Position numbers and translations under genes: made by a program
Notes under the pieces: model-generated
What the model saw: the letters and a program-made list of their open reading frames with translations, nothing else
What the model was told of the DNA's origin: nothing
Databases searched by the model: none
Part shown: positions 1 to 55,478 of the stretch, one piece after another
Position numbering within the stretch: position 1 is the stretch's first letter
Layout of the letters: every line of letters starts with the position of its first letter
Assembly: GCF_004803635.1 (NCBI RefSeq)
Contig: NZ_SSWX01000024.1
Span: forward strand, 3,439 to 58,916
Reading direction: 5' to 3'
From: Lampropedia aestuarii
GTDB lineage: Bacteria > Pseudomonadota > Gammaproteobacteria > Burkholderiales > Burkholderiaceae_C
Length of the DNA stretch: 55,478 nucleotides

Positions 1-198
1 GTCCACCCCAGTCAAATCGCTGACTGGAAGCGTCAGCTGATGGAGCACGCAGCCGATATGTTTGGCACAACGCCAGCCCCTAGTGCGCCTCTAGTGGATC
101 TCAAAGAGCTCCATGCCAAGATCGGTCAGCTGACCTTGGAGAAGGATTTTTTGCACAGTGCGCTGAGCAAAGCGGGCTCGCTCAGCATCAATCAATGA
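1..198 (+). CDS. IS3-family transposase OrfA, C-terminal fragment (cut by window edge)
   Basis: Reading frame 1 is open from the first base and ends at the TGA at 196-198, giving 65 residues. The tail resembles the end of IS3 OrfA proteins: a helix-rich stretch with a VDLKELHAKIGQLTLEKDFL segment, which is the leucine-rich coiled part used for OrfA multimerisation. The N-terminal helix-turn-helix is outside the window. It overlaps the start of the orfB frame (ATGATTGACCG at 195), the normal arrangement for programmed -1 frameshifting to OrfAB in this family. Confidence 0.7.
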   Translation, partial: VHPSQIADWKRQLMEHAADMFGTTPAPSAPLVDLKELHAKIGQLTLEKDFLHSALSKAGSLSINQ

Positions 199-1028
199 TT
201 GACCGCAGCCATGGCTTGTCGCTAAGTCGTCAGGCTCAACTCATGCGCATCAGCCGTGGCTCGATTTATTACCGCAAAAAAACTGTCACTACAGAGCAAG
301 CAAAGCTCATGCACAGCTTGGATGCCTTGCATCTAGCCTATCCATTTGCAGGCTCTCGTATGCTCAAAGACCTATTGCAGCTTCAAGGACAGCGCGTGGG
401 CCGCAGGCATGTGCGTGCGTTGATGCAGCGCATGTGCACCTCAGCCTTGTACTGCAAGCCACGCACCAGTACTGCCCACCGGCAGCACAAGATTTACCCC
501 TATCTGCTCAGGAACAAAGCCGTGACACACGCCAACCAAGTTTGGGCCATGGATATCACCTACGTGCGCATGCTCAAAGGCTGGATGTACCTGTACGCGG
601 TAGTCGATTGACAGAGCCGCAAGGTGCTGGCTTGGCGCTTGTCCAATACGATGGATGTAGAGTTTTGCGTGGCTGCCGCGCAAGAGACGATTGCCCAGTT
701 TGGGACTCCCGCTATATTTAACACCGACTAGGGCTGCCAATTTAGCAGCGAGGCCTTTACGTCGATGCTCAAGCGTCATGGCATAGGCATCTCTATGGAC
801 GGTAAGGGGGCTTGGAGAGGCAATGTCTTCGTTGAGCGCCTATGGCGCTCAATCAAGTGTGAGGAGATTTATCTCAAAGCCTATGACAGTGTGGGTTGCG
901 CGCGCCGTAGCATCGCCCAATACATGACGTTTTACAATTCACAACGCCCTCATCTGGCACACAATCGAACTACGCCAGATGAGGCGTACTTGGCAGCTTT
1001 GCCGTTTGCTCAAATGCAAGCGGTATAA
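195..1028 (+). pseudogene. IS3-family transposase OrfB with two in-frame stop codons
   Basis: One frame runs from 195 to 1028 and encodes a DDE-type integrase-like transposase (rve domain), but stops interrupt it at TGA 609-611 and TAG 729-731. The first catalytic Asp sits in WAMDITYV (about residue 118). The second lies in NTD followed by the TAG where homologues have Gln, and the catalytic Glu is in ERLWRSIKCEE. The TGA falls where homologues have Trp in a VVDWQSR-like motif. Each is a single-base change from a sense codon (TGG to TGA, CAG to TAG), so this is decay by point mutation. Both stops precede the Glu, so no active enzyme should be made. Confidence 0.85.
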
Positions 1029-1105
1029 CCCCAGCCATCTCGCTTAACAACAGGCTTGTATTTTTCAAACGACTGGGACCACTTCTGCAGTGCAATCCCC
1101 AGCGT

Positions 1106-1744
1106 TTACTGGATCAATGTCACACCCGTTTTGGACTGGATCTCTTCAAACGTCACCCCCTCGGCCAGCTCGACCAGCTTCAGGCCTTCTGGTGTCACAT
1201 CCATCACGCCCAAATCGGTGATGATGCGGTCCACCACGCCCACGCCTGTCAACGGCAAGGTGCAGCTAGGCAGAATTTTCAAATCGGTTGTACCGTCTTT
1301 TTTCCTGGCCACATGCTCCATCAGCACGATCACGCGCTTGACACCAGCGACCAAGTCCATCGCGCCGCCCATGCCTTTGACCATTTTTCCGGGGATCATC
1401 CAGTTGGCCAGATCGCCTTTTTCCGACACTTGCATCGCGCCCAGAATCGACAAATTGATCTTGCCGCCGCGAATCATCGCAAACGACTGGTCGCTGCCAA
1501 AAATGGCCGAACCTGGTAGTGTGGTCACGGTTTGTTTGCCGGCATTGATCAAGTCGGCATCGACCTGGTCTTCAGTCGGGAAGGGGCCAATGCCCAGCAT
1601 GCCGTTCTCTGACTGCAGCCAGACTTCCTTGTCGCCCGTGTGGTTGGCCACCAAGGTAGGAATGCCGATGCCGAGGTTGACGTAGAAGCCGTCTTCGAGT
1701 TCTTGGGCTGCGCGTGCAGCCATTTGGTCTTGGGTCCACGGCAT
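1106..1744 (-). CDS. scoB: 3-oxoacid CoA-transferase subunit B
   Basis: Family I CoA-transferase beta subunit (212 aa), cytoplasmic. With the A subunit it moves CoA from succinyl-CoA to a 3-oxoacid such as acetoacetate or 3-oxoadipate, forming a glutamyl-CoA thioester intermediate. The signature motif [10 protein letters not shown] near residue 46 carries the catalytic Glu. LGIGIPTLV and the GAMQVS segment are also typical of the beta fold. It lies 2 bp downstream of scoA and has its own AGGAG ribosome site inside the scoA end. Whether acetoacetate (ScoB) or 3-oxoadipate (PcaJ) is the real substrate cannot be told from sequence; no pca genes are nearby, so acetoacetate is the likelier choice. 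Confidence 0.88.
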
Positions 1745-1746
1745 GA

Positions 1747-2454
1747 TCAGGCTCCTTGCTTTTCAGTGATGGTGCGCTTCTCAATGCGCTTTTCTGGATT
1801 GGGGTTGTGCACAATGCGGTGCACATAAATGCCCGGCAGGTGGATATCATCAGGGGCGATCGCACCCGTCTCAACCACTTCCTCCACCTCGACCACGCAC
1901 ACTTTGCCTGCTGTAGCAGCTGCTGGGTTAAAGTTGCGCGCGGTCAAACGAAATTGCAGGTTGCCGCTTTTGTCTGCGCGGTAGGCTTTGACCAATGACA
2001 CATCGGGCACCAATGCGTGCTCCATCACATAGGTCTCACCATCAAAGTCGCGCAGCTCTTTGCCCTCTGCCACCATGGTGCCGACACCGGTTTTGGTGAA
2101 AAACGCTGGAATGCCAGCGCCACCGGCACGCAGCTTTTCAGCCAGCGTGCCTTGCGGGGTGAATTCCAGCTCCAGCTCGCCAGCCAGGTACTGACGCTCA
2201 AATTCCTTGTTCTCACCCACATAGGACGAGATCATTTTTTTGATTTGGCGTGTCTCAAGCAATTTGCCCAGACCGAAACCATCCACACCGGCATTGTTCG
2301 AAATCACGGTCAGGCCTTTGACGCCCGAGTCGCGCAAGGCATCAATCAGGGCTTCGGGAATGCCACACAAGCCAAAGCCACCTACTGCCAAGGTCTGGTC
2401 ATCGGCCACCAGCCCCTCTAAGGCTGCTGCTGCCGAAGGATAGAGTTTGTTCAA
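1747..2454 (-). CDS. scoA: 3-oxoacid CoA-transferase subunit A
   Basis: Family I CoA-transferase alpha subunit (235 aa), partner of the adjacent B subunit. It contains the glycine-rich [10 protein letters not shown] motif near residue 25 that forms the CoA-binding loop, and the conserved TVISNNAG region. The best start is a TTG at 2454 (protein MNKLYPS): no ATG lies at the expected place and AGGAG sits 6 nt upstream, so a weak start codon is paired with a strong ribosome site. The upstream region is shared with a divergent PAS-LuxR gene and carries a MITE-like insertion only about 30 bp from this start, which may have displaced or supplied the promoter. Confidence 0.87.
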
Positions 2455-2482
2455 GTTGATCTCCTGTTATCTGGAACATTAA

Positions 2483-2619
2483 GGAAGCTCTACAAAAACT
2501 CCCTGTTGTGGTCTGAGCGCGGTCGTCCATAGCTACGGCTATGGCCTTCAAAAGACGCCTGGCGGCTCATCCTGATACCGCATTCTTGCCAGCAACGAGG
2601 GGGGGCTTGCAGAACTTCC
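2483..2619. mobile_element. MITE-like element with IS5-like ends
   Basis: A 137-bp segment bounded by imperfect inverted repeats: left GGAAGCTCTACAA (2483-2495) against right GGAAGTTCTGCAA (reverse of 2607-2619), 11 of 13 matching. Flanks are TTAA on the left and CTAA on the right; both fit the YTAR target preference known for IS5-group elements, with one base different. IS5-group repeats also begin GGAAG. The interior has no gene, but holds a perfect 7-bp hairpin CCATAGC-TACG-GCTATGG at 2527-2544. The identification as a non-autonomous IS5-type element is inference; a diverged solo remnant of a full IS is the alternative. Confidence 0.45.
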
Positions 2620-2657
2620 CTAACAAAGCGATTTACTCATACCAAAGTCGCTACGAT

Positions 2658-2679
2658 ACTACGTAAATATATACGTAGT
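2658..2679. promoter_or_regulatory. Perfect inverted repeat, likely operator of the PAS-LuxR regulator
   Basis: ACTACGTA, six bases (AATATA), TACGTAGT: two perfect 8-bp arms 21 bp upstream of the PAS-LuxR start at 2700. The size and symmetry fit a dimeric LuxR/NarL-type helix-turn-helix protein. Position suggests autoregulation and, before the MITE-like insertion at 2483-2619, control of the divergent scoAB genes. Binding itself is inferred. Confidence 0.55.
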
Positions 2680-2699
2680 TTTGCCTAGAGAAAACCCCT

Positions 2700-3251
2700 A
2701 TGAATGACCCCGATGAATACCGGATGGCGTTTGAGATGGCTCCAGTGGGTTTGGTGATTGCCAAACGCCGCGCCATCGTCGATTGCAACCAGCAGTTGTG
2801 CGAGATTTTCATGACCAGCAAAGAGTCGCTGCTGGGGCGCTCGTTCCAAGTGCTGTACCCGACGGTCGAAGAGTTTGAACGGCTGGGCGCACGCATTGCC
2901 CCGATACTGAATGCCAAAGGCCGTTACGCCGACAGCCGCATCATGAAGCGTGCAACGGGCCAGGTGTTCTGGTGCCATGTAACCGGCAAAGCGCTGGACC
3001 GCAATGACCCACATGCTGCTGGGATTTGGAGTTTTGAAGACATCAGCGCACAGCGTCCAGTGACCGAGCACCATTTGACTGGGCGCGAGCGCGAGGTCGC
3101 GGCCCATTTGCTCGAAGGCAAGACCTCTAAAACCATTGGCAAGGAATTAGGCATCAGCCACCGCACGGTGGAGTTGTACCGCGCCCGCCTGATGCGCAAG
3201 TTCCATGCACACTCCACGCCGGACTTGATCCAGCGCATGCTCAGCAGCTAG
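2700..3251 (+). CDS. PAS domain - LuxR-type HTH transcriptional regulator
   Basis: A 183-aa protein with an N-terminal PAS sensor (about residues 5-115: FEMAPVGLVIAKRR, then DCNQQLCEIF, then a W-FEDIS end) and a C-terminal LuxR/GerE helix-turn-helix (about 120-180: LTGREREVAAHLLEGKTSKT, then HRTVELYRARLM). There is no receiver domain, so it probably senses a small molecule or redox state directly through PAS; a cofactor cannot be inferred. It is divergent from scoAB, which makes it their likely regulator. The start ATG lies just after the inverted repeat at 2658-2679. The ribosome site is weak (AGAGAAAA), which would fit low expression of a regulator. Confidence 0.85.
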   Translation: MNDPDEYRMAFEMAPVGLVIAKRRAIVDCNQQLCEIFMTSKESLLGRSFQVLYPTVEEFERLGARIAPILNAKGRYADSRIMKRATGQVFWCHVTGKALDRNDPHAAGIWSFEDISAQRPVTEHHLTGREREVAAHLLEGKTSKTIGKELGISHRTVELYRARLMRKFHAHSTPDLIQRMLSS

Positions 3252-3302
3252 TGCATGCCAGCCCAAACTGTGCCCACAGACGGCCACCAAACCGGCACGC
3301 CA

Positions 3303-4466
3303 TCAGGCCTGCAACTCTTCCACCCGTTTGGTCGGAAAGCTCTCCCAGCTTTGGCAGCCAGGGCATTGCCAAAAATAGCTGCGCGCTTCAAAGCCGCAAT
3401 GCAGGCAACGGTAATTCAGCAAAGGCTGCATGGCCTTGTCCAGTGACTTGGCAATGGCTGCGTCTTGCTGCTGCTCCAGCTCCATCCAGTGGGCAGCTGC
3501 CACCAGCGATGGGTGCTTGCGGATATGCTCGGCATACCAGTGGCCGGCTCGCGGCAAGCCCATTTGGTGTTCAATCGCCACCAAAGCCAGCAGCACATCC
3601 AGGCTGGATTCATTTTCATAATGCACACGCAATGCCGTATGCACTTGCTGCAGTAGCGCCTGGTCGCCTTGCAGCGTCTCAAAGACGCGGTCGCCCCACA
3701 TGCCAGCGAGCAGTGGCATGGTCTGCGGCAATTGCTCAGACAGCGCCAGTGCCCACTGCACCGCTTGGCGGTACTGGCCTTGGGCCAGCAATAAACGCAC
3801 TTGCTCAATACCGGGGCGCACGCCTGAACTGTCACAGGCTCTGGCCTGGTCTAGCAGGCTGGTGGCGCGCTCAAAATCCTGTTGGCGCATCGCATCATTG
3901 GCTTGCTCGCACAGGTAGTGCATTTGTTTGCCCGCGCCATGCGCCTGCGCTGCCTCACCGGTCATGCGGCTGGTCAGCGCCAAGGCCTGCGGCCAGTCGT
4001 GCGTGCGCTCGTAGATATACAGCAAGGCGGTTTGCGCCTGGCTCTCCAGGCTTGTGCCCTCGAGTTGCTGCAAGCTGGCCTCGGCCCGATCAAGCAAACC
4101 AGCCTTCATAAAGTCTTGCGCCAGCTCCCACTGCGCTCTGGCGCGATCCAGACCGCTCAAATCGGCGCGCGCGAGCAAGTGCTGGTGCACGCGTACCGCG
4201 CGGTCGTACTCCCCGCGGCGGCGAAACAAACTGCCCAGCGCAAAATGCAGCTCGACCGTATCGGGGTCGGACTGCACGGCTTGCACAAACACATCAATGG
4301 CTTGGTCTTGCTGCTCGTTGAGCAAATACGTCAAACCCTGAAAATACGCACGCGGGGCACTGCGCTGCACGATGCGCATTTGCCGCCAATCCAGGCGCGA
4401 GGCCAACCAGCCCAAAATAAATGCAATGGGCAACCCCAGCAGCAACCAGATCCATTCGGTCTCCAT
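3303..4466 (-). CDS. lapB: LPS assembly regulator LapB (YciM), TPR protein with zinc ribbon
   Basis: A 387-aa inner-membrane-anchored protein. In Enterobacteria LapB recruits LpxC to FtsH for proteolysis and so limits lipid A synthesis. Residues 3-22 form a hydrophobic anchor (WIWLLLGLPIAFILGWLAS). The central part is a series of tetratricopeptide repeats (for example the ALGSLFRRRGEYDRAVRVHQ repeat region). The C terminus is a rubredoxin-like metal site with CLHCGF and CPGCQSW. Length and architecture match the family. It is the last gene of the rpsA-ihfB-lapA-lapB series, separated from lapA by 3 bp, the same order as in E. coli. Confidence 0.92.
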   Translation of the reverse strand: METEWIWLLLGLPIAFILGWLASRLDWRQMRIVQRSAPRAYFQGLTYLLNEQQDQAIDVFVQAVQSDPDTVELHFALGSLFRRRGEYDRAVRVHQHLLARADLSGLDRARAQWELAQDFMKAGLLDRAEASLQQLEGTSLESQAQTALLYIYERTHDWPQALALTSRMTGEAAQAHGAGKQMHYLCEQANDAMRQQDFERATSLLDQARACDSSGVRPGIEQVRLLLAQGQYRQAVQWALALSEQLPQTMPLLAGMWGDRVFETLQGDQALLQQVHTALRVHYENESSLDVLLALVAIEHQMGLPRAGHWYAEHIRKHPSLVAAAHWMELEQQQDAAIAKSLDKAMQPLLNYRCLHCGFEARSYFWQCPGCQSWESFPTKRVEELQA

Positions 4467-4469
4467 GCA

Positions 4470-4739
4470 TTACTCCTGTTGCGGGGCGGTGTATGCGCTG
4501 CTTTGAAAGCTCGCCGCATGTTGCATTTCGCGCTGGCGGTATTGCAGCCAGCGCGGAATCACGGTGGCCAAGCCAAGCCCCAAGCCCAGCGCAAATGCCA
4601 CCAACATGGCCAGCACCATCGGGCCATGCCACTGCAAGCCAAAGAACCAGTGCACCGTGACATCGTGCTGGTTGTTCAGTGAAAAGGCAAAAAGCAAAAA
4701 GAAAAAGGCTGCACGCAGCAGCCAGATCAGATATTTCAT
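4470..4739 (-). CDS. lapA: LapA-domain inner membrane protein (DUF1049)
   Basis: An 89-aa protein with two predicted transmembrane segments (about residues 4-22 and 39-62) joined by a short loop with NNQ and VHWFFG, the pattern of the LapA/DUF1049 family. LapA works with LapB at the inner membrane in LPS assembly control. A short polar, Gln-rich tail follows. It is 3 bp upstream of lapB, so the two are surely co-transcribed. Confidence 0.88.
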   Translation of the reverse strand: MKYLIWLLRAAFFFLLFAFSLNNQHDVTVHWFFGLQWHGPMVLAMLVAFALGLGLGLATVIPRWLQYRQREMQHAASFQSSAYTAPQQE

Positions 4740-4788
4740 AGTGTGTAGGCAACGACTGGCAAGAAATTCACTGGCGTTGCATCATACC

Positions 4789-5100
4789 TCAGGGCTTTAT
4801 CTGGCCTTGAGCCGCCTTCAACCCTTGGTCCACGGCTTCACGCAAGGCTTTGCCTGGCTTGAAGTGCAAGACACGCTTTTCAGGCACTTCGACCGTATCG
4901 CCATTGCGGGGATTGCGTCCGATACGCGGTGCGCGTCGGTTGACCGTGAAACTGCCGAAACCACGGATCTCAATCCGGTGACCTTGCTCCAAGGCATCCC
5001 CCATCGACTCCAGCAGGATTTTGACCGCATATTCAGCGTCGGCCTGACTGAGTTGGCTGAAATGCGCAGCAAGCTCTTCAACAAGGTCTGATCGTGTCAT
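4789..5100 (-). CDS. ihfB: Integration host factor beta subunit
   Basis: A 103-aa HU/IHF-family DNA-bending protein; with IhfA (not in the window) it bends DNA at specific sites for transcription, replication and recombination. [11 protein letters not shown] at the start, the beta-arm region [18 protein letters not shown] with the intercalating Pro, and [17 protein letters not shown] at the end are family hallmarks; the ER-hinge residues are those of the beta rather than the alpha subunit. It lies between rpsA and lapA as in many proteobacteria. A 229-bp gap to rpsA carries a strong stem-loop. Confidence 0.93.
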
Positions 5101-5215
5101 GGTTGCAAGGGGCGTTGGTGCAAATAACCAGCATGGTGGTTAGCATTGCAGAAAACATTGTTGGCACGGATCCGTTTTATCATCCACCCAAAACAGCCCT
5201 CGCCTAACTCTCAGG

Positions 5216-5244
5216 ACAGCCCCTTGCTGCTTGCAAAGGGCTGT
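5216..5244 (-). terminator. Stem-loop between rpsA and ihfB
   Basis: ACAGCCCCTTGC, loop TGCTT, GCAAAGGGCTGT: 11 of 12 positions pair. On the minus strand, the direction of rpsA and ihfB, no T-run follows, so this is not a classical intrinsic terminator. It may act as an attenuator, mRNA end-stabiliser or processing site separating abundant rpsA message from ihfB. A further ACAGCCCT copy at 5193-5200 could form an alternative pairing with the same right arm. Confidence 0.4.
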
Positions 5245-5329
5245 ATAAGTGAATACAAAACACCCGGCGGCGCCACTGAGGAGGCATTTTTAGCTACCCG
5301 CCTGCAGATGGGCCACCGGCTTGTCTTGA

Positions 5330-7009
5330 TTACTCAGCGTTGTCCAACTTGGCTTTGAGCAAAGCGCCCAGGCTAGTCGTACCGGCATTGCCAATAGATT
5401 GCTGGGACAGGCTGTCCAGCGCTTCTTGTTGGTCAGCAGCATCTTTTGCCTTGATAGACAACTGGATGTTGCGGCTCTTACGGTCGATGTTGGTGATCAC
5501 AGCGGTGACTTCATCACCTTCTTTGAGCACGTTGCGAGCATCTTCGACGCGGTCAGCGGAGATGTCCGACGCACGCAGGTAACCGATGATGTCTTCGCCC
5601 AACTCGATTTCAGCGCCCTTGGCATCCACTGTCTTGACCTTACCAGTGACGGATTGGCCTTTGTCGTTGATCGACACGAAAGTGGTGAATGGGTCTGCGT
5701 CGAGCTGTTTGATGCCCAGGGAGATGCGCTCACGCTCAACGTCCACGGCCAACACGATGGCTTCAACTTCTTGGCCTTTCTTGTAGTTGCGCACGGCGGA
5801 TTCGCCAGGCTCGTTCCAAGACAGGTCAGACAAGTGCACCAGACCGTCGATGCCGGAGGCCAGGCCCACGAACACGCCGAAGTCAGTGATGGACTTGATT
5901 GGGCCTTTGACGCGGTCACCACGGTTGGTGTTCTGCGCGAAATCTTGCCAAGGGTTGACCTTGGTTTGTTTCATGCCCAGGGAGATACGACGTTTGTCTT
6001 CGTCGATGTCCAGCACCATGACTTCGACTTCGTCGCCCAGAGCAACGATTTTCGATGGGGCCACGTTTTTGTTGGTCCAGTCCATTTCGGAGACGTGCAC
6101 CAAACCTTCGATACCTGGCTCCAGCTCAACGAATGCGCCGTAGTCAGCGATGTTGGTGACTTTACCGAACAGGCGTGTGTTGGCTGGGTAGCGGCGGGAA
6201 ACACCCACCCATGGGTCTTCACCCATTTGCTTCAGACCCAGCGATACGCGGCTCTTCTCAGCGTCAAACTTGAGCACTTTGGCTGTGATCTCTTGACCAG
6301 CTTGCACCACCTCGGATGGGTGACGCACACGACGCCATGCCATGTCGGTGATGTGCAACAGACCGTCGATACCACCCAGGTCCACGAATGCGCCGTACTC
6401 GGTGATGTTTTTCACAACACCAGTGACGATCGCACCTTCGTGCAGGGTTTCGAGCAGCTTGGCGCGCTCTTCGCCCATCGAAGCTTCCACCACAGCGCGG
6501 TGCGACAGCACGACGTTGTTGCGTTTGCGGTCCAGCTTGATAACTTTGAATTCCAAAGTTTTGTTTTCGTACGGTGTCAGGTCTTTCACAGGACGTGTGT
6601 CGACCAAAGAACCTGGCAGGAAGGCGCGGATGCCATTGACCAGCACGGTCAAGCCACCTTTGACGCGGCCCGAAGTCACGCCAGTGACGAACTCGCCAGA
6701 TTCCAAAGCTTTTTCCAGCGACAGCCAGGAGGCCAGACGCTTGGCGGTGTCACGCGACAGGATGGTGTCGCCGTAACCGTTTTCGATAGAGCCGATAGCC
6801 ACCGAAACGAAGTCACCGACTTGGACTTCAACTTCGCCTTGATCGTTTTTGAACTCTTCCAGAGGGATGAAGGACTCAGACTTCAAGCCAGCATTGACAA
6901 CCACGAAGTTGTGTTCAATGCGCACCACTTCGGCAGTGATGACTTCGCCTGGACGCATTTCCGTGCGTTGCAGAGATTCTTCAAATAAGGCGGCAAAAGA
7001 TTCAGACAT
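5330..7009 (-). CDS. rpsA: 30S ribosomal protein S1
   Basis: A 559-aa protein with six S1 OB-fold repeats, the standard proteobacterial S1. It binds mRNA on the 30S subunit and supports initiation on structured or weakly ribosome-site-bearing messages. Repeats are visible as recurring [39 protein letters not shown] and [20 protein letters not shown] blocks. The start is the ATG at 7009 ([13 protein letters not shown]), preceded by AAGGAAA; an upstream in-frame extension to 7030 lacks support. The first two repeats are less typical, as expected for the ribosome-binding half. Confidence 0.96.
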
Positions 7010-7348
7010 GTATTTCCTTGACCAGACCATCGGCTTCCGTCAGCGGGATTGCTGAGCGTTTTTATCTCGATGGCAGGCAGTGTGTGGGCGTCTCTTCAAC
7101 CTTGCATTAGGTCAAAGCCCCACCGGTTGGGTAGTAAAAAAAACCAGCACCGTGGCTTGGCAGCCACACGCACAGGGCGAATTTCGTGAAAATTCAAAAG
7201 CAACACCAAAGCCGAGTGGGCCCAACCCAACAGGGCATGGCGCAACTCGGCCTGTGCTGTCTCACCGTCCAAAGCATGCAAACTAACACGAAGGCAAGGT
7301 ATGCACCCTGCCCGCTTGTCTCAGTTTGGCATCTCTTAGGCGTCCGAT
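7010..7348. other. rpsA leader region, no gene seen
   Basis: 339 bp between the aroA-cmk stop and the rpsA start. No convincing coding frame. On the minus strand a short hairpin GTGGCT-GCCA-AGCCAC (7152-7167) is followed 8 nt later by a run of eight T (7136-7143 as A on the plus strand), a possible weak terminator after aroA-cmk. The remaining part up to 7010 probably holds the rpsA promoter and its 5' leader, where S1 autoregulation is known to act in other bacteria. Confidence 0.4.
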
Positions 7349-9394
7349 TCAATCGTGTCCAAGCGTCGCAAATGCAGCGCCAGCGTAGGCTTGGCGCCAC
7401 CATTGCAGCACTTGTTCAGTGGCCTCGGCCACGCTCAAATCGGAGTTGTCCAGCACTTTGGCATCCACTGCAGGCTTCAAGGGCGCCACTGCACGCGTGG
7501 TGTCCCGTAAATCCCGCGCTTCTAGCTCTTCGCGAAGGCTAGCTAGTTTAACGTCAAAGCCTTGCGAAATCAATTGCTTATATCGGCGCTCGGCGCGGTG
7601 CTCGGCGCTGGCGGTCAAAAATACCTTCAGCGGCGCATCTGGAAAAACCACCGTCCCCATATCGCGTCCGTCAGCCACCAAGCCTGGCAAGGCCGCGCGT
7701 TCGCGCTGCCACTGCAGCAGCGCGTCGCGCACCGCCGGAATCGCCGAGATCAACGACGCATCGCGGCTGCCTGCATCCGAGCGCATTGCTGCGGCGACAT
7801 CGCGGCCATCGAGCAAAACACGCTCGCCATCGAACACCAACTGTAGCGAGCGCGCAACATCGGCCAGGGCTGGCGCATGCTCGGGCGCAATATCCAGGCC
7901 GCGCTGGCGCGCCGCCACACCGGCTACACGGTACAAAGCGCCAGAATCCAGCACATGAAAGCCCAGCTGCTTGGCCACATGGGCTGCCAACGTGCCTTTG
8001 CCAGAAGCGCTCGGGCCATCGATGCAAATCACCGGCACCGCATTGGGTTTGGGTTGGGCCAGCGCAAACAAGGCCTCGAAGTAATCAGGAAAGGTTTTAC
8101 CGACACAGCGCGGGTCTTCAATGCGCACGGCCACCGAAGCCGGGTTGAAGGCCGCCAGTGAAAAGCACATCGCCACGCGGTGGTCGTCATAGGTAGCAAT
8201 CGAGGCGCTGCGCCAGGCGTCAGCCGCTGGCGGCGCCACACTGATCCAATCAGGGCCACTGTCAACCACGGCGCCGAGCTTGCTCAGCTCATTGACCATC
8301 GCATCAATGCGGTCGGTTTCCTTCACACGCCAGCTGGCAATATTGGTAATGCGGGTTGTCCCCTCTGCATACAAGGCCATCACAGCCAAGGTCATCGCTG
8401 CATCAGGGATATGGTTGCCATCGATGTCAATGGCCTTGAGCGGCCATTGGCCGCGCTGCACGCGCAACCAGTTCGGCCCTGTTTCGACGTGCACGCCCAT
8501 TTGCCGCGCCGCATCAATAAAGCGGATATCGCCCTGGATCGAGTCCTCGCCCACGCCTTCAATCGTGATCGCCTGGCCCAGGGCCGGGTCGCTGGCGATC
8601 CCGCCCAAGGCCACCAAGTAACTGGCCGACGAGGCATCGGCCTCGACATGCAATTGCCCAGGGGATTGGTAGCGCGAGCCGGCTGCAATCGTAAAGCGCT
8701 GCCAATTGTCGTTGCGCACCACAATGCCAAAACGCGCCAACAGATTCAGCGTGATCGCAATATAAGGCTTGGAGATCAGCTCGCCGACGACCTCAATCAC
8801 GTAATCACGTTCTTTGGCGACCAAAGGCAAAGCCATCAGCATCGCAGTCAGAAACTGGCTGGAGACATCGCCGCGAATTTGGATGCTGCCACTCGCCTGT
8901 AGTTTCTGCGGGTCGGCAGCGCGCAGTGCCAGCGGTGGAAAACCAGGATTTTTCAGGTAATCGATAGCGCAGCCCAGTTGACGCAAAGCATCGACCAGGT
9001 CGCCGATCGGCCGCTCTTGCATGCGCGCCACACCTGTCAATTCAAACGCTTGGCCAGGCCCAACCAGCAAGGCCAACGCAGCCGTCAGTGGCCGCATCGC
9101 CGTGCCGGCATTGCCCAAATGCAATTGCGCCTGGGCTGGCAAGCTCTGGCGGTCCAAGCCGGTGATGCGTACCTGCTGGGCCTGGCGCTCAATCTCGCAG
9201 CCCAGTGTTTGCAGCGCGGTCAGCATTGCATCGGTGTCGTCTGAGGCGAGCACGTCATGCAGCACCGTGGTCTGCCCCTCACACAAGGCGGCCAATAGCA
9301 ACACGCGGTTGGAGATGCTCTTGGAGCCAGGCAACTGCACGGTGCCAGTGGCGCTTTGCAGCGCAGCAATATCCAGAAAAGGAATGGAAAACAT
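7349..9394 (-). CDS. aroA-cmk: Fused EPSP synthase - cytidylate kinase
   Basis: One 681-aa frame joins two enzymes. Residues 1 to about 430 are 3-phosphoshikimate 1-carboxyvinyltransferase (AroA; step six of the shikimate pathway): [27 protein letters not shown], and [13 protein letters not shown] are signature motifs. From about 440 comes cytidylate kinase (Cmk; CMP/dCMP phosphorylation), with P-loop GPSASGKGT and a [12 protein letters not shown] motif. There is no stop or frameshift between them. The ATG at 9394 ([12 protein letters not shown]) is chosen because GAGG lies 6 nt upstream and AroA homology begins there. The genes are separate but adjacent in many bacteria; the fusion is known in Comamonadaceae. 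Confidence 0.93.
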
Positions 9395-9499
9395 GCAAAA
9401 CCTCAATCGAAATCACACCGGCGCACACTGCCCCCGCGAGCAAGCGCGCATACACATACGTACAACAAGCCGCTCAAAACACCACAGCAAGGCGGCCTA

Positions 9500-10366
9500 T
9501 CAACTGCGCCATTCGTTGCGCGCTTTGCTGGCTTTCTTGATCAACTGCTCCAGCGCATCGCCATCCTGGTCATGCAAGGCCTTTTGAAAGGCCTGCATCG
9601 ACAATACCAGCTGCCGCAACTGCCCCATCACTTCGGTGCGATTGGCCAGCAGGACGTCACGCCACAGTACCGGATCACCGGCTGCAATGCGGGTGAAGTC
9701 GCGAAAGCCTGGGCCTGCGAGCTTGACCATGGCGCTGTAGTCGGACTGCGACAGCAGGCCATTCATGAACGCAAACGCCACCAAATGCGGCAAATGGCTG
9801 ACACCGGCCATGATCGCATCGTGCTCGCTGGGCGACATCACATGCACGCGCGCGCCCACAGCAGCCCACAGCGCCTGGGCGTCTTGCACCTTGTCCAGGT
9901 CGGTCGCAGGCGTTGGGGTCAGCACCACATTTGAGCCGCGGTAAAGGCCCGCTTCGGCATGGTCAACCCCCGAGACTTCTTTGCCCGTGATCGGGTGCGC
10001 GGGCACAAAGTACTGCGCATTCCAGCCGAGGAATTTCTCGGCGTTCTTGACCACATCCTGCTTGGTCGAGCCCACATCCAAGGTCAGCACATTGGACTGC
10101 ACAAACTGGCGAATGCTTTTAAAGGTAGCGCCGGTGGCCGAGACCGGCACAGCCACCACGATCAAATCCGAGCCCGCGCAGGCCTGCATGGCCGACTTGG
10201 CCTCCAAATCGATCACGCCCTTGGCCTTGGCACGAGCAGTCGTTGACGGCGATTTGCTATACCCGACCACGGACTTGACTACGCGCGCCTGCTTCAACGC
10301 CAGCGCGAGCGAGCCCCCCATCAGGCCGCAGCCAATGAGCCCCATCTGGTTGTATGTTTTCATCAT
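9500..10366 (-). CDS. tyrA: Prephenate dehydrogenase
   Basis: A 288-aa NAD(P)-dependent enzyme that converts prephenate to 4-hydroxyphenylpyruvate for tyrosine synthesis. The N-terminal Rossmann motif GLIGCGLMGGSLALAL (about 9-24) binds the nucleotide; PVSATG, DVGSTK and the catalytic-site region FVPAHPITGKE (with the key His) follow. The alpha-helical C-terminal domain contains SHLPHLVAFAF. No chorismate mutase or ACT domain is attached, so it is the monofunctional type. Two adjacent ATGs (10366 and 10363) are possible starts. It sits between pheA and aroA-cmk in one minus-strand series. Confidence 0.92.
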   Translation of the reverse strand: MMKTYNQMGLIGCGLMGGSLALALKQARVVKSVVGYSKSPSTTARAKAKGVIDLEAKSAMQACAGSDLIVVAVPVSATGATFKSIRQFVQSNVLTLDVGSTKQDVVKNAEKFLGWNAQYFVPAHPITGKEVSGVDHAEAGLYRGSNVVLTPTPATDLDKVQDAQALWAAVGARVHVMSPSEHDAIMAGVSHLPHLVAFAFMNGLLSQSDYSAMVKLAGPGFRDFTRIAAGDPVLWRDVLLANRTEVMGQLRQLVLSMQAFQKALHDQDGDALEQLIKKASKARNEWRS

Positions 10367-10453
10367 GTGTTGATCACTTCACGCGTCGTCGTCGTCCTGC
10401 ACTCCATGTGCCGTAGCCATTTTTGCCGTGCCCTCTCACTCACCGCAGTCCCA

Positions 10454-11563
10454 TCAGACTTTCAGCGGGTAGGCCCCGAGCAATTTGAAGAAAGCACTGA
10501 GGCCGCGCAACTCGTCCAAAGCAGCGGCCACATGCGGCTGGGATGGATGGCCATCGAGGTCAATGTAGAAGTAGTATTCCCACTGGCCATTGCGGGCTGG
10601 GCGTGACTCGAACCGGGTCATCGAGACATTGTGCTTTTTCAGCGGCGTCAACAACTCATGCACAGCACCTGGCCGGTTGGGCACAGCGATCACCAAACTG
10701 GTCGCGTCGCGGCTGGTAGGCTCTGGCATGGCCATGGTTTCAGGCAAAGTGATGATGCCAAAGCGGGTGCGGTTGTATGCATCATCCTGGATCGCTGGAG
10801 CCACAATGTGCAAGCCAAACTGGGTTGCCGCGCGCTCGCTCGCCAAGCCAGCCCAGGCTGGGTTCGTAGCGGCCAGGCGTGCACCTTCGGCATTGCTGGC
10901 CACTGGGCGGCGCTCAGCGTGCGGCAAATGTTTGGCCAGCCACGCATGGCATTGCGCCAAGGCCTGCGGATGGGCCAGTACGACCTCAATGCCTTCGACG
11001 CTATTGTTCAAGCGCAGCAGGTTGTGGCGCACTTGCAAAATCACCTCTCCGACCATGTGCACCGGCGACTGCAGCAGCAAATCCAGTGAGCGTGTGACCA
11101 CTCCTTCGTTGGAGTTTTCCAGGCCCACCACACCAAACTGGGCATTGCCAGACATGGTTGCATGGAAGACCTCGTCGAAGCTATTGCAGTAGACGATGTC
11201 AGCGGCGCCGCCGAAATACTCGACTGCCGCCTGTTCACAGAAAGTGCCAGCCGGGCCCAGAACGGCAACGCGCTGGGGCGACTCCAGCGCCAAACAGGCC
11301 GACATGATCTCGCGCCATACCGCAGACACGTGGCTGTTCTTCAGCGGCCCTTGGTTGGCACGCTGCATTTTGGTGATGACTTGGGCAACGCGGTCCGGGC
11401 GGAAAAAGCTGGTGCCTTCTTTTTTCTTGAGTTCGCCGACCTCTTGCGCCACATGGGCGCGCTGGTTCAAAGTCTCCAGCAGCTGCCGGTCCAAAGTATC
11501 AATACGTTCACGCAAAGCCAGCAATTCTGGCGTGGCAACGGGCTCAATCGGTTTATTACTCAT
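10454..11563 (-). CDS. pheA: Chorismate mutase / prephenate dehydratase (P-protein)
   Basis: A 369-aa bifunctional protein for phenylalanine synthesis. Residues about 12-95 are an AroQ-type chorismate mutase (LRERIDTLDRQLLETLNQRA). Residues about 97-275 are prephenate dehydratase, with GPAGTFCEQAA, a GLENSNEGVV motif and NRTRFGII. An ACT regulatory domain follows (about 283-360, with NRPGAVHELLTPLKKHNVSM and ESRPARNGQWEYYFYID), so feedback inhibition by phenylalanine is likely. Ribosome site is weak. Neighbours serC and tyrA place it in the aromatic amino acid operon. Confidence 0.94.
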   Translation of the reverse strand: MSNKPIEPVATPELLALRERIDTLDRQLLETLNQRAHVAQEVGELKKKEGTSFFRPDRVAQVITKMQRANQGPLKNSHVSAVWREIMSACLALESPQRVAVLGPAGTFCEQAAVEYFGGAADIVYCNSFDEVFHATMSGNAQFGVVGLENSNEGVVTRSLDLLLQSPVHMVGEVILQVRHNLLRLNNSVEGIEVVLAHPQALAQCHAWLAKHLPHAERRPVASNAEGARLAATNPAWAGLASERAATQFGLHIVAPAIQDDAYNRTRFGIITLPETMAMPEPTSRDATSLVIAVPNRPGAVHELLTPLKKHNVSMTRFESRPARNGQWEYYFYIDLDGHPSQPHVAAALDELRGLSAFFKLLGAYPLKV

Positions 11564-11689
11564 GGGGCGAAGGCTTGAAACGGTGAATCAAAAAAGAAAG
11601 CAAAACGCACTGCCACTGCCGTTTGAGGCGGCCATGAATTGACTGGCAAACAACCCCATGCGGCGCTATAACAGGCAGTCTCTGACACT

Positions 11690-12805
11690 TCAGGCGGAGG
11701 TTTTCTCAAACTCCTGCAAATACGCAATTAAGGCATCCACACCCTGCTCTGGCATCGCGTTGTAGATACTTGCACGCATCCCACCAACCGATTTATGGCC
11801 CTTGAGCTGCAGCAGTCCGCGCGCTTTTGCACCAGCCAGAAAGTCGGCATTGCGGCTTTCATCGGCGAGGAAAAACGGGACATTCATGCGTGAGCGTGCT
11901 TGCGGGGCAACCTTGTTGCTGTAGAAGCTGCTGCCGTCCAAATAAGCGTACAGCTTAGCGGCCTTGCGCATATTGCGAGCCTCCACCGCAGCCAAGCCCT
12001 GCAAACCGCCTTCTTGCTGTCGCAAGATCCAGTCAAACACCAAGCCCGCGATATAAATGCCCCAAGTGGGCGGCGTGTTGTACATCGACTGGTTTTTCGC
12101 CACCAATTCGTAATTGAATGCGCTTGGGCAAATGTCCAGTGCACGGCCAATCAAGTCCTCACGCACGACCACAATCGTCAAGCCTGATGGGCCCAGATTC
12201 TTTTGCGCACCGGCAAACGCCAAACCGACCCGGCTCCAATCAATCGAACGCGAGGCAATGTGCGAGGAGCAGTCAATGACCAGCTCGGTCTGTGCGCTTG
12301 CGCCCAGGGCCTTCAGATCAGGCAGCTCCTGGTATTCAATGCCATCGATGGTTTCGTTGCTGCAAATGTGCAGGTAGGCTGCATCCTTGCTGAGCTGCCA
12401 GCTCGCCATCGCCGGGATTTGCGTATAGCCGCTGTCTTTGCCGCTGGCCGCAATATGGGCTTTGGCGTATTTGCCTGCTTCTTTGTAGGATTTTTCAGTC
12501 CAGCTGCCAGTGAGCACAAAGTCCACTGCGCCGCCGCGTGACAGGTTCAATGGCACGATGGCATTTTCAGCAATGCCGCCGCCTTGCATGAACAGAATCT
12601 GGTAGTTGGCAGGCACGGCCAGCAAAGCGCGCAAATCGCGCTCGGCTTTTTCGTAGATCGAGATGAACTCCGCACCACGGTGGCTCATCTCCATCACGCT
12701 CATGCCACTGCCTTGCCAGTTGAGCATGTCGGCTGCTGCAGTTTGCAGCACTTCTTCAGGCAGCACAGCAGGGCCGGCTGAAAAGTTAAAAGGTCTTTGT
12801 GTCAT
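11690..12805 (-). CDS. serC: Phosphoserine aminotransferase
   Basis: A 371-aa PLP enzyme of class V aminotransferases. It makes phosphoserine from 3-phosphohydroxypyruvate and also acts in pyridoxine synthesis. [13 protein letters not shown] at the N terminus is typical, [20 protein letters not shown] contains the PLP lysine (AQKN), and [10 protein letters not shown] is the substrate-loop motif. The C-terminal [21 protein letters not shown] block is also standard. It lies between gyrA and pheA; serC next to aroA-region genes is common in proteobacteria. Confidence 0.95.
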
Positions 12806-12980
12806 ATCATTGGAAAGAGTAATCAGACCACCTTGCCGGCATGAACGGCTTGTCCATCACGCCTGGCAGGTGGCCTGTTGAATCGTTTGCTGCGCGCCCT
12901 GTGCAACTCATCCCAGACGACGGCAGATGCATGGTTCATGCACCCACTGGCCAGGTCTGCTTGCCAAGGCATTGATGGCA

Positions 12981-15695
12981 TTACGTTTGCCCTGGTGCAT
13001 CGTCGGATGGCGCTGCATCGGGCGTATCTGGTGCGTCCGCTGCCGCTGCGTCGCTTGCAGTATGCGCAGCAACCTCATCGGTTTCTGGCAACTCCACATT
13101 CGCATCATTTTCCACAATGCGCTGCAAACCAATCAGCTTGGCGCCCGCATCCAAACCGATCAAGGTCACGCCCTGTGTGGCACGGCCCAGTTCGCGAATT
13201 TCTGCCACCCGTGTGCGCACCAACACGCCAGTATCGGTAATCAGCATGATCTCGTCTTCGGGCCCCACCAAGGTGGCTGCCACCACCTTGCCATTGCGCT
13301 CTGACTGCTGAATCGCAATCATGCCTTTGGTGCCGCGACCGTGGCGTGTGTATTCGGCAATCGCCGTGCGTTTGCCGAAGCCATTCTCGGTGGCGGTCAG
13401 CACGCTTTGCGCCGATGGATCGCCCTCGGCTTCAGCCACCAACATGGCGATGACGCTCTGCGGCTCTTCCAAATTCATGCCGCGCACACCGCGTGCAGTG
13501 CGGCCCAGCGGGCGCACATCGTTCTCGTCAAAACGCACGGCCTTGCCGTTGTCTGAGAACAGCATCACATCGTGTTTGCCATCGGTCAGGGCGGCACCAA
13601 TCAGGAAGTCGCCATCGTCCAAATTAACCGCGATGATGCCTTTTTTGCGCGGGTTGTTGAATTCGTCCAGCGCAGTCTTCTTGACCGTGCCCTTGGCCGT
13701 TGCCATGAACACATACTGGTCAGCCGGGAACGTGCGGGCCTCCCCAGTCAAAGGCAACACCACCGTGATCTTCTCGTCATTCTCCAGCGGGAACATGTTG
13801 ACGATGGGCCGCCCGCGTGAGCCGCGTGAGCCCTCTGGCACTTCCCAGACCTTGAGCCAGTACAAGCGGCCGCGATCGGAGAAGCACAAAATGTAGTCGT
13901 GTGTATTGGCAATAAAGAGCTGGTCGATCCAGTCGTCCTCTTTGGTCGCCGCTGCCTGCTTGCCTCGCCCGCCGCGTTTTTGCGAACGGTACTCGGACAA
14001 TGGCTGGCTCTTGATATAGCCGGTGTGGCTGAGCGTCACCACCATATCAGTGGGCGTAATCAAGTCTTCGGTCGACAGGTCCTGCGCGCTGTATTCCAGC
14101 TCACTGCGGCGTGCGCCCAGCTTGGTTTCACCGTACTCGGTCTTGATCGCCACAAGCTCTTCACTGATGATCGTAGAGACGCGGGACGGTTTGGCCAAAA
14201 TATCCAGCAAGTCGGCAATTTGCTCCATGACCTCTTTGTATTCGGCCACGATCTTGTCCTGCTCCAGACCGGTCAGGCGCGAGAGGCGCATTGCCAAAAT
14301 CTCAGTCGCCTGGATATCCGACAGATGGTATAGCCCGTCCTGGCCCAAACCAAACTGGCGCCCCAGGCTCTCTGGGCGGAACGCATCGGCGTTGAGCACG
14401 CCACCATCTTCACGCGCGCGTGTCAGCATGTCTTTGACCACGCGGCTGTCCCAGCCTTTGGCCATCAACTCGGCCTTGGCCACTGGCGGCGTAGGCGACT
14501 CGCGAATGATACGAATGAACTCATCGATATTGGCCAGCGCCACCGCCAAGCCTTCGAGCACGTGGCCACGATCGCGGGCTTTACGCAATTCGAAAATCGT
14601 GCGGCGCGTGACCACTTCGCGGCGGTGCTGCAAGAACACCTGCAGCAAATCCTTCAAATTACACAGGCGTGGCTGGCCATCAATCAAGGCCACCATATTC
14701 ACACCAAAGGTGTCTTGCAACTGCGTCTGTTTATAGAGGTTATTGAGCACCACCTCACCGACTTCACCCCGCTTGAGCTCGATCACCAAACGCATGCCGG
14801 ATTTATCCGACTCGTCCTGGATGTGGCTGATGCCCTCAATCTTTTTCTCGTGCACCAACTCGGCCATGCGCTCTTGCAAAGTCTTTTTATTGACCTGGTA
14901 GGGCAGCTCATCAACAATGATGGCCTGGCGCTGGCCCTTGTCGATGTCTTCAAAATGCACTTTGGCGCGCATCACCACACGCCCGCGGCCTGTACGATAG
15001 CCATCTTTGACACCATTCATGCCATAGATGATGCCGCCAGTAGGGAAGTCTGGCGCCGGCATGAATTCCATCAAATCATCGACACTGGCTTCTGGATTGA
15101 CCAGCAGGTGCAAACAGGCATTGATGGTTTCTGACAGGTTGTGCGGGGGAATATTGGTAGCCATGCCCACAGCAATACCGCCCGAGCCATTGACCAGCAA
15201 ATTGGGAAAGCGCGCAGGCAGCACCAGAGGCTCTTGCTCACTGCCATCGTAGTTAGGGCCGAAATTGACCGTTTCCTTGTCAATGTCAGTGAGCAACTCA
15301 TGCGCAATCTTGGTCAGGCGCACTTCGGTATACCGCATCGCCGCGGCATTGTCGCCATCGACCGAGCCGAAGTTACCTTGGCCATCGACCAGCATATGGC
15401 GCAGCGAGAACGGCTGGGCCATGCGCACAATCGTGTCATAGACCGCCGTATCCCCGTGCGGGTGGTACTTACCGATCACATCACCGACGATACGCGCCGA
15501 CTTCTTATAAGCCTTGTTCCAGTCGTTGCCCAACTCACGCATGGCAAACAAAGCACGGCGGTGCACCGGCTTGAGGCCATCACGCGCATCTGGCAACGCC
15601 CGCCCCACAATCACGCTCATCGCGTAATCGAGATAGCTGCGGCGCATCTCCTCTTCAAGGCTTATCGGTAGGGTTTCTTTAGCGAATTCGGTCAT
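12981..15695 (-). CDS. gyrA: DNA gyrase subunit A
   Basis: A 904-aa type II topoisomerase subunit. The N-terminal breakage-reunion domain contains [20 protein letters not shown] and the catalytic Tyr in [10 protein letters not shown]. The quinolone-determining region reads [17 protein letters not shown]: a Thr replaces the Ser83 of E. coli while Asp87 is kept, a natural variant in several species. The six beta-pinwheel repeats of the C-terminal domain follow, with the GyrA-box RGGRGKQ near residue 560. The last roughly 40 residues are a low-complexity Ala/Asp/Pro-rich acidic tail, as in many betaproteobacteria. The start is the ATG at 15695. Confidence 0.97.
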
Positions 15696-15940
15696 AGGAT
15701 CGAAAGCCTGTCACAAGGCCCCAGCAAACAAAAGAAGATATTGTAAGCCGCGCAGCCCGCTGTAGCTATATCGCAACATACCGACAAGGAATCTGAGAAT
15801 GTTTGGATTTGTGACGCTGCGGCAGTGGCGTCATTGCTATTGCGTATGGCACAATCAACTTCAACGTTGCTGGTGCGTGTCATCAGCGACGTCCTTTTTT
15901 ATCGCAGCGCGGCTGCGGCCCTTTCCCCAAGAGGAGAACC

Positions 15941-16603
15941 ATGAAGAAACTCAACAAAGTGGCGGTTTTGTTTGCCTCTGCTGCAATTGCAACAGCCGCT
16001 AGTGCTCAAATCAAAGCTGCCGACGGTGGCAACACGATCAACAACTGGCAAAACGGCAGCGGCGATCTGGTCTGGAAAAACGGTTCTAACGAACTGTGCT
16101 GGCGTGATGCCACCTGGACTCCAGCGACTGCCGCAGCAGGCTGCGACGGCGCATTGGTAGTTGCTCAAAAAGCAGAACCAGCACCTGCTCCAGCTCCAGC
16201 TCCAGAGCCAGAACTGGTTGTGACTACTGAAAAAGTCACTTTCGCTGCTGACACATTCTTCGACTTCGACAAAGCCACTCTGAAACCAGAAGGCCGCGCT
16301 AAGTTGGACGAACTGGCTGCTGCAGTTAAAGCTGAGAAATTCCAACTGGAAGTGATCGTGGCTGTGGGTTACACCGACTCCACTGGTCCTGACGCTTACA
16401 ACCTGAAGCTGTCTGAGCGCCGCGCTGCTGCTGTCAAGTCCTACCTGGTGAGCCAAGGCATCGAAGCCAACCGCATCTACACAGAAGGCAAAGGCAAGGC
16501 TGACCCAATCGCTACCAACGCTACTCGCGAAGGCCGCGCTCAAAACCGTCGCGTTGAAATCGAAGTGACTGGCTCTTCCACATCCACAGCGGTTGTGCAA
16601 TAA
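15941..16603 (+). CDS. OmpA-family outer membrane / peptidoglycan-binding protein
   Basis: A 220-aa secreted protein. Residues 1-23 are a signal peptide (MKKLNKVAVLFASAAIATAA, cleaved after SAQ). A short domain with WQNGSGDLVWKNGSNELCW and paired cysteines follows, then an Ala-Pro linker (residues about 81-94), then a C-terminal OmpA domain (about 100-215) with DFDKATLKPEGRAKLDELAA, NLKLSERRAAAVKSYL and RAQNRRVEIEV that binds peptidoglycan. There is no eight-stranded OmpA barrel, so this is the small betaproteobacterial type. GAGGAG precedes the ATG and a very strong terminator follows, both fitting high expression. Divergent from gyrA. Confidence 0.9.
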   Translation: MKKLNKVAVLFASAAIATAASAQIKAADGGNTINNWQNGSGDLVWKNGSNELCWRDATWTPATAAAGCDGALVVAQKAEPAPAPAPAPEPELVVTTEKVTFAADTFFDFDKATLKPEGRAKLDELAAAVKAEKFQLEVIVAVGYTDSTGPDAYNLKLSERRAAAVKSYLVSQGIEANRIYTEGKGKADPIATNATREGRAQNRRVEIEVTGSSTSTAVVQ

Positions 16604-16622
16604 GTCGATTTTTCGATTGATT

Positions 16623-16652
16623 AAAAAAAGCTCCAGTCATGGAGCTTTTTTT
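16623..16652 (+). terminator. Intrinsic terminator of the OmpA-family gene
   Basis: AAAAAAAGCTCCA, loop GTCA, TGGAGCTTTTTTT: a perfect stem with a G/C core flanked by A and T runs, 20 bp after the stop codon. The symmetry means it could act in both directions. Confidence 0.92.
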
Positions 16653-16707
16653 GTATCTGCATTCAATAAAAAACGCCAGATCGTTCATCCAAGGCATAAT
16701 CACTTGA

Positions 16708-17433
16708 ATGAGCACATCCCCAAATCCTACAAATGCCGATGCGGCAGAATTGAAAAAATTTTCTGATCTGGCCCATAAATGGTGGGACCCAAACGGAGAA
16801 TTCAAACCCCTACATGCCATCAACCCACTGCGCCTTGACTGGATTGCGCGCGCTTGCGGCGGCTTCACAGGCAAAACAGTGGTCGACGTAGGCTGCGGCG
16901 GAGGGATTTTGAGCGACTCCATCGCACGCGCTGGCGCTGCCGAAGTATTGGGCATTGATTTGGCCGAAAAATCATTGAGCGTTGCCCAGTTGCATGCCTT
17001 GGAAGCCTCAACCCCCAACATCCATTACCGAACCATCAGCGCAGAAGATTTGGCACAAGAGCGAGCTGGCCAATTCGATGTCGTCACCTGCATGGAGATG
17101 CTAGAGCACGTGCCCGATCCAGAGTCAATCGTGCATGCCTGTGCGCACATGGCCAAGCCCGGTGGCTGGCTGTTCTTCTCAACACTCAACCGCACCGCCA
17201 AATCATGGCTGTTTGCCATTGTCGGGGCAGAATACGTCCTGCGCATTCTGCCGCGCGGCACCCATGACCACGCCAAATTCATCACCCCTGCTGAACTGTC
17301 ACTGTGGATTCGCAACAGCGGTTTAGAACTCCAAAGCAGCCGAGGCTTGGAGCACAACCCACTCACGGGCCGCTACTGGCTCAGCGACAATACCGATGTC
17401 AACTACATGTTGGCCGTGCGTAAACCACTTTGA
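16708..17433 (+). CDS. ubiG: Ubiquinone biosynthesis O-methyltransferase
   Basis: A 241-aa SAM-dependent class I methyltransferase carrying out the two O-methylations of ubiquinone synthesis (3-demethylubiquinol and 2-polyprenyl-6-hydroxyphenol substrates). It shows the family start ELKKFSDLAHKWWDPNGEFKP, SAM motif I VVDVGCGGGILS (about residues 53-64), motif II with GIDLAEKSL, and MEMLEHVPDP. The C-terminal half has the membrane-contact segment of UbiG (ILPRGTHDHAKFI). Position next to gyrA and before gph is the usual one. Confidence 0.95.
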   Translation: MSTSPNPTNADAAELKKFSDLAHKWWDPNGEFKPLHAINPLRLDWIARACGGFTGKTVVDVGCGGGILSDSIARAGAAEVLGIDLAEKSLSVAQLHALEASTPNIHYRTISAEDLAQERAGQFDVVTCMEMLEHVPDPESIVHACAHMAKPGGWLFFSTLNRTAKSWLFAIVGAEYVLRILPRGTHDHAKFITPAELSLWIRNSGLELQSSRGLEHNPLTGRYWLSDNTDVNYMLAVRKPL

Positions 17434-17446
17434 AGTCAGTCCACTC

Positions 17447-18121
17447 GTGAACGACACCCTTCGCCCAGTAAAAGCCGTGCTGTTCGACCTCGACGGCACC
17501 CTGATCGACTCTGCCACCGAGCTGGCCCATGCGGTCAACCATATGCGTGCCGCACGCGCGCTGCCACCGCTGCCCTTGGAAGCGTATCGGCCCTTCGTTG
17601 GCAGGGGCGCGCGCGGCCTCTTGCCAATTGGCCTGAATGTGGGCGAAAGCCACCCAGAATTCGCCGTGCTGCGTGAAGAGTTTTTCGACACCTACGAAAA
17701 ATGCATTGGCGCAGCGACCCTGCCATTCGATGGCGTAGCTTTGTTGCTACAAAAAATCAGCCTCGCAGCACTTCCATGGGGAATTGTGACCAATAAGGTT
17801 GAGCGCTTTGCTGTGCCTATTGTGCAAAAAACAACTGCCCTGGCGCAATGCGGTGCCTTGATTGGCGGCGATACCATCGCCTACTCCAAACCACGCCCAG
17901 AGCCCCTGCTCGAAGCAGCGGCTCGCTTGGGGATTGATCCGCGCGACTGTGTCTACGTAGGAGATGACCTGCGCGACATGCAGGCCGGCCAAACGGCAGG
18001 CATGCAAACGGTCGCCGCCTTGTATGGCTATATCGCACCCGATGAGGATACGCGCACCTGGCCTGCCACTGCATCCATCGAAACACCATTGCAACTGACA
18101 CAGTTACTCAGAATAGACTAG
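17447..18121 (+). CDS. gph: Phosphoglycolate phosphatase (HAD family)
   Basis: A 224-aa HAD-superfamily phosphatase that removes phosphate from 2-phosphoglycolate produced by DNA repair and oxygenase side reactions. The nucleophile motif is FDLDGTLIDS (first Asp catalytic), motif II is the VTNK segment, and motif IV is VGDDLRDMQAG. The likely start is the GTG at 17447, where homology begins (NDTLRPVKAVLFDLDGTL) and which lies 13 bp after ubiG. An in-frame ATG at 17396 inside ubiG is possible but adds an unrelated tail. The ssrA promoter overlaps its 3' end. Confidence 0.9.
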   Translation: MNDTLRPVKAVLFDLDGTLIDSATELAHAVNHMRAARALPPLPLEAYRPFVGRGARGLLPIGLNVGESHPEFAVLREEFFDTYEKCIGAATLPFDGVALLLQKISLAALPWGIVTNKVERFAVPIVQKTTALAQCGALIGGDTIAYSKPRPEPLLEAAARLGIDPRDCVYVGDDLRDMQAGQTAGMQTVAALYGYIAPDEDTRTWPATASIETPLQLTQLLRID

Positions 18122-18124
18122 AAT
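18095..18124 (+). promoter_or_regulatory. Likely sigma-70 promoter of ssrA
   Basis: CTGACA (18095-18100), an 18-bp spacer, then TAGAAT (18119-18124): each hexamer differs from consensus at one base. The mature tmRNA 5' end is 13 bp downstream. It lies over the end of gph. Confidence 0.6.
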
Positions 18125-18136
18125 CACGTTTCTCTA

Positions 18137-18512
18137 GGGGCTGTCCTGGTTTCGACGTGGGTACGGATCTGGAGTGGTGCATGTCGAGCTTGAGTTACGC
18201 TCGTAAATCTCAATTCAAAAAACTAACTGCAAACGACGATCGTTTCGCACTCGCTGCTTAATACCGGCGAGACTTGCAACAGCACGTTGATGGGCTGTGC
18301 AAAAAAGTCGCAAGACTTCTAGCTGCAAGTTAATCTACATCAACTGGTTGGCTGCCGGGCACCTTGGTAGTCAACGAGATCTAAGGATGCTGGCTCTTTG
18401 CAAAGCGTGTGGCTGCGCGCTGTAGGGAGCGAGATCAAATCAGACCACTAAACATGTAGATCTGCCCGGCAAAGGCTTGCGGACGCGGGTTCAATTCCCG
18501 CCAGCTCCACCA
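18137..18512 (+). ncRNA. ssrA: Transfer-messenger RNA (tmRNA)
   Basis: A 376-nt one-piece tmRNA that rescues stalled ribosomes and tags the unfinished protein for proteolysis. The 5' end GGGGCTG pairs with CAGCTCC before the ACCA tail at the 3' end (CCA encoded at 18510-18512). The 5' GGGGCTGTCCTGGTTTCGAC block and the 3' T-arm GGGTTCAATTCCC are universal tmRNA features. The tag frame at 18229-18261 reads ANDDRFALAA then TAA, a typical betaproteobacterial tag. It marks the change from housekeeping genes to the catabolic region; tmRNA 3' ends are common integration sites. Confidence 0.97.
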
Positions 18513-18521
18513 CCTATTTGA

Positions 18522-18609
18522 CCAAGGCCATCCGCTGACATCCAGCAGATGGCCTTTTTCTTTGGGCAATCAGGTGCTTATCGTCCATCAAGGTCCAAGG
18601 CCATCCGCT
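18522..18609. repeat. 15-bp direct repeat just after ssrA
   Basis: CCAAGGCCATCCGCT occurs at 18522-18536 and again at 18595-18609, and both copies continue with a similar CATCCA. The first copy forms the left arm of the ssrA terminator. A small local duplication is the simplest reading; a remnant of an attachment site beside ssrA is possible but unsupported, since the ssrA 3' end itself is not duplicated in the window. Confidence 0.6.
18524..18560 (+). terminator. Intrinsic terminator of ssrA
   Basis: AAGGCCATC and GATGGCCTT form the outer stem, CGCTG/CAGC extends the inner part, and five T plus a CTTT run follow. It begins 12 nt after the tmRNA CCA end. Confidence 0.88.
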
Positions 18610-18734
18610 TGCATCCAAGGCAAAGCGGGAGGACAAACGTGGCGAGCCAAGTTTTTGGGTCCGGACCAAACTTCGTCCGTAGTAGCGACACCGAATACCC
18701 CCTATTCCTCCCATGCTCAAACACGCGCTCGATT

Positions 18735-19490
18735 TTAAAAATCCTGGCGCAAGGCCTCCTGCAGCAACAAGGCACCCAGCTCGTGTTGCCGTGCTAGCGG
18801 CAAACGCTGGCTGATCGCGCCAAAGCTCAAGGCCGCCCACTGCGTTGGCGAAACCTGAAACGCACAGCCCACCCCAGAGACACCTTCCGTGATCGTGTCC
18901 ACAATGCGGCTATAGCCAGCTTGACGGGTCTCGCGCACGGCCACCATCATGTCTGCAAGGCTAAATCCCATTTGCGCATAGTTTTTGGCATGCCTTTGCA
19001 CCAGCGCAGCAATCTCCTCATCGGGCAGTGTGGCCATCAGCGCCAAGCCCCCTGCGCCTATGCCCAGCAAACGCTTTTCTCCCACATTGGTGGTGAAAAC
19101 TCGCACCGGGAAATGCCCTTCCTGGCGCTGTAAGCAAAGGCAGAAGTCGCCCTGACGGATCACAAAAAACACCGTATCGCCCGAGATGCGGGCCAGTCTT
19201 TGTAGCAACGCATCGTACTTGTCAATTAATGGCATGCGGCGCAGTCCAGCTGTGCCCAGTTGAACCGCATCAATGCCTAGGCGATACACCTTGCCTTTTT
19301 CTTGACGCTCAACAAAGCCCTCCTCGACCAAGCAAGTCAAGAGTCGGTGCACGGTGGATCGCTCCAATCCAACACGCTCAATCACTTGGACCAAAGTCAG
19401 GCCCTCTTCTTGGTTCTGGCCCAGCATGCGCAACACCATCAACGCCCTGCGCAGGCTCTGGGCACCTGAGGTTAATCCTAGTTTGTCCAT
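18735..19490 (-). CDS. IclR-family transcriptional regulator
   Basis: A 251-aa regulator with an N-terminal winged helix (about residues 10-70: SLRRALMVLRMLGQNQEEGL, then LERSTVHRLLTCLVEEGFVE) and a C-terminal IclR effector domain (about 80-245, with GDTVFFVIRQGDFCLCLQRQ and GVSGVGCAFQVSPTQW). It is divergent from the crotonase-family gene at 19580 with 89 bp between, so it most likely controls that operon. The effector is unknown; IclR proteins of such clusters often sense an aromatic or CoA-linked acid. It is similar in layout to the IclR protein at 52542 (both carry GDTVF and GAGGLALL motifs). Confidence 0.9.
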   Translation of the reverse strand: MDKLGLTSGAQSLRRALMVLRMLGQNQEEGLTLVQVIERVGLERSTVHRLLTCLVEEGFVERQEKGKVYRLGIDAVQLGTAGLRRMPLIDKYDALLQRLARISGDTVFFVIRQGDFCLCLQRQEGHFPVRVFTTNVGEKRLLGIGAGGLALMATLPDEEIAALVQRHAKNYAQMGFSLADMMVAVRETRQAGYSRIVDTITEGVSGVGCAFQVSPTQWAALSFGAISQRLPLARQHELGALLLQEALRQDF

Positions 19491-19579
19491 ATAGTGGGAG
19501 AAATGATTGTTTTATGTTTTTTTTTGGGATTTTGAATCATAAACTGCATTCTAACCACCCAGGTAATTCAGGAGACACC

Positions 19580-20380
19580 ATGGAATTGAGCTACATCACC
19601 ACCAAAGACTCAGGAGCAGTACGAACCATTGCCTTGGCTCGAGCTGCACAGCGCAATGCACAAAGCCAGCAAATGCTCGATGAGCTGATGCTTGCCTTCG
19701 ATGCTGCCAAAGCAGACGAGCGTGTGCGCGTTGTGATTCTCGCGGGCGAAGGCGCGCACTTCTCAGCAGGCCATGATTTGAAGCAAGCCCAAGCTGAGCG
19801 CGCCAATTTCACCGTAGAAGAGCGCTGGGCATATGAAGAGCTGCGCTACTTTGATTACTCCATGCGTATTTGGGATTTCCCAAAACCCACGATTGCACAG
19901 GTGCAAGGCGCTTGCGTCGCTGGCGGCTTCATGCTGGCCAATATGTGCGATTTGGTGGTGGCCAGCGAGTCGGCCTATTTCTCCGATCCGGTCGGCCACA
20001 CCTTGGGTGCAGCCGCCACCGAGGTGCTGATTCACCCCTGGGTAATGGGCGCGCGCAAAGCCAAAGAGTTTTTGTTTACCGGCGCCAAGCTCAGTGCCCA
20101 GGACGCCCACGCGATTGGCATGGTCAACCAAGTGACGACCGATGCAGATCTGGCCGAGGCCACGATGGCGCTCGCACAGCAAATTGCCAAAGCGCCGCCA
20201 TTTGGCTTGCGCTTGGTCAAAAAATCCATCAACCGCACACTGGACGCGCAAGGACTGCGCAATGCCCTGTCAGCGCACTTTGACACCCACCAGCTCTCCC
20301 ACCTCAGCGCAGACTTTCTGAGCATGCGTGACAAAGGCTTGGCCAGTGCGATTCAAAAAAACCCAGAAAAGGCTGCATGA
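19580..20380 (+). CDS. Crotonase-fold enoyl-CoA hydratase/isomerase family protein
   Basis: A 266-aa crotonase-superfamily enzyme acting on an acyl-CoA. The oxyanion-hole motif FSAGHDLK (61-68) and the second loop VAGGFML (113-119) are present. The two Glu residues used by classical enoyl-CoA hydratases are absent: alignment by eye puts Met118 and Val138 there. Hydration is therefore doubtful; hydrolase, isomerase or decarboxylase chemistry is possible. The start is the ATG at 19580 with AGGAGA upstream; an open extension to 19229 overlaps the IclR gene and is rejected. The stop overlaps the next start in ATGA, so it is coupled to the ADP-forming acyl-CoA synthetase. Confidence 0.85.
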   Translation: MELSYITTKDSGAVRTIALARAAQRNAQSQQMLDELMLAFDAAKADERVRVVILAGEGAHFSAGHDLKQAQAERANFTVEERWAYEELRYFDYSMRIWDFPKPTIAQVQGACVAGGFMLANMCDLVVASESAYFSDPVGHTLGAAATEVLIHPWVMGARKAKEFLFTGAKLSAQDAHAIGMVNQVTTDADLAEATMALAQQIAKAPPFGLRLVKKSINRTLDAQGLRNALSAHFDTHQLSHLSADFLSMRDKGLASAIQKNPEKAA

Positions 20381-22530
20381 TGCTCGCTCCTGTCAAAACC
20401 GCACAACACCGCCTGAGCCCCCTGCTCAACCCGCAATCAATTGCCATCATTGGCGCCAGCAATAACGGTGCGCGCATTGGGGGCATGCCCTTGGCGCACT
20501 TGACCAAGTTTGGCTACCAAGGCCAGATCTATCCTATCAACCCCAAATACGAAGAAGTATTTGGTCTGCGCTGCTGGCCTTCAATAGAGGACTTACCTGC
20601 CGCCCCAGATTTGGTGGTGCTGGCCATCGGCGCTGCCGATGTGCTGCCCATGCTCAAACGCTGCGCAGCCAAAGGGACCAAAGCCGTGATCGTGTATGCC
20701 GCTGGCTTTGCAGAAGAAGGCGAGCAAGGCGCCCAGCTGCAGCGCGAGCTGGAGGCTTATGTGGCCACTACCGATTTGGTAGTGGCTGGCCCCAATGCGA
20801 TGGGCTTTGCCAATCTCAACACCCAGGCCCACACCAATTTTGCTTCGGTATTCAATACCGCCCCGATGCAACAAGGCCAAGGCAGTGTCAGTCTGCTCAC
20901 ACAAAGTGGCAACGTCTGCGCAGCGGTATATGCCATTGCGCGTAGACTGGGCGTGAGCTTTAGCCACTTCATCAACACGGGCAACGAGGCCTGTGTCGAT
21001 TTTTCTCAGTATCTGGAGTACCTGGCGCAAGACGAGGCCACCGAAGTGGTCATGGGCTACATCGAAGAGCTGCGCGATGGCCCGCGTTTTATCGCGGCAG
21101 CCCAAGCATTTGCAGAGCGCGACAAGCTGCTGGTGCTCTACAAAGCCGGCGAAACAGACAAGGGCTCAGAGGCCGTGCGCTCGCACACCTCGGCACTGGC
21201 TGGCGACAAGGCGATCTACCAAGCCGCCTTCAAGCAACTGAACATCATTCAAAGCAATGATTTTGTGCAAATGGCCGAGCTGGCCAACCTGGCCCGCTAC
21301 CGCCACCTCAGCGCCGGCAAGCGCGTGGCCATCATCACCATCAGCGGCGCCTTGGGTGCGATTTTGGCCGACAAATTCATTGGCCAGGGCTTGGAAGTGC
21401 CAACCCTGCCAGAGGACTTGCAAGCCACGCTGCGCACAGGCATTCCTGACTATGGCATGGTTTCCAACCCTGTGGATGTGACAGGCAACGTGGTCAATGA
21501 CCCAGGCTTTATGCGCACCGCTCTGGAGGCACTGGCGCAGTCAAGTGCAGTCGACAGCATCGTGATCTACGCCCCTGGCTACATGCTGGACCGCATGGCC
21601 AATGACTTGGCCGAAGTCTCGGCCCAATACACCAAGCTGTTTATCGCCATAGATACCGGTGCAGCCCAATCACGCGAACAATTGCGCGCCAGCGGCGTGC
21701 CGGTGTTTTCTGACATTGGCGTGGCTGTTAATGCTGTGTCGCCATTCTTGCTCTGGCAAGAGCGCCGCAAACACAATACGTGGCGCCAAGCGGCCAAGCC
21801 CGCTGTATCTGAGTGCGCCCAACTGCCCGCACAACTCAATGAATACGACACCAAGAAGCTGTTGGCACAATTTCAGCTGCCGATGTGCGATGAGCGCTGT
21901 GCCAGCAACGCCGATGAAGCCGTCGCCATCGCTGACGCCATTGGCTACCCAGTGGCGCTGAAAATTCTCTCCGCCGACATTGCCCACAAAACCGAGGCAG
22001 GCGGTATCAAGCTGAATTTGCACAATGCACAGCAAGTAGCACAAGCCTTTGCCGATGTGATGCGCAATGCCAAGGCCTACGCCCCCAATGCACAGATCGA
22101 TGGGGCTTTGGTCTGCACCATGGAATCTGGCATTGCCGAGTTGATCGTTGGCGCATCGCGTGATCCGGTGTTTGGCATGACTTTGACTGTCGGGCTGGGC
22201 GGCGTATTGACCGAGATCTACAAAGACGTCAGCCACCGCTTACTGCCCGTCAATACCAGCATGGCCCGCGAGATGCTGCAAGAGCTCAAAGCCTTTGCAC
22301 TGCTTGACGGCTACCGTGGCCGCCCACGAGCCGACATCAATGCGGCCTGCCAAGCGATTGCCTCGTTCTCCAACGCCGTATTGGCTCTGCAAGAACAAGT
22401 GCAAGAGGTAGAGGTCAACCCTCTGCTGGTCAAAGAGCAAGACCAAGGAGTCCGCATGCTGGACGCTTTGATACTGCGCAATCACACCACGCACGACAAC
22501 GCGCGCGGGTGCACAACAACCATCGCCTAG
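20377..22530 (+). CDS. Acyl-CoA synthetase (NDP/ADP-forming), fused alpha-beta type
   Basis: A 717-aa cytoplasmic enzyme that activates a carboxylic acid with ATP and CoA through an acyl phosphate and phosphohistidine, giving ADP, reversibly. Domains in order: CoA-binding Rossmann (about 15-145, SIAIIGASNN), two succinyl-CoA-ligase flavodoxin-like domains (about 160-460), and ATP-grasp (about 490-705, with LKILSADIAHKTEAGGIKLN). The phosphohistidine is in RSHTSALAG (His270). Coupled by ATGA overlap to the crotonase gene and followed by the Bug protein 9 bp later. Which acid it activates is unknown; family members act on acetate, pimelate, citronellate-like or aromatic acids. Confidence 0.88.
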   Translation: MMLAPVKTAQHRLSPLLNPQSIAIIGASNNGARIGGMPLAHLTKFGYQGQIYPINPKYEEVFGLRCWPSIEDLPAAPDLVVLAIGAADVLPMLKRCAAKGTKAVIVYAAGFAEEGEQGAQLQRELEAYVATTDLVVAGPNAMGFANLNTQAHTNFASVFNTAPMQQGQGSVSLLTQSGNVCAAVYAIARRLGVSFSHFINTGNEACVDFSQYLEYLAQDEATEVVMGYIEELRDGPRFIAAAQAFAERDKLLVLYKAGETDKGSEAVRSHTSALAGDKAIYQAAFKQLNIIQSNDFVQMAELANLARYRHLSAGKRVAIITISGALGAILADKFIGQGLEVPTLPEDLQATLRTGIPDYGMVSNPVDVTGNVVNDPGFMRTALEALAQSSAVDSIVIYAPGYMLDRMANDLAEVSAQYTKLFIAIDTGAAQSREQLRASGVPVFSDIGVAVNAVSPFLLWQERRKHNTWRQAAKPAVSECAQLPAQLNEYDTKKLLAQFQLPMCDERCASNADEAVAIADAIGYPVALKILSADIAHKTEAGGIKLNLHNAQQVAQAFADVMRNAKAYAPNAQIDGALVCTMESGIAELIVGASRDPVFGMTLTVGLGGVLTEIYKDVSHRLLPVNTSMAREMLQELKAFALLDGYRGRPRADINAACQAIASFSNAVLALQEQVQEVEVNPLLVKEQDQGVRMLDALILRNHTTHDNARGCTTTIA

Positions 22531-22539
22531 GAGACATAC

Positions 22540-23505
22540 ATGTTTAAACCTTTGATTGCCTGCATTGCGCTCGCCACAGCCACCCTGTGCGCCAGCGCTG
22601 TTGCACAAGACTACCCGAGCAAGCCCATCACCATCGTCGTACCGTTCTCGCCCGGGGGGGCCACCGACATCATGTCGCGCACCTTGGCCGAGCGTCTCAA
22701 TGCACGCTTGGGCAAGCCTGTCATCGTCGAGAACAAACCCGGTGCAGGCACCATGATCGCGTCGGAATACGTGGCCAAGGCCGCCCCCGATGGCTACACC
22801 TTGTTGCTGGCAGCGTCATCGCTGGGCATTGCGCCTGCGCTGTACGACAAAGTCAATTACGACCCGATCAAGGACTTTGCACCGATCTCGCAGGTCGCCT
22901 CTGTGGTGCATGTGCTAAGCGTGCATCCTAGCTTGCCAGCCACCAACACCTCAGAGCTGATCGCGTGGATCAAAGCCAATCCCAACATCGCAAACTACGG
23001 CTCGGTCGGTGCGGGCACCTCCACCCACCTCGAAGCAGAGCTGTTCAACACCATGGCCGATACCAAGATGGAGCACGTGCCCTACAAAGGCAGCGCGCCA
23101 GCCCTGATTGACCTGGTGGGCGGCAATATCAATGTGATGTTTGATGCCTACGCCTCCTCCAAGCCGTTTATCAACGACAACAAAATCCGCCTGCTGGCCG
23201 TGACCACGGCCAAGCGCTCCAAGCTGCTGCCCGATGTACCAACCTTGGCTGAGTCGGGCTTGCCAGGCTACGAGGCCATGCCTTGGTTGGGGCTGGTTGC
23301 TCCGGCCAATACACCTGCGGCCATCGTCACGCAACTGCATCAAGAGTTGGGGGAGATTCTCCAGGAGCCCGCCGTACAAGACAAATTCCAATCGCTGGGC
23401 TTAGAGATCATCGGCAGCTCACCCACTGAATTTGCTGCGTTTTTGCAAGAAGACATGGCCAAGTGGGCCAAGGTTGTCACGGAGTCAGGCGCCAAGGCGA
23501 ACTAA
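22540..23505 (+). CDS. Bug/TctC-family periplasmic solute-binding protein
   Basis: A 321-aa secreted protein with a signal peptide cleaved after SAVAQ (residue 23), then the family start YPSKPITIVVPFSPGGATD. Bug proteins bind carboxylates such as tricarboxylates, aromatic acids or amino acids through a carboxylate pincer, and often feed a TctAB membrane pair or a sensor. No TctA or TctB gene is here, so it is an orphan receptor of the kind that is very numerous in Burkholderiales. AGGAG lies 8 bp before the ATG. Placed between CoA-activation and acyl-CoA dehydrogenase genes, it probably captures the pathway substrate. Confidence 0.9.
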   Translation: MFKPLIACIALATATLCASAVAQDYPSKPITIVVPFSPGGATDIMSRTLAERLNARLGKPVIVENKPGAGTMIASEYVAKAAPDGYTLLLAASSLGIAPALYDKVNYDPIKDFAPISQVASVVHVLSVHPSLPATNTSELIAWIKANPNIANYGSVGAGTSTHLEAELFNTMADTKMEHVPYKGSAPALIDLVGGNINVMFDAYASSKPFINDNKIRLLAVTTAKRSKLLPDVPTLAESGLPGYEAMPWLGLVAPANTPAAIVTQLHQELGEILQEPAVQDKFQSLGLEIIGSSPTEFAAFLQEDMAKWAKVVTESGAKAN

Positions 23506-23595
23506 GCCTCAAAGCCTTCAGCGCCCATGCTGCATTGCGCATACATGGGTGCTGGCTTGTTGCTCCCATAGAAGAACGAAACAGGACTACACACT

Positions 23596-24780
23596 ATGCA
23601 AGTGGGCTACTCAGCCGAAGACGAAACATTCCGCCTGACACTGCGCCAATGGTTCGAGACGCATTACCCGCGCTTTGTCAGCAATTGGCCAGGCACACCA
23701 GCCCCCAATGACCTCGTGTGGCGCCGCGCCTGGGAAGACTATGTCTGCGAAGCAGGCTGGTCCGGCTTGGGTTGGCCGGCCGATTTGGGCGGCAAAGAAT
23801 GGCCCTTGACACGCCAGGCCATCTTCCATGAAGAGCAGGCGCGCATTGGTGCGCCCTTGGGGGTGAACATCATCGGGCACGGCATTCTGGCCCCAACGCT
23901 GATTCACTTTGCCAGCGATGCGCAAAAAAAACGCTACCTGCCCGGCATTCTCAGCAACCGTGCGATTTGGTGCCAAGGCTATTCTGAGCCGGGCTCAGGC
24001 TCCGATCTGGCCAGCCTCAGCACCCGAGCCGAAAAGCGGGGCGACCATTACCTGCTCAACGGCCACAAAATCTGGACCTCGTTTGCGCATATTGCCGACT
24101 ACTGCTTTGTACTGGCGCGCACCGACAGCAATAGCCAGCGCCACAAAGGCATTAGCTTTTTCTTGGTCGACATGAAAAGCCCCGGCGTGCGTGTCGCGCC
24201 AATTCGCCAGATCACCGGTGAGATCGACTTTAACGAGGTCTTTTTCGAAGACGTACAGGTTCCACTAGATGCCCTGGTCGGCCAGGAAAACGAAGGCTGG
24301 CGCTTGGCCATGGCGGCAGCCAGCTTTGAGCGCGGCACCTACTTCATCCCCCGCCTGGTGCGCTTTGCGCAAGAAGTGCAGGCCCTGAGCGATTTGGCCG
24401 CGGCCACACCCAGCGCGGCCTACCACAACGCTTCGGCAGACCCGCACCTGCGCAGACAACTGGCGCAGCTGGTGGTTGACAGCCATATTTTGCGGCTCAA
24501 AGGCTATCGCGCGCTCACGCAAGCACTGCACAAGGGCCCACCTGGCGCAGAAGGCTCCTCAACCAAACTGCATTGGAGTGAAGCCCACCAAAAGCTCATG
24601 AATACCGCCATGGAGTTGCTGCAAGAGCGCGCTTTGCAAAGCCCTGAAGGCAGCGATGCAAGCGCTGCGCTATGGGTGCGCGATTACCTCTGGACTCGTG
24701 CAGAAACCATTCTTGCTGGCACCTCTGAGGTACAGCGCAACATCTTGGCCGAGCATATGCTTGGAATGCCAAAGTCCTAA
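23596..24780 (+). CDS. Acyl-CoA dehydrogenase, large partner
   Basis: A 394-aa flavoprotein of the acyl-CoA dehydrogenase family: helical N domain (about 10-125), beta middle domain (QGYSEPGSGSDLASL, about 130-145), helical C domain. It introduces an alpha-beta double bond into an acyl-CoA and passes electrons to ETF. The C-terminal motif reads ILAGTSEVQRNILAEHMLG; the Glu of the medium-chain enzyme motif YEGT is Ala374, so the base must lie elsewhere, as in several steroid-type and branched-substrate dehydrogenases. Directly followed by a second, shorter dehydrogenase, suggesting a heteromeric enzyme. Confidence 0.9.
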   Translation: MQVGYSAEDETFRLTLRQWFETHYPRFVSNWPGTPAPNDLVWRRAWEDYVCEAGWSGLGWPADLGGKEWPLTRQAIFHEEQARIGAPLGVNIIGHGILAPTLIHFASDAQKKRYLPGILSNRAIWCQGYSEPGSGSDLASLSTRAEKRGDHYLLNGHKIWTSFAHIADYCFVLARTDSNSQRHKGISFFLVDMKSPGVRVAPIRQITGEIDFNEVFFEDVQVPLDALVGQENEGWRLAMAAASFERGTYFIPRLVRFAQEVQALSDLAAATPSAAYHNASADPHLRRQLAQLVVDSHILRLKGYRALTQALHKGPPGAEGSSTKLHWSEAHQKLMNTAMELLQERALQSPEGSDASAALWVRDYLWTRAETILAGTSEVQRNILAEHMLGMPKS

Positions 24781-24797
24781 AGTCCAGGTACATCGAT

Positions 24798-25835
24798 ATG
24801 GATTTCGCACTCAATGAAGAGCAGCAAATGCTGCACGAAGCCGCTCAGCGTTTTCTCGCTGACACCCATCCCTGCAGCCGCGCTCGCCGCGCCCTGCCGT
24901 GGCAGGATCCAAGCCAGCGCAGCCTGTGGAGAGACATGGCCAATATGGGCTGGACCTCGATGCTCGTGCCTGAAGAGCATGGCGGCTGCAATTTAGGCGT
25001 GCTGGAAGCCAGCATCATCGCTGAGCTCTCAGGCCACTACCTGTTGAATCTGCCCTGGGCCAGCTCTGCCGTTTTGCTGGCCATGCTGCACCAAGCCGCA
25101 GGCACGCAAGCCCCGACAGAACTGCACCAAGCCTTGCAGGCCATCGTGCAAGGCGAGCGTGCCGTGCATTGCATTACACAGCAAGAAACCAGCTGGGATT
25201 ATGCCGCCCAGTGCAGCGATTTTCTGCATGTACAAGGCCTGTACGACGATGCTGGCCCACTGCAACTGGCATTCGTTGCGGCCTCAGCGCTCACACCGCT
25301 GCCAGCGCTGGACACGACGCTGTCACTGGGCGCTGCGCCCAGCCTGCCAACGCAATGGCACCAGATCGACATCAGCCCAGAGCAGCGCCAGCGTATACGC
25401 GCCACTTACCGCCTGATGCAAGCCAGTGAATTAGTGGGGGTCGCACAAGCGGCGCTGAGCATGAGCAGTGCCTATGCCAAAGAGCGGGCACAGTTTGGCA
25501 AACTCATAGGCAGCTACCAGGCCATCAAGCACCAGTTGGCCAATGTGTGGATGGCAACCGACAATGCGCGCTTAGCCGCCATGTACGCTGCAGCTGCGCT
25601 GGACAGCGACCTGCCTGACCAGCCGCTGGCCTGCGCAGTCGCAGAGTTTTCCGCTATCGAAGCGGCCTTGCAAGCGAGCCGCACTGCAGTGCAAGTGCAT
25701 GGCGCGATTGGTTTCACCTGGGAGCATGATGCCCACTTGTACCTCAAACGCGCCCAGCATCTTGCGACCCGTTTGGGCGGAGCCTCTGCGGCACTGAGCC
25801 GAATAGAAGCCATCGGCGTGCCGCAGCCTGCTTAA
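24798..25835 (+). CDS. Acyl-CoA dehydrogenase, short partner
   Basis: A 345-aa acyl-CoA dehydrogenase-like protein, shorter than the usual 380-400. The N domain starts MDFALNEEQQMLHEA; the middle domain is reduced (residues about 115-200 lack the GSGSD flavin motif). The C domain has FGKLIGSYQAIKHQLANVW and the HGAIGFTWEHDAHLYLKRA motif typical of the beta chains of heteromeric dehydrogenases. It begins 17 bp after the larger dehydrogenase. In actinobacterial cholesterol breakdown such pairs form alpha2-beta2 enzymes; the same arrangement is inferred here. Confidence 0.88.
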   Translation: MDFALNEEQQMLHEAAQRFLADTHPCSRARRALPWQDPSQRSLWRDMANMGWTSMLVPEEHGGCNLGVLEASIIAELSGHYLLNLPWASSAVLLAMLHQAAGTQAPTELHQALQAIVQGERAVHCITQQETSWDYAAQCSDFLHVQGLYDDAGPLQLAFVAASALTPLPALDTTLSLGAAPSLPTQWHQIDISPEQRQRIRATYRLMQASELVGVAQAALSMSSAYAKERAQFGKLIGSYQAIKHQLANVWMATDNARLAAMYAAAALDSDLPDQPLACAVAEFSAIEAALQASRTAVQVHGAIGFTWEHDAHLYLKRAQHLATRLGGASAALSRIEAIGVPQPA

Positions 25836-25844
25836 GCCAAAGAG

Positions 25845-25890
25845 CCTCCCGGAAGCCGCCCATGTCAAGCGCGCAGCTGGGAGGCGGCTT
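25845..25890. terminator. Stem-loop between converging genes
   Basis: AAGCCGCC (25853-25860) pairs perfectly with GGCGGCTT (25883-25890); alternatively CCTCCC (25845-25850) pairs with GGGAGG (25879-25884). The two stems exclude each other. No T-run follows on either side, so function as a bidirectional terminator between the dehydrogenase and porin genes is only likely by position. Confidence 0.35.
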
Positions 25891-25937
25891 GAGTCAAGGC
25901 AGTACGCGCAGCTTGAGCGCCAATCGACACCTCTTTC

Positions 25938-27071
25938 TTAAAAAGCGTGCCGAATCCCTGTTGCAAAACTCGTTTGACCTTTGCCTGGCATTGGCAGACC
26001 GCCCGCAGAGCCTGCATCCACCGAGATATTCAATAAGCCACTGTTTTTCGTGTGGCCGACCAAAGCAAACAAGGTCGTTCTTTTAGACAGATGGTAACCA
26101 ACACGCGCAATCGCGGTGGTGGCCTTGTCGCCAGTGGGTGAGTTTTTATACTGCAAATGTCCAACCTGGGCATCCACTACCCACTGTGGGGTAAAGGGAT
26201 AGCTGACGCCCAAAAAGTACAGGTTGCTTTTAGGTTGGATCTGATTGCCATCGTTATCTCGATTCACCACCCCACCGGCAACTTTTATGGCCCCCATTTT
26301 GTAATACCCGTTTAAGGTGATACGTGTGTCTTTTAAGCTGGATGAATTCAAGCCATTCTGAGCACCGGCACCCCCATAGATTTGATCAGCGGCAACAGCC
26401 ACACCCCACGCAGGACTATCGTATTTACCAAGCAGCGACCAGGCGCGACAAGATTTTGAATCGCCCTCTATTTTCCCTGGACAACCAGTGGCCGCTGGAT
26501 GGCCTGGAATATTGAGCGTATCGCGGCCAAAGCTGTATGTTGCGCCCAGCGTGAAATTATTGAATTTACCTTGATAACCAACGCCATTGTCGATGCGCGC
26601 ATTGCCCAAATAATGGTCCAGGGAGCCAAAGCCCATCACGGCTGGGCCCATCACGTCAGAGCCTAGCAAAGAGAAAAACAGCATCGACCACTGCCGTCCA
26701 AACGTCACCGTGCCCCACTCTTTGGATGACAAGCCCACATAGGCCAAACGACCAAAACCCCTGCCGCCTTGCTGCAGCGCGCCGGTAGTCAGAGCAATCC
26801 CTTGCTCTAAATTGAACACCGTGCTCAGTCCACCGCCCAAATCCTCCGAGCCACGCACGCCAAGCCGCGATGGCATATAGCCGCCTGTCACCGAGCTCAT
26901 GCGCGTGAGTGAGTGGCCGGTTGGGCCGACATTGTTCACATACGTCAAGGCCACATCGAGTACACCATATAGTTGCACCGAGCTTGGCGATGTCTGGGCC
27001 ACAGCACCGGTGCCCAATAACAAGGGCACAGAGGCTAATGCAAGCGTGCGCATATTCTTCAAAACTGCCAT
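25938..27071 (-). CDS. Gram-negative porin (Burkholderiales type, Omp32-like)
   Basis: A 377-aa outer membrane barrel protein. Signal peptide residues 1-26 (cleavage after GAVAQ), then SVQLYGVLDVALTYVNN, the first barrel strand of this porin family, and a C-terminal Phe (GIRHAF), the outer membrane insertion signal. GRLAYVGLSSKEWGTVTFGR is the conserved early strand/loop 3 region. An AGGAG site precedes the ATG. It is the last gene of the Liv-type transport series and probably admits the anionic substrate through the outer membrane. Confidence 0.92.
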   Translation of the reverse strand: MAVLKNMRTLALASVPLLLGTGAVAQTSPSSVQLYGVLDVALTYVNNVGPTGHSLTRMSSVTGGYMPSRLGVRGSEDLGGGLSTVFNLEQGIALTTGALQQGGRGFGRLAYVGLSSKEWGTVTFGRQWSMLFFSLLGSDVMGPAVMGFGSLDHYLGNARIDNGVGYQGKFNNFTLGATYSFGRDTLNIPGHPAATGCPGKIEGDSKSCRAWSLLGKYDSPAWGVAVAADQIYGGAGAQNGLNSSSLKDTRITLNGYYKMGAIKVAGGVVNRDNDGNQIQPKSNLYFLGVSYPFTPQWVVDAQVGHLQYKNSPTGDKATTAIARVGYHLSKRTTLFALVGHTKNSGLLNISVDAGSAGGLPMPGKGQTSFATGIRHAF

Positions 27072-27148
27072 TACCGTCTCCTTTTTGTTTCTTCAATCAA
27101 ACAATCACAACCATTTCACAAAGACCATTTCATAAGCTTCAAACCCAC

Positions 27149-28315
27149 TCACTCATTGCCAGTAGGACTGGCGATTTGCACCCATTGGCCGTTTTGTGCC
27201 TGGTCAATGGACACCAGTTCAGGCGTGACATGGTTATTCGCCCAGCTTTGTTTTGCATACGTTGTGAAGTCTTGGTGGAAGACATTCTTCATGGCCTCTG
27301 AGAATGTCTGAGCCGTCAAATCAGGGCCTGCTGCCTGTAGGCCATCAATAAACCAGCCCATGTAGGAATACGCGTTGGCGGCGTTTTCATCCGCCTCATG
27401 GCCAAATTGCTGTCTGTAATCGGCAAAGAATTGCTTGGCCTCGGGGTCGCTGGCATTGTTTGGATCATGGAGCTTCCAGCCCCCGATTCCATACAGTCCT
27501 TCGACGGTGTCCTTGCCCAAATTGGTGACGATGCTGCTGCGCCCTGGAATACCCGTTAATACCTTGACGTCGCTCCAGTTGAGTTTCTTGACCTCGGACA
27601 TCACACCGACGGTTTCCCGAATCACGGTGCCAGAGAAAATCAAATCCACATTGGCCGCGCGCATTCTGGCCACCTGCGAAGAGAAATCGATATCACCCAC
27701 TTTGTAGGCAGCCTCAGCAGCGACTGTCAGATTGTTTTTCTGCATGGCTGTGTTGATGCCAGCGCGCATCAACTCACCGAGCGGACCTTCCTGATAAATC
27801 ACACCAATGCGCTTGACCCCCCAGTTGTTAATCGCCCAGTCCAGGCCCGCTGCGGTGGTTGTGTCGTAGTTTTGAATCGTGGTGAACAGCAATGGGCTAT
27901 TGCCCGAGACGCGCTGAATCACCGCCGATGCGGCCCAGGGCGCAAACACCACGACACCTGCATCAGTGGCCATCTTGACTGTGGCCGCATTCGTGCCAGA
28001 GCCGAATGGATTGACCAGTGCAAATACCTGGTCGCTGCGGATCATCTTTTGCACAGCGCGCACTGCCATCTGCGGCTGGCTGCCGTTGTCCTCGGTTACC
28101 AGCCGCAGTTTGCGACCGTGAATGCCGGTCGCATTCGCCTCGTCAATGCGCATTTGCATCGCATTGCGCAGCATCGCTGAGCCAGTCGCGGTTGGCCCTG
28201 ACAAATCCAGGTGCGTGCCCAGCACAATTTCCTTGTCGCTCACGCCATTGGCGTGCGCGCTGCTAAATGCCAGGGCAAGGGTAAGCGCCATCAGATGGCG
28301 GCGATTCAATTGCAT
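27149..28315 (-). CDS. Liv-type ABC transporter periplasmic binding protein
   Basis: A 388-aa secreted protein: signal peptide residues 1-22 (MQLNRRHLMALTLALAFSSA, cut after AHA), then two type I periplasmic-binding lobes (GTHLDLSGPTATGSAMLRNA; FAPWAASAVIQRVSGNSPLL). It belongs to the branched-chain amino acid/amide group, which in Burkholderiales includes binders for aromatic and short acids. AGGAGAC lies 4 nt before the ATG. It follows the AMP-forming ligase and precedes the porin, so it should deliver the ligand to LivHMGF encoded upstream. Confidence 0.92.
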   Translation of the reverse strand: MQLNRRHLMALTLALAFSSAHANGVSDKEIVLGTHLDLSGPTATGSAMLRNAMQMRIDEANATGIHGRKLRLVTEDNGSQPQMAVRAVQKMIRSDQVFALVNPFGSGTNAATVKMATDAGVVVFAPWAASAVIQRVSGNSPLLFTTIQNYDTTTAAGLDWAINNWGVKRIGVIYQEGPLGELMRAGINTAMQKNNLTVAAEAAYKVGDIDFSSQVARMRAANVDLIFSGTVIRETVGVMSEVKKLNWSDVKVLTGIPGRSSIVTNLGKDTVEGLYGIGGWKLHDPNNASDPEAKQFFADYRQQFGHEADENAANAYSYMGWFIDGLQAAGPDLTAQTFSEAMKNVFHQDFTTYAKQSWANNHVTPELVSIDQAQNGQWVQIASPTGNE

Positions 28316-28338
28316 GTTTGTCTCCTTGAATAATGGTT

Positions 28339-30198
28339 TTATGCAACGACAGGAACCGGTTTTGCAGTGCTGTACATGCTGTCAATCAGCCCTGCGTATT
28401 TACGTGCAATCACCTTGCGCTTGAGCTTCATCGTGGGCGTGAGCTCTTCGTCTTCTGCGGTCAGCAGCATGTCGATGATGCGGAAGTCTTTGATTTGCTC
28501 GACACGCGCGAGCTGCTGGTTGACGCGGTCGACCTCGCTGCGGATCAAGGCCGCAATTGCTGGTGCGCGGGCCAGGCTGGTGTAGTCGGTGTAGGGAATT
28601 TGCTGCTCTTGCGCATGCCTGGCGACATGCTCCTGATCAAGCATGATCAGACAGGTCAGGTAGTTGCGGCCATCGCCAATCACCACCGAGTCAGTGATAT
28701 AGGGGCTGAACTTCAACAAGCTTTCAATATGGCTTGGCGTGATGTTCTTGCCGCCCGAGGTGATCAAAATGTCTTTGAGGCGGTCGCGAATGGCCAGGTA
28801 GCCGTTGCCATCGAGCTCGCCACAATCGCCAGTGCGCAGCCAGCCTTGGGCATCGACAGTGTCAGCCGTTTGCTCTGGCAAATTCCAGTAACCACCAAAT
28901 ACATTGGGGCCGCGAATTTGGATTTCACCCTCAGCGCCAATGCGCATCTCAGTGCCAGGCGAAGGCACACCGGCCCAGCCCAGCCGAATACCGCCTTTGG
29001 GTGTGGCTGCGCAAAAACCGCAGGTTTCGGTCATGCCATAGGCTTCGCGCAGTTCGATACCGCAAACCAAAAACCAGCGAATCAGTTCTGCCGGCACAGG
29101 TGCAGCGCCAGTAATGGCGCTGCGCACATTCTGCAAACCCAAGAAAATCTTGATATTGCGCAGTGTTGCCCAGCGCAGCGCTTGGGTGGCTAGGCCTTGT
29201 GCGGGCGCTGCTTGCTGGCTGAGCTGCGCCTCAACCAACTGGGCTGCGCTTTCGCGCGCTTTGGCATAGGCCCAGCGTGCGGCAGGAATGGCATCGCGCA
29301 TGAACAAATCAATTTGCGAATACATTTTTTCCCAGAAGCGCGGCGGCGCAAACAGCATATGCGGAGCCACCTCGCGCAGGTCATTGGTGACCGTGCCAGC
29401 GTTCTCAGGAAAATGCACGATCACGCCCAAAGCCAGCGGATTAAAGACCGTCGACATGCGCTCGGCGATATGGCAAAGCGGCAAAAACGACAGCGATTTG
29501 TCGCCCACCCCCACATCCAGGTACTGCGGCGCCTGTGTGAGCTGGAACATCACATTGCGGCACAAAATCATTGCCCCTTTGGGGTCTCCAGTGGTGCCTG
29601 AGGTGTATACCAAAAATGCAATATCTTGCGCACGGCCCGCATCAATGGCCTGCTCAAACGCAAGCGCTTGGCTGGCGTCGTGGCCGCGCTGCAAACCCTC
29701 CTGCAATACGTCATCGAAAAAGCGCACCTGCGGGTCAGCAAAGTCGCGCAGACCATCGCGCTCCATCACCACAATAGTGCGCAACGCGGGGCATTGCGCG
29801 CGCACCGCCAGCACTTTTTCCAGCTGCTCCTGGTTTTCGACAAACACGGCTTGCGCGCCACTGTTTTGCAGGATGTAGAGCACTTGGTCGGCCGACGAGG
29901 TTGGATAGATGCCATTGCCCACAAACCCCATGCACTGCGCGGCCATGTCGACATACAGCCATTCGGGCCGGTTCTCGGCCAGTACACACACCACTGCGCC
30001 ACGCACCAGCCCTGCTGACTGCAACACCAAGCCAATCGCACGGGCGCTGCGGTAATACTCGGCCCAGCTGATGCTTTGCCACAAACCGCGGCGTTTGTGG
30101 CGCAGCGCAGGCAAGTCACTCCATTGCTGACAACGCAGACGAAACAGCCGGGCAGGCGTGTCTTGTTGCTGCACCTGAGGGAAAGAATTTAACGCCAT
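28339..30198 (-). CDS. Long-chain-type AMP-forming acyl-CoA synthetase (FadD15-like)
   Basis: A 619-aa adenylate-forming ligase that makes acyl-CoA from acid, ATP and CoA. The P-loop motif is VYTSGTTGDPKGAM, the A5 motif is EAYGMTETCGF, the hinge/A8 region GWLRTGDCGELDGNGYLAI, and the A10 lysine is in PTMKLKRKVI. This layout (large insert, TSGGKNITPSHIE) matches the FadD15/ACSL group with long hydrophobic acids. Start chosen at ATG 30198, with GGAGAA in front, overlapping the livF stop by 10 nt; the further upstream frame is inside livF. Its place inside a Liv transporter operon suggests the ligase activates the imported acid. Confidence 0.9.
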   Translation of the reverse strand: MALNSFPQVQQQDTPARLFRLRCQQWSDLPALRHKRRGLWQSISWAEYYRSARAIGLVLQSAGLVRGAVVCVLAENRPEWLYVDMAAQCMGFVGNGIYPTSSADQVLYILQNSGAQAVFVENQEQLEKVLAVRAQCPALRTIVVMERDGLRDFADPQVRFFDDVLQEGLQRGHDASQALAFEQAIDAGRAQDIAFLVYTSGTTGDPKGAMILCRNVMFQLTQAPQYLDVGVGDKSLSFLPLCHIAERMSTVFNPLALGVIVHFPENAGTVTNDLREVAPHMLFAPPRFWEKMYSQIDLFMRDAIPAARWAYAKARESAAQLVEAQLSQQAAPAQGLATQALRWATLRNIKIFLGLQNVRSAITGAAPVPAELIRWFLVCGIELREAYGMTETCGFCAATPKGGIRLGWAGVPSPGTEMRIGAEGEIQIRGPNVFGGYWNLPEQTADTVDAQGWLRTGDCGELDGNGYLAIRDRLKDILITSGGKNITPSHIESLLKFSPYITDSVVIGDGRNYLTCLIMLDQEHVARHAQEQQIPYTDYTSLARAPAIAALIRSEVDRVNQQLARVEQIKDFRIIDMLLTAEDEELTPTMKLKRKVIARKYAGLIDSMYSTAKPVPVVA

Positions 30199-30965
30199 GT
30201 TTTTCTCCGCTTCCAACGCTGCGTGGTGCCGCTGGCACCGGTATGCGTGCCGCCGCCCAGATAAGAGGCCTGCACATCGGCTTTTTGGGACAAGACCTCG
30301 CAACTATCAGCCGCGACAACACGCCCCAATTCCATGATGTAGCCGTCGTCAGCATGCGAGAGCGCGATCGCGGCGTTTTGCTCGACCACCAAAATCGCCG
30401 TTCCGGTCTCGTCACGGATACGGCAGATAATGGAAAAAATTTCCTTGGTCAGCAGTGGCGACAAGCCCAGCGAAGGCTCGTCCAGCATCAGCAATTGCGG
30501 CTTGGCCATGTAAGCGCGGCCAATGGCCACCATTTGCTGCTCCCCACCGGACAGCAAGCCTGCGTGCTGCTGCATGCGCTCCTTCAGACGAGGAAACCAG
30601 CTGTAGATGCGCTCCAGATCACGCTGCACGCCATCGCGGTCCCGGCGTGTGTAAGCGCCCATCGCCAGGTTGTCCTGCACCGAGAGAAACGGGAATACCT
30701 GGCGCCCCTCTGGCACCAGCACCAGGCCTCGGCGGCACACCTCATCAGCATCCAAACGGCTGACGGTTTGACCAGAAAACTTCACCTCGCCCTTGAAAGG
30801 GTCGATCACGCCGGCAATCGTATTGAGCAGCGTCGTCTTGCCTGCACCATTGGCCCCCAGCACGGCCACAATGCGACCGGATTGGACCTGAATATTCACC
30901 CCCTGTATGGCCACAATGGGCCCGTACCAGGTCTCCAAATTGTTCACTTCAAGCAATGCACTCAT
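30189..30965 (-). CDS. livF: Liv-type ABC transporter ATP-binding protein
   Basis: A 258-aa cytoplasmic ATPase. Walker A GANGAGKTTLLN (about 34-45), signature LLSGGEQQMVAIGRA, Walker B LLMLDEPSLGLSP. The LivF subgroup is recognised by VPEGRQVFPFLSVQDNL. It carries a C-terminal extension of about 20 residues rich in Gly/Thr/Arg beyond the usual end, part of which overlaps the start of the following ligase gene. With LivG it powers import through LivHM. Confidence 0.92.
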   Translation of the reverse strand: MSALLEVNNLETWYGPIVAIQGVNIQVQSGRIVAVLGANGAGKTTLLNTIAGVIDPFKGEVKFSGQTVSRLDADEVCRRGLVLVPEGRQVFPFLSVQDNLAMGAYTRRDRDGVQRDLERIYSWFPRLKERMQQHAGLLSGGEQQMVAIGRAYMAKPQLLMLDEPSLGLSPLLTKEIFSIICRIRDETGTAILVVEQNAAIALSHADDGYIMELGRVVAADSCEVLSQKADVQASYLGGGTHTGASGTTQRWKRRKTWR

Positions 30966-30979
30966 GGCGGTCTTTCTAT

Positions 30980-31759
30980 TCAGGTGCCAAGGTAGGCCGC
31001 GATCACGGCGGGGTCGCTTTGCACCTGAGCAGGCGTGCCTTCGGAGAGCACCGCGCCTTGCGCCATGCAGATCACACGGTCGGCCACGGCACTGACCAGC
31101 GACATGTCGTGCTCCACCATCACCACGGTGATGCCCAGATCGCAGCGGATGTCATCAATCCAGAATGCCAGCTCGCGCGTCTCTTCCGGGTTCAGGCCAG
31201 AGGCCGGTTCGTCCAAGAACAAGAGCTCAGGCTGCGTGCACAGTGCACGCCCGAGTTCCACCACCTTGCGAACGCCATAAGGCAGACTGGCGACAACCGC
31301 ATGGCGCCAGGCTGACAGATCGAGGAACTCGATCACCGCCTCGGCCTCGGCGCGCGCAGCCTCCTCCAGGCGCGTCACCGCAGGAGTGCGCAGAATCTGC
31401 TGCCACCACTGGCCATGGCCAAAGCGATGGCGACCCAGCAGCAGGTTGTCCATCACAGTGGCCGCATCAAACAGCTCAATGTTCTGAAAGGTGCGGGCAA
31501 TGCCATACTGGGCAATGCGCTGCCTGGGCACATGGGCCAGGTCTTGCCCCTTGAACACAATGGCACCGCCTGAGACATCAAACACCCGAGTAATGGCATT
31601 CAAGGTCGAGGTTTTACCTGCACCATTGGGGCCAATGATGGCAAGCACTTCGCCCACATGTACATCCAGGTTCAGACCGGCAATGGCGCGCACACCACCA
31701 AACGTCAGCGACAAATCGCGCACCTGCATCAAAGGGTTAGAGTTGGCTGTAGGGCTCAT
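30980..31759 (-). CDS. livG: Liv-type ABC transporter ATP-binding protein
   Basis: A 259-aa ATPase of the LivG group: Walker A GPNGAGKTSTLN (about 40-51), a Q-loop near GIARTFQNIELF, signature region LPYGVRKVVELGRAL (atypical, as in LivG) and Walker B LLFLDEPASGLNPEE, with VVMVEHDMSLV giving the switch His. Its start overlaps the livM stop in ATGA. Partner of LivF. Confidence 0.93.
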   Translation of the reverse strand: MSPTANSNPLMQVRDLSLTFGGVRAIAGLNLDVHVGEVLAIIGPNGAGKTSTLNAITRVFDVSGGAIVFKGQDLAHVPRQRIAQYGIARTFQNIELFDAATVMDNLLLGRHRFGHGQWWQQILRTPAVTRLEEAARAEAEAVIEFLDLSAWRHAVVASLPYGVRKVVELGRALCTQPELLFLDEPASGLNPEETRELAFWIDDIRCDLGITVVMVEHDMSLVSAVADRVICMAQGAVLSEGTPAQVQSDPAVIAAYLGT

Positions 31760-32832
31760 CGATAACGCTCCGACTTCATATAACGTTTCTGGCGCTTGAA
31801 GGTGTCACGGCGGTACAGCGGAAACGACTGCAGCAGCGCACGCAACTTCAGCCAACGGCCATTGAGGCCGCCGGGCTCGAACAACACGAACAGCGCCAGC
31901 ACCAAACCAAAAATAAAAATTTCAAGACCAAATTGCGTCGCCATCTGCGCTGGCAACCAAGGCTTGATGCGGGAAATGGCCACTGGCAACATGCTGATGA
32001 GCACCGCACCAAAAATCGCACCACGCAGACTGCCAAGACCGCCAATGACTACCATCAGCACCAGCTCCAGCGACAGCAGCAAGGTAAAGCCGTCAGGCGT
32101 GAGGTATTGCAGGTGGTAGGCGATCAGCGCCCCCGCCACACCGGTAATGCCGGCTGAGATCGCAAACGCAGCCACCTTCACAGCACGCACATGGATGCCC
32201 AACGAATAGGCCGCTGCCTCTGAATCTCGCACCCCCATGAACGCGCGACCAATGGCCGAGCGCAGCATATTGAGCAGCCCCAAAAGCACCACCACCAGCA
32301 CCAGCAGGCACAGGTAGTAAAACGCTTTGGGCGAAGCCAGTGACCATGAGCCAATGCGTGCAGGCTCTACGGCCAAGCCGGTAAAGCCCCCGGTCACCGA
32401 GCCCCAATGGCCGATCAGCTGCTCGACAATGATTGCAAAGGCCATGGTCACCATTGCCAGATACAGACCCGAGACTCGGATTGCGGGAATGCCCAGCAAC
32501 AAGCCTGCCGCGCCCGTAATCAGGCCCGCCAACAAGATCGACAGCGGCAGTGGCACGCCCTTGGACATCAGCCACGCATTGGCATAAGCGCCAATGGCCA
32601 CAAATGCCGCATGCCCTAGTGACACCTGGCCAGTGAAACCGGTCAGCAGCATCAAACCCAGACTGGCAATGCAGAGAATGAACACATAAGACAGCTCGCC
32701 CAGGACAAAGCTGCTGGCCACCAGCGGCAGCAGCACCAGCGCTGCGACCAACGTGCCGTAGAGCAGCTTCTCATGGGGGTGCGCCAGCAGTTTGAAGCTA
32801 TCGCGGTATCGGGTGTGGTAGTCAAATCGCAT
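31756..32832 (-). CDS. livM: Liv-type ABC transporter permease
   Basis: A 358-aa inner membrane permease of the LivM family, with about eight to ten hydrophobic segments and the family motif GFTGQVSLGHAAFVAIGAYANAW split around residue 70. The EAA-like cytoplasmic loop lies near AVKVAAFAISAGITG. A roughly 30-residue basic cytoplasmic tail (RRDTFKRQKRYMKSERYR) follows the last membrane segment. Overlaps livG by ATGA; 24 bp after livH. Confidence 0.92.
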   Translation of the reverse strand: MRFDYHTRYRDSFKLLAHPHEKLLYGTLVAALVLLPLVASSFVLGELSYVFILCIASLGLMLLTGFTGQVSLGHAAFVAIGAYANAWLMSKGVPLPLSILLAGLITGAAGLLLGIPAIRVSGLYLAMVTMAFAIIVEQLIGHWGSVTGGFTGLAVEPARIGSWSLASPKAFYYLCLLVLVVVLLGLLNMLRSAIGRAFMGVRDSEAAAYSLGIHVRAVKVAAFAISAGITGVAGALIAYHLQYLTPDGFTLLLSLELVLMVVIGGLGSLRGAIFGAVLISMLPVAISRIKPWLPAQMATQFGLEIFIFGLVLALFVLFEPGGLNGRWLKLRALLQSFPLYRRDTFKRQKRYMKSERYR

Positions 32833-32856
32833 GATTAATTCCTTGGTCTCTTGTGC

Positions 32857-33741
32857 TCACACACGCCGTCCATGCGCTTCACCCAGCAGTCCCTGCGGCC
32901 TGAAGATCAGCACAAGAATCAGCGCCAAATAAGCCACGATGTCCTTGCTGCCCTGCGGCATGTAGACTCCCGCGTACTGCTCGATCAGGCCAATTAACAG
33001 ACCGCCCAGAATGGCGCCAGGAATGCTGCCAAAACCACCCAGCACCAAGGCCGCCAACGCCTTCAAGGTAACCAGCCACAGCGAGGTATCAACCAAGGTG
33101 ATAGGCGCCAGCAGCACACCGGCCAGCGCAGCAATGGCTCCAGCCAATGCCCACACCAGCGAGTTCACCCGTTTGACACGCACGCCGTTGAGGTAAGCGG
33201 CCAGTTGATTTTGCGAAGCCGCTTGCATGGCAATGCCAAGCCGGGTATGGCGAAAGAACACATACAGCAGCACTGTCACGGCCATCGCCATCCCCAGAAT
33301 CACCAGCTGCAAATCGGCAATTTGCAAACCACCAATGCTGGTCGTGCCATTGGTCCAGGGCGTTGGGTAGTTGCGCGACTCAGGCCCAAAGACCATGCTG
33401 ACCAGGCCGCGAATCATGAACGCCAGCGCGATGGTCAGCATCACCCCTGCAAACTGGGGCTGGCCAGCAATGCGGCGAATCACCAACGCATCAAGTCCAT
33501 AAGCGAGCACGGCTGTAATAGCGAGCGTGATGAACACTGCCAGCCAGAATGGCAGCCCAACCACAGAGATCAGGCCCCAGGCCGAAAAGGCAGCAATCAC
33601 CAGAAAATCACCGTGTGCAAAGTTCAGCACCTCGGTGGCCTTGTAAATCAGCACCACGCCTAACGCCACCAGCGCATAAATCGCTCCAACGGAAATGCCG
33701 TTGACAGTGAGCTGGGCAAAAACCTGCAAGTCTTCAGTCAT
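32857..33741 (-). CDS. livH: Liv-type ABC transporter permease
   Basis: A 294-aa inner membrane permease of the LivH family: LTVNGISVGAIYALVALGVV at the N terminus, EVLNFAHGDFLVIAAF as the signature, and GGFGSIPGAILGGLLIGLIE near the end. Eight or so membrane segments. Forms the channel with LivM. Its start overlaps the stop of the tandem HxlR gene in ATGA, coupling transporter and regulator. Confidence 0.93.
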   Translation of the reverse strand: MTEDLQVFAQLTVNGISVGAIYALVALGVVLIYKATEVLNFAHGDFLVIAAFSAWGLISVVGLPFWLAVFITLAITAVLAYGLDALVIRRIAGQPQFAGVMLTIALAFMIRGLVSMVFGPESRNYPTPWTNGTTSIGGLQIADLQLVILGMAMAVTVLLYVFFRHTRLGIAMQAASQNQLAAYLNGVRVKRVNSLVWALAGAIAALAGVLLAPITLVDTSLWLVTLKALAALVLGGFGSIPGAILGGLLIGLIEQYAGVYMPQGSKDIVAYLALILVLIFRPQGLLGEAHGRRV

Positions 33742-34694
33742 GGGGTCTCTCCTGCTGGTGTCTCAAACGCCACATCCCAAGGCCGCAGTGGCTGATGGCA
33801 ATGGCTGCATGTGACCTGCGGCACAAATGCATGGCCACAGGCTTTATGCCTGGGTTGAATCGAACTGGGCTCGTGAAAATGCTGCCCCCCCGACCAGGTT
33901 GCCAGGCAGACGATGTAGCCAAACAAACCGCGGCTGGCTGGCGTCAGCGCATAGCGTTTGCGGCGCGCATCTTCGCGATCGGCAGCGCAAACAAGAAAAT
34001 GCGAATCCACCATGCTGGCCAGGCGCTTGCTGAGCACGCCCGGTGCGATGCGCAGCACATGGCTGAGTTGGTCAAAATGGTGACAGCCCAAAGTGATCGC
34101 AGCGATGATCAACAAACTCCAGCGATCCACGCGCAAGCCCAGTGCAAAGCCTTCTCCTTCTCCTGCACTTGTGCGCAGGCGCGGTGTGCGCATGGCCTCA
34201 CCGCCGTCATGCAACAGTCTGGAATTGGGCTGCAGCGCATAGTCCAACTGGTGCATCGTCGTGCGCTCGCCGCAGCTTGTGCACGCCAGCTCAGGATGGC
34301 AGGCATGGCCGCATTGGCGGTGCAGCAAACGCGCAGGCAGCACCGCCTGGCGCTCACCAAAGCGCTGCTCCCAATCCCAGATCATCAAGACCGAGTCGTA
34401 CAAAGCCATGCCTTTGGCCGTCAGGTGGTAGGCATATCGCATCGGGCGCTCTTGGTACAGACGCGGCCTGAGCACCTCCATCTGCACCAGGCTTTTGAGT
34501 CGCGCAGCCAGCGTATGGCGCGGGATGTTGTAGCGACTGAGCCAGTCGTCAAAGCGGCGCTGGCCAAGAAAGGCCCCAAATATGACTTGGGAGGTCCGAT
34601 AGTCGCCAATCAGTTTCAGACCATGGCTGAGAGTGCTGCTGGAGAGCGCATCCCGCACCAGGTTCAGATCGGGCTCGGTCTGCTGCACGGCCAT
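33738..34694 (-). CDS. Tandem HxlR-type regulator with two Cys-rich ribbons
   Basis: A 318-aa protein with two HxlR-like winged helices in one chain: about 23-113 (FLGQRRFDDWLSRYNIPRHT, LAARLKSLVQMEVL) and about 185-272 (LRVDRWSLLIIAAITLGCHH, VLSKRLASMVDSHFL). Each is followed by a short Cys motif with identical spacing: C128-x9-C138-x2-C141 and C286-x9-C296-x2-C299, with His two after the first Cys, resembling a zinc ribbon. HxlR proteins normally are about 100-150 aa dimers, so this is a built-in dimer. It sits directly between the thiolase (zero spacing) and livH (ATGA), so it is made with the pathway it presumably controls. Confidence 0.82.
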   Translation of the reverse strand: MAVQQTEPDLNLVRDALSSSTLSHGLKLIGDYRTSQVIFGAFLGQRRFDDWLSRYNIPRHTLAARLKSLVQMEVLRPRLYQERPMRYAYHLTAKGMALYDSVLMIWDWEQRFGERQAVLPARLLHRQCGHACHPELACTSCGERTTMHQLDYALQPNSRLLHDGGEAMRTPRLRTSAGEGEGFALGLRVDRWSLLIIAAITLGCHHFDQLSHVLRIAPGVLSKRLASMVDSHFLVCAADREDARRKRYALTPASRGLFGYIVCLATWSGGQHFHEPSSIQPRHKACGHAFVPQVTCSHCHQPLRPWDVAFETPAGETP

Positions 34695-35903
34695 TCAGTG
34701 GGCTCCAAAACGCTCAATGACCATCGCCACGGCAACCCCTGCAGCACCGCAAATGGCCACCACCGCACGGCGCAGCTGGCGGCGCTCCAACTCATCAAGT
34801 GCCATGCCCACCAGCGCACTCCCGGTCGAGCCCATCGCGTGTCCCAGTGCGATGGCACCGCCGTTGACATTGAGCTTCTCGTGCGGCACGTTCAGGTGCT
34901 TCATGTAGTGCAGCATCAGCGCCGCAAACGACTCGTTGACCTCAAACACATCGATGTCATCCACCGTCAAACCGGCGCGCTGCAGTGCTTTTTGGGTCGC
35001 ATCGACTGCGGCGGTCAGGGCCAGCACATGGTCGCCCGAGGCATCGGCGCTGGCCAGAATGCGCGCGCGCGGTGTCAGGCCCAGTCGCTCTACAGCAGCA
35101 GGGCTGGCCAGCAACACGGCAGCAGCGCCATCGGCCATCGTGGGCGAATTGCCTGCATGCTGCACATGCGCAATCGCATCCAGGCCGTATTGCTTGCACA
35201 TCAGCGCATCAATGCCGTATTTTTGTCCCATCTCGGCAAAGGCAGGCGCGAGTGCAGACAGGCTCTCCAGGCTGGTGCCTGCACGTGGCGTCTCATCCTG
35301 CGCCAGCACGGTGTCGCCAGCGGCATTCTTGACCGCAACCACAGAGCGAAAATGGCCCGCCTCGCGCGCAGCCACCGCACGCTGCTGCGATGCCAAAGCA
35401 TAGGCATCGCACTGCTGGCGCGTAAAGCCTTCAAGGCTGGCAATGGTGTCAGCGGCAATGCCAATAGGCACCAACGAAGTCTGGTGCTGGAACTCCAGAT
35501 CATGCGTGAGGGGTCCCTTGTCGCTGGCCATCGGCACACGTGACATCATCTCAATGCCGCCGGCCACCGCCAGTGCATCATTGGCCAGTGCCTGGGCTGC
35601 AGCCAACTGCACCGCCGTCAGGCCCGAGGCGCAGTAACGGTTCAGGCTCATGCCAGAGACAGCATCGCTCCAGCCGGCCCGCACCAGAGCAAGTTTGCCA
35701 ATATTGGCGCCTTGTTCAGCCACTTGGCTTACGCAGCCAAACAGGCCATCGCACACCTGAGCGGTGTCGATGCCAGTGCGCGCCTGCAATGCCTGCAGTT
35801 GCTGTGCGAGCAGATCCACCGGCTTGATGTCTTTGAGCGCGCCCTTGTCATTGCCGCGTCCACGCGGGCTGCGCACCGCATCGATAATAAGTGCTTGAGT
35901 CAT
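34695..35903 (-). CDS. Thiolase (acetyl-CoA acyltransferase)
   Basis: A 402-aa thiolase II family enzyme that cleaves a 3-oxoacyl-CoA with CoA. The nucleophile Cys91 is in NRYCASGL, the His in GGAIALGHAMGSTG, and the second Cys in AICGAAGVAVAM (family CGGGxG; here GAAG). NESFAALM is also conserved. It resembles catabolic FadA/FadI-type thiolases rather than the biosynthetic PhaA. The start ATG overlaps the stop of the DUF1295 gene. Expected product is acetyl-CoA plus a shortened acyl-CoA. Confidence 0.9.
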   Translation of the reverse strand: MTQALIIDAVRSPRGRGNDKGALKDIKPVDLLAQQLQALQARTGIDTAQVCDGLFGCVSQVAEQGANIGKLALVRAGWSDAVSGMSLNRYCASGLTAVQLAAAQALANDALAVAGGIEMMSRVPMASDKGPLTHDLEFQHQTSLVPIGIAADTIASLEGFTRQQCDAYALASQQRAVAAREAGHFRSVVAVKNAAGDTVLAQDETPRAGTSLESLSALAPAFAEMGQKYGIDALMCKQYGLDAIAHVQHAGNSPTMADGAAAVLLASPAAVERLGLTPRARILASADASGDHVLALTAAVDATQKALQRAGLTVDDIDVFEVNESFAALMLHYMKHLNVPHEKLNVNGGAIALGHAMGSTGSALVGMALDELERRQLRRAVVAICGAAGVAVAMVIERFGAH

Positions 35904-36817
35904 GATTTAATCCTTGGAAAAAATGCGGGAGTGCGTTTGCAATAGTCGGCATAGCCGGGCTTTGTTTTCTGCATGTGGCGCTCCATCAGGGATGTCGCAG
36001 AGCCCGTGTACATGAACCAGACCACATAGGCGATGGGCAGCACACTGAGCCAGCCATACGGCGAGGCCATCGCCACCAGTCCATAGCCGCACCACATCGC
36101 GGCTTGGCCAAAGTAATTGGGATGGCGTGTCAGCCCCCACAGTCCGGTATCGAGCAATTGCGCAGAACTACTGCGGCGGCGCTTGAATTGCGCAAGCTGC
36201 CAGTCGCCAACGGCCTCAAACACAAAGCCAATGAGCCACACCACAGCCCCTGCGATGGCCCACCCGCCCAGCGGCTGGGGTTGCGTAACCGCCACCACCA
36301 GCGGATAAGCCCAGATCCACATCACCACTGCTTGCAGCAAGAAGACCTGGAAATAACTCCACCACCACCATTTGCGGCCTGAGCGCTGACGCCAGCGTGC
36401 ATATCGGGCGTCTTCACCATGCGGCAGATTGCGCCACAGTATGTAGAGCGAATAACGGCCAAAGCCGATGCTGCTCAGCAACAATAGTGGCAAGGCCTGA
36501 GGATTTGCACCGCTGTGCTGCCAGGCCCACCAAGGCAAGGCTGTCAGCAGCAGGCCATAGGCAATGTCCATGATGCTGGCATCGCGTTTGACCAGACTGA
36601 TCAGCCACACGAGGGTCAACGCGCCCCACAGGAAAAGCCCAGCGGCCAGCCATTCAGGCAGCACCGGCAGCTCGGGCTTGAGCCAATAAGCCAAACCCAC
36701 CGCCAATGGCAGCAACGGGTAGTACCAGCCGGTCTTGCTTGACTGGCGCAACAGCTCGCCCAGCCAGACCAGTGCCAGCACCGTCCACGAGAGCATCAAC
36801 AGCATCGTCCATTGCAT
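35900..36817 (-). CDS. DUF1295 / steroid-reductase-like membrane protein
   Basis: A 305-aa polytopic membrane protein of the DUF1295 group related to steroid 5-alpha-reductases and isoprenylcysteine methyltransferases. About seven hydrophobic segments. The C-terminal block LLDTGLWGLTRHPNYFGQAA and ETVG-like region near KPGYADYCKRTPAFFP are the family hallmarks and hold the nucleotide contact. The start at 36817 (MQWTMLLMLSW) follows AAGG and fits the membrane start; an open extension to 37111 lies inside the flavoprotein gene. A substrate cannot be named; a reductase acting on a lipophilic double bond is plausible. Coupled to the thiolase. Confidence 0.82.
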   Translation of the reverse strand: MQWTMLLMLSWTVLALVWLGELLRQSSKTGWYYPLLPLAVGLAYWLKPELPVLPEWLAAGLFLWGALTLVWLISLVKRDASIMDIAYGLLLTALPWWAWQHSGANPQALPLLLLSSIGFGRYSLYILWRNLPHGEDARYARWRQRSGRKWWWWSYFQVFLLQAVVMWIWAYPLVVAVTQPQPLGGWAIAGAVVWLIGFVFEAVGDWQLAQFKRRRSSSAQLLDTGLWGLTRHPNYFGQAAMWCGYGLVAMASPYGWLSVLPIAYVVWFMYTGSATSLMERHMQKTKPGYADYCKRTPAFFPRIKS

Positions 36818-36842
36818 CGCAATCACCTTGTGCCCAAGCGAT

Positions 36843-37811
36843 TTAAGCCAAATAATTTTGACCGCGCAAACGGCGCATTGCGGCTGCGTATTCCGAGGCG
36901 ATGTCGTCAACAATATGGGAGACGGGCTCGACTGCGCGAATCGCTCCAATGCCTTGGCCTGCGGCCCAGACATCGACCCACTTCTTGCCAGCACTGGACT
37001 GGTTGCTGTCATATTGGCGCGTAGGTGCGCTGGGCATATTGTCTGGATCAATGCCATTAGCCAAAAGTGAAGGCTTGAGCCAGCTCGCCGGTGTGCCGGT
37101 AATGCCGGCACTGACGATCAGGTCGTCGACCGTGCCCTCAACCAGCATTTGTTTGTAAGCATCCGGCGCCATGCTTTCAGCAGCCGGAATAAAACGCGTG
37201 CCCATATACACATAGTCGGCCCCTGCGGCAATCGCACCGGCCACGCCCCAGCCATCGCTGATTCCGCCGCCCACCACAATCGGGCCACTAAAAAACTCAC
37301 GCACCGCGCTGATGAAAGCAAATGGCGAGAGAAAACCCGTGTGCCCACCTGCACCTGCACAAATGCAGGCCAGGCCATCAGCACCAGCGGCCACGGCCTT
37401 CTTGGCAAGACCAATGGAGATCACGTCAGCAAACACCTGCCCGCCATAGCGGTGCACGACTTCAATGGCCGGCTTAGGGCTGCCCAGTGCAGTGACCACA
37501 ACTGGAGGTTGGTATTTGGCCACCAGTTCCAAGTCTTCAGCCAGCCGCGTATTAGAGGAGTGTGTGACCAAGTTGGCACACCAGGGACCGACGCGCTTAG
37601 CGCCCAATTCGTCGCGCGCGGCCGCCACCCCTTCGGTGATCTGTTTCATCCACGCATCGAGCTGCGCAATGGGTCTGGCGTTAGGCGTGGGAAAGGCTCC
37701 GACGATGCCTGCTCGGCACGCAGCCAGCACCAACTCTGGTCCGGAGATCAAAAACATCGGGGCGGAAAAAACCGGAACCCGCAGCGAATCAGACAGGGAA
37801 AGAGTGGACAT
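36843..37811 (-). CDS. Nitronate monooxygenase-family FMN protein
   Basis: A 322-aa FMN TIM-barrel protein of the nitronate monooxygenase/2-nitropropane dioxygenase family, which is related to the enoyl reductase FabK. VFSAPMFLISGPELVLAAC is the barrel start, CAGAGGHTGFLSPFAF (about 158-173) contains the GGHTG motif with the conserved His, and VVGGGISDGWGVAGAIAAGA plus YMGTRFIPAAES form the phosphate site. In catabolic clusters such proteins may reduce or oxidise an unsaturated acyl-CoA rather than a nitronate; that is inference. It is 25 bp upstream of the DUF1295 gene. Confidence 0.88.
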   Translation of the reverse strand: MSTLSLSDSLRVPVFSAPMFLISGPELVLAACRAGIVGAFPTPNARPIAQLDAWMKQITEGVAAARDELGAKRVGPWCANLVTHSSNTRLAEDLELVAKYQPPVVVTALGSPKPAIEVVHRYGGQVFADVISIGLAKKAVAAGADGLACICAGAGGHTGFLSPFAFISAVREFFSGPIVVGGGISDGWGVAGAIAAGADYVYMGTRFIPAAESMAPDAYKQMLVEGTVDDLIVSAGITGTPASWLKPSLLANGIDPDNMPSAPTRQYDSNQSSAGKKWVDVWAAGQGIGAIRAVEPVSHIVDDIASEYAAAMRRLRGQNYLA

Positions 37812-37826
37812 TTGTCATTTACCTAT

Positions 37827-37840
37827 TCTTATTGAACCAA
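37827..37840 (-). promoter_or_regulatory. 14-bp motif upstream of the flavoprotein gene (copy 1)
   Basis: TCTTATTGAACCAA on the plus strand, 16 bp before the start at 37811. An identical 14-mer lies 20 bp before the carotenoid oxygenase start (39373-39386). A shared operator or leader is inferred from identity and equal placement. Confidence 0.45.
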
Positions 37841-37877
37841 TGAATTAAAAAAACTGCCGCACAACACCGCAGCGCGC

Positions 37878-39353
37878 TCACGACAGGACACCGTCTCGCA
37901 GGTCCTCACCATTGGCCCAGCAGGAGTGCGTGCCGCTGCACAGTTTGTGGGGCAGTTCAATGCGGCAAATCGGTCCGTCACTGAAACGCAAGGCATCGAT
38001 CAAGACCACCTCAGAACGCTGGGTGGTCTCATTGGTGATGAACGACACCAAATAACCATCGTCCTCACTTTGGGCATTCAGCCTGGGCGCAAACGGTGCC
38101 TCGCTGGCAAACTGGCCTTCTGGCAAAGCAATTTGCCAGGACTCGCCAGTGACCAGATCGTGCTTCACATAGCCATTGAACAAAAACAATCCAGGCACCT
38201 GAACGGCGCTGTAGGCATAGCGATAGTGCTTGGCGGCGTAGCGCTGGTTGATCATGCCGAACTCCAGCACGCGTTCATCCAGCCGCTGCTCGCTGGTTTG
38301 GCCGGTGCGCAAGTTAAAGCGCCAACGGTGCAAACGCGTGCCCATCTTGTACTGGTCCAAATAGGACATCATGCGTTCGTAGCCTTTGGGTGCGCCCTCG
38401 AAATTGCGGGGCATGGGCTCGTCCTGGAAATAGCCATCGAGCACAATCTCATCGCCCTCTTCATAGGCATTGAGAAAGTGCAAGACGAAGGTTGGCGCGG
38501 CCTCAAACCAGCGAATCTCTTCAGTCTTGCCTCGACGCGGGATGATTGCAAAACGCGAGGGCATGTCGCGGTGAAAACGCACCACATGCCTGCCCTGCTT
38601 GAGCAGCTGCTCATCCCAGAACAATGGGAAGTCGTTGAGAATCGCGTAGTTCTCGGTAAAGGCCATGTCATGCGGCAGGCGTGGCCCAGGCAACGGCACC
38701 GGCACGTAATGCACCAGGCGGTCATGGCGATCGACCACGCCGTAGTGCATATAGGGCGCATATTGCGAGTAATTAAAAAACAGCAGCTCGCCATTGCTCT
38801 CATCGACCTTGCAATGCGCTGAAATGCCGTCCAGCGGCGACCACGGCGGAATGCCTTGCTGGTCCAGGGTTTGCGGATCGAGCCGGTAACCCTCACCGCA
38901 TTGGTAATAGGTGGTCAGCGCCTTGCCTGCATGCACGACCACGTCGGTGCTGGAGGCGTCTTTGATGCTGCCGTGCGCGCCCCAGCCTGGGCGCTTGGAC
39001 AACGCAGGGTCCTCCATCAAACCAGCCCATAGCCGCCCGCCGTGCTCCATTTCGGCCTGCAGGCCTTTGGTCTCGATCAGACGGTTGCGGTAAGCGACCT
39101 GGCCATCACGAAACGACACCATGTGCAGCATGCCGTCACCATCAAACGGGTGGTAGCGGTCCATGGCCGGAAAAATCGGGTTTTGCGTATTGCGCAAATA
39201 GACCCCGTCAAGATCAGTGGGAATATGGCCTTCAAGCACGCGCAACCCGACCGCATCAACCTCCTGGCGCAACGGTGTCCAGGCGTTCTGCAGATACGGG
39301 TGGTCACCTGCCTGAATATGGTTTGGCAACTCTCTTACGATTTTCGTCGTCAT
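37878..39353 (-). CDS. Carotenoid/stilbene-cleavage oxygenase family protein
   Basis: A 491-aa seven-bladed propeller non-haem iron oxygenase (RPE65/CCD/lignostilbene dioxygenase family), which splits a C=C bond to two carbonyls. The four iron-binding His are visible: H180 (ISAHCKV), H228 (LPHDMAF), H292 (FVLHFLNAYEE) and H476 (GTHSCW). YLRNTQNPI and HPFDGDGMLH at the N terminus are typical. Family members from proteobacteria cleave lignostilbenes, isoeugenol-type alkenes or apocarotenoids; which applies here cannot be decided. Start at ATG 39353 (MTTKIVREL); the four residues further upstream are not needed. A second copy begins at 54630. Confidence 0.9.
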   Translation of the reverse strand: MTTKIVRELPNHIQAGDHPYLQNAWTPLRQEVDAVGLRVLEGHIPTDLDGVYLRNTQNPIFPAMDRYHPFDGDGMLHMVSFRDGQVAYRNRLIETKGLQAEMEHGGRLWAGLMEDPALSKRPGWGAHGSIKDASSTDVVVHAGKALTTYYQCGEGYRLDPQTLDQQGIPPWSPLDGISAHCKVDESNGELLFFNYSQYAPYMHYGVVDRHDRLVHYVPVPLPGPRLPHDMAFTENYAILNDFPLFWDEQLLKQGRHVVRFHRDMPSRFAIIPRRGKTEEIRWFEAAPTFVLHFLNAYEEGDEIVLDGYFQDEPMPRNFEGAPKGYERMMSYLDQYKMGTRLHRWRFNLRTGQTSEQRLDERVLEFGMINQRYAAKHYRYAYSAVQVPGLFLFNGYVKHDLVTGESWQIALPEGQFASEAPFAPRLNAQSEDDGYLVSFITNETTQRSEVVLIDALRFSDGPICRIELPHKLCSGTHSCWANGEDLRDGVLS

Positions 39354-39372
39354 ATGCAATCCCAATCACTTC

Positions 39373-39386
39373 TCTTATTGAACCAA
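39373..39386 (-). promoter_or_regulatory. 14-bp motif upstream of the carotenoid oxygenase gene (copy 2)
   Basis: Second exact copy of TCTTATTGAACCAA, 20 bp before the start codon. See the copy at 37827-37840. Confidence 0.45.
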
Positions 39387-39569
39387 CTAAAAATGGCTAC
39401 TCAGGAATACCATCCAAAGTAGGCAAAACGGCAAAAACAAGCCTGTCGAGGTGGCCACAAGAATCAAGCAAACCACACGTGGTCAATCTCTGCCAAGCAC
39501 GCTGGCGCCCACCTGCCTATGCAAGCCCTTGCTATTTCCATCAACGAAACGGTTGTTAATTTGTGGGTG

Positions 39570-40337
39570 CTATAGGCCACGCAGATGGTTGCCACCATCT
39601 ACAGGAATGACAACACCCGTCACATAAGCCGAAGCCGCACTGGCCAAAAACAGCAAAGCCCCATCCAGCTCATCCAGGTTGCCTGCACGCTTGGACAAAG
39701 TCGCCGCCACATACTTCTTGCCACTGCCCGATTGCACATAGGCATCCACCATCGCGGTATGGAACAGCCCCGGCGCAATCGCATTGACCTGAATCTGGTG
39801 TGCGGCCAACTCCACTGCCATCTTGCGTGTGAGCTGGAGCAAAGCGGCCTTGGCCGTTCCATAAGCGGCCGTGAACGGCTGCTGTGTAATACCTAGCACT
39901 GAGGCAATATTCACCACACGGCCAGGCTCTCCGGCCTTGACCAAACGGCTGCATACGGCCCGTGCAACACGGTCAGCGCCCAGCAAGTTGACTTCCAGCA
40001 TGGCCTGCCAATCGGCCTCACTGGTATCCAGCCAACTGATGGAGCGGGCCTGGCCCGCGTTGTTGATCAGCACATCAATGCGCACGCCCATGGCATCCAG
40101 GCGTTGAAAGGCGGCCTCTACGCTGGCTGGACTGGACACATCCATGGCCACTGCATAGGCTTCCACGCCTTGACTGCGCAGTTGCTGCACTTGCAGCTCA
40201 AGCGCATCTTGTCTGCGAGCGGCCAACACCACGCGTGCGCCCGCTTGAGCCAGAACCTGGACAAAGCGCGCGCCCAGTCCATCAGAGGCGCCAGTCACCA
40301 TGGCCGTGCGCTGCTGCAGGCTAAACAACGCACTCAT
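39570..40337 (-). CDS. Short-chain dehydrogenase/reductase
   Basis: A 255-aa classical SDR using NAD(P). Cofactor motif TGASDGLGA (about 16-24), NNAGQ structural motif, and the catalytic Ser-Tyr-Lys in IASVLGITQQPFTAAYGTAK (Ser, then YxxxK). The C terminus ASAYVTGVVIPVDGGNHLRG is typical of FabG-like members. It could act as a 3-hydroxyacyl-CoA dehydrogenase, the step missing from the other genes here, or on an alcohol. The start overlaps the stop of a 35-residue frame upstream (ATGA). Confidence 0.9.
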   Translation of the reverse strand: MSALFSLQQRTAMVTGASDGLGARFVQVLAQAGARVVLAARRQDALELQVQQLRSQGVEAYAVAMDVSSPASVEAAFQRLDAMGVRIDVLINNAGQARSISWLDTSEADWQAMLEVNLLGADRVARAVCSRLVKAGEPGRVVNIASVLGITQQPFTAAYGTAKAALLQLTRKMAVELAAHQIQVNAIAPGLFHTAMVDAYVQSGSGKKYVAATLSKRAGNLDELDGALLFLASAASAYVTGVVIPVDGGNHLRGL

Positions 40338-40441
40338 AGCGCCGCCTTGGCCTGCGCAGCGGCGCCATCCAAGCCATGCACAAGACAGGCCTGCAATGCA
40401 TTCGCAAGCCCCCAGCTGAGGCGTTCACAATACTTTTTCAT
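40334..40441 (-). CDS. Small ORF (35 aa) translationally coupled to the SDR gene
   Basis: ATG at 40441 to TGA at 40334-40336, encoding a 35-residue peptide that begins MKKYCERLSW and ends AAQAKAAL, with two Cys and no recognised domain. AAGGA lies 9 nt before the start and a second AGGAG touches it. Its stop overlaps the SDR start as ATGA, and the SDR has no other clear ribosome site, so it may act as a leader that loads ribosomes for SDR translation. Whether the peptide itself matters is unknown. Confidence 0.45.
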   Translation of the reverse strand: MKKYCERLSWGLANALQACLVHGLDGAAAQAKAAL

Positions 40442-40525
40442 GTCTCCTGATCCTTGTTTTATTGCCCATGGTCTGGTGCGTCACCGCCATGCGTCATCGA
40501 TCATTTGTGTCGCATGATAATCTTC

Positions 40526-40582
40526 ATATCGTTTTTTTAGTGCGATATGTTCTGCGATACGAAACTTATTGAAAAAAACGAT
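40526..40582. promoter_or_regulatory. AT-rich inverted repeats between crotonase and SDR genes
   Basis: ATCGTTTTTTT (40528-40538) is mirrored by AAAAAAACGAT (40572-40582), 11 perfect bases 33 bp apart. Nested within, ATATCG (40526-40531) and CGATAT (40543-40548) form a second symmetric pair and GCGATAC follows at 40554. The 194-bp gap here has no gene, and the region probably holds the promoter and operator of the small ORF-SDR unit. Confidence 0.4.
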
Positions 40583-40635
40583 AAAAAATTTCCACCAACA
40601 ACTTGGCTCGGCCTGCCCGCTTGCCAAGCGTGTGC

Positions 40636-41415
40636 TCAAACAAATTGCGGCTTGCGTTTGTCCATCAAAGCAGCCAGGCCTTCGGCAAAGTCCGGCCCTG
40701 CCGCGCAATCGGCAAAGGCCGCCTCTTCCAGCTGCAACTGACTGGGCAGATCGCTTTGCAAGGACGCGCGCAATAAGCGCTTGGTATGCCTCAAGGCCTG
40801 TTGTGAGCCAGCTGCCAATTGCATTGCGCACTGCCAGGCTGCCTCCATCAACTGCGCCTTGGGAACGAGCTGCGACACCAGCCCGCAAGCCAGCGCCGCC
40901 TGGCCATCCAAGCTGGTACACAGCAGTGCCATGTCCATGGCTTTGCGCATCCCCACCCAACGTGCCAATTGCCAGCTCACGCCCGCATCTGGCGAGAGAC
41001 CAATGGCCGGCGCACCGACGCTCAAGCGGACATCCTCCGCAGCGATCAGGAAGTCCGCAGCCAGCGCCAAGCCCAGGCCACCACCTGCGGCAAGGCCCTG
41101 CACCGCACACACAATCGGCAGCTCGCACTCGCTGAGCAGCAAAATGGTTTGATTGACCATGCCCAGCACTTGCTTGAGCACCGCCGGATCGCCTTGCAAA
41201 ACCTTCAAATCACCACCTGCCATGAAGGCACGGCCGGCTGCACTGACAAGCACCACACGCACGCCAGCTGTGGTGCTGAGCGCCTGCACGGCAGCCAATA
41301 ATTGCTCTGCCATCGCCAGGTTGGCTGCATTGCCAGCAGCGGGGCGGTTCAGCTCGATGTGGTAGATGCCCTGTTGCAGCGTGGTGTTGACCAGCTGCTC
41401 TGCTAAATCTGTCAT
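40636..41415 (-). CDS. Enoyl-CoA hydratase/isomerase family protein, PaaG-like
   Basis: A 259-aa crotonase-fold enzyme. The oxyanion loop is AFMAGGDLK (63-71) and the second is AAGGGLGLALAADF (109-122). The hydratase Glu144 and Glu164 positions are Gly115 and Ala135, but an Asp is present in IGLSPDAG (Asp143), where PaaG-type isomerases have their single catalytic Asp. A double-bond isomerase on an unsaturated acyl-CoA is therefore likelier than a hydratase. The start ATG at 41415 is 1 bp after the thiolase stop. Confidence 0.85.
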   Translation of the reverse strand: MTDLAEQLVNTTLQQGIYHIELNRPAAGNAANLAMAEQLLAAVQALSTTAGVRVVLVSAAGRAFMAGGDLKVLQGDPAVLKQVLGMVNQTILLLSECELPIVCAVQGLAAGGGLGLALAADFLIAAEDVRLSVGAPAIGLSPDAGVSWQLARWVGMRKAMDMALLCTSLDGQAALACGLVSQLVPKAQLMEAAWQCAMQLAAGSQQALRHTKRLLRASLQSDLPSQLQLEEAAFADCAAGPDFAEGLAALMDKRKPQFV

Positions 41416-41416
41416 C

Positions 41417-42658
41417 TCAGTCTCCTTCTGCGCGCTCGACCACAAAACTCACCACCGTGGCAAACGAGCCGCCGATATTGAGGGTTTGCATGCGCTGCGC
41501 ACCGGGAATCTGCATCGCCCCAGCTTGCCCAGTGACCTGGCGAGCGCAGTCAAGCAGCATGCGCACGCCTGTCGCACCAACGGGGTGGCCACAGCCAATC
41601 AGGCCGCCGCTCATATTGATCGGGCAGCGGCCATCGCGGTCAATGCTGCCATCTGCCACCGCCTGCCAGCTTTGACCGGGTGGCGTCAGGCCAAAGTGGT
41701 CAATGGCCACATACTCGGTGGTGGTGAAACAGTCATGTGTCTCAATGCCACTGAGGTCTTCAGTGCCACTAATACCTGCACGCAGCCATGCATCGACAAT
41801 GGTCTGGCGCAAATGCGGGAATACATACTCCGCCCCCTGGCTGGCCGCCAACTTGTCTTGCAGCCGCAAATAAGTATTGTGGTGGCCCCAGCCCGAGATG
41901 CGCGCCAGGTCTGCCAGCGTCTTGCCATTGCGCTCGGCATAGCCCCTGGCAAAACGTTCCGAGGCCAAAATCACCGCCACTGCCCCATCGGTCACCTGAC
42001 CACAGTCCTGGCGGCGCGTGCCCGGCTCAATCAATGGGTTGGCCTCGTCGTCATCGGTAAAACTCAACTCGTTGAATTGCCAGTTGCGCGTCTGCGCCAG
42101 CGGGTTGAGCTTGGCATGGCCGTAGTTCAGCTCGGCAATGCGGTTGAGGTAGCGCCGATCCAGGCCATAGCGCCGCTCATATTCAGCAGCGACCACGCCA
42201 AATGCAGCGGGCCACATGAACTGGCAGTCAATGCCTTCATGGCCTTGCCACGAAGCGGCATTCTGATTGCGCGAGGCCTCGTGACCCGAGGTATTTTTGA
42301 ACTCCTCAACCCCCAGCACCAGCACGCAGTCATAGCGGCCTGACTCAATTTCGGCCATCGCGCTGAGCACCCCCAGGGATGAGGAGGCGCAAGCACCTTC
42401 ATGGCGCATCGCGGCCACGCCATCCAACTCGGGCACCATCTGCGCCACCATCGAGCCCAGATGCGCCTGCTGGCGCTGCAGCTCTCCAAAAGCATTGCCG
42501 ACATGGATGCTTTGCACCTCACTGGCCGCGACCTGGGTCGCTTCCAGCGCCTGCGCAGTGGCCTCGCGCACCATGTCAGAGATGTCTTGGCCTTGGCGCG
42601 ACCAGGCCTTGGCAAAATCGCTTTGGTAACCGCCCAAAATATAAGTGGCTTGTGTCAT
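41417..42658 (-). CDS. SCPx-type thiolase / lipid-transfer acyltransferase (copy 1)
   Basis: A 413-aa thiolase of the SCP-x group. Cys90 is in EGACASSSLG, the His in IETHDCFTTTEY and GGLIGCGHPVGATG is the C-terminal loop. This group includes thiolases for branched or steroid-like 3-oxoacyl-CoAs, and the Ltp2-type aldolases that need a DUF35 partner; no DUF35 gene is seen. Placed between an acyl-CoA ligase and the PaaG-like protein. A related enzyme lies at 47261-48502. Confidence 0.88.
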   Translation of the reverse strand: MTQATYILGGYQSDFAKAWSRQGQDISDMVREATAQALEATQVAASEVQSIHVGNAFGELQRQQAHLGSMVAQMVPELDGVAAMRHEGACASSSLGVLSAMAEIESGRYDCVLVLGVEEFKNTSGHEASRNQNAASWQGHEGIDCQFMWPAAFGVVAAEYERRYGLDRRYLNRIAELNYGHAKLNPLAQTRNWQFNELSFTDDDEANPLIEPGTRRQDCGQVTDGAVAVILASERFARGYAERNGKTLADLARISGWGHHNTYLRLQDKLAASQGAEYVFPHLRQTIVDAWLRAGISGTEDLSGIETHDCFTTTEYVAIDHFGLTPPGQSWQAVADGSIDRDGRCPINMSGGLIGCGHPVGATGVRMLLDCARQVTGQAGAMQIPGAQRMQTLNIGGSFATVVSFVVERAEGD

Positions 42659-42717
42659 GTTGTTTCGTCTCCGTTGTTCTCAATTTCATGCAGACAGTGA
42701 TCCAGCGCGCGCCAGGC

Positions 42718-44454
42718 TTATGCCTGTGCAGCAGCGCCCTGAACCTCCTCGCGCAAGACGCGTTTGAGCACCTTGCCCACCGGGTTGCGCGGCAGCGCAT
42801 CAACCAGCTCCAGGCGCTCAGGCAGCTTGAAGGCGGCCACCTTGCCAACGGTTTTTAAAAAAGCCACCAGCTCCTCAAGTGATACCGGCTGGGCCGCATT
42901 TCTGGGCACCACGACCGCGCACACCCGCTCACCCAGAATCTCATCAGGCCAGCCAATCACTGCCACTTCACGCACCTTCGGATGTGAGAGCAACAGGTTT
43001 TCGACCTCTTCACAAGAGATATTCATGCCGCCGCGCACCACAATGTCTTTGTGTCGTCCAGCAAAACGGTAGAACTGCTGGCGCTCGCCGGCAATCTCAA
43101 ACAAATCGCCACTGCGGTAATAGCCTTGCTCATCAAAAGCCTGGGCTGTCACTTGCGGGCTGTTGTAGTAGCCAGAAAAAATCATCGGTCCCTTAAAGCG
43201 CAACTCGCCCACTTGACCGCTTGCGCTGATGTCCTTGCCGGTTTCCAGATCAACCAGTCGCGTGGCTATTTTTTGGGCAGTCAGACTCTGCCACTGCAGG
43301 CCTGCTACGCCAATGCGTGGGAAGAAGTTGGCGCGCTGCTGCTGGTCTGGCATGTCCTGCGGTGTCGAGGCCAGGGAGGCGCCTTCATTGGAGCCAAAAT
43401 AATTGATGACTTCAATGCCAAAGCGCTGGGCAAACTGCTCAAACAACCACGGCGCGACCGGCCCTCCGCCAGAGCCTACACGCGTGAGTCGCTGCAAATC
43501 CACGCCTTCTAGCAGCTCCGGACTTTTGAGCAGCATGCTCAGCACCGCTGGGGCAGCCACCGTATAGTCAACGCGGTGCTCTTGCAATTGCTGCAAGAAC
43601 ACCTGAAGATCAAACGGATGGTGGTGGTAGAGACCGCCACCCGTCATCAGCCAGGCCACCAAGCTGGTGGAAATGCCCGCCATGTTGACAAACGGAAACG
43701 GAATCACCATCTGCGTGCCATGCGGCAGCTGGGCTGCATCGATGACACTTTCGCCCATCACCAGCCATTGGTTGTGGCTGCGCGGCACGCCTTTGGCACG
43801 AGCCTCTGTGCCAGAGGTCCAACAGATCGTGAACACATCATTGGCCGTCAAACCGATACGCTGCATGTGCGCACGCATCTGTTGTTCAGTCCATGGCACA
43901 GTATCTGCAACGAGCTGATCCAGCACGCCAACACCTGCTGGCAAAGGCACGTCCGAGCCGTCGACGTAGGCCCAAATCCATTGCAGCGACGGCATATTGG
44001 CCTGCATGGCCTGAATGGCTTCAGCAGCCAGATAGCTACCCAGTCGCTGCGTGCTAATCAGTCCTTTGGCCTGGGTCGCCTGGGTCACGTACTCCAGCTC
44101 ATGCGCCCGGTACTGCATCGGCACGGGTGAAACCATGACGCCCATGATGGCGCAGGCCAGGTACAGCGCGTGCAACTCAACGCTATTGGGCAGCTGCACC
44201 ACGAGGACATCGTCCTTGTGCAAGCCCTGCGCATCAAACAACGCACACAGCGCGCCAGTTTGCTGGCGCAACTCAGCCCAGCTCCAGTGCTTGACCTTAC
44301 CGCCAAAAAGAGCGGGCCGATTGGGTGCATCAGCAACGGCAAAAGCCGCTGGTTGGCGCGCTGCCATGTCCAGGAAAATCTCACCCAAGGTGGCGTGGCC
44401 CCACCAACCTTTGGCCGTATAGGCATCGATGCTTGCTTGGTCGACCTGAATCAT
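42718..44454 (-). CDS. AMP-forming acyl-CoA ligase with variant P-loop (copy 1)
   Basis: A 578-aa adenylate-forming CoA ligase. The usual phosphate-binding TSGTTGxPKG loop reads CWTSGTEARAKGVPRSH (211-227), with TEARA in place of TTGxP. Other motifs are normal: INYFGSNEGAS (A5), YYRSGDLFEI (A7), GRHKDIVVRGGMNIS (A8) and the A10 lysine in PRNPVGKVLKR. A close relative with the same loop is encoded at 48957-50681. The start at ATG 44454 (MIQVDQASID) matches the relative's MQVDQQRAQD and is overlapped by the stop of a small ORF. Confidence 0.88.
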   Translation of the reverse strand: MIQVDQASIDAYTAKGWWGHATLGEIFLDMAARQPAAFAVADAPNRPALFGGKVKHWSWAELRQQTGALCALFDAQGLHKDDVLVVQLPNSVELHALYLACAIMGVMVSPVPMQYRAHELEYVTQATQAKGLISTQRLGSYLAAEAIQAMQANMPSLQWIWAYVDGSDVPLPAGVGVLDQLVADTVPWTEQQMRAHMQRIGLTANDVFTICWTSGTEARAKGVPRSHNQWLVMGESVIDAAQLPHGTQMVIPFPFVNMAGISTSLVAWLMTGGGLYHHHPFDLQVFLQQLQEHRVDYTVAAPAVLSMLLKSPELLEGVDLQRLTRVGSGGGPVAPWLFEQFAQRFGIEVINYFGSNEGASLASTPQDMPDQQQRANFFPRIGVAGLQWQSLTAQKIATRLVDLETGKDISASGQVGELRFKGPMIFSGYYNSPQVTAQAFDEQGYYRSGDLFEIAGERQQFYRFAGRHKDIVVRGGMNISCEEVENLLLSHPKVREVAVIGWPDEILGERVCAVVVPRNAAQPVSLEELVAFLKTVGKVAAFKLPERLELVDALPRNPVGKVLKRVLREEVQGAAAQA

Positions 44455-44570
44455 TGCACGCCCCCCTTGCGCCTTACAGCCCTTGGCGCCTTGCCTAGGC
44501 ATGGCTGAGCAAACCTGCAGCTGCTATGTACGTGGGCTTTAGTGCGCCTGAAAAATGCTCCCGCATCCAT
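44451..44570 (-). CDS. Small ORF (39 aa) translationally coupled to the acyl-CoA ligase
   Basis: ATG at 44570 to TGA at 44451-44453, coding for 39 residues that start MDAGAFFRRTKAHVHSS and are rich in Arg/Lys with two Cys. AGGAG stands 8 nt upstream. The stop overlaps the ligase start as ATGA, the same arrangement as the small ORF ahead of the SDR. No relation between the two peptides is seen. A leader peptide role or an unannotated microprotein are both possible; a chance frame cannot be excluded. Confidence 0.4.
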   Translation of the reverse strand: MDAGAFFRRTKAHVHSSCRFAQPCLGKAPRAVRRKGGVQ

Positions 44571-44654
44571 TGTTTTGTCTCCTGATTACGCCCTTTATTT
44601 AGGCTTGAAATCAGTGTAGATGCGGTGCTAAACTTGGCCTCTTCAAATTTCGAT

Positions 44655-44670
44655 ATTCCATATTTGGTAT
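44655..44670. promoter_or_regulatory. Imperfect palindrome upstream of IclR gene
   Basis: ATTCCATATTTGGTAT, 12 of 16 positions symmetric (AT-CCA-AT-TGG-AT), ends 17 bp before the IclR start at 44687. Length and symmetry fit an IclR dimer site, so autoregulation and control of the divergent ligase unit is inferred. Confidence 0.4.
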
Positions 44671-44686
44671 CAATAATCGGAATCTT

Positions 44687-45481
44687 ATGGATAACACTTG
44701 GAACAGACGTGTGCCCACTGGGCTAGAGGAATTCGCTGGCGACAAACAGTTCGCCACCACACTGGCGCGCGGGCTGGAGCTGCTGCATTGCTTTACGCCA
44801 GAACGCCCTGTTCTGGGCAACAGCGAGATGGCCAAAATGCTCAACCTGCCCAAAGCCACGGTGTCGCGGCTGAGCTATACGCTGTTGTGTCTGGGCTACC
44901 TCACGGCCACTGAGTACTACGGCAAATACCAACTGGGTGCTGCCACCTTGTCGATGGGTTACCCGTTACTGGCGCAATTCACGATCCGCCGCAGCGCCAG
45001 GCCATTGATGCTCAAAATGGCCAAGTCACTCAACTGCAATGTCTCGATTGGGGTGCGCGACCGTTTCTCGATGGTCTATATCGAGGTGATTCGCACCGGC
45101 GGCGGCATTGTCTACGCCCATGACGTGGGCAGCACCCACCCTTTGCTGGGAACCTCGATCGGCCGGGCCTACCTGCTGGGCTGCACCCCGGCCGTGCGCG
45201 AATCATTGATCAATCAGATCAAGATCAAGGAACCCGGCCAGTGGCGCCAATACGGCAAGAAAACGCAGGAGAACTTGCAGGACTATCCGCAATACGGCTG
45301 CTGCACGGCCGTCGGCGAAATTGTGCCTGACGTACAGGCCGTGGCCGTACCACTGGGGCGCATTGACCGCGTTGATGTGGCCGCCATAAGCTGCACCTTC
45401 CAGGGCCGCAGCCTGAATGTCGATTGGCTGCGCCGCGAGGTTGCGCCGCAACTGCAAGCCCTGGCAAGACAGATTACCTAA
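44687..45481 (+). CDS. IclR-family transcriptional regulator
   Basis: A 264-aa IclR protein: winged helix about 25-85 (FATTLARGLELLHCFTPERP, then LPKATVSRLSYTLLCLGYL) and effector domain about 95-260 (NCNVSIGVRDRFSMVYIEVI, then the VGSTHPLLGTSIGRAYLLG loop). It differs in its effector loop from the other two IclR proteins, closer to the group regulating beta-ketoadipate or aromatic genes with a TVTLP-like loop. Divergent from the ligase-thiolase-crotonase genes, which are its probable targets. Confidence 0.88.
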   Translation: MDNTWNRRVPTGLEEFAGDKQFATTLARGLELLHCFTPERPVLGNSEMAKMLNLPKATVSRLSYTLLCLGYLTATEYYGKYQLGAATLSMGYPLLAQFTIRRSARPLMLKMAKSLNCNVSIGVRDRFSMVYIEVIRTGGGIVYAHDVGSTHPLLGTSIGRAYLLGCTPAVRESLINQIKIKEPGQWRQYGKKTQENLQDYPQYGCCTAVGEIVPDVQAVAVPLGRIDRVDVAAISCTFQGRSLNVDWLRREVAPQLQALARQIT

Positions 45482-45502
45482 GCCAAGCGCTGGGCGTACT
45501 AA

Positions 45503-45673
45503 GAGCCTTTTCAACATCTCCGCGCAGCCGCGCAAGGCCCAAAAAAAAGCAGTGCTAGGCGCCTGTTGCCGCTCAGACATGCGTCGGTGCAAAACGGGCA
45601 GCGCCGCAATGCGCTTTGTGTGCCTTGCCTTTGGGGCGTCAACGCAGCTGCGTTCGAGATGATGAACCGGCTC
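45503..45673. mobile_element. MITE-like palindromic element between converging genes
   Basis: 171 bp bounded by 18-bp inverted repeats, 15 of 18 matching: GAGCCTTTTCAACATCTC (45503-45520) and its partner at 45656-45673. The similarity extends inwards past a short offset (GCAGC-GCG on both sides). No open frame or transposase remnant is evident inside. No clear target duplication (CTAA left, CAAC right). A non-autonomous transposon remnant is the best reading; it could also serve as a transcription barrier between the converging IclR and ligase genes. Confidence 0.4.
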
Positions 45674-45686
45674 CAACAGGCTTGCT

Positions 45687-47264
45687 TTAATCAACCACCG
45701 GCTCAGATTTGGGGATGCCGTCAGCAAACAGCTTGCGCAGGGCTTTTTTATCGACTTTGCCAAGGCCGGTTACCGGCAGCTCGCGCACATACACGACCTG
45801 CTTGGGCGTGCTTATCGGGCCTTTGGCGTCACGCACCATGCGTTGTAGCTGGGCCGGATCGGCCATCGTGCCACTGCGCGTCACCACCACGGCCAGTACC
45901 GCTTCGCCCCATTTGTCGTCGGGCACACCAATCACGGCCGCCTGGCTTACATTGGGGTGCGTGCACAACACATCCTCCACCTCGCGTGCGTAGACATTGA
46001 AGCCGCCAGAGATCACCATGTCCTTCTTGCGATCAACGATGAAGAAATAGCCTTGTGCGTCCTGCATGCCCATATCGCCGGTATGCAACCAGCCGCCAGC
46101 CAACGCCTGTGCTGTTTGCGCGTCCTGGCCCCAGTAGCCGCTCATCACCAACGGTCCACGCAGGCACAGCTCACCAATCTCGCCGACAGCAACGGGCTTG
46201 TTGTGTGGATCGAGCAAAGCCACATCCAAGCCGGGAAACGGCCGTCCAGCAGAGGCCAGCCTGCGCGCGTCAGCGCTTTCGTGGTCGTGCTGATCGAGCA
46301 GCAAAATCGTGTTGGGCGCCTCGCTTTGCCCAAAGGTCTGCACCAGCACTGGACCAAAACAATCGAGTGCCTGGCGAATGCGCGCAGGACTGGCAGGTGC
46401 CGCTCCATAGACCAGCGCCTGCAAACTGCTCAAATCAGCCAGTGCCGTACGCGGATCATCCAGCAAGGCATACAGCATGGTGGGCACAATGAAGGTGAAT
46501 CCAATGCGCTCGCGCTGCACGGTATCCAGCCAGCGGCCTACTTCAAATCCGCGCTCTAGCACCACTGTGCCGCCACGTGCGAAAGTGGGATAGACCAGCG
46601 AACCGGCGCCATGCGAGATCGGTGCGGAGCACAAAGTGCGCACGCCATCAGGCCAGGCCAGCGCAGACAGCCACAACTGCGTGTTGTGCAGCATAGCCCG
46701 GTTGCTCAGCATAACGCCTTTGGAGCGGCCGGTGGTGCCACCGGTGTAGGCCAAACGAACAATGCTCTCGGAGCCACCACGCTGCTGCAATGCAGGCCCA
46801 GAAAAAACGTCTGCGTGGTGCCAGAAGCCCCCTTCAGCATCGCTGTGTAGCAAACATTGCCGCAACTGCGGACAGCGCGAGAGCTCTGTCCCCAACCGCG
46901 ACACATATACAGACTCACCTATGAGTACACGGGCTTGGCAATCCTGCAATGTCAGCACATGGTCTTGCACACTGCCCATGGGATGCAGGGTGACGGAGCA
47001 AAAGCCGCGAATATACGCTGCAGCCATCACAGCCAGCATTTCAATGCGGTTGCCAGACAGTTGCGCGACGACATCGCCTTGCTGCAGGCCCAGACTTTCG
47101 AGCTTATTGGCCGCCTGGGTGACCAGCGCCAACAATTCGCGGTAGCTGAGCGCACGCGACTCATCAATGACTGCAATGCGCTCAGGGTGGCGCTGCAATG
47201 CCTGCAGCAGCCAGGCCCCTAAAGTGCCGCCTTGGTGCACGGTGCTATGCGTGGACTCGATCAT
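45687..47264 (-). CDS. AMP-forming acyl-CoA ligase (canonical P-loop)
   Basis: A 525-aa adenylate-forming CoA ligase. P-loop LAYTGGTTGRSKGVMLSN (GGTTG variant seen in several ligases), A5 TFGQSEAPN, A7 GWLHTGDMG, A8 FFIVDRKKDMVISGGFNVYA and A10 lysine in PVTGLGKVDKKAL. The group includes medium-chain, aromatic and cinnamate-type ligases. Its start overlaps the stop of the SCPx-type thiolase in ATGA. It is the last gene of a tightly coupled four-gene unit. Confidence 0.88.
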   Translation of the reverse strand: MIESTHSTVHQGGTLGAWLLQALQRHPERIAVIDESRALSYRELLALVTQAANKLESLGLQQGDVVAQLSGNRIEMLAVMAAAYIRGFCSVTLHPMGSVQDHVLTLQDCQARVLIGESVYVSRLGTELSRCPQLRQCLLHSDAEGGFWHHADVFSGPALQQRGGSESIVRLAYTGGTTGRSKGVMLSNRAMLHNTQLWLSALAWPDGVRTLCSAPISHGAGSLVYPTFARGGTVVLERGFEVGRWLDTVQRERIGFTFIVPTMLYALLDDPRTALADLSSLQALVYGAAPASPARIRQALDCFGPVLVQTFGQSEAPNTILLLDQHDHESADARRLASAGRPFPGLDVALLDPHNKPVAVGEIGELCLRGPLVMSGYWGQDAQTAQALAGGWLHTGDMGMQDAQGYFFIVDRKKDMVISGGFNVYAREVEDVLCTHPNVSQAAVIGVPDDKWGEAVLAVVVTRSGTMADPAQLQRMVRDAKGPISTPKQVVYVRELPVTGLGKVDKKALRKLFADGIPKSEPVVD

Positions 47265-48502
47265 GCACGCTCCAAAATCGTCACGGCCGCCACCGCTTCT
47301 TCACCTGCATAAAAGCCACCGCCGTTCTCAGCCGCAGCGATGCGGGCCCCGGCAACCTGTCTGCCTCCGGCTTCACCGCGCAGCTGCGTCACCAGCTCCA
47401 GAATTTGAATCGCACCGGTGGCAGCAATCGGGTGTCCTTTGGAGACCAGCCCCCCTGAGGGGTTGACTGGCATGCGCCCACCGACGCGGGTTTCACCGCG
47501 CTCGGCCATCGCGCCACCTGCGCCAATTTCGCACAGGCCCAGATTTTCGATATGGCGAATTTCGGCAAAAGACGACGCATCATGGACCTCTGCCACATCC
47601 ACATCGTCTGGTGAGACCCCGGCCTGCTCATACGCCTTGAGCGCAGCAAGGCGACCAATGTGGCGGGAAAAATCTGCCGGATCACGCACCACACCAGAGG
47701 CCAGTTGCGTGGCAAGTACGCGCACCGCACGGGTTTTGTCAAAGCGTTTCAAAGCCGCCTGCGAACACAGAATCAATGCGCCTGCGCCATCGCTCATCGG
47801 CGCGCACATGGCGCGCGTCAATGGCCAGCTGACCAGACGGTCGGCCAGCACTTCTTCGACTGAGCAAGGGTGCTGGTATTGCGCCATCGGGTTGTGCTGT
47901 GCATGGCTGTGGTTTTTGGAGGCAACGATCGCCAGCTGTCGCTGCGTGGTGCCGTGCAGCATCATGTGGTGACGCGCCATCGCGGCGTAACTGTCCATGA
48001 AAACGCTGCGCTCACCAGCATCGAGATTGGCCTCAGGCGGCAGCGGCAAAGCCGCTGAAAGAGCTGCCTGCGCGGCCAATTGCGTCTCGGCCAGCTCGCG
48101 GTCCATGCCGCCCCAAAAGGCTTCAAACATCAAATCACGCCGCTCTGGCAGATGCATTTTCTCGGCCCCGACCACCAGTGCCACCTCGCAGACACCAGCC
48201 TTGATCGCCGCCCAAGCCTGGTTCAGACCGGTTGAGGAGCTGGCGCAAGCGTTGTCGCAGTTGATAATGGGTATGGCTTCAAAACCCATCGCGCGCAGCG
48301 CACACTGGCCACGAATGCCGTGCTGGCCTTGCAGCACACCCTGGCGCGTATTGGAAAACCATGCCGACTCGATGGCCTGCATGCCGCAACCGGCATCTTG
48401 CAAGGCCGCTTGCACGGCCTGGCGCGTCAAGTCTTTGACGCTGCGTGAGAGATGACGACCCAGCGGGGTCATGCCCACGCCGACGATATATACACTGCTC
48501 AT
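47261..48502 (-). CDS. SCPx-type thiolase (copy 2)
   Basis: A 413-aa thiolase of the SCP-x group. Cys86 in DNACASSSTG, His in AEVHDASSFAE, and SGGLVSKGHPIAATG near the end. It is clearly different from the copy at 41417 (less than half of visible residues match by eye), so the two probably act on different chain lengths or steps. Stop and start overlaps (ATGA) couple it to the ligase below and the thioesterase above. No DUF35 or MaoC-like partner is nearby. Confidence 0.88.
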   Translation of the reverse strand: MSSVYIVGVGMTPLGRHLSRSVKDLTRQAVQAALQDAGCGMQAIESAWFSNTRQGVLQGQHGIRGQCALRAMGFEAIPIINCDNACASSSTGLNQAWAAIKAGVCEVALVVGAEKMHLPERRDLMFEAFWGGMDRELAETQLAAQAALSAALPLPPEANLDAGERSVFMDSYAAMARHHMMLHGTTQRQLAIVASKNHSHAQHNPMAQYQHPCSVEEVLADRLVSWPLTRAMCAPMSDGAGALILCSQAALKRFDKTRAVRVLATQLASGVVRDPADFSRHIGRLAALKAYEQAGVSPDDVDVAEVHDASSFAEIRHIENLGLCEIGAGGAMAERGETRVGGRMPVNPSGGLVSKGHPIAATGAIQILELVTQLRGEAGGRQVAGARIAAAENGGGFYAGEEAVAAVTILERA

Positions 48503-48960
48503 GACACCCCATTTATTTCAAATCGTCCACCACGATTGAGCGCAATTTTCTTGAAAGCGCCCTGACCTATGGCAATGCTGTTGTCGGCTTGATCCAACAC
48601 CTCGGCACTGCAAAACACCATCGATTTGCCACCGTTAACCACCCACCCCCGCACCCTGACGGGCCCGCGCATGGCATTGATGAACTGCACGTTTTGGTTC
48701 ACCGTGACAATTGGACCGGGGTTGGCAGGCCAGGCATAGGCCGCGTAGCCCATGACCACGTCAAGCAAAGTGCACAAGACGCCGCCATGAGCCACGCCAA
48801 TGCCGTTGGCATGCACTGCCGCATCAAAGTCGAGCTCGATGCTGGCCTGGCCATCAGCCACCACCAAATTGCGCATGCCCACGGTTTGTAAAAACGGCGG
48901 CAGCGGCCCGCTTAGGCCGGGCAATGCCGCACTGTCCGGCACGCTATGCGAGGCGCTCAT
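48499..48960 (-). CDS. PaaI-family hotdog thioesterase
   Basis: A 153-aa single hotdog-fold protein related to PaaI: ANGIGVAHGGVLCTLLDVVMGYAA contains the HGG motif and the catalytic Asp position. TVNQNVQFINAMRGPVRVRG forms the beta-sheet. Such enzymes hydrolyse non-productive or dead-end acyl-CoAs and free trapped CoA. Overlaps the ligase stop (ATGA) and the thiolase start (ATGA). A role as a proofreading thioesterase of this pathway is inferred. Confidence 0.87.
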   Translation of the reverse strand: MSASHSVPDSAALPGLSGPLPPFLQTVGMRNLVVADGQASIELDFDAAVHANGIGVAHGGVLCTLLDVVMGYAAYAWPANPGPIVTVNQNVQFINAMRGPVRVRGWVVNGGKSMVFCSAEVLDQADNSIAIGQGAFKKIALNRGGRFEINGVS

Positions 48961-50681
48961 GCCGCCACCTCGGCATTCAATATTTCACGCAGGTCGCGGC
49001 GCAAAATCTTGCCAACCGCACTGCGTGGCAATGCGTGCACCACCTCCAAGCGTTCGGGCATTTTGAAGACCGCAACCTTTTTCTCGTCGCGCAAGAATGC
49101 GCTCAACTGCGCCAGGCTCAGGGACTCCACGCCGTCGCGCAACACCACAAAGGCGCACACGCGCTCGCCCAAGGCAGCATCAGGAAAGCCCACCACCGCT
49201 GCATCGGCAATAGCTGGATGGGCCAGCAACAAACTGTCGATTTCTTCGGCCGACAAATTCATCCCGCCGCGAATAATCACGTCTTTCAAGCGCCCTACAT
49301 AGCGGTAATAGGCGTCGCCCTCGCCAACGATTTCAAACAAATCGCCTGAGCGGTAATAGCCTTGCGCATCAAAGGCACGCTGCGTCAGCGCAGGATCGCC
49401 GATATAGCCAGAGAACACGGTAGGGCCGCTAAAGCGCAGCTCGCCTACGCGCCCTGGCTGGGTAATTTCCTCTTCATTGGCTGGATCGACCAAGCGCGTG
49501 CTCACGCTGTCCATGCCATCGCCACGCCATTGCAAACCCGCTACCCCAGTGCGTGGAAAGCAGGTCGCACGCAGCGTCGGATCGGGCACATCCAACTCCG
49601 AGCCGGCCAATGAGCCGCCTTCATTGGAGCCATAAAAATTCAAAATACTAACGCCCCAACGGTCTTGAAACTCCTTGACCATCCACTCCGACAAGGGGGC
49701 TGCGCCTGATCCTATGCGGCTGAGCAGCTTGAAGTCAATGCCTTGCACCAGCTCTGGCTTGTGCAGCATGGCGTTGAGAATCGCCGCCGGAGCCACCGTG
49801 TGGCTGATAGCTTCTTCACGCAACTGCTGCAAGTACACCGGCAGCTTGAACGGTTGGTGCTGCACCACGGTGCAGCCGGTCATCAACCAAGGAAAAAAAC
49901 AGGTCGCAAAGCCCGCCATATTGATCAGCGGGAAAGGGTTGAGTATGCGGTCGTGCTGGCCCACACGCGAGAGCCCTAACGACACGCGCCCCTGCGCAAA
50001 CCATTCATTGTGGGTATGCGGCACGCCCTTGGCACGCGCCTCAGTGCCCGAGGTCCAGCAAATCGTGAACACGTGGTCTGACGTGGTCTGCGCGGCCTTG
50101 CCTAACATCTGCGCTTGTGCGGTCGCATCTTGCACCTTGGCCAATAAGGCGGTCCAGTTTTCCTGATCCGTCAAAGACGGCGCGTGGCCCAATGCAAGCA
50201 CGGCATTGGCTTGCAGAAAGCCGTCCTGAACCAGCGCTCTAGCGCGCAGCACGGGCGCATCCTGCTCGGAGCCGCCGCTATAAACCATCAAGGCCTTGGC
50301 TTGCAGCAACTCCAGGATGTATTGCAGCTCATGCTCGCGGTATTGGATCGGCAGCGGGCTCACCACAATGCCTAGCCGCGCGCATGCCAGGTAGACGACA
50401 AACTGCTCCACGCAATTGGGCAGCTGCACGCACAAGACATCGCCAACGCCCAGACCACGTTGGTGCAATACGACGGTGGCACGATCAACCTCTTCAGCGA
50501 CCTGCCTAAATGTCATGCGGCGCGGCGCATCGCCTAAAAAATCGGCGCGATTGATGGCATCTACCAAAGCTTCGCGCTCGCCATTTTCTGCGAGTAATGA
50601 CTCAAACTGGCTGAACACGGTTCGCTCTCCCCACCAACCTTTGGCGCGCATGTCCTGCGCTCTTTGCTGGTCTACTTGCAT
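48957..50681 (-). CDS. AMP-forming acyl-CoA ligase with variant P-loop (copy 2)
   Basis: A 574-aa adenylate-forming CoA ligase, paralogue of the ligase at 42718. The P-loop reads ICWTSGTEARAKGVPHTHNE (207-226), again with TEARA. Shared motifs: KGWWG at the start, VVSPLPIQYREHELQYI, LNFYGSNEGGSLAGSEL, YYRSGDLFEIVGEGDAYYRY and the A10 lysine in PRSAVGKILRR. It heads the unit ligase-thioesterase-thiolase-ligase and lies 45 bp after the aldehyde dehydrogenase. Confidence 0.88.
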   Translation of the reverse strand: MQVDQQRAQDMRAKGWWGERTVFSQFESLLAENGEREALVDAINRADFLGDAPRRMTFRQVAEEVDRATVVLHQRGLGVGDVLCVQLPNCVEQFVVYLACARLGIVVSPLPIQYREHELQYILELLQAKALMVYSGGSEQDAPVLRARALVQDGFLQANAVLALGHAPSLTDQENWTALLAKVQDATAQAQMLGKAAQTTSDHVFTICWTSGTEARAKGVPHTHNEWFAQGRVSLGLSRVGQHDRILNPFPLINMAGFATCFFPWLMTGCTVVQHQPFKLPVYLQQLREEAISHTVAPAAILNAMLHKPELVQGIDFKLLSRIGSGAAPLSEWMVKEFQDRWGVSILNFYGSNEGGSLAGSELDVPDPTLRATCFPRTGVAGLQWRGDGMDSVSTRLVDPANEEEITQPGRVGELRFSGPTVFSGYIGDPALTQRAFDAQGYYRSGDLFEIVGEGDAYYRYVGRLKDVIIRGGMNLSAEEIDSLLLAHPAIADAAVVGFPDAALGERVCAFVVLRDGVESLSLAQLSAFLRDEKKVAVFKMPERLEVVHALPRSAVGKILRRDLREILNAEVAA

Positions 50682-50726
50682 GTCCTGTCTCCTGGTTGTA
50701 TTTGATGGTTGGGCATCAGCACCTAT

Positions 50727-52409
50727 TCACTGGCGCTTTGGGCGGCGTGACTGCACGATGCGAAAACGGCTGGCGACAAAGCTGTGGTCAGTCAGCGATG
50801 CATTGCCCGCTGCATTCAAGCCCGTGACGTGGTAGTCGCTGTAAGCCGCCGCAAAATTGAGCGGCATGGGCCCGGTCAAATTGATCGTGAGCTGCGCACC
50901 AGCCTGTGCATAAGCCTGCTCGGCACGGGCTATGAAAGCCTCATCCTGTGCATAGACAAAGGCCGTCAAGCCACCATGCTGGGCCACATCGCTACAGGCC
51001 TGGGCCAGTGCGTCATCGGCATCTGCCACAGCAATCACAAACGAGATCGGGCCAAAGCGCTCTTGGCGGTACAGCTCGCCCTGGCTGGGATCGGCCACGA
51101 TGATCAAAGGCGTGGCCGTGCGCGCTTTGGGAAACTCTGGATGCACATAGGCGGCGCTGTCTCTGGCTATTGCGCCCTGCTGGCGCATCGCGGCGATGCT
51201 CGCCAGCGTGTCATCGGACTGGATCGCAGCCAGAATCATTGCTGCGCGCTGCGGACTACCGGCAAGCGCGTCCACGGCCTTGACCAGCGCTTGCACAACC
51301 TCGTCAAAAGGCACTTGCCTGGCCGACTCGCCAAGGCCTGCGCGGATGCCGTTTTTAGGCACATAAAAGTTTTGCGGGCTGGTGCACATTTGCGCCGAAT
51401 ACATGCACATGGTGGTGGCCAGACTGCGGATCATGGCCTCAAAATCATCGCAGGAATGCAGCACCACGGTATTGCAGCCGGCCGTTTCTGTGTAGACCAG
51501 CGCTGGATGGGCATTTTGCTCAATCCAGGCACCAAAACCGACGCTGCCTGTGAAATCCACAATCGCCGCTTGCGGATGCTTGACGATCTGCTTGCCAATC
51601 GGCTGCTCGCGGCTATCGAGTGCCAAAGTAACCAGGTTTGGATCAAAGCCGGCTTCTTTGAGCACTGTGCGAAAGAGGCGAATCACGATCGCCATTGGCA
51701 ATACCGTGGCGGGATGTGCTTTGACAATCACAGCATTGCCGGTGGCCAGACTGGCCATCATTGAGGGCAGAGCATTCCAGGTCGGGAAACTGGCGCAGGT
51801 AAAACACACCGCGACCCCTCGCGGCACCAAACGGTAGGTTTTCTCCAGTTCAATCGTGGTGCGGCCAAACTGGCGCTGCCACTGGGCATGGCGGGGCACA
51901 GCCCCCATCGCGCTCCAAGCATACGCCAGCGCTTCAATGCCGCGATCAAGTGCATTGACGCCGGAGCCAGCGTAGCTCATATTAAAGCTTTGGCCGGTGG
52001 TGTGAAACACTGCATACACCAGCTCAAACAGCTGCTGGTATTGGCGCTGCACAACCTCCAGCAAGACACCGATGCGTTGCTCCGGATCGGCCTGCGCCCA
52101 GCCCGCTTGCATGGCGCCAGTGGCAGCCTCAAACAAACTGTCCAGATCAGACTGCGGATAACTCACCCCCAGTTGCTGGCGGGTGTAGGGCGAGGTTTCC
52201 TCACCAATCCACGCTGTGATTCCCGGCTGGTCAATCTCAAAACGCTGCCCCAGCTGGCGCTCAAACGCCAAGCGGCCTGCAGTTTGCGCATTGGCGCTGT
52301 CTGGATAGGCATCTGCAGCTTCAGGGAATGGGCTCCAAAAATGGCGCTCTTGACAGGCTTGCCAGGCTCTTTCCAGAGTGGCACGATGGGTCTCAAACAT
52401 CTGTTTCAT
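50727..52409 (-). CDS. PaaN-like aldehyde dehydrogenase
   Basis: A 560-aa aldehyde dehydrogenase-superfamily protein of the single-domain PaaN type found in Burkholderiales (start ETHRATLERAWQACQERHFW and SPFPEA). Catalytic Cys342 is in SAQMCTSPQNF, the general-base Glu308 in VYTETAGCN, and the cofactor Lys230 in VIVKAHP. There is no MaoC hydratase domain, unlike E. coli PaaZ. It converts an aldehyde to the acid with NAD(P). No other phenylacetate (paa) ring-opening gene is in the window, so here it may oxidise the aldehyde made by the carotenoid/stilbene-type oxygenases. AAGGAAG precedes the start. Confidence 0.82.
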   Translation of the reverse strand: MKQMFETHRATLERAWQACQERHFWSPFPEAADAYPDSANAQTAGRLAFERQLGQRFEIDQPGITAWIGEETSPYTRQQLGVSYPQSDLDSLFEAATGAMQAGWAQADPEQRIGVLLEVVQRQYQQLFELVYAVFHTTGQSFNMSYAGSGVNALDRGIEALAYAWSAMGAVPRHAQWQRQFGRTTIELEKTYRLVPRGVAVCFTCASFPTWNALPSMMASLATGNAVIVKAHPATVLPMAIVIRLFRTVLKEAGFDPNLVTLALDSREQPIGKQIVKHPQAAIVDFTGSVGFGAWIEQNAHPALVYTETAGCNTVVLHSCDDFEAMIRSLATTMCMYSAQMCTSPQNFYVPKNGIRAGLGESARQVPFDEVVQALVKAVDALAGSPQRAAMILAAIQSDDTLASIAAMRQQGAIARDSAAYVHPEFPKARTATPLIIVADPSQGELYRQERFGPISFVIAVADADDALAQACSDVAQHGGLTAFVYAQDEAFIARAEQAYAQAGAQLTINLTGPMPLNFAAAYSDYHVTGLNAAGNASLTDHSFVASRFRIVQSRRPKRQ

Positions 52410-52461
52410 TGGGCTTCCTTGTCATCCTCTACCTCGGGCATTGAAGGCCATTCAACGGCCT

Positions 52462-52505
52462 GATTCAATATGATTGCTTTTTCAATGGTTTCTCAAATTA
52501 TAATT
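52462..52505. promoter_or_regulatory. Divergent control region of PaaN-like and IclR genes
   Basis: The 132-bp spacer is AT-rich and holds GATTCAATATGA (52462-52473), resembling the GGTTCAATAAGA motif (other strand) upstream of the flavoprotein and oxygenase genes, and the perfect 10-bp palindrome AATTATAATT (52496-52505) about 37 bp before the IclR start. Both are candidate IclR sites; the assignment is tentative. Confidence 0.35.
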
Positions 52506-52541
52506 ATTCGAACCCATTAAAACCTTGATTTGTTTTAACAT

Positions 52542-53351
52542 ATGGAACATCCAATGAAAAAAGCCGCATCTGCCAGTGGCACGCAAAGCGTGCACCGTGC
52601 CCTGCAAATCCTGCGCCTGGTGTCCACCCACAACCGCCAAGGCATCCGCCTGAGCGATCTGGCCGCGCAAGTGCAACTGAGCAAACCCTCAGTGCACCGC
52701 CTGCTCAGAGAACTCACCGAAACCGGCTTGCTGATGCAAGCGCACAACCGGCTCTTTCATCTTGGCCAATTTGCCTATGAATTGGGCTTGATGGCCTCGT
52801 CGCATTACAGCTTGCACCAAGTGTGCGCGCCGTTTGTCGAGCAGCTCGCGCAAGAGTCGGGCGACACCGTCTTTTTAGTCATGCGCAGCGGCTTTGACTC
52901 GTTTTGCCTCGATCGCCAAACCGGCAGCTACCCAATCAAGGTGTTCTCCATTGAAGTGGGCAACCGCCAGCCGATGGGAGTGGGCGCAGGCGGCCTTGCC
53001 TTGCTCAGTTTTCTCAGCGAAGCCGAGCGCGATGCCGTACTGGCAGAGCACAGCGAAGCGCTGCTGCAATTCAACGGTCTGTCGGTAGAGACAGTCAAGC
53101 AGCTCATTGACGCGACACGCCAGCGTGGCTATTCGCACATCTCCAACCACGCCGTTGCTGGCGTGACTGGCTTTGGCATGCCAATTCTTGACCGCGTGGG
53201 CACGCCGCTGGCCGCCATCAGCGTCACCGCCATCAATGACCGCATGACGCCCGAGCACCAGCGCCAGGTGATTCATTTACTGAATCGCTGCACCCAACAG
53301 GCCCGCGAAGCTTTGCTGACCAGCCGTGGCAGCCTGCCCTCAAGGGCCTAG
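52542..53351 (+). CDS. IclR-family transcriptional regulator
   Basis: A 269-aa IclR protein: winged helix about 14-75 (SVHRALQILRLVSTHNRQGI, LSKPSVHRLLRELTETGLLM) and effector domain about 85-260 (GDTVFLVMRSGFDSFCLDRQ, then PMGVGAGGLALLSFLSEAER and HAVAGVTGFGMPILDRVG). Closely resembles the IclR at 18735 in these motifs, so the two may share ancestry and operator type. Divergent from the PaaN-like dehydrogenase and the ligase unit, the likely targets. The start is the ATG at 52542; a second in-frame ATG five codons later is possible. Confidence 0.9.
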   Translation: MEHPMKKAASASGTQSVHRALQILRLVSTHNRQGIRLSDLAAQVQLSKPSVHRLLRELTETGLLMQAHNRLFHLGQFAYELGLMASSHYSLHQVCAPFVEQLAQESGDTVFLVMRSGFDSFCLDRQTGSYPIKVFSIEVGNRQPMGVGAGGLALLSFLSEAERDAVLAEHSEALLQFNGLSVETVKQLIDATRQRGYSHISNHAVAGVTGFGMPILDRVGTPLAAISVTAINDRMTPEHQRQVIHLLNRCTQQAREALLTSRGSLPSRA

Positions 53352-53370
53352 CCGTGCTTGTAAAACGCCC

Positions 53371-54297
53371 TCAGGTCTGCGCGCAGCCGCACTGCTCACA
53401 CACAAAGCTTGGCGTAAACCACTCAAGGCAGGGGCTATGCAGCACGCGCCAACCAGGGTCGTAGTGCGGCTCCAACCAGCGCTCCCCCCATGCCAGCGCG
53501 GCCACAATGACCGGGTAATAACTCAGGCCACGCAGCGTGAGGCGGTAGACATGCCGCTCGCTCGTATCACTGTCCTGCACACGCTCGAGCATCCCTTGCT
53601 GCGTTAGACGAGCCAGTCGGCCCGAGAGAATGTTTGTGGCAATTCCTAACGCCTGCTCAAATTCTGAAAAGCGGTGCACGCCCAAAAAGGCAGCACCTAA
53701 AATCAAGCCCGTCCAGCGGTCCCCCATCAATTGCTCAGCCGACAACTGCAGTTGCTGCTCTGATGAAGTCAGGTCACGCGCGCGCCGCGCCGACACCGCC
53801 ATAGCCTCTGGCGGGAAACGGTGGGTGAGCAGCAGCTTCATTGCTCGCGGCTCGGCAGGAGCCATGCACTGCCCACAGCACAGGTGCAGCGGCGCACCAT
53901 GCCCACATGAGCTGACTGCAGCCTCCTCTGCAAGCAACGCGCATCCGACATGCCAGCGCTGATTCCACTGCTGCATTTGGCGCAGCAGCATCCACAGACC
54001 ACGCCCTTGCTCGGTCAATACATACGCGGCCTCACCACTAGTGGCATTTTTTTTGCGCTCAAGACAATGCTGCTCTGCCAGCAGACGCAGCCTTGCGCTC
54101 AAGGTGCTGCGCGGTATGTCTAAGCTGTAGGCCAACACATCAAAGCGCTGCGCACCACCGAGCAGACGCCCAATCACACGCAACGTCCAGGTGTCGCCCA
54201 CCAAGTCGGTGACGCGGTGGATGATGTTGTTGCGAATCATCTGATGCTGATGGTGCACGGATGGGCTGGGAATCTCTGGGCCGGAACGCATGGGCAT
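53371..54297 (-). CDS. Tandem HxlR-type regulator with two Cys-rich ribbons (copy 2)
   Basis: A 308-aa protein from ATG 54297, with two HxlR winged helices: about 25-115 (VGDTWTLRVIGRLLGGAQRF, then IPRSTLSARLRLLAEQHCLE) and about 188-275 (MGDRWTGLILGAAFLGVHRF, then IATNILSGRLARLTQQGML). Each is followed by a Cys motif with the same spacing as in the protein at 33738: C131-x9-C141-x2-C144 and C290-x9-C300-x2-C303. A TTG at 54339 would add 14 residues and is less likely. Divergent from the second carotenoid oxygenase, which is the probable target. Confidence 0.8.
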   Translation of the reverse strand: MPMRSGPEIPSPSVHHQHQMIRNNIIHRVTDLVGDTWTLRVIGRLLGGAQRFDVLAYSLDIPRSTLSARLRLLAEQHCLERKKNATSGEAAYVLTEQGRGLWMLLRQMQQWNQRWHVGCALLAEEAAVSSCGHGAPLHLCCGQCMAPAEPRAMKLLLTHRFPPEAMAVSARRARDLTSSEQQLQLSAEQLMGDRWTGLILGAAFLGVHRFSEFEQALGIATNILSGRLARLTQQGMLERVQDSDTSERHVYRLTLRGLSYYPVIVAALAWGERWLEPHYDPGWRVLHSPCLEWFTPSFVCEQCGCAQT

Positions 54298-54381
54298 ATT
54301 GTCTCTGGTGTTCGGGCAAGGGCGTACTTTTACAAGCAAACTTTCGCACCGTGGAACAAACGTGATTTTCTTCTCTATATT

Positions 54382-54474
54382 ACTTGCATATCGATACTTT
54401 GAATGCGTACTATAAAGGCCTTGAATACGTGCAAGCCAACTGAGCTCTCAGCGAAAATTTTTCAATGTGCAAGT
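54382..54474. promoter_or_regulatory. Repeated half-sites between HxlR and oxygenase genes
   Basis: Three copies of one heptamer in a 332-bp gene-free spacer (54298-54629): ACTTGCA at 54382-54388, and on the opposite strand GTGCAAG at 54429-54435 and TGCAAGT at 54468-54474. The outer pair forms an inverted repeat (TTACTTGCATAT against TTATACTTGCACAT). They are good candidates for HxlR binding. The rest of the spacer shows no other feature apart from AT-rich promoter-like stretches such as TACTATAAA at about 54409. Confidence 0.45.
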
Positions 54475-54629
54475 ATAAAAGAGCAGCCTATGACAAGCAC
54501 ACCCTATTCCTGATTTCTGACAATGCCCTGCAATATTTTGCTTGCAGAGCTGGACTTATTGGCGTTGTACCTACGGCCAATATCTGCTAACCCAACAACT
54601 ACGCTTGCCTCAGCGACAAGGAGACCCTC

Positions 54630-55478
54630 ATGAGTTTGGACACCCTCATCCCGCCAGCGCCATATATGGTGCACAACCCCAATTTGCTGGGCGGCTTTGC
54701 GCCGGTGGACAAAGAATTGATAGTGACCGAATTTGAAGTCATCGGCACCATTCCTGCGGATTTGAACGGCATGTATGTGCGCAATGGCCCAGTGCCTCAG
54801 TACACGCCCGAGGGCAAATACCACTGGTACGACGGCGACGGCATGCTGCAGGCGTTTTACTTCAGAAATGGCCAGGTCGAGTTCCGCAACCGCTGGGTGC
54901 GCACCGATGCCTGGCATGCAGAGCAGGCAGCCGGAAAAGGCCTGTACAGCGGCTTGAAGCAGCGCATGCCCGAGGGCGTCCTGCCCGATGATGCAATGAA
55001 GAACACATCGAACACCGACGTCAAATTCCACAACGGCAAGCTGTTATCCATGTGGTATAGAGGCGGCACGGTCTACCAAAACGATCCCTATACGCTGGAG
55101 ACCCTGGGCAAGCTCGAACCCGATCCACGTTTAGTGGGCCTGCAAATATCGGCGCACTCGCGCGCTGACGAGCGCACTGGCGAATACATGTTCTTTGCCT
55201 ACGGCAATCGCCACCCGTATATGCACTACGGCGTAGTTGGCGCCGATGGCGCGCTCAAGACCCTGCTGCCAGTCGAGCTGCCTGGCCCGCGCTTGCCGCA
55301 CGATATGGCGATCACCGAGCACTACTCGATCCTGCACGACTTCCCATTGGTCAACAATCCAGAAGCACTGCAGGCGGGTCGCTACAGCCTGGACTTTCAT
55401 GCGGAATGGCCCAGCCGCTTTGCCATCATCCCACGCCACGGCACAGTCGATCAGATCCGCTGGTTTGAAGCCAGCCCA
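54630..55478 (+). CDS. Carotenoid/stilbene-cleavage oxygenase family protein, N-terminal part (cut by window edge)
   Basis: The first 283 codons of a second propeller non-haem iron oxygenase. NLNGMYVRNGPVP-like start and WYDGDGMLQAFYF match the family. Two of the four iron-binding His are present: H176 (QISAHSRAD) and H224 (LPHDMAITEHYSI); the other two would lie beyond the window. It shares PYMHYGVV and LPGPRLPHDMA with the protein at 37878 but differs much elsewhere, so it is a distant paralogue. AAGGAGA lies 5 nt before the ATG. The divergent tandem HxlR gene is its likely regulator. Confidence 0.9.
   Translation, partial: MSLDTLIPPAPYMVHNPNLLGGFAPVDKELIVTEFEVIGTIPADLNGMYVRNGPVPQYTPEGKYHWYDGDGMLQAFYFRNGQVEFRNRWVRTDAWHAEQAAGKGLYSGLKQRMPEGVLPDDAMKNTSNTDVKFHNGKLLSMWYRGGTVYQNDPYTLETLGKLEPDPRLVGLQISAHSRADERTGEYMFFAYGNRHPYMHYGVVGADGALKTLLPVELPGPRLPHDMAITEHYSILHDFPLVNNPEALQAGRYSLDFHAEWPSRFAIIPRHGTVDQIRWFEASP

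Follow-up and report, generated by a model that had tools for sequence, protein, structure and literature searches.

A putative undescribed gene cluster around carotenoid-oxygenase-family proteins that may degrade an unsaturated isoprenoid-like acid

The window analyzed here, a stretch of 55,478 nt from Lampropedia aestuarii, carries what appears to be a catabolic cluster that has spread laterally and centers on an uncharacterized clade of oxygenases. The cluster would comprise the genes at positions 27149–44502 along with a PaaN-like aldehyde dehydrogenase (ALDH), the second of two tandem HxlR regulators and a second oxygenase, CCO2. We tentatively suggest, with slightly less than even confidence, that its most likely role is degradation of a methyl-branched, unsaturated compound of isoprenoid type (an acid, an ester or an aldehyde), for which an apocarotenoid or a norisoprenoid would be an example. 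Gene content, conservation, clade membership, active-site residues and motifs form the basis of this assignment, and from these we infer the substrate and the order of steps. The preliminary description of the region had proposed an undescribed pathway encoded by a single joint 37-kb set. The literature matches listed, which took in little of the subscription literature, include no description of the cluster or the clade, and on our best reading of the sequence the cluster type is probably undescribed, but the genes do not form one 37-kb set.

Gene content and composite layout of the region

The gene classes named previously were recovered by HMM search. The window encodes two carotenoid-oxygenase-family (RPE65/PF03055) proteins, CCO1 and CCO2; five CoA ligases, of which four are AMP-forming and one (20377–22530) is akin to ADP-forming ligases; a pair each of acyl-CoA dehydrogenases and crotonases; three thiolases, one of FadA type and two of SCPx type; three IclR and two HxlR regulators, each of the latter with two HxlR stretches; and, for uptake, a LivKHMGF set together with a porin and a Bug (TctC) protein. 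A FabK/nitronate-monooxygenase (NMO)-like flavoprotein, a DUF1295 protein, an SDR oxidoreductase and a hotdog thioesterase are present as well and were absent from the earlier list. Most window proteins are clear family matches; few score above NCBIfam curated equivalog cut-offs, so function assignments are kept at the family level.

The region is composite. The module at 18735–25835 (IclR, crotonase, ADP-forming-type CoA ligase, Bug and two acyl-CoA dehydrogenases; listed without a strand) recurs in identical gene order, at 57–82% identity, in two genomes (G012 and G027) that both lack a CCO1 match, and is outside the oxygenase system. A single 37-kb pathway was rejected because this module keeps its own gene order in other genomes. 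A second module (45687–50681, minus strand), consisting of an AMP ligase, SCPx2, a hotdog thioesterase and another AMP ligase, is loosely associated and outside the conserved core: SCPx2 (47261–48502, minus) is found in one of nine cluster genomes, there two genes from CCO1, and the thioesterase (48499–48960, minus) in 0 of 38 loci. The ssrA gene was confirmed at 18137–18512; a genomic island inserted there was rejected given a GC content that stays within 0.53–0.61 across 2-kb windows and shows no step at this gene, and a spacing of only 222 bases to the first IclR gene.

The main cluster lies on the minus strand. It is bordered by a porin (25938–27071), a putative accessory to the core, and begins with a LivK-like binding protein (27149–28315), which is followed by a FadD11-like AMP-forming CoA ligase (28339–30198, start approximate), which has a 60–79% identity match in all nine cluster genomes searched, and by LivF-like (30189–30965) and LivG-like (30980–31759) ATPases, LivM-like (31756–32832) and LivH-like (32857–33741) permeases and a tandem HxlR regulator (33738–34694; two PF01638 stretches), all assigned by HMM match. 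The FadA-type 3-oxoacyl-CoA thiolase (34695–35903) exceeds the cut-off of TIGR01930 (329 against 240.55 bits), scores 476 bits with PRK08242, under the cut-off of 514, and carries the motifs CASG, NESF and GHAM. Next to it are a DUF1295 membrane protein (35900–36805, start approximate by codon scoring; PF06966, 158.8 bits), which also matches the steroid-5-alpha-reductase family more weakly (PF02544, 30 bits), and the FabK/NMO-like FMN protein (36843–37811). The latter matches the nitronate monooxygenase family (PF03060, 91.1 bits against a gathering score of 28); its closest PDB relatives are FMN enoyl-ACP reductases, and it falls well below the cut-off of the FabK II model TIGR03151 (105 against 453.1 bits).

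Beyond CCO1 (37878 to 39353 or 39365) come an SDR (39570–40337) and a crotonase of the enoyl-CoA hydratase/isomerase family (40636–41415), found at the cut-off used in 2 and 0 of 38 loci, respectively, and outside the wider core, the crotonase having a 43% match on the Cupriavidus necator C39 plasmid. SCPx1 (41417–42658; PRK06289, 566 bits, cut-off 375) carries CASS, HDCF and GHPV, that is, the Cys, HDCF and GHP signature that it has in common with SCP2-thiolases and that makes it a predicted member of this type; in SCPx2, HDCF is replaced by HDAS. The steroid side-chain aldolase Sal, in the part of PMC12329534 available, has YDCY at this position instead. The adjacent AMP-forming ligase (42718–44502) has a 64% match on plasmid p1 of C. 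necator C39, adjoining two oxygenases. Farther on are an IclR regulator (44687–45481, plus), whose 58–60% homologs adjoin oxygenases in loci L064 and L135; the PaaN_2-like ALDH (50727–52409, minus); another IclR regulator (52542–53351, plus), with a 51% homolog upstream of CCO1 in L005; the second tandem HxlR regulator (53371–54339, minus; two PF01638 stretches); and, divergent from it, CCO2 (from about 54630 to 55478, plus).

The oxygenase clade and its iron site

Both oxygenases belong to the carotenoid oxygenase superfamily, with PF03055 scores of 409 (CCO1) and 236 bits (CCO2) against a cut-off of 27. CCO2 is incomplete because its contig stops at the window end. Its C-terminal half was searched for in the same genome without a match, and completing the reading from there was rejected; the end of another contig (C36) is nearly identical to this one over 45 bases, and the contigs were left unjoined. 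CCO2 is 77% identical to CCO2 of Limnohabitans. In phmmer searches, the best solved relative of CCO1 is 9m6z, a chain named carotenoid 9,10-dioxygenase, which we take to be plant CCD1 (214 bits versus 159 for LsdA), and the Limnohabitans CCO2 ortholog likewise scores 236 bits with a carotenoid 9,10-dioxygenase chain versus 168 with LsdA.

Trees placed the window-type oxygenases in one 60-row clade, apart from the lignostilbene dioxygenases, of which six rows formed a separate clade of their own (SH-aLRT 100). CCD1 and VP14 join the window clade at SH-aLRT 98, as its sister rather than with the clade nested inside them, a relation that involves two reference sequences only and joins long branches. 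The trees omit 13 loci that nearly duplicate others, two duplicate rows and rows of short length, among them the truncated window CCO2, whose position is taken from its Limnohabitans ortholog.

The active site sets the clade apart from both neighbors. In the available part of PMC8191317 (2021), Glu-135, Glu-353 and Glu-418 of LSD4 are described as second-sphere acidic residues conserved in the CCDs characterized to date. At the Glu-135 position, the 75 clade rows have Gln (55), Arg (14), Met (4) or Leu (2), with Gln in CCO1 and Arg in CCO2, whereas CCD1 (9m6z) and VP14 (3npe), alike in the four-His iron site and neighbors in the tree, keep an acid at all three positions. Loci L130 and L054, with a Glu one alignment column off, were counted by hand as Glu-bearing and are not part of this tally. 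A one-residue insertion precedes the lost position, and neither placement of it yields an acid in CCO1 or CCO2. In 58 of the 75 rows, CCO1 included and CCO2 not, an Asp or Glu occurs within five residues after it, so a neighbor may take the place of the glutamate. These observations raise the question of whether an iron site thought to be invariant in its second sphere is workable without one glutamate.

RPE65, of the same superfamily, acts as an isomerase or hydrolase. Loss of the glutamate would be compatible with clade members that do not cleave C=C bonds and are instead isomerases or hydrolases like RPE65, or with the Arg/Leu/Met type being an inactive partner subunit; Gln and Arg/Leu/Met types are indeed paired in 19 of 21 stretches with at least two classifiable oxygenases, although many of these stretches are close kin and do not represent 19 independent cases. 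Against such a non-cleaving role, all four iron-binding histidines are present in every one of the 73 rows that extend far enough (CCO1 is HHHH; CCO2 shows the first two, the others being past the contig end), and the remaining two acidic positions are conserved, with a single exception, in the rows reaching them, which leaves this alternative distinctly unlikely in our estimate. A more ambitious proposal, which we also consider unlikely, is that the clade represents a new functional class with a four-His/two-acid iron site, in which a Gln-type catalytic protein and an Arg/Leu/Met-type partner would cut C=C bonds of CoA-thioesters within a beta-oxidation-like pathway, thereby bypassing branched or conjugated positions at which ordinary beta-oxidation stops.

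The lignostilbene dioxygenases (LsdA, 6ojr; LSD4) and the isoeugenol and other aromatic dioxygenases are catabolic members of the same superfamily, and LigStilDioxAlpha is the top NCBIfam model (223.5 bits, far below its cut-off of 800), so a lignostilbene, hydroxystilbene or isoeugenol-type pathway had to be weighed. The bacterial alkene-cleaving enzymes described in the parts of PMC8191317, PMC12997858 and PMC12308385 available to us act on 4-hydroxyaryl alkenes; in the first, Tyr-101 and Lys-134 bind the substrate 4-hydroxyl, and the last reports that the corresponding residues are essential in a dioxygenase that cleaves isoeugenol. This pair is found in LsdA and five control rows, which are the six rows of the separate lignostilbene clade, but in none of the 75 rows of the window clade, one of which has the Tyr alone. 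Furthermore, five control stretches of the lignostilbene type (L144, L147, L154, L155 and L156) show no match to SCPx, HxlR or the FadA-type thiolase; AMP-ligases, ALDH and SDRs occur in L147 and an ALDH in L144. On active-site residues and the tree, we rejected this pathway as very improbable, and the stilbenoid or phenolic substrate suggested earlier is accordingly disfavored.

Conservation, linkage and probable lateral spread

A core consisting of the oxygenase, SCPx and FadA-type thiolases, tandem HxlR, the FabK/NMO-like flavoprotein and Liv genes recurs with its order kept across Comamonadaceae and Pararhodobacter-type genomes, and among 38 relatives of CCO1, 21 are accompanied by three or more of eight companion families within the stretch examined. 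A minimal HxlR/CCO-SCPx unit is present in three of three genomes from another genus belonging to the same class, and plasmid-borne versions occur in Cupriavidus and Sphingopyxis. Phenylobacterium-type loci retain just a distant DUF1295 gene, plus an AMP-ligase at most. In four Pararhodobacter-type genomes, CCO1 is 74–76% and FadD11 63–69% identical to the window proteins, compared with 51–52% for GyrA; the gap between CCO1 and GyrA points to lateral transfer of the cluster. Genes of the relatives are six-frame ORFs scored with window-trained codon usage, which is less reliable in low-GC genomes, and where so stated the counts leave out the Lampropedia genome itself.

Linkage was measured in a sample of 29 loci drawn by protein family alone (the best match per genome, best 29 of 59 matching other genomes). 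An SCPx thiolase, the commonest companion of the clade, lies near 7 of 9 clade genes and 0 of 20 controls (p = 2.3e-5); because 8 of the 20 controls are from one genus, we also give the figures by genus, 7/9 versus 0/12 (p = 3.1e-4). The same contrast was seen for HxlR (6/9 versus 0/20), FadA-type thiolase (5/9 versus 0/20), AMP-ligase (6/9 versus 2/20), NMO-like (5/9 versus 1/20) and DUF1295 genes (3/9 versus 0/20), with queries that come from this cluster type and could miss distant homologs near controls. The six families retested gave identical counts at three E-value cut-offs; control stretch L141 is short, and L135 is off-center (about 7 and 12 kb). In this sample, ALDH (2/9 versus 2/20), Liv (0/9 and 0/20), SDR, crotonase, acyl-CoA dehydrogenase and Bug were not linked to the clade, which places those steps outside the general core. 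Two of the nine clade members (L134 and L139) had none of the companion families nearby.

The connection drawn earlier between the oxygenases and CoA-ester genes is conserved. The PaaN-like ALDH occurs in 9 of 38 loci, and SCPx2 is rarely linked. The independence of 18735–25835 and the scarcity of SCPx2 linkage are what one would expect of several unrelated catabolic operons lying side by side, with the oxygenase functionally unconnected to the CoA genes; recurrence of the core linkage in distant taxa and in the sample versus controls largely refutes this for the core, and we regard it as improbable. The cluster is widely shared, with the absent second-sphere Glu as its signature at the residue level and an SCPx thiolase as a frequent partner.

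A candidate pathway and its aromatic alternative

Under the isoprenoid reading, an acid would be imported by the Liv ABC system, perhaps helped by the porin or the Bug protein, and converted to a CoA thioester by the AMP-ligases. The FabK/NMO-like flavoprotein and the DUF1295 protein could then reduce or move conjugated double bonds, and the Fe(II)-dependent CCO1 and CCO2 would cut the remaining C=C with O2 to give carbonyl products. An aldehyde product might be oxidized by the PaaN-like ALDH and re-activated to CoA; a crotonase and an SDR, from the cluster or elsewhere in the genome, would lead to 3-oxoacyl-CoA, from which the FadA-type thiolase would release acetyl-CoA and the SCPx thiolase propionyl-CoA. 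SCPx thiolases are suited to alpha-methyl-branched acyl-CoA. Expression would be controlled by the tandem-HxlR and IclR proteins.

Of the substrates suggested earlier, an isoprenoid acid is the one we favor as the putative substrate, given that the tree groups the clade with CCD1 and VP14 and that SCPx1 shares HDCF with SCP2 thiolases. Several observations weigh against it. Small polar acids are the usual cargo of Liv transporters, and no gene for carotenoid uptake stands out; the reduced Phenylobacterium-type loci and the nearby acid that might replace the lost Glu also count here; VP14, an NCED chain, scores below LsdA for CCO1 (144 versus 159 bits), and the long-branch sister relation, the unlinked ALDH, Liv, SDR and crotonase and the companion-free L134 and L139 count against it as well. 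The PaaN_2 match, and the CoA transferase and tannase/feruloyl-esterase-family protein near some versions, also fit aromatic acids.

The cluster might instead degrade a phenylpropanoid acid or an aromatic alkene that is not phenolic (cinnamate or an O-methylated propenylbenzene, for instance), with the oxygenase cutting the side chain and the thiolases completing beta-oxidation to aroyl-CoA. PaaN_2, the AMP-ligases and Bug/porin/Liv uptake suit aromatic acids, as do the esterase-family protein and a Rieske oxygenase near some versions. The window ALDH passes the PaaN_2 cut-off (TIGR02288, 630.4 against 578.75 bits), yet it adjoins oxygenases here, and neither a phenylacetate epoxidase nor an aromatic ring-cleaving dioxygenase is among the matches listed for the window proteins scanned. 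With the oxygenases grouping with two carotenoid-type enzymes and not with the aromatic type, we judge this alternative fairly unlikely.

Bacterial mineralization of isoprenoid polyenes appears poorly mapped, with no gene cluster for it among the literature matches listed, and the isoprenoid reading implies that the cluster may let its carriers feed on a plant- or algae-derived isoprenoid. A lipocalin-like gene, which speaks for this reading, accompanies the cluster in 10 of 38 loci, plus some others; speaking against it, no lipocalin was found in the Lampropedia genome by a search run without a positive control. In L132, Pfam detected a lipocalin that had escaped tblastn. Limnohabitans sp. 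2KL-1, Pararhodobacter species and Cupriavidus plasmids carry versions of the cluster, which makes it directly testable.

Gene content of the region

The preliminary description treated 18735-55478 as one 37-kb catabolic region linking two C=C-cleaving oxygenases to CoA-ester breakdown; that linkage holds for a conserved core, but not for the entire 37 kb. Family searches bore out its gene inventory: two carotenoid-oxygenase-family (PF03055) proteins, five CoA ligases (one ADP-forming type, four AMP-forming), one FadA-type and two SCPx-type thiolases, two acyl-CoA dehydrogenases, two crotonases, a PaaN_2-type aldehyde dehydrogenase (ALDH), porin, Bug and Liv uptake genes, and three IclR and two tandem HxlR regulators. 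The searches added a FabK/NMO-like flavoprotein, a DUF1295 membrane protein, an SDR and a hotdog thioesterase.

A six-gene module at 18735-25835 (IclR, crotonase, ADP-forming-type CoA ligase, Bug, two acyl-CoA dehydrogenases) recurs in identical order, at 57-82% identity, in relatives G012 and G027, both without a match to the oxygenase CCO1 (37878..39353, minus strand), and looks like a separate pathway; its CoA ligase has a match at a strict cut-off in 3 of 59 relatives (own genome left out). The second SCPx gene, SCPx2 (47261-48502), is present in only 1 of 9 genomes with the oxygenase cluster. SCPx2 adjoins a hotdog protein and, because HDAS takes the place of the HDCF motif, may not be an ordinary thiolase.

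The second oxygenase gene, CCO2 (plus strand), starts at about 54630 and lacks its 3' part, as contig C17, of which the window covers G000:C17:3439-58916, stops where the window does. The last 45 bases of C17 (window 55434-55478), which fall within CCO2, match the end of contig C36 (G000:C36:1-45) at 96% identity; there, judged by eye, they follow a frame resembling a truncated aldo/keto reductase. The remainder of CCO2 had no match anywhere in the own assembly; together, this suggests a collapsed repeat or rearrangement.

Distribution of the oxygenase cluster

Searching genome contigs with CCO1 yielded 38 loci (61-85% identity), of which 21 carried at least three of the eight companion families within the stretch retrieved and 13 carried one or two. 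Downstream, the contigs of the four loci with none at the cut-off used (L019-L022) break off at, or inside, the oxygenase genes; upstream, two of these loci show a distant thiolase (35-37%). The gene order in Limnohabitans sp. 2KL-1 (CCO1, CCO2, lipocalin-like, PaaN, NMO-like, SCPx1, DUF1295, thiolase, HxlR, LivHMGF, FadD11, LivK) recurs without DUF1295 in Pararhodobacter marinus, and the remaining Pararhodobacter-type loci agree with these orders across the stretches seen. In Rhodoferax- and Comamonas-type loci the order is related, and several of them carry extra oxygenases. The cluster is real, conserved and, so far as searched, undescribed: no paper on it appeared among the results listed in searches of openly accessible literature.

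CCO1 matches were found in 8 of 59 relatives (own genome left out), exceeding 40% identity only in G014 and G024, and in none of nine same-genus genomes searched, two of them just 77-80% complete. Identities in four Pararhodobacter-type genomes are 74-76% for CCO1 and 63-69% for FadD11 versus 51-52% for GyrA, a disparity that points to lateral transfer. A locus in a record titled Singulisphaera sp. (Planctomycetota; L021), where CCO1 (77%) forms a Limnohabitans-like pair with CCO2, is probably a mis-binned contig.

Cupriavidus necator NH9, C. basilensis and Sphingopyxis granuli have related plasmid-borne modules, in which an oxygenase (42-48%) is encoded together with transporters, an HxlR-like regulator, an NMO-like protein, an AMP-ligase, a thiolase, an SDR, an ALDH and an alpha/beta hydrolase. 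C. necator C39 p1 carries IclR, oxygenase, AMP-ligase (64% to that of the window), oxygenase, SCPx1 (74%), crotonase and SDR, and on a Polaromonas plasmid, incompletely annotated, alpha/beta hydrolases and Bug proteins accompany an oxygenase. Among 368 other genomes of the class, 10 had a match; three, all of one genus, reached at least 738 bits, and in all three a tandem HxlR gene diverges from an oxygenase gene that is itself followed by one for an SCPx thiolase.

Active site and phylogeny of the oxygenases

In the lignostilbene dioxygenase LSD4, second-sphere Glu-135, 353 and 418 hydrogen-bond three of the four iron-binding His, and the four His and three Glu are described as remarkably conserved across all CCDs characterised to date (PMC8191317). 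The cluster enzymes, in contrast, have Gln, Arg, Leu or Met at the Glu-135 position, immediately preceded by a one-residue insertion; neither CCO1 nor CCO2 has an acidic residue there under either gap placement. Among 109 aligned rows, 75 were of this clade type (55 Gln, 14 Arg, 4 Met, 2 Leu), 32 had Glu and two had Glu one column off. A neighbouring acid may substitute for the lost Glu, since 58 of the 75 clade rows, including CCO1 but not CCO2, carry Asp or Glu no more than five positions further on.

LSD4 also binds the 4-hydroxyl through Tyr-101/Lys-134 (PMC8191317), whose counterparts, Y136/K169, are reported essential in an isoeugenol-cleaving dioxygenase (PMC12308385), whereas the pair occurs in none of the 75 clade rows (Tyr alone in one). 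In a 92-row tree, with the truncated CCO2 represented by its Limnohabitans ortholog, one branch separates all 60 kept clade rows (SH-aLRT 99-100), also with the trait columns removed, and six LSD-type rows are placed elsewhere. The stilbenoid substrate offered earlier as one option is therefore disfavoured. CCD1 and VP14 join the clade (SH-aLRT 98), a sister relation that is provisional because their branches are long.

Gln-type and Arg/Leu/Met-type enzymes occur together in 19 of 21 stretches with at least two classifiable clade oxygenases (window included), many of which are close kin; CCO1 and CCO2 are of Gln and Arg type, respectively, and L066 (two Gln) and L075 (Arg and Met) depart from the pattern. 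Two Pararhodobacter-type loci, L027 and L031 (1-9500), have a second related module directly upstream (Met-type oxygenase, NMO-like, AMP-ligase, SCPx), joined in L031 by an alpha/beta hydrolase and a TRAP transporter (Pfam). Comamonadaceae bacterium G21597-S1 (L058 and L017) carries four clade oxygenases (Leu, Arg, Gln, Gln) on one contig stretch.

Neighbouring genes and proposed pathway

A PF03055 search matched 59 of 397 other Pseudomonadota genomes. From each of the 29 with the highest scores, the best match was assigned, solely by its residue at the Glu-135 position, to the clade (9) or to the Glu-bearing group (20), and neighbours lying up to about 9 kb to either side were compared by one-sided Fisher tests per family, with P values uncorrected for the number of families. 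SCPx genes were near 7/9 clade versus 0/20 Glu-bearing loci (p 2.3e-5; by genus 7/9 versus 0/12, p 3.1e-4), followed by HxlR (6/9 versus 0/20, p 1.8e-4), FadA-type thiolase (5/9 versus 0/20, p 1.1e-3), AMP-ligase (6/9 versus 2/20, p 3.9e-3), NMO-like (5/9 versus 1/20, p 5.5e-3) and DUF1295 (3/9 versus 0/20, p 0.023; by genus p 0.063). No difference was observed for ALDH (2/9 versus 2/20), alpha/beta hydrolase and IclR (each 1/9 versus 0/20), Bug (1/9 versus 1/20) or SDR (0/9 versus 1/20); crotonase, acyl-CoA dehydrogenase, Liv and lipocalin gave no match in any of the 29 neighbourhoods, and two of the nine clade members had no companions. From these counts, the general core is therefore oxygenase, SCPx and HxlR, often with thiolase, AMP-ligase and NMO-like genes, and Liv, PaaN and lipocalin are traits of the Comamonadaceae/Pararhodobacter version.

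SCPx thiolases suit alpha-methyl-branched acyl-CoA. From the gene set, we infer that the substrate could be a methyl-branched polyene acid, from which acetyl-CoA and propionyl-CoA would be taken stepwise, because FadA-type and SCPx-type thiolases, flavin and membrane reductases, oxygenases and ALDH fit such a route; a non-phenolic aromatic alkene is a possible alternative to this acid. The core thiolase SCPx1 (41417..42658, minus strand) has CASS, HDCF and GHP motifs, HDCF being that of SCP2-thiolases, whereas the steroid aldolase Sal has YDCY (PMC12329534). At L132:4154-8022, a TonB receptor lies near one clade oxygenase together with a tannase/feruloyl-esterase-family protein, and the two hint at an ester substrate.
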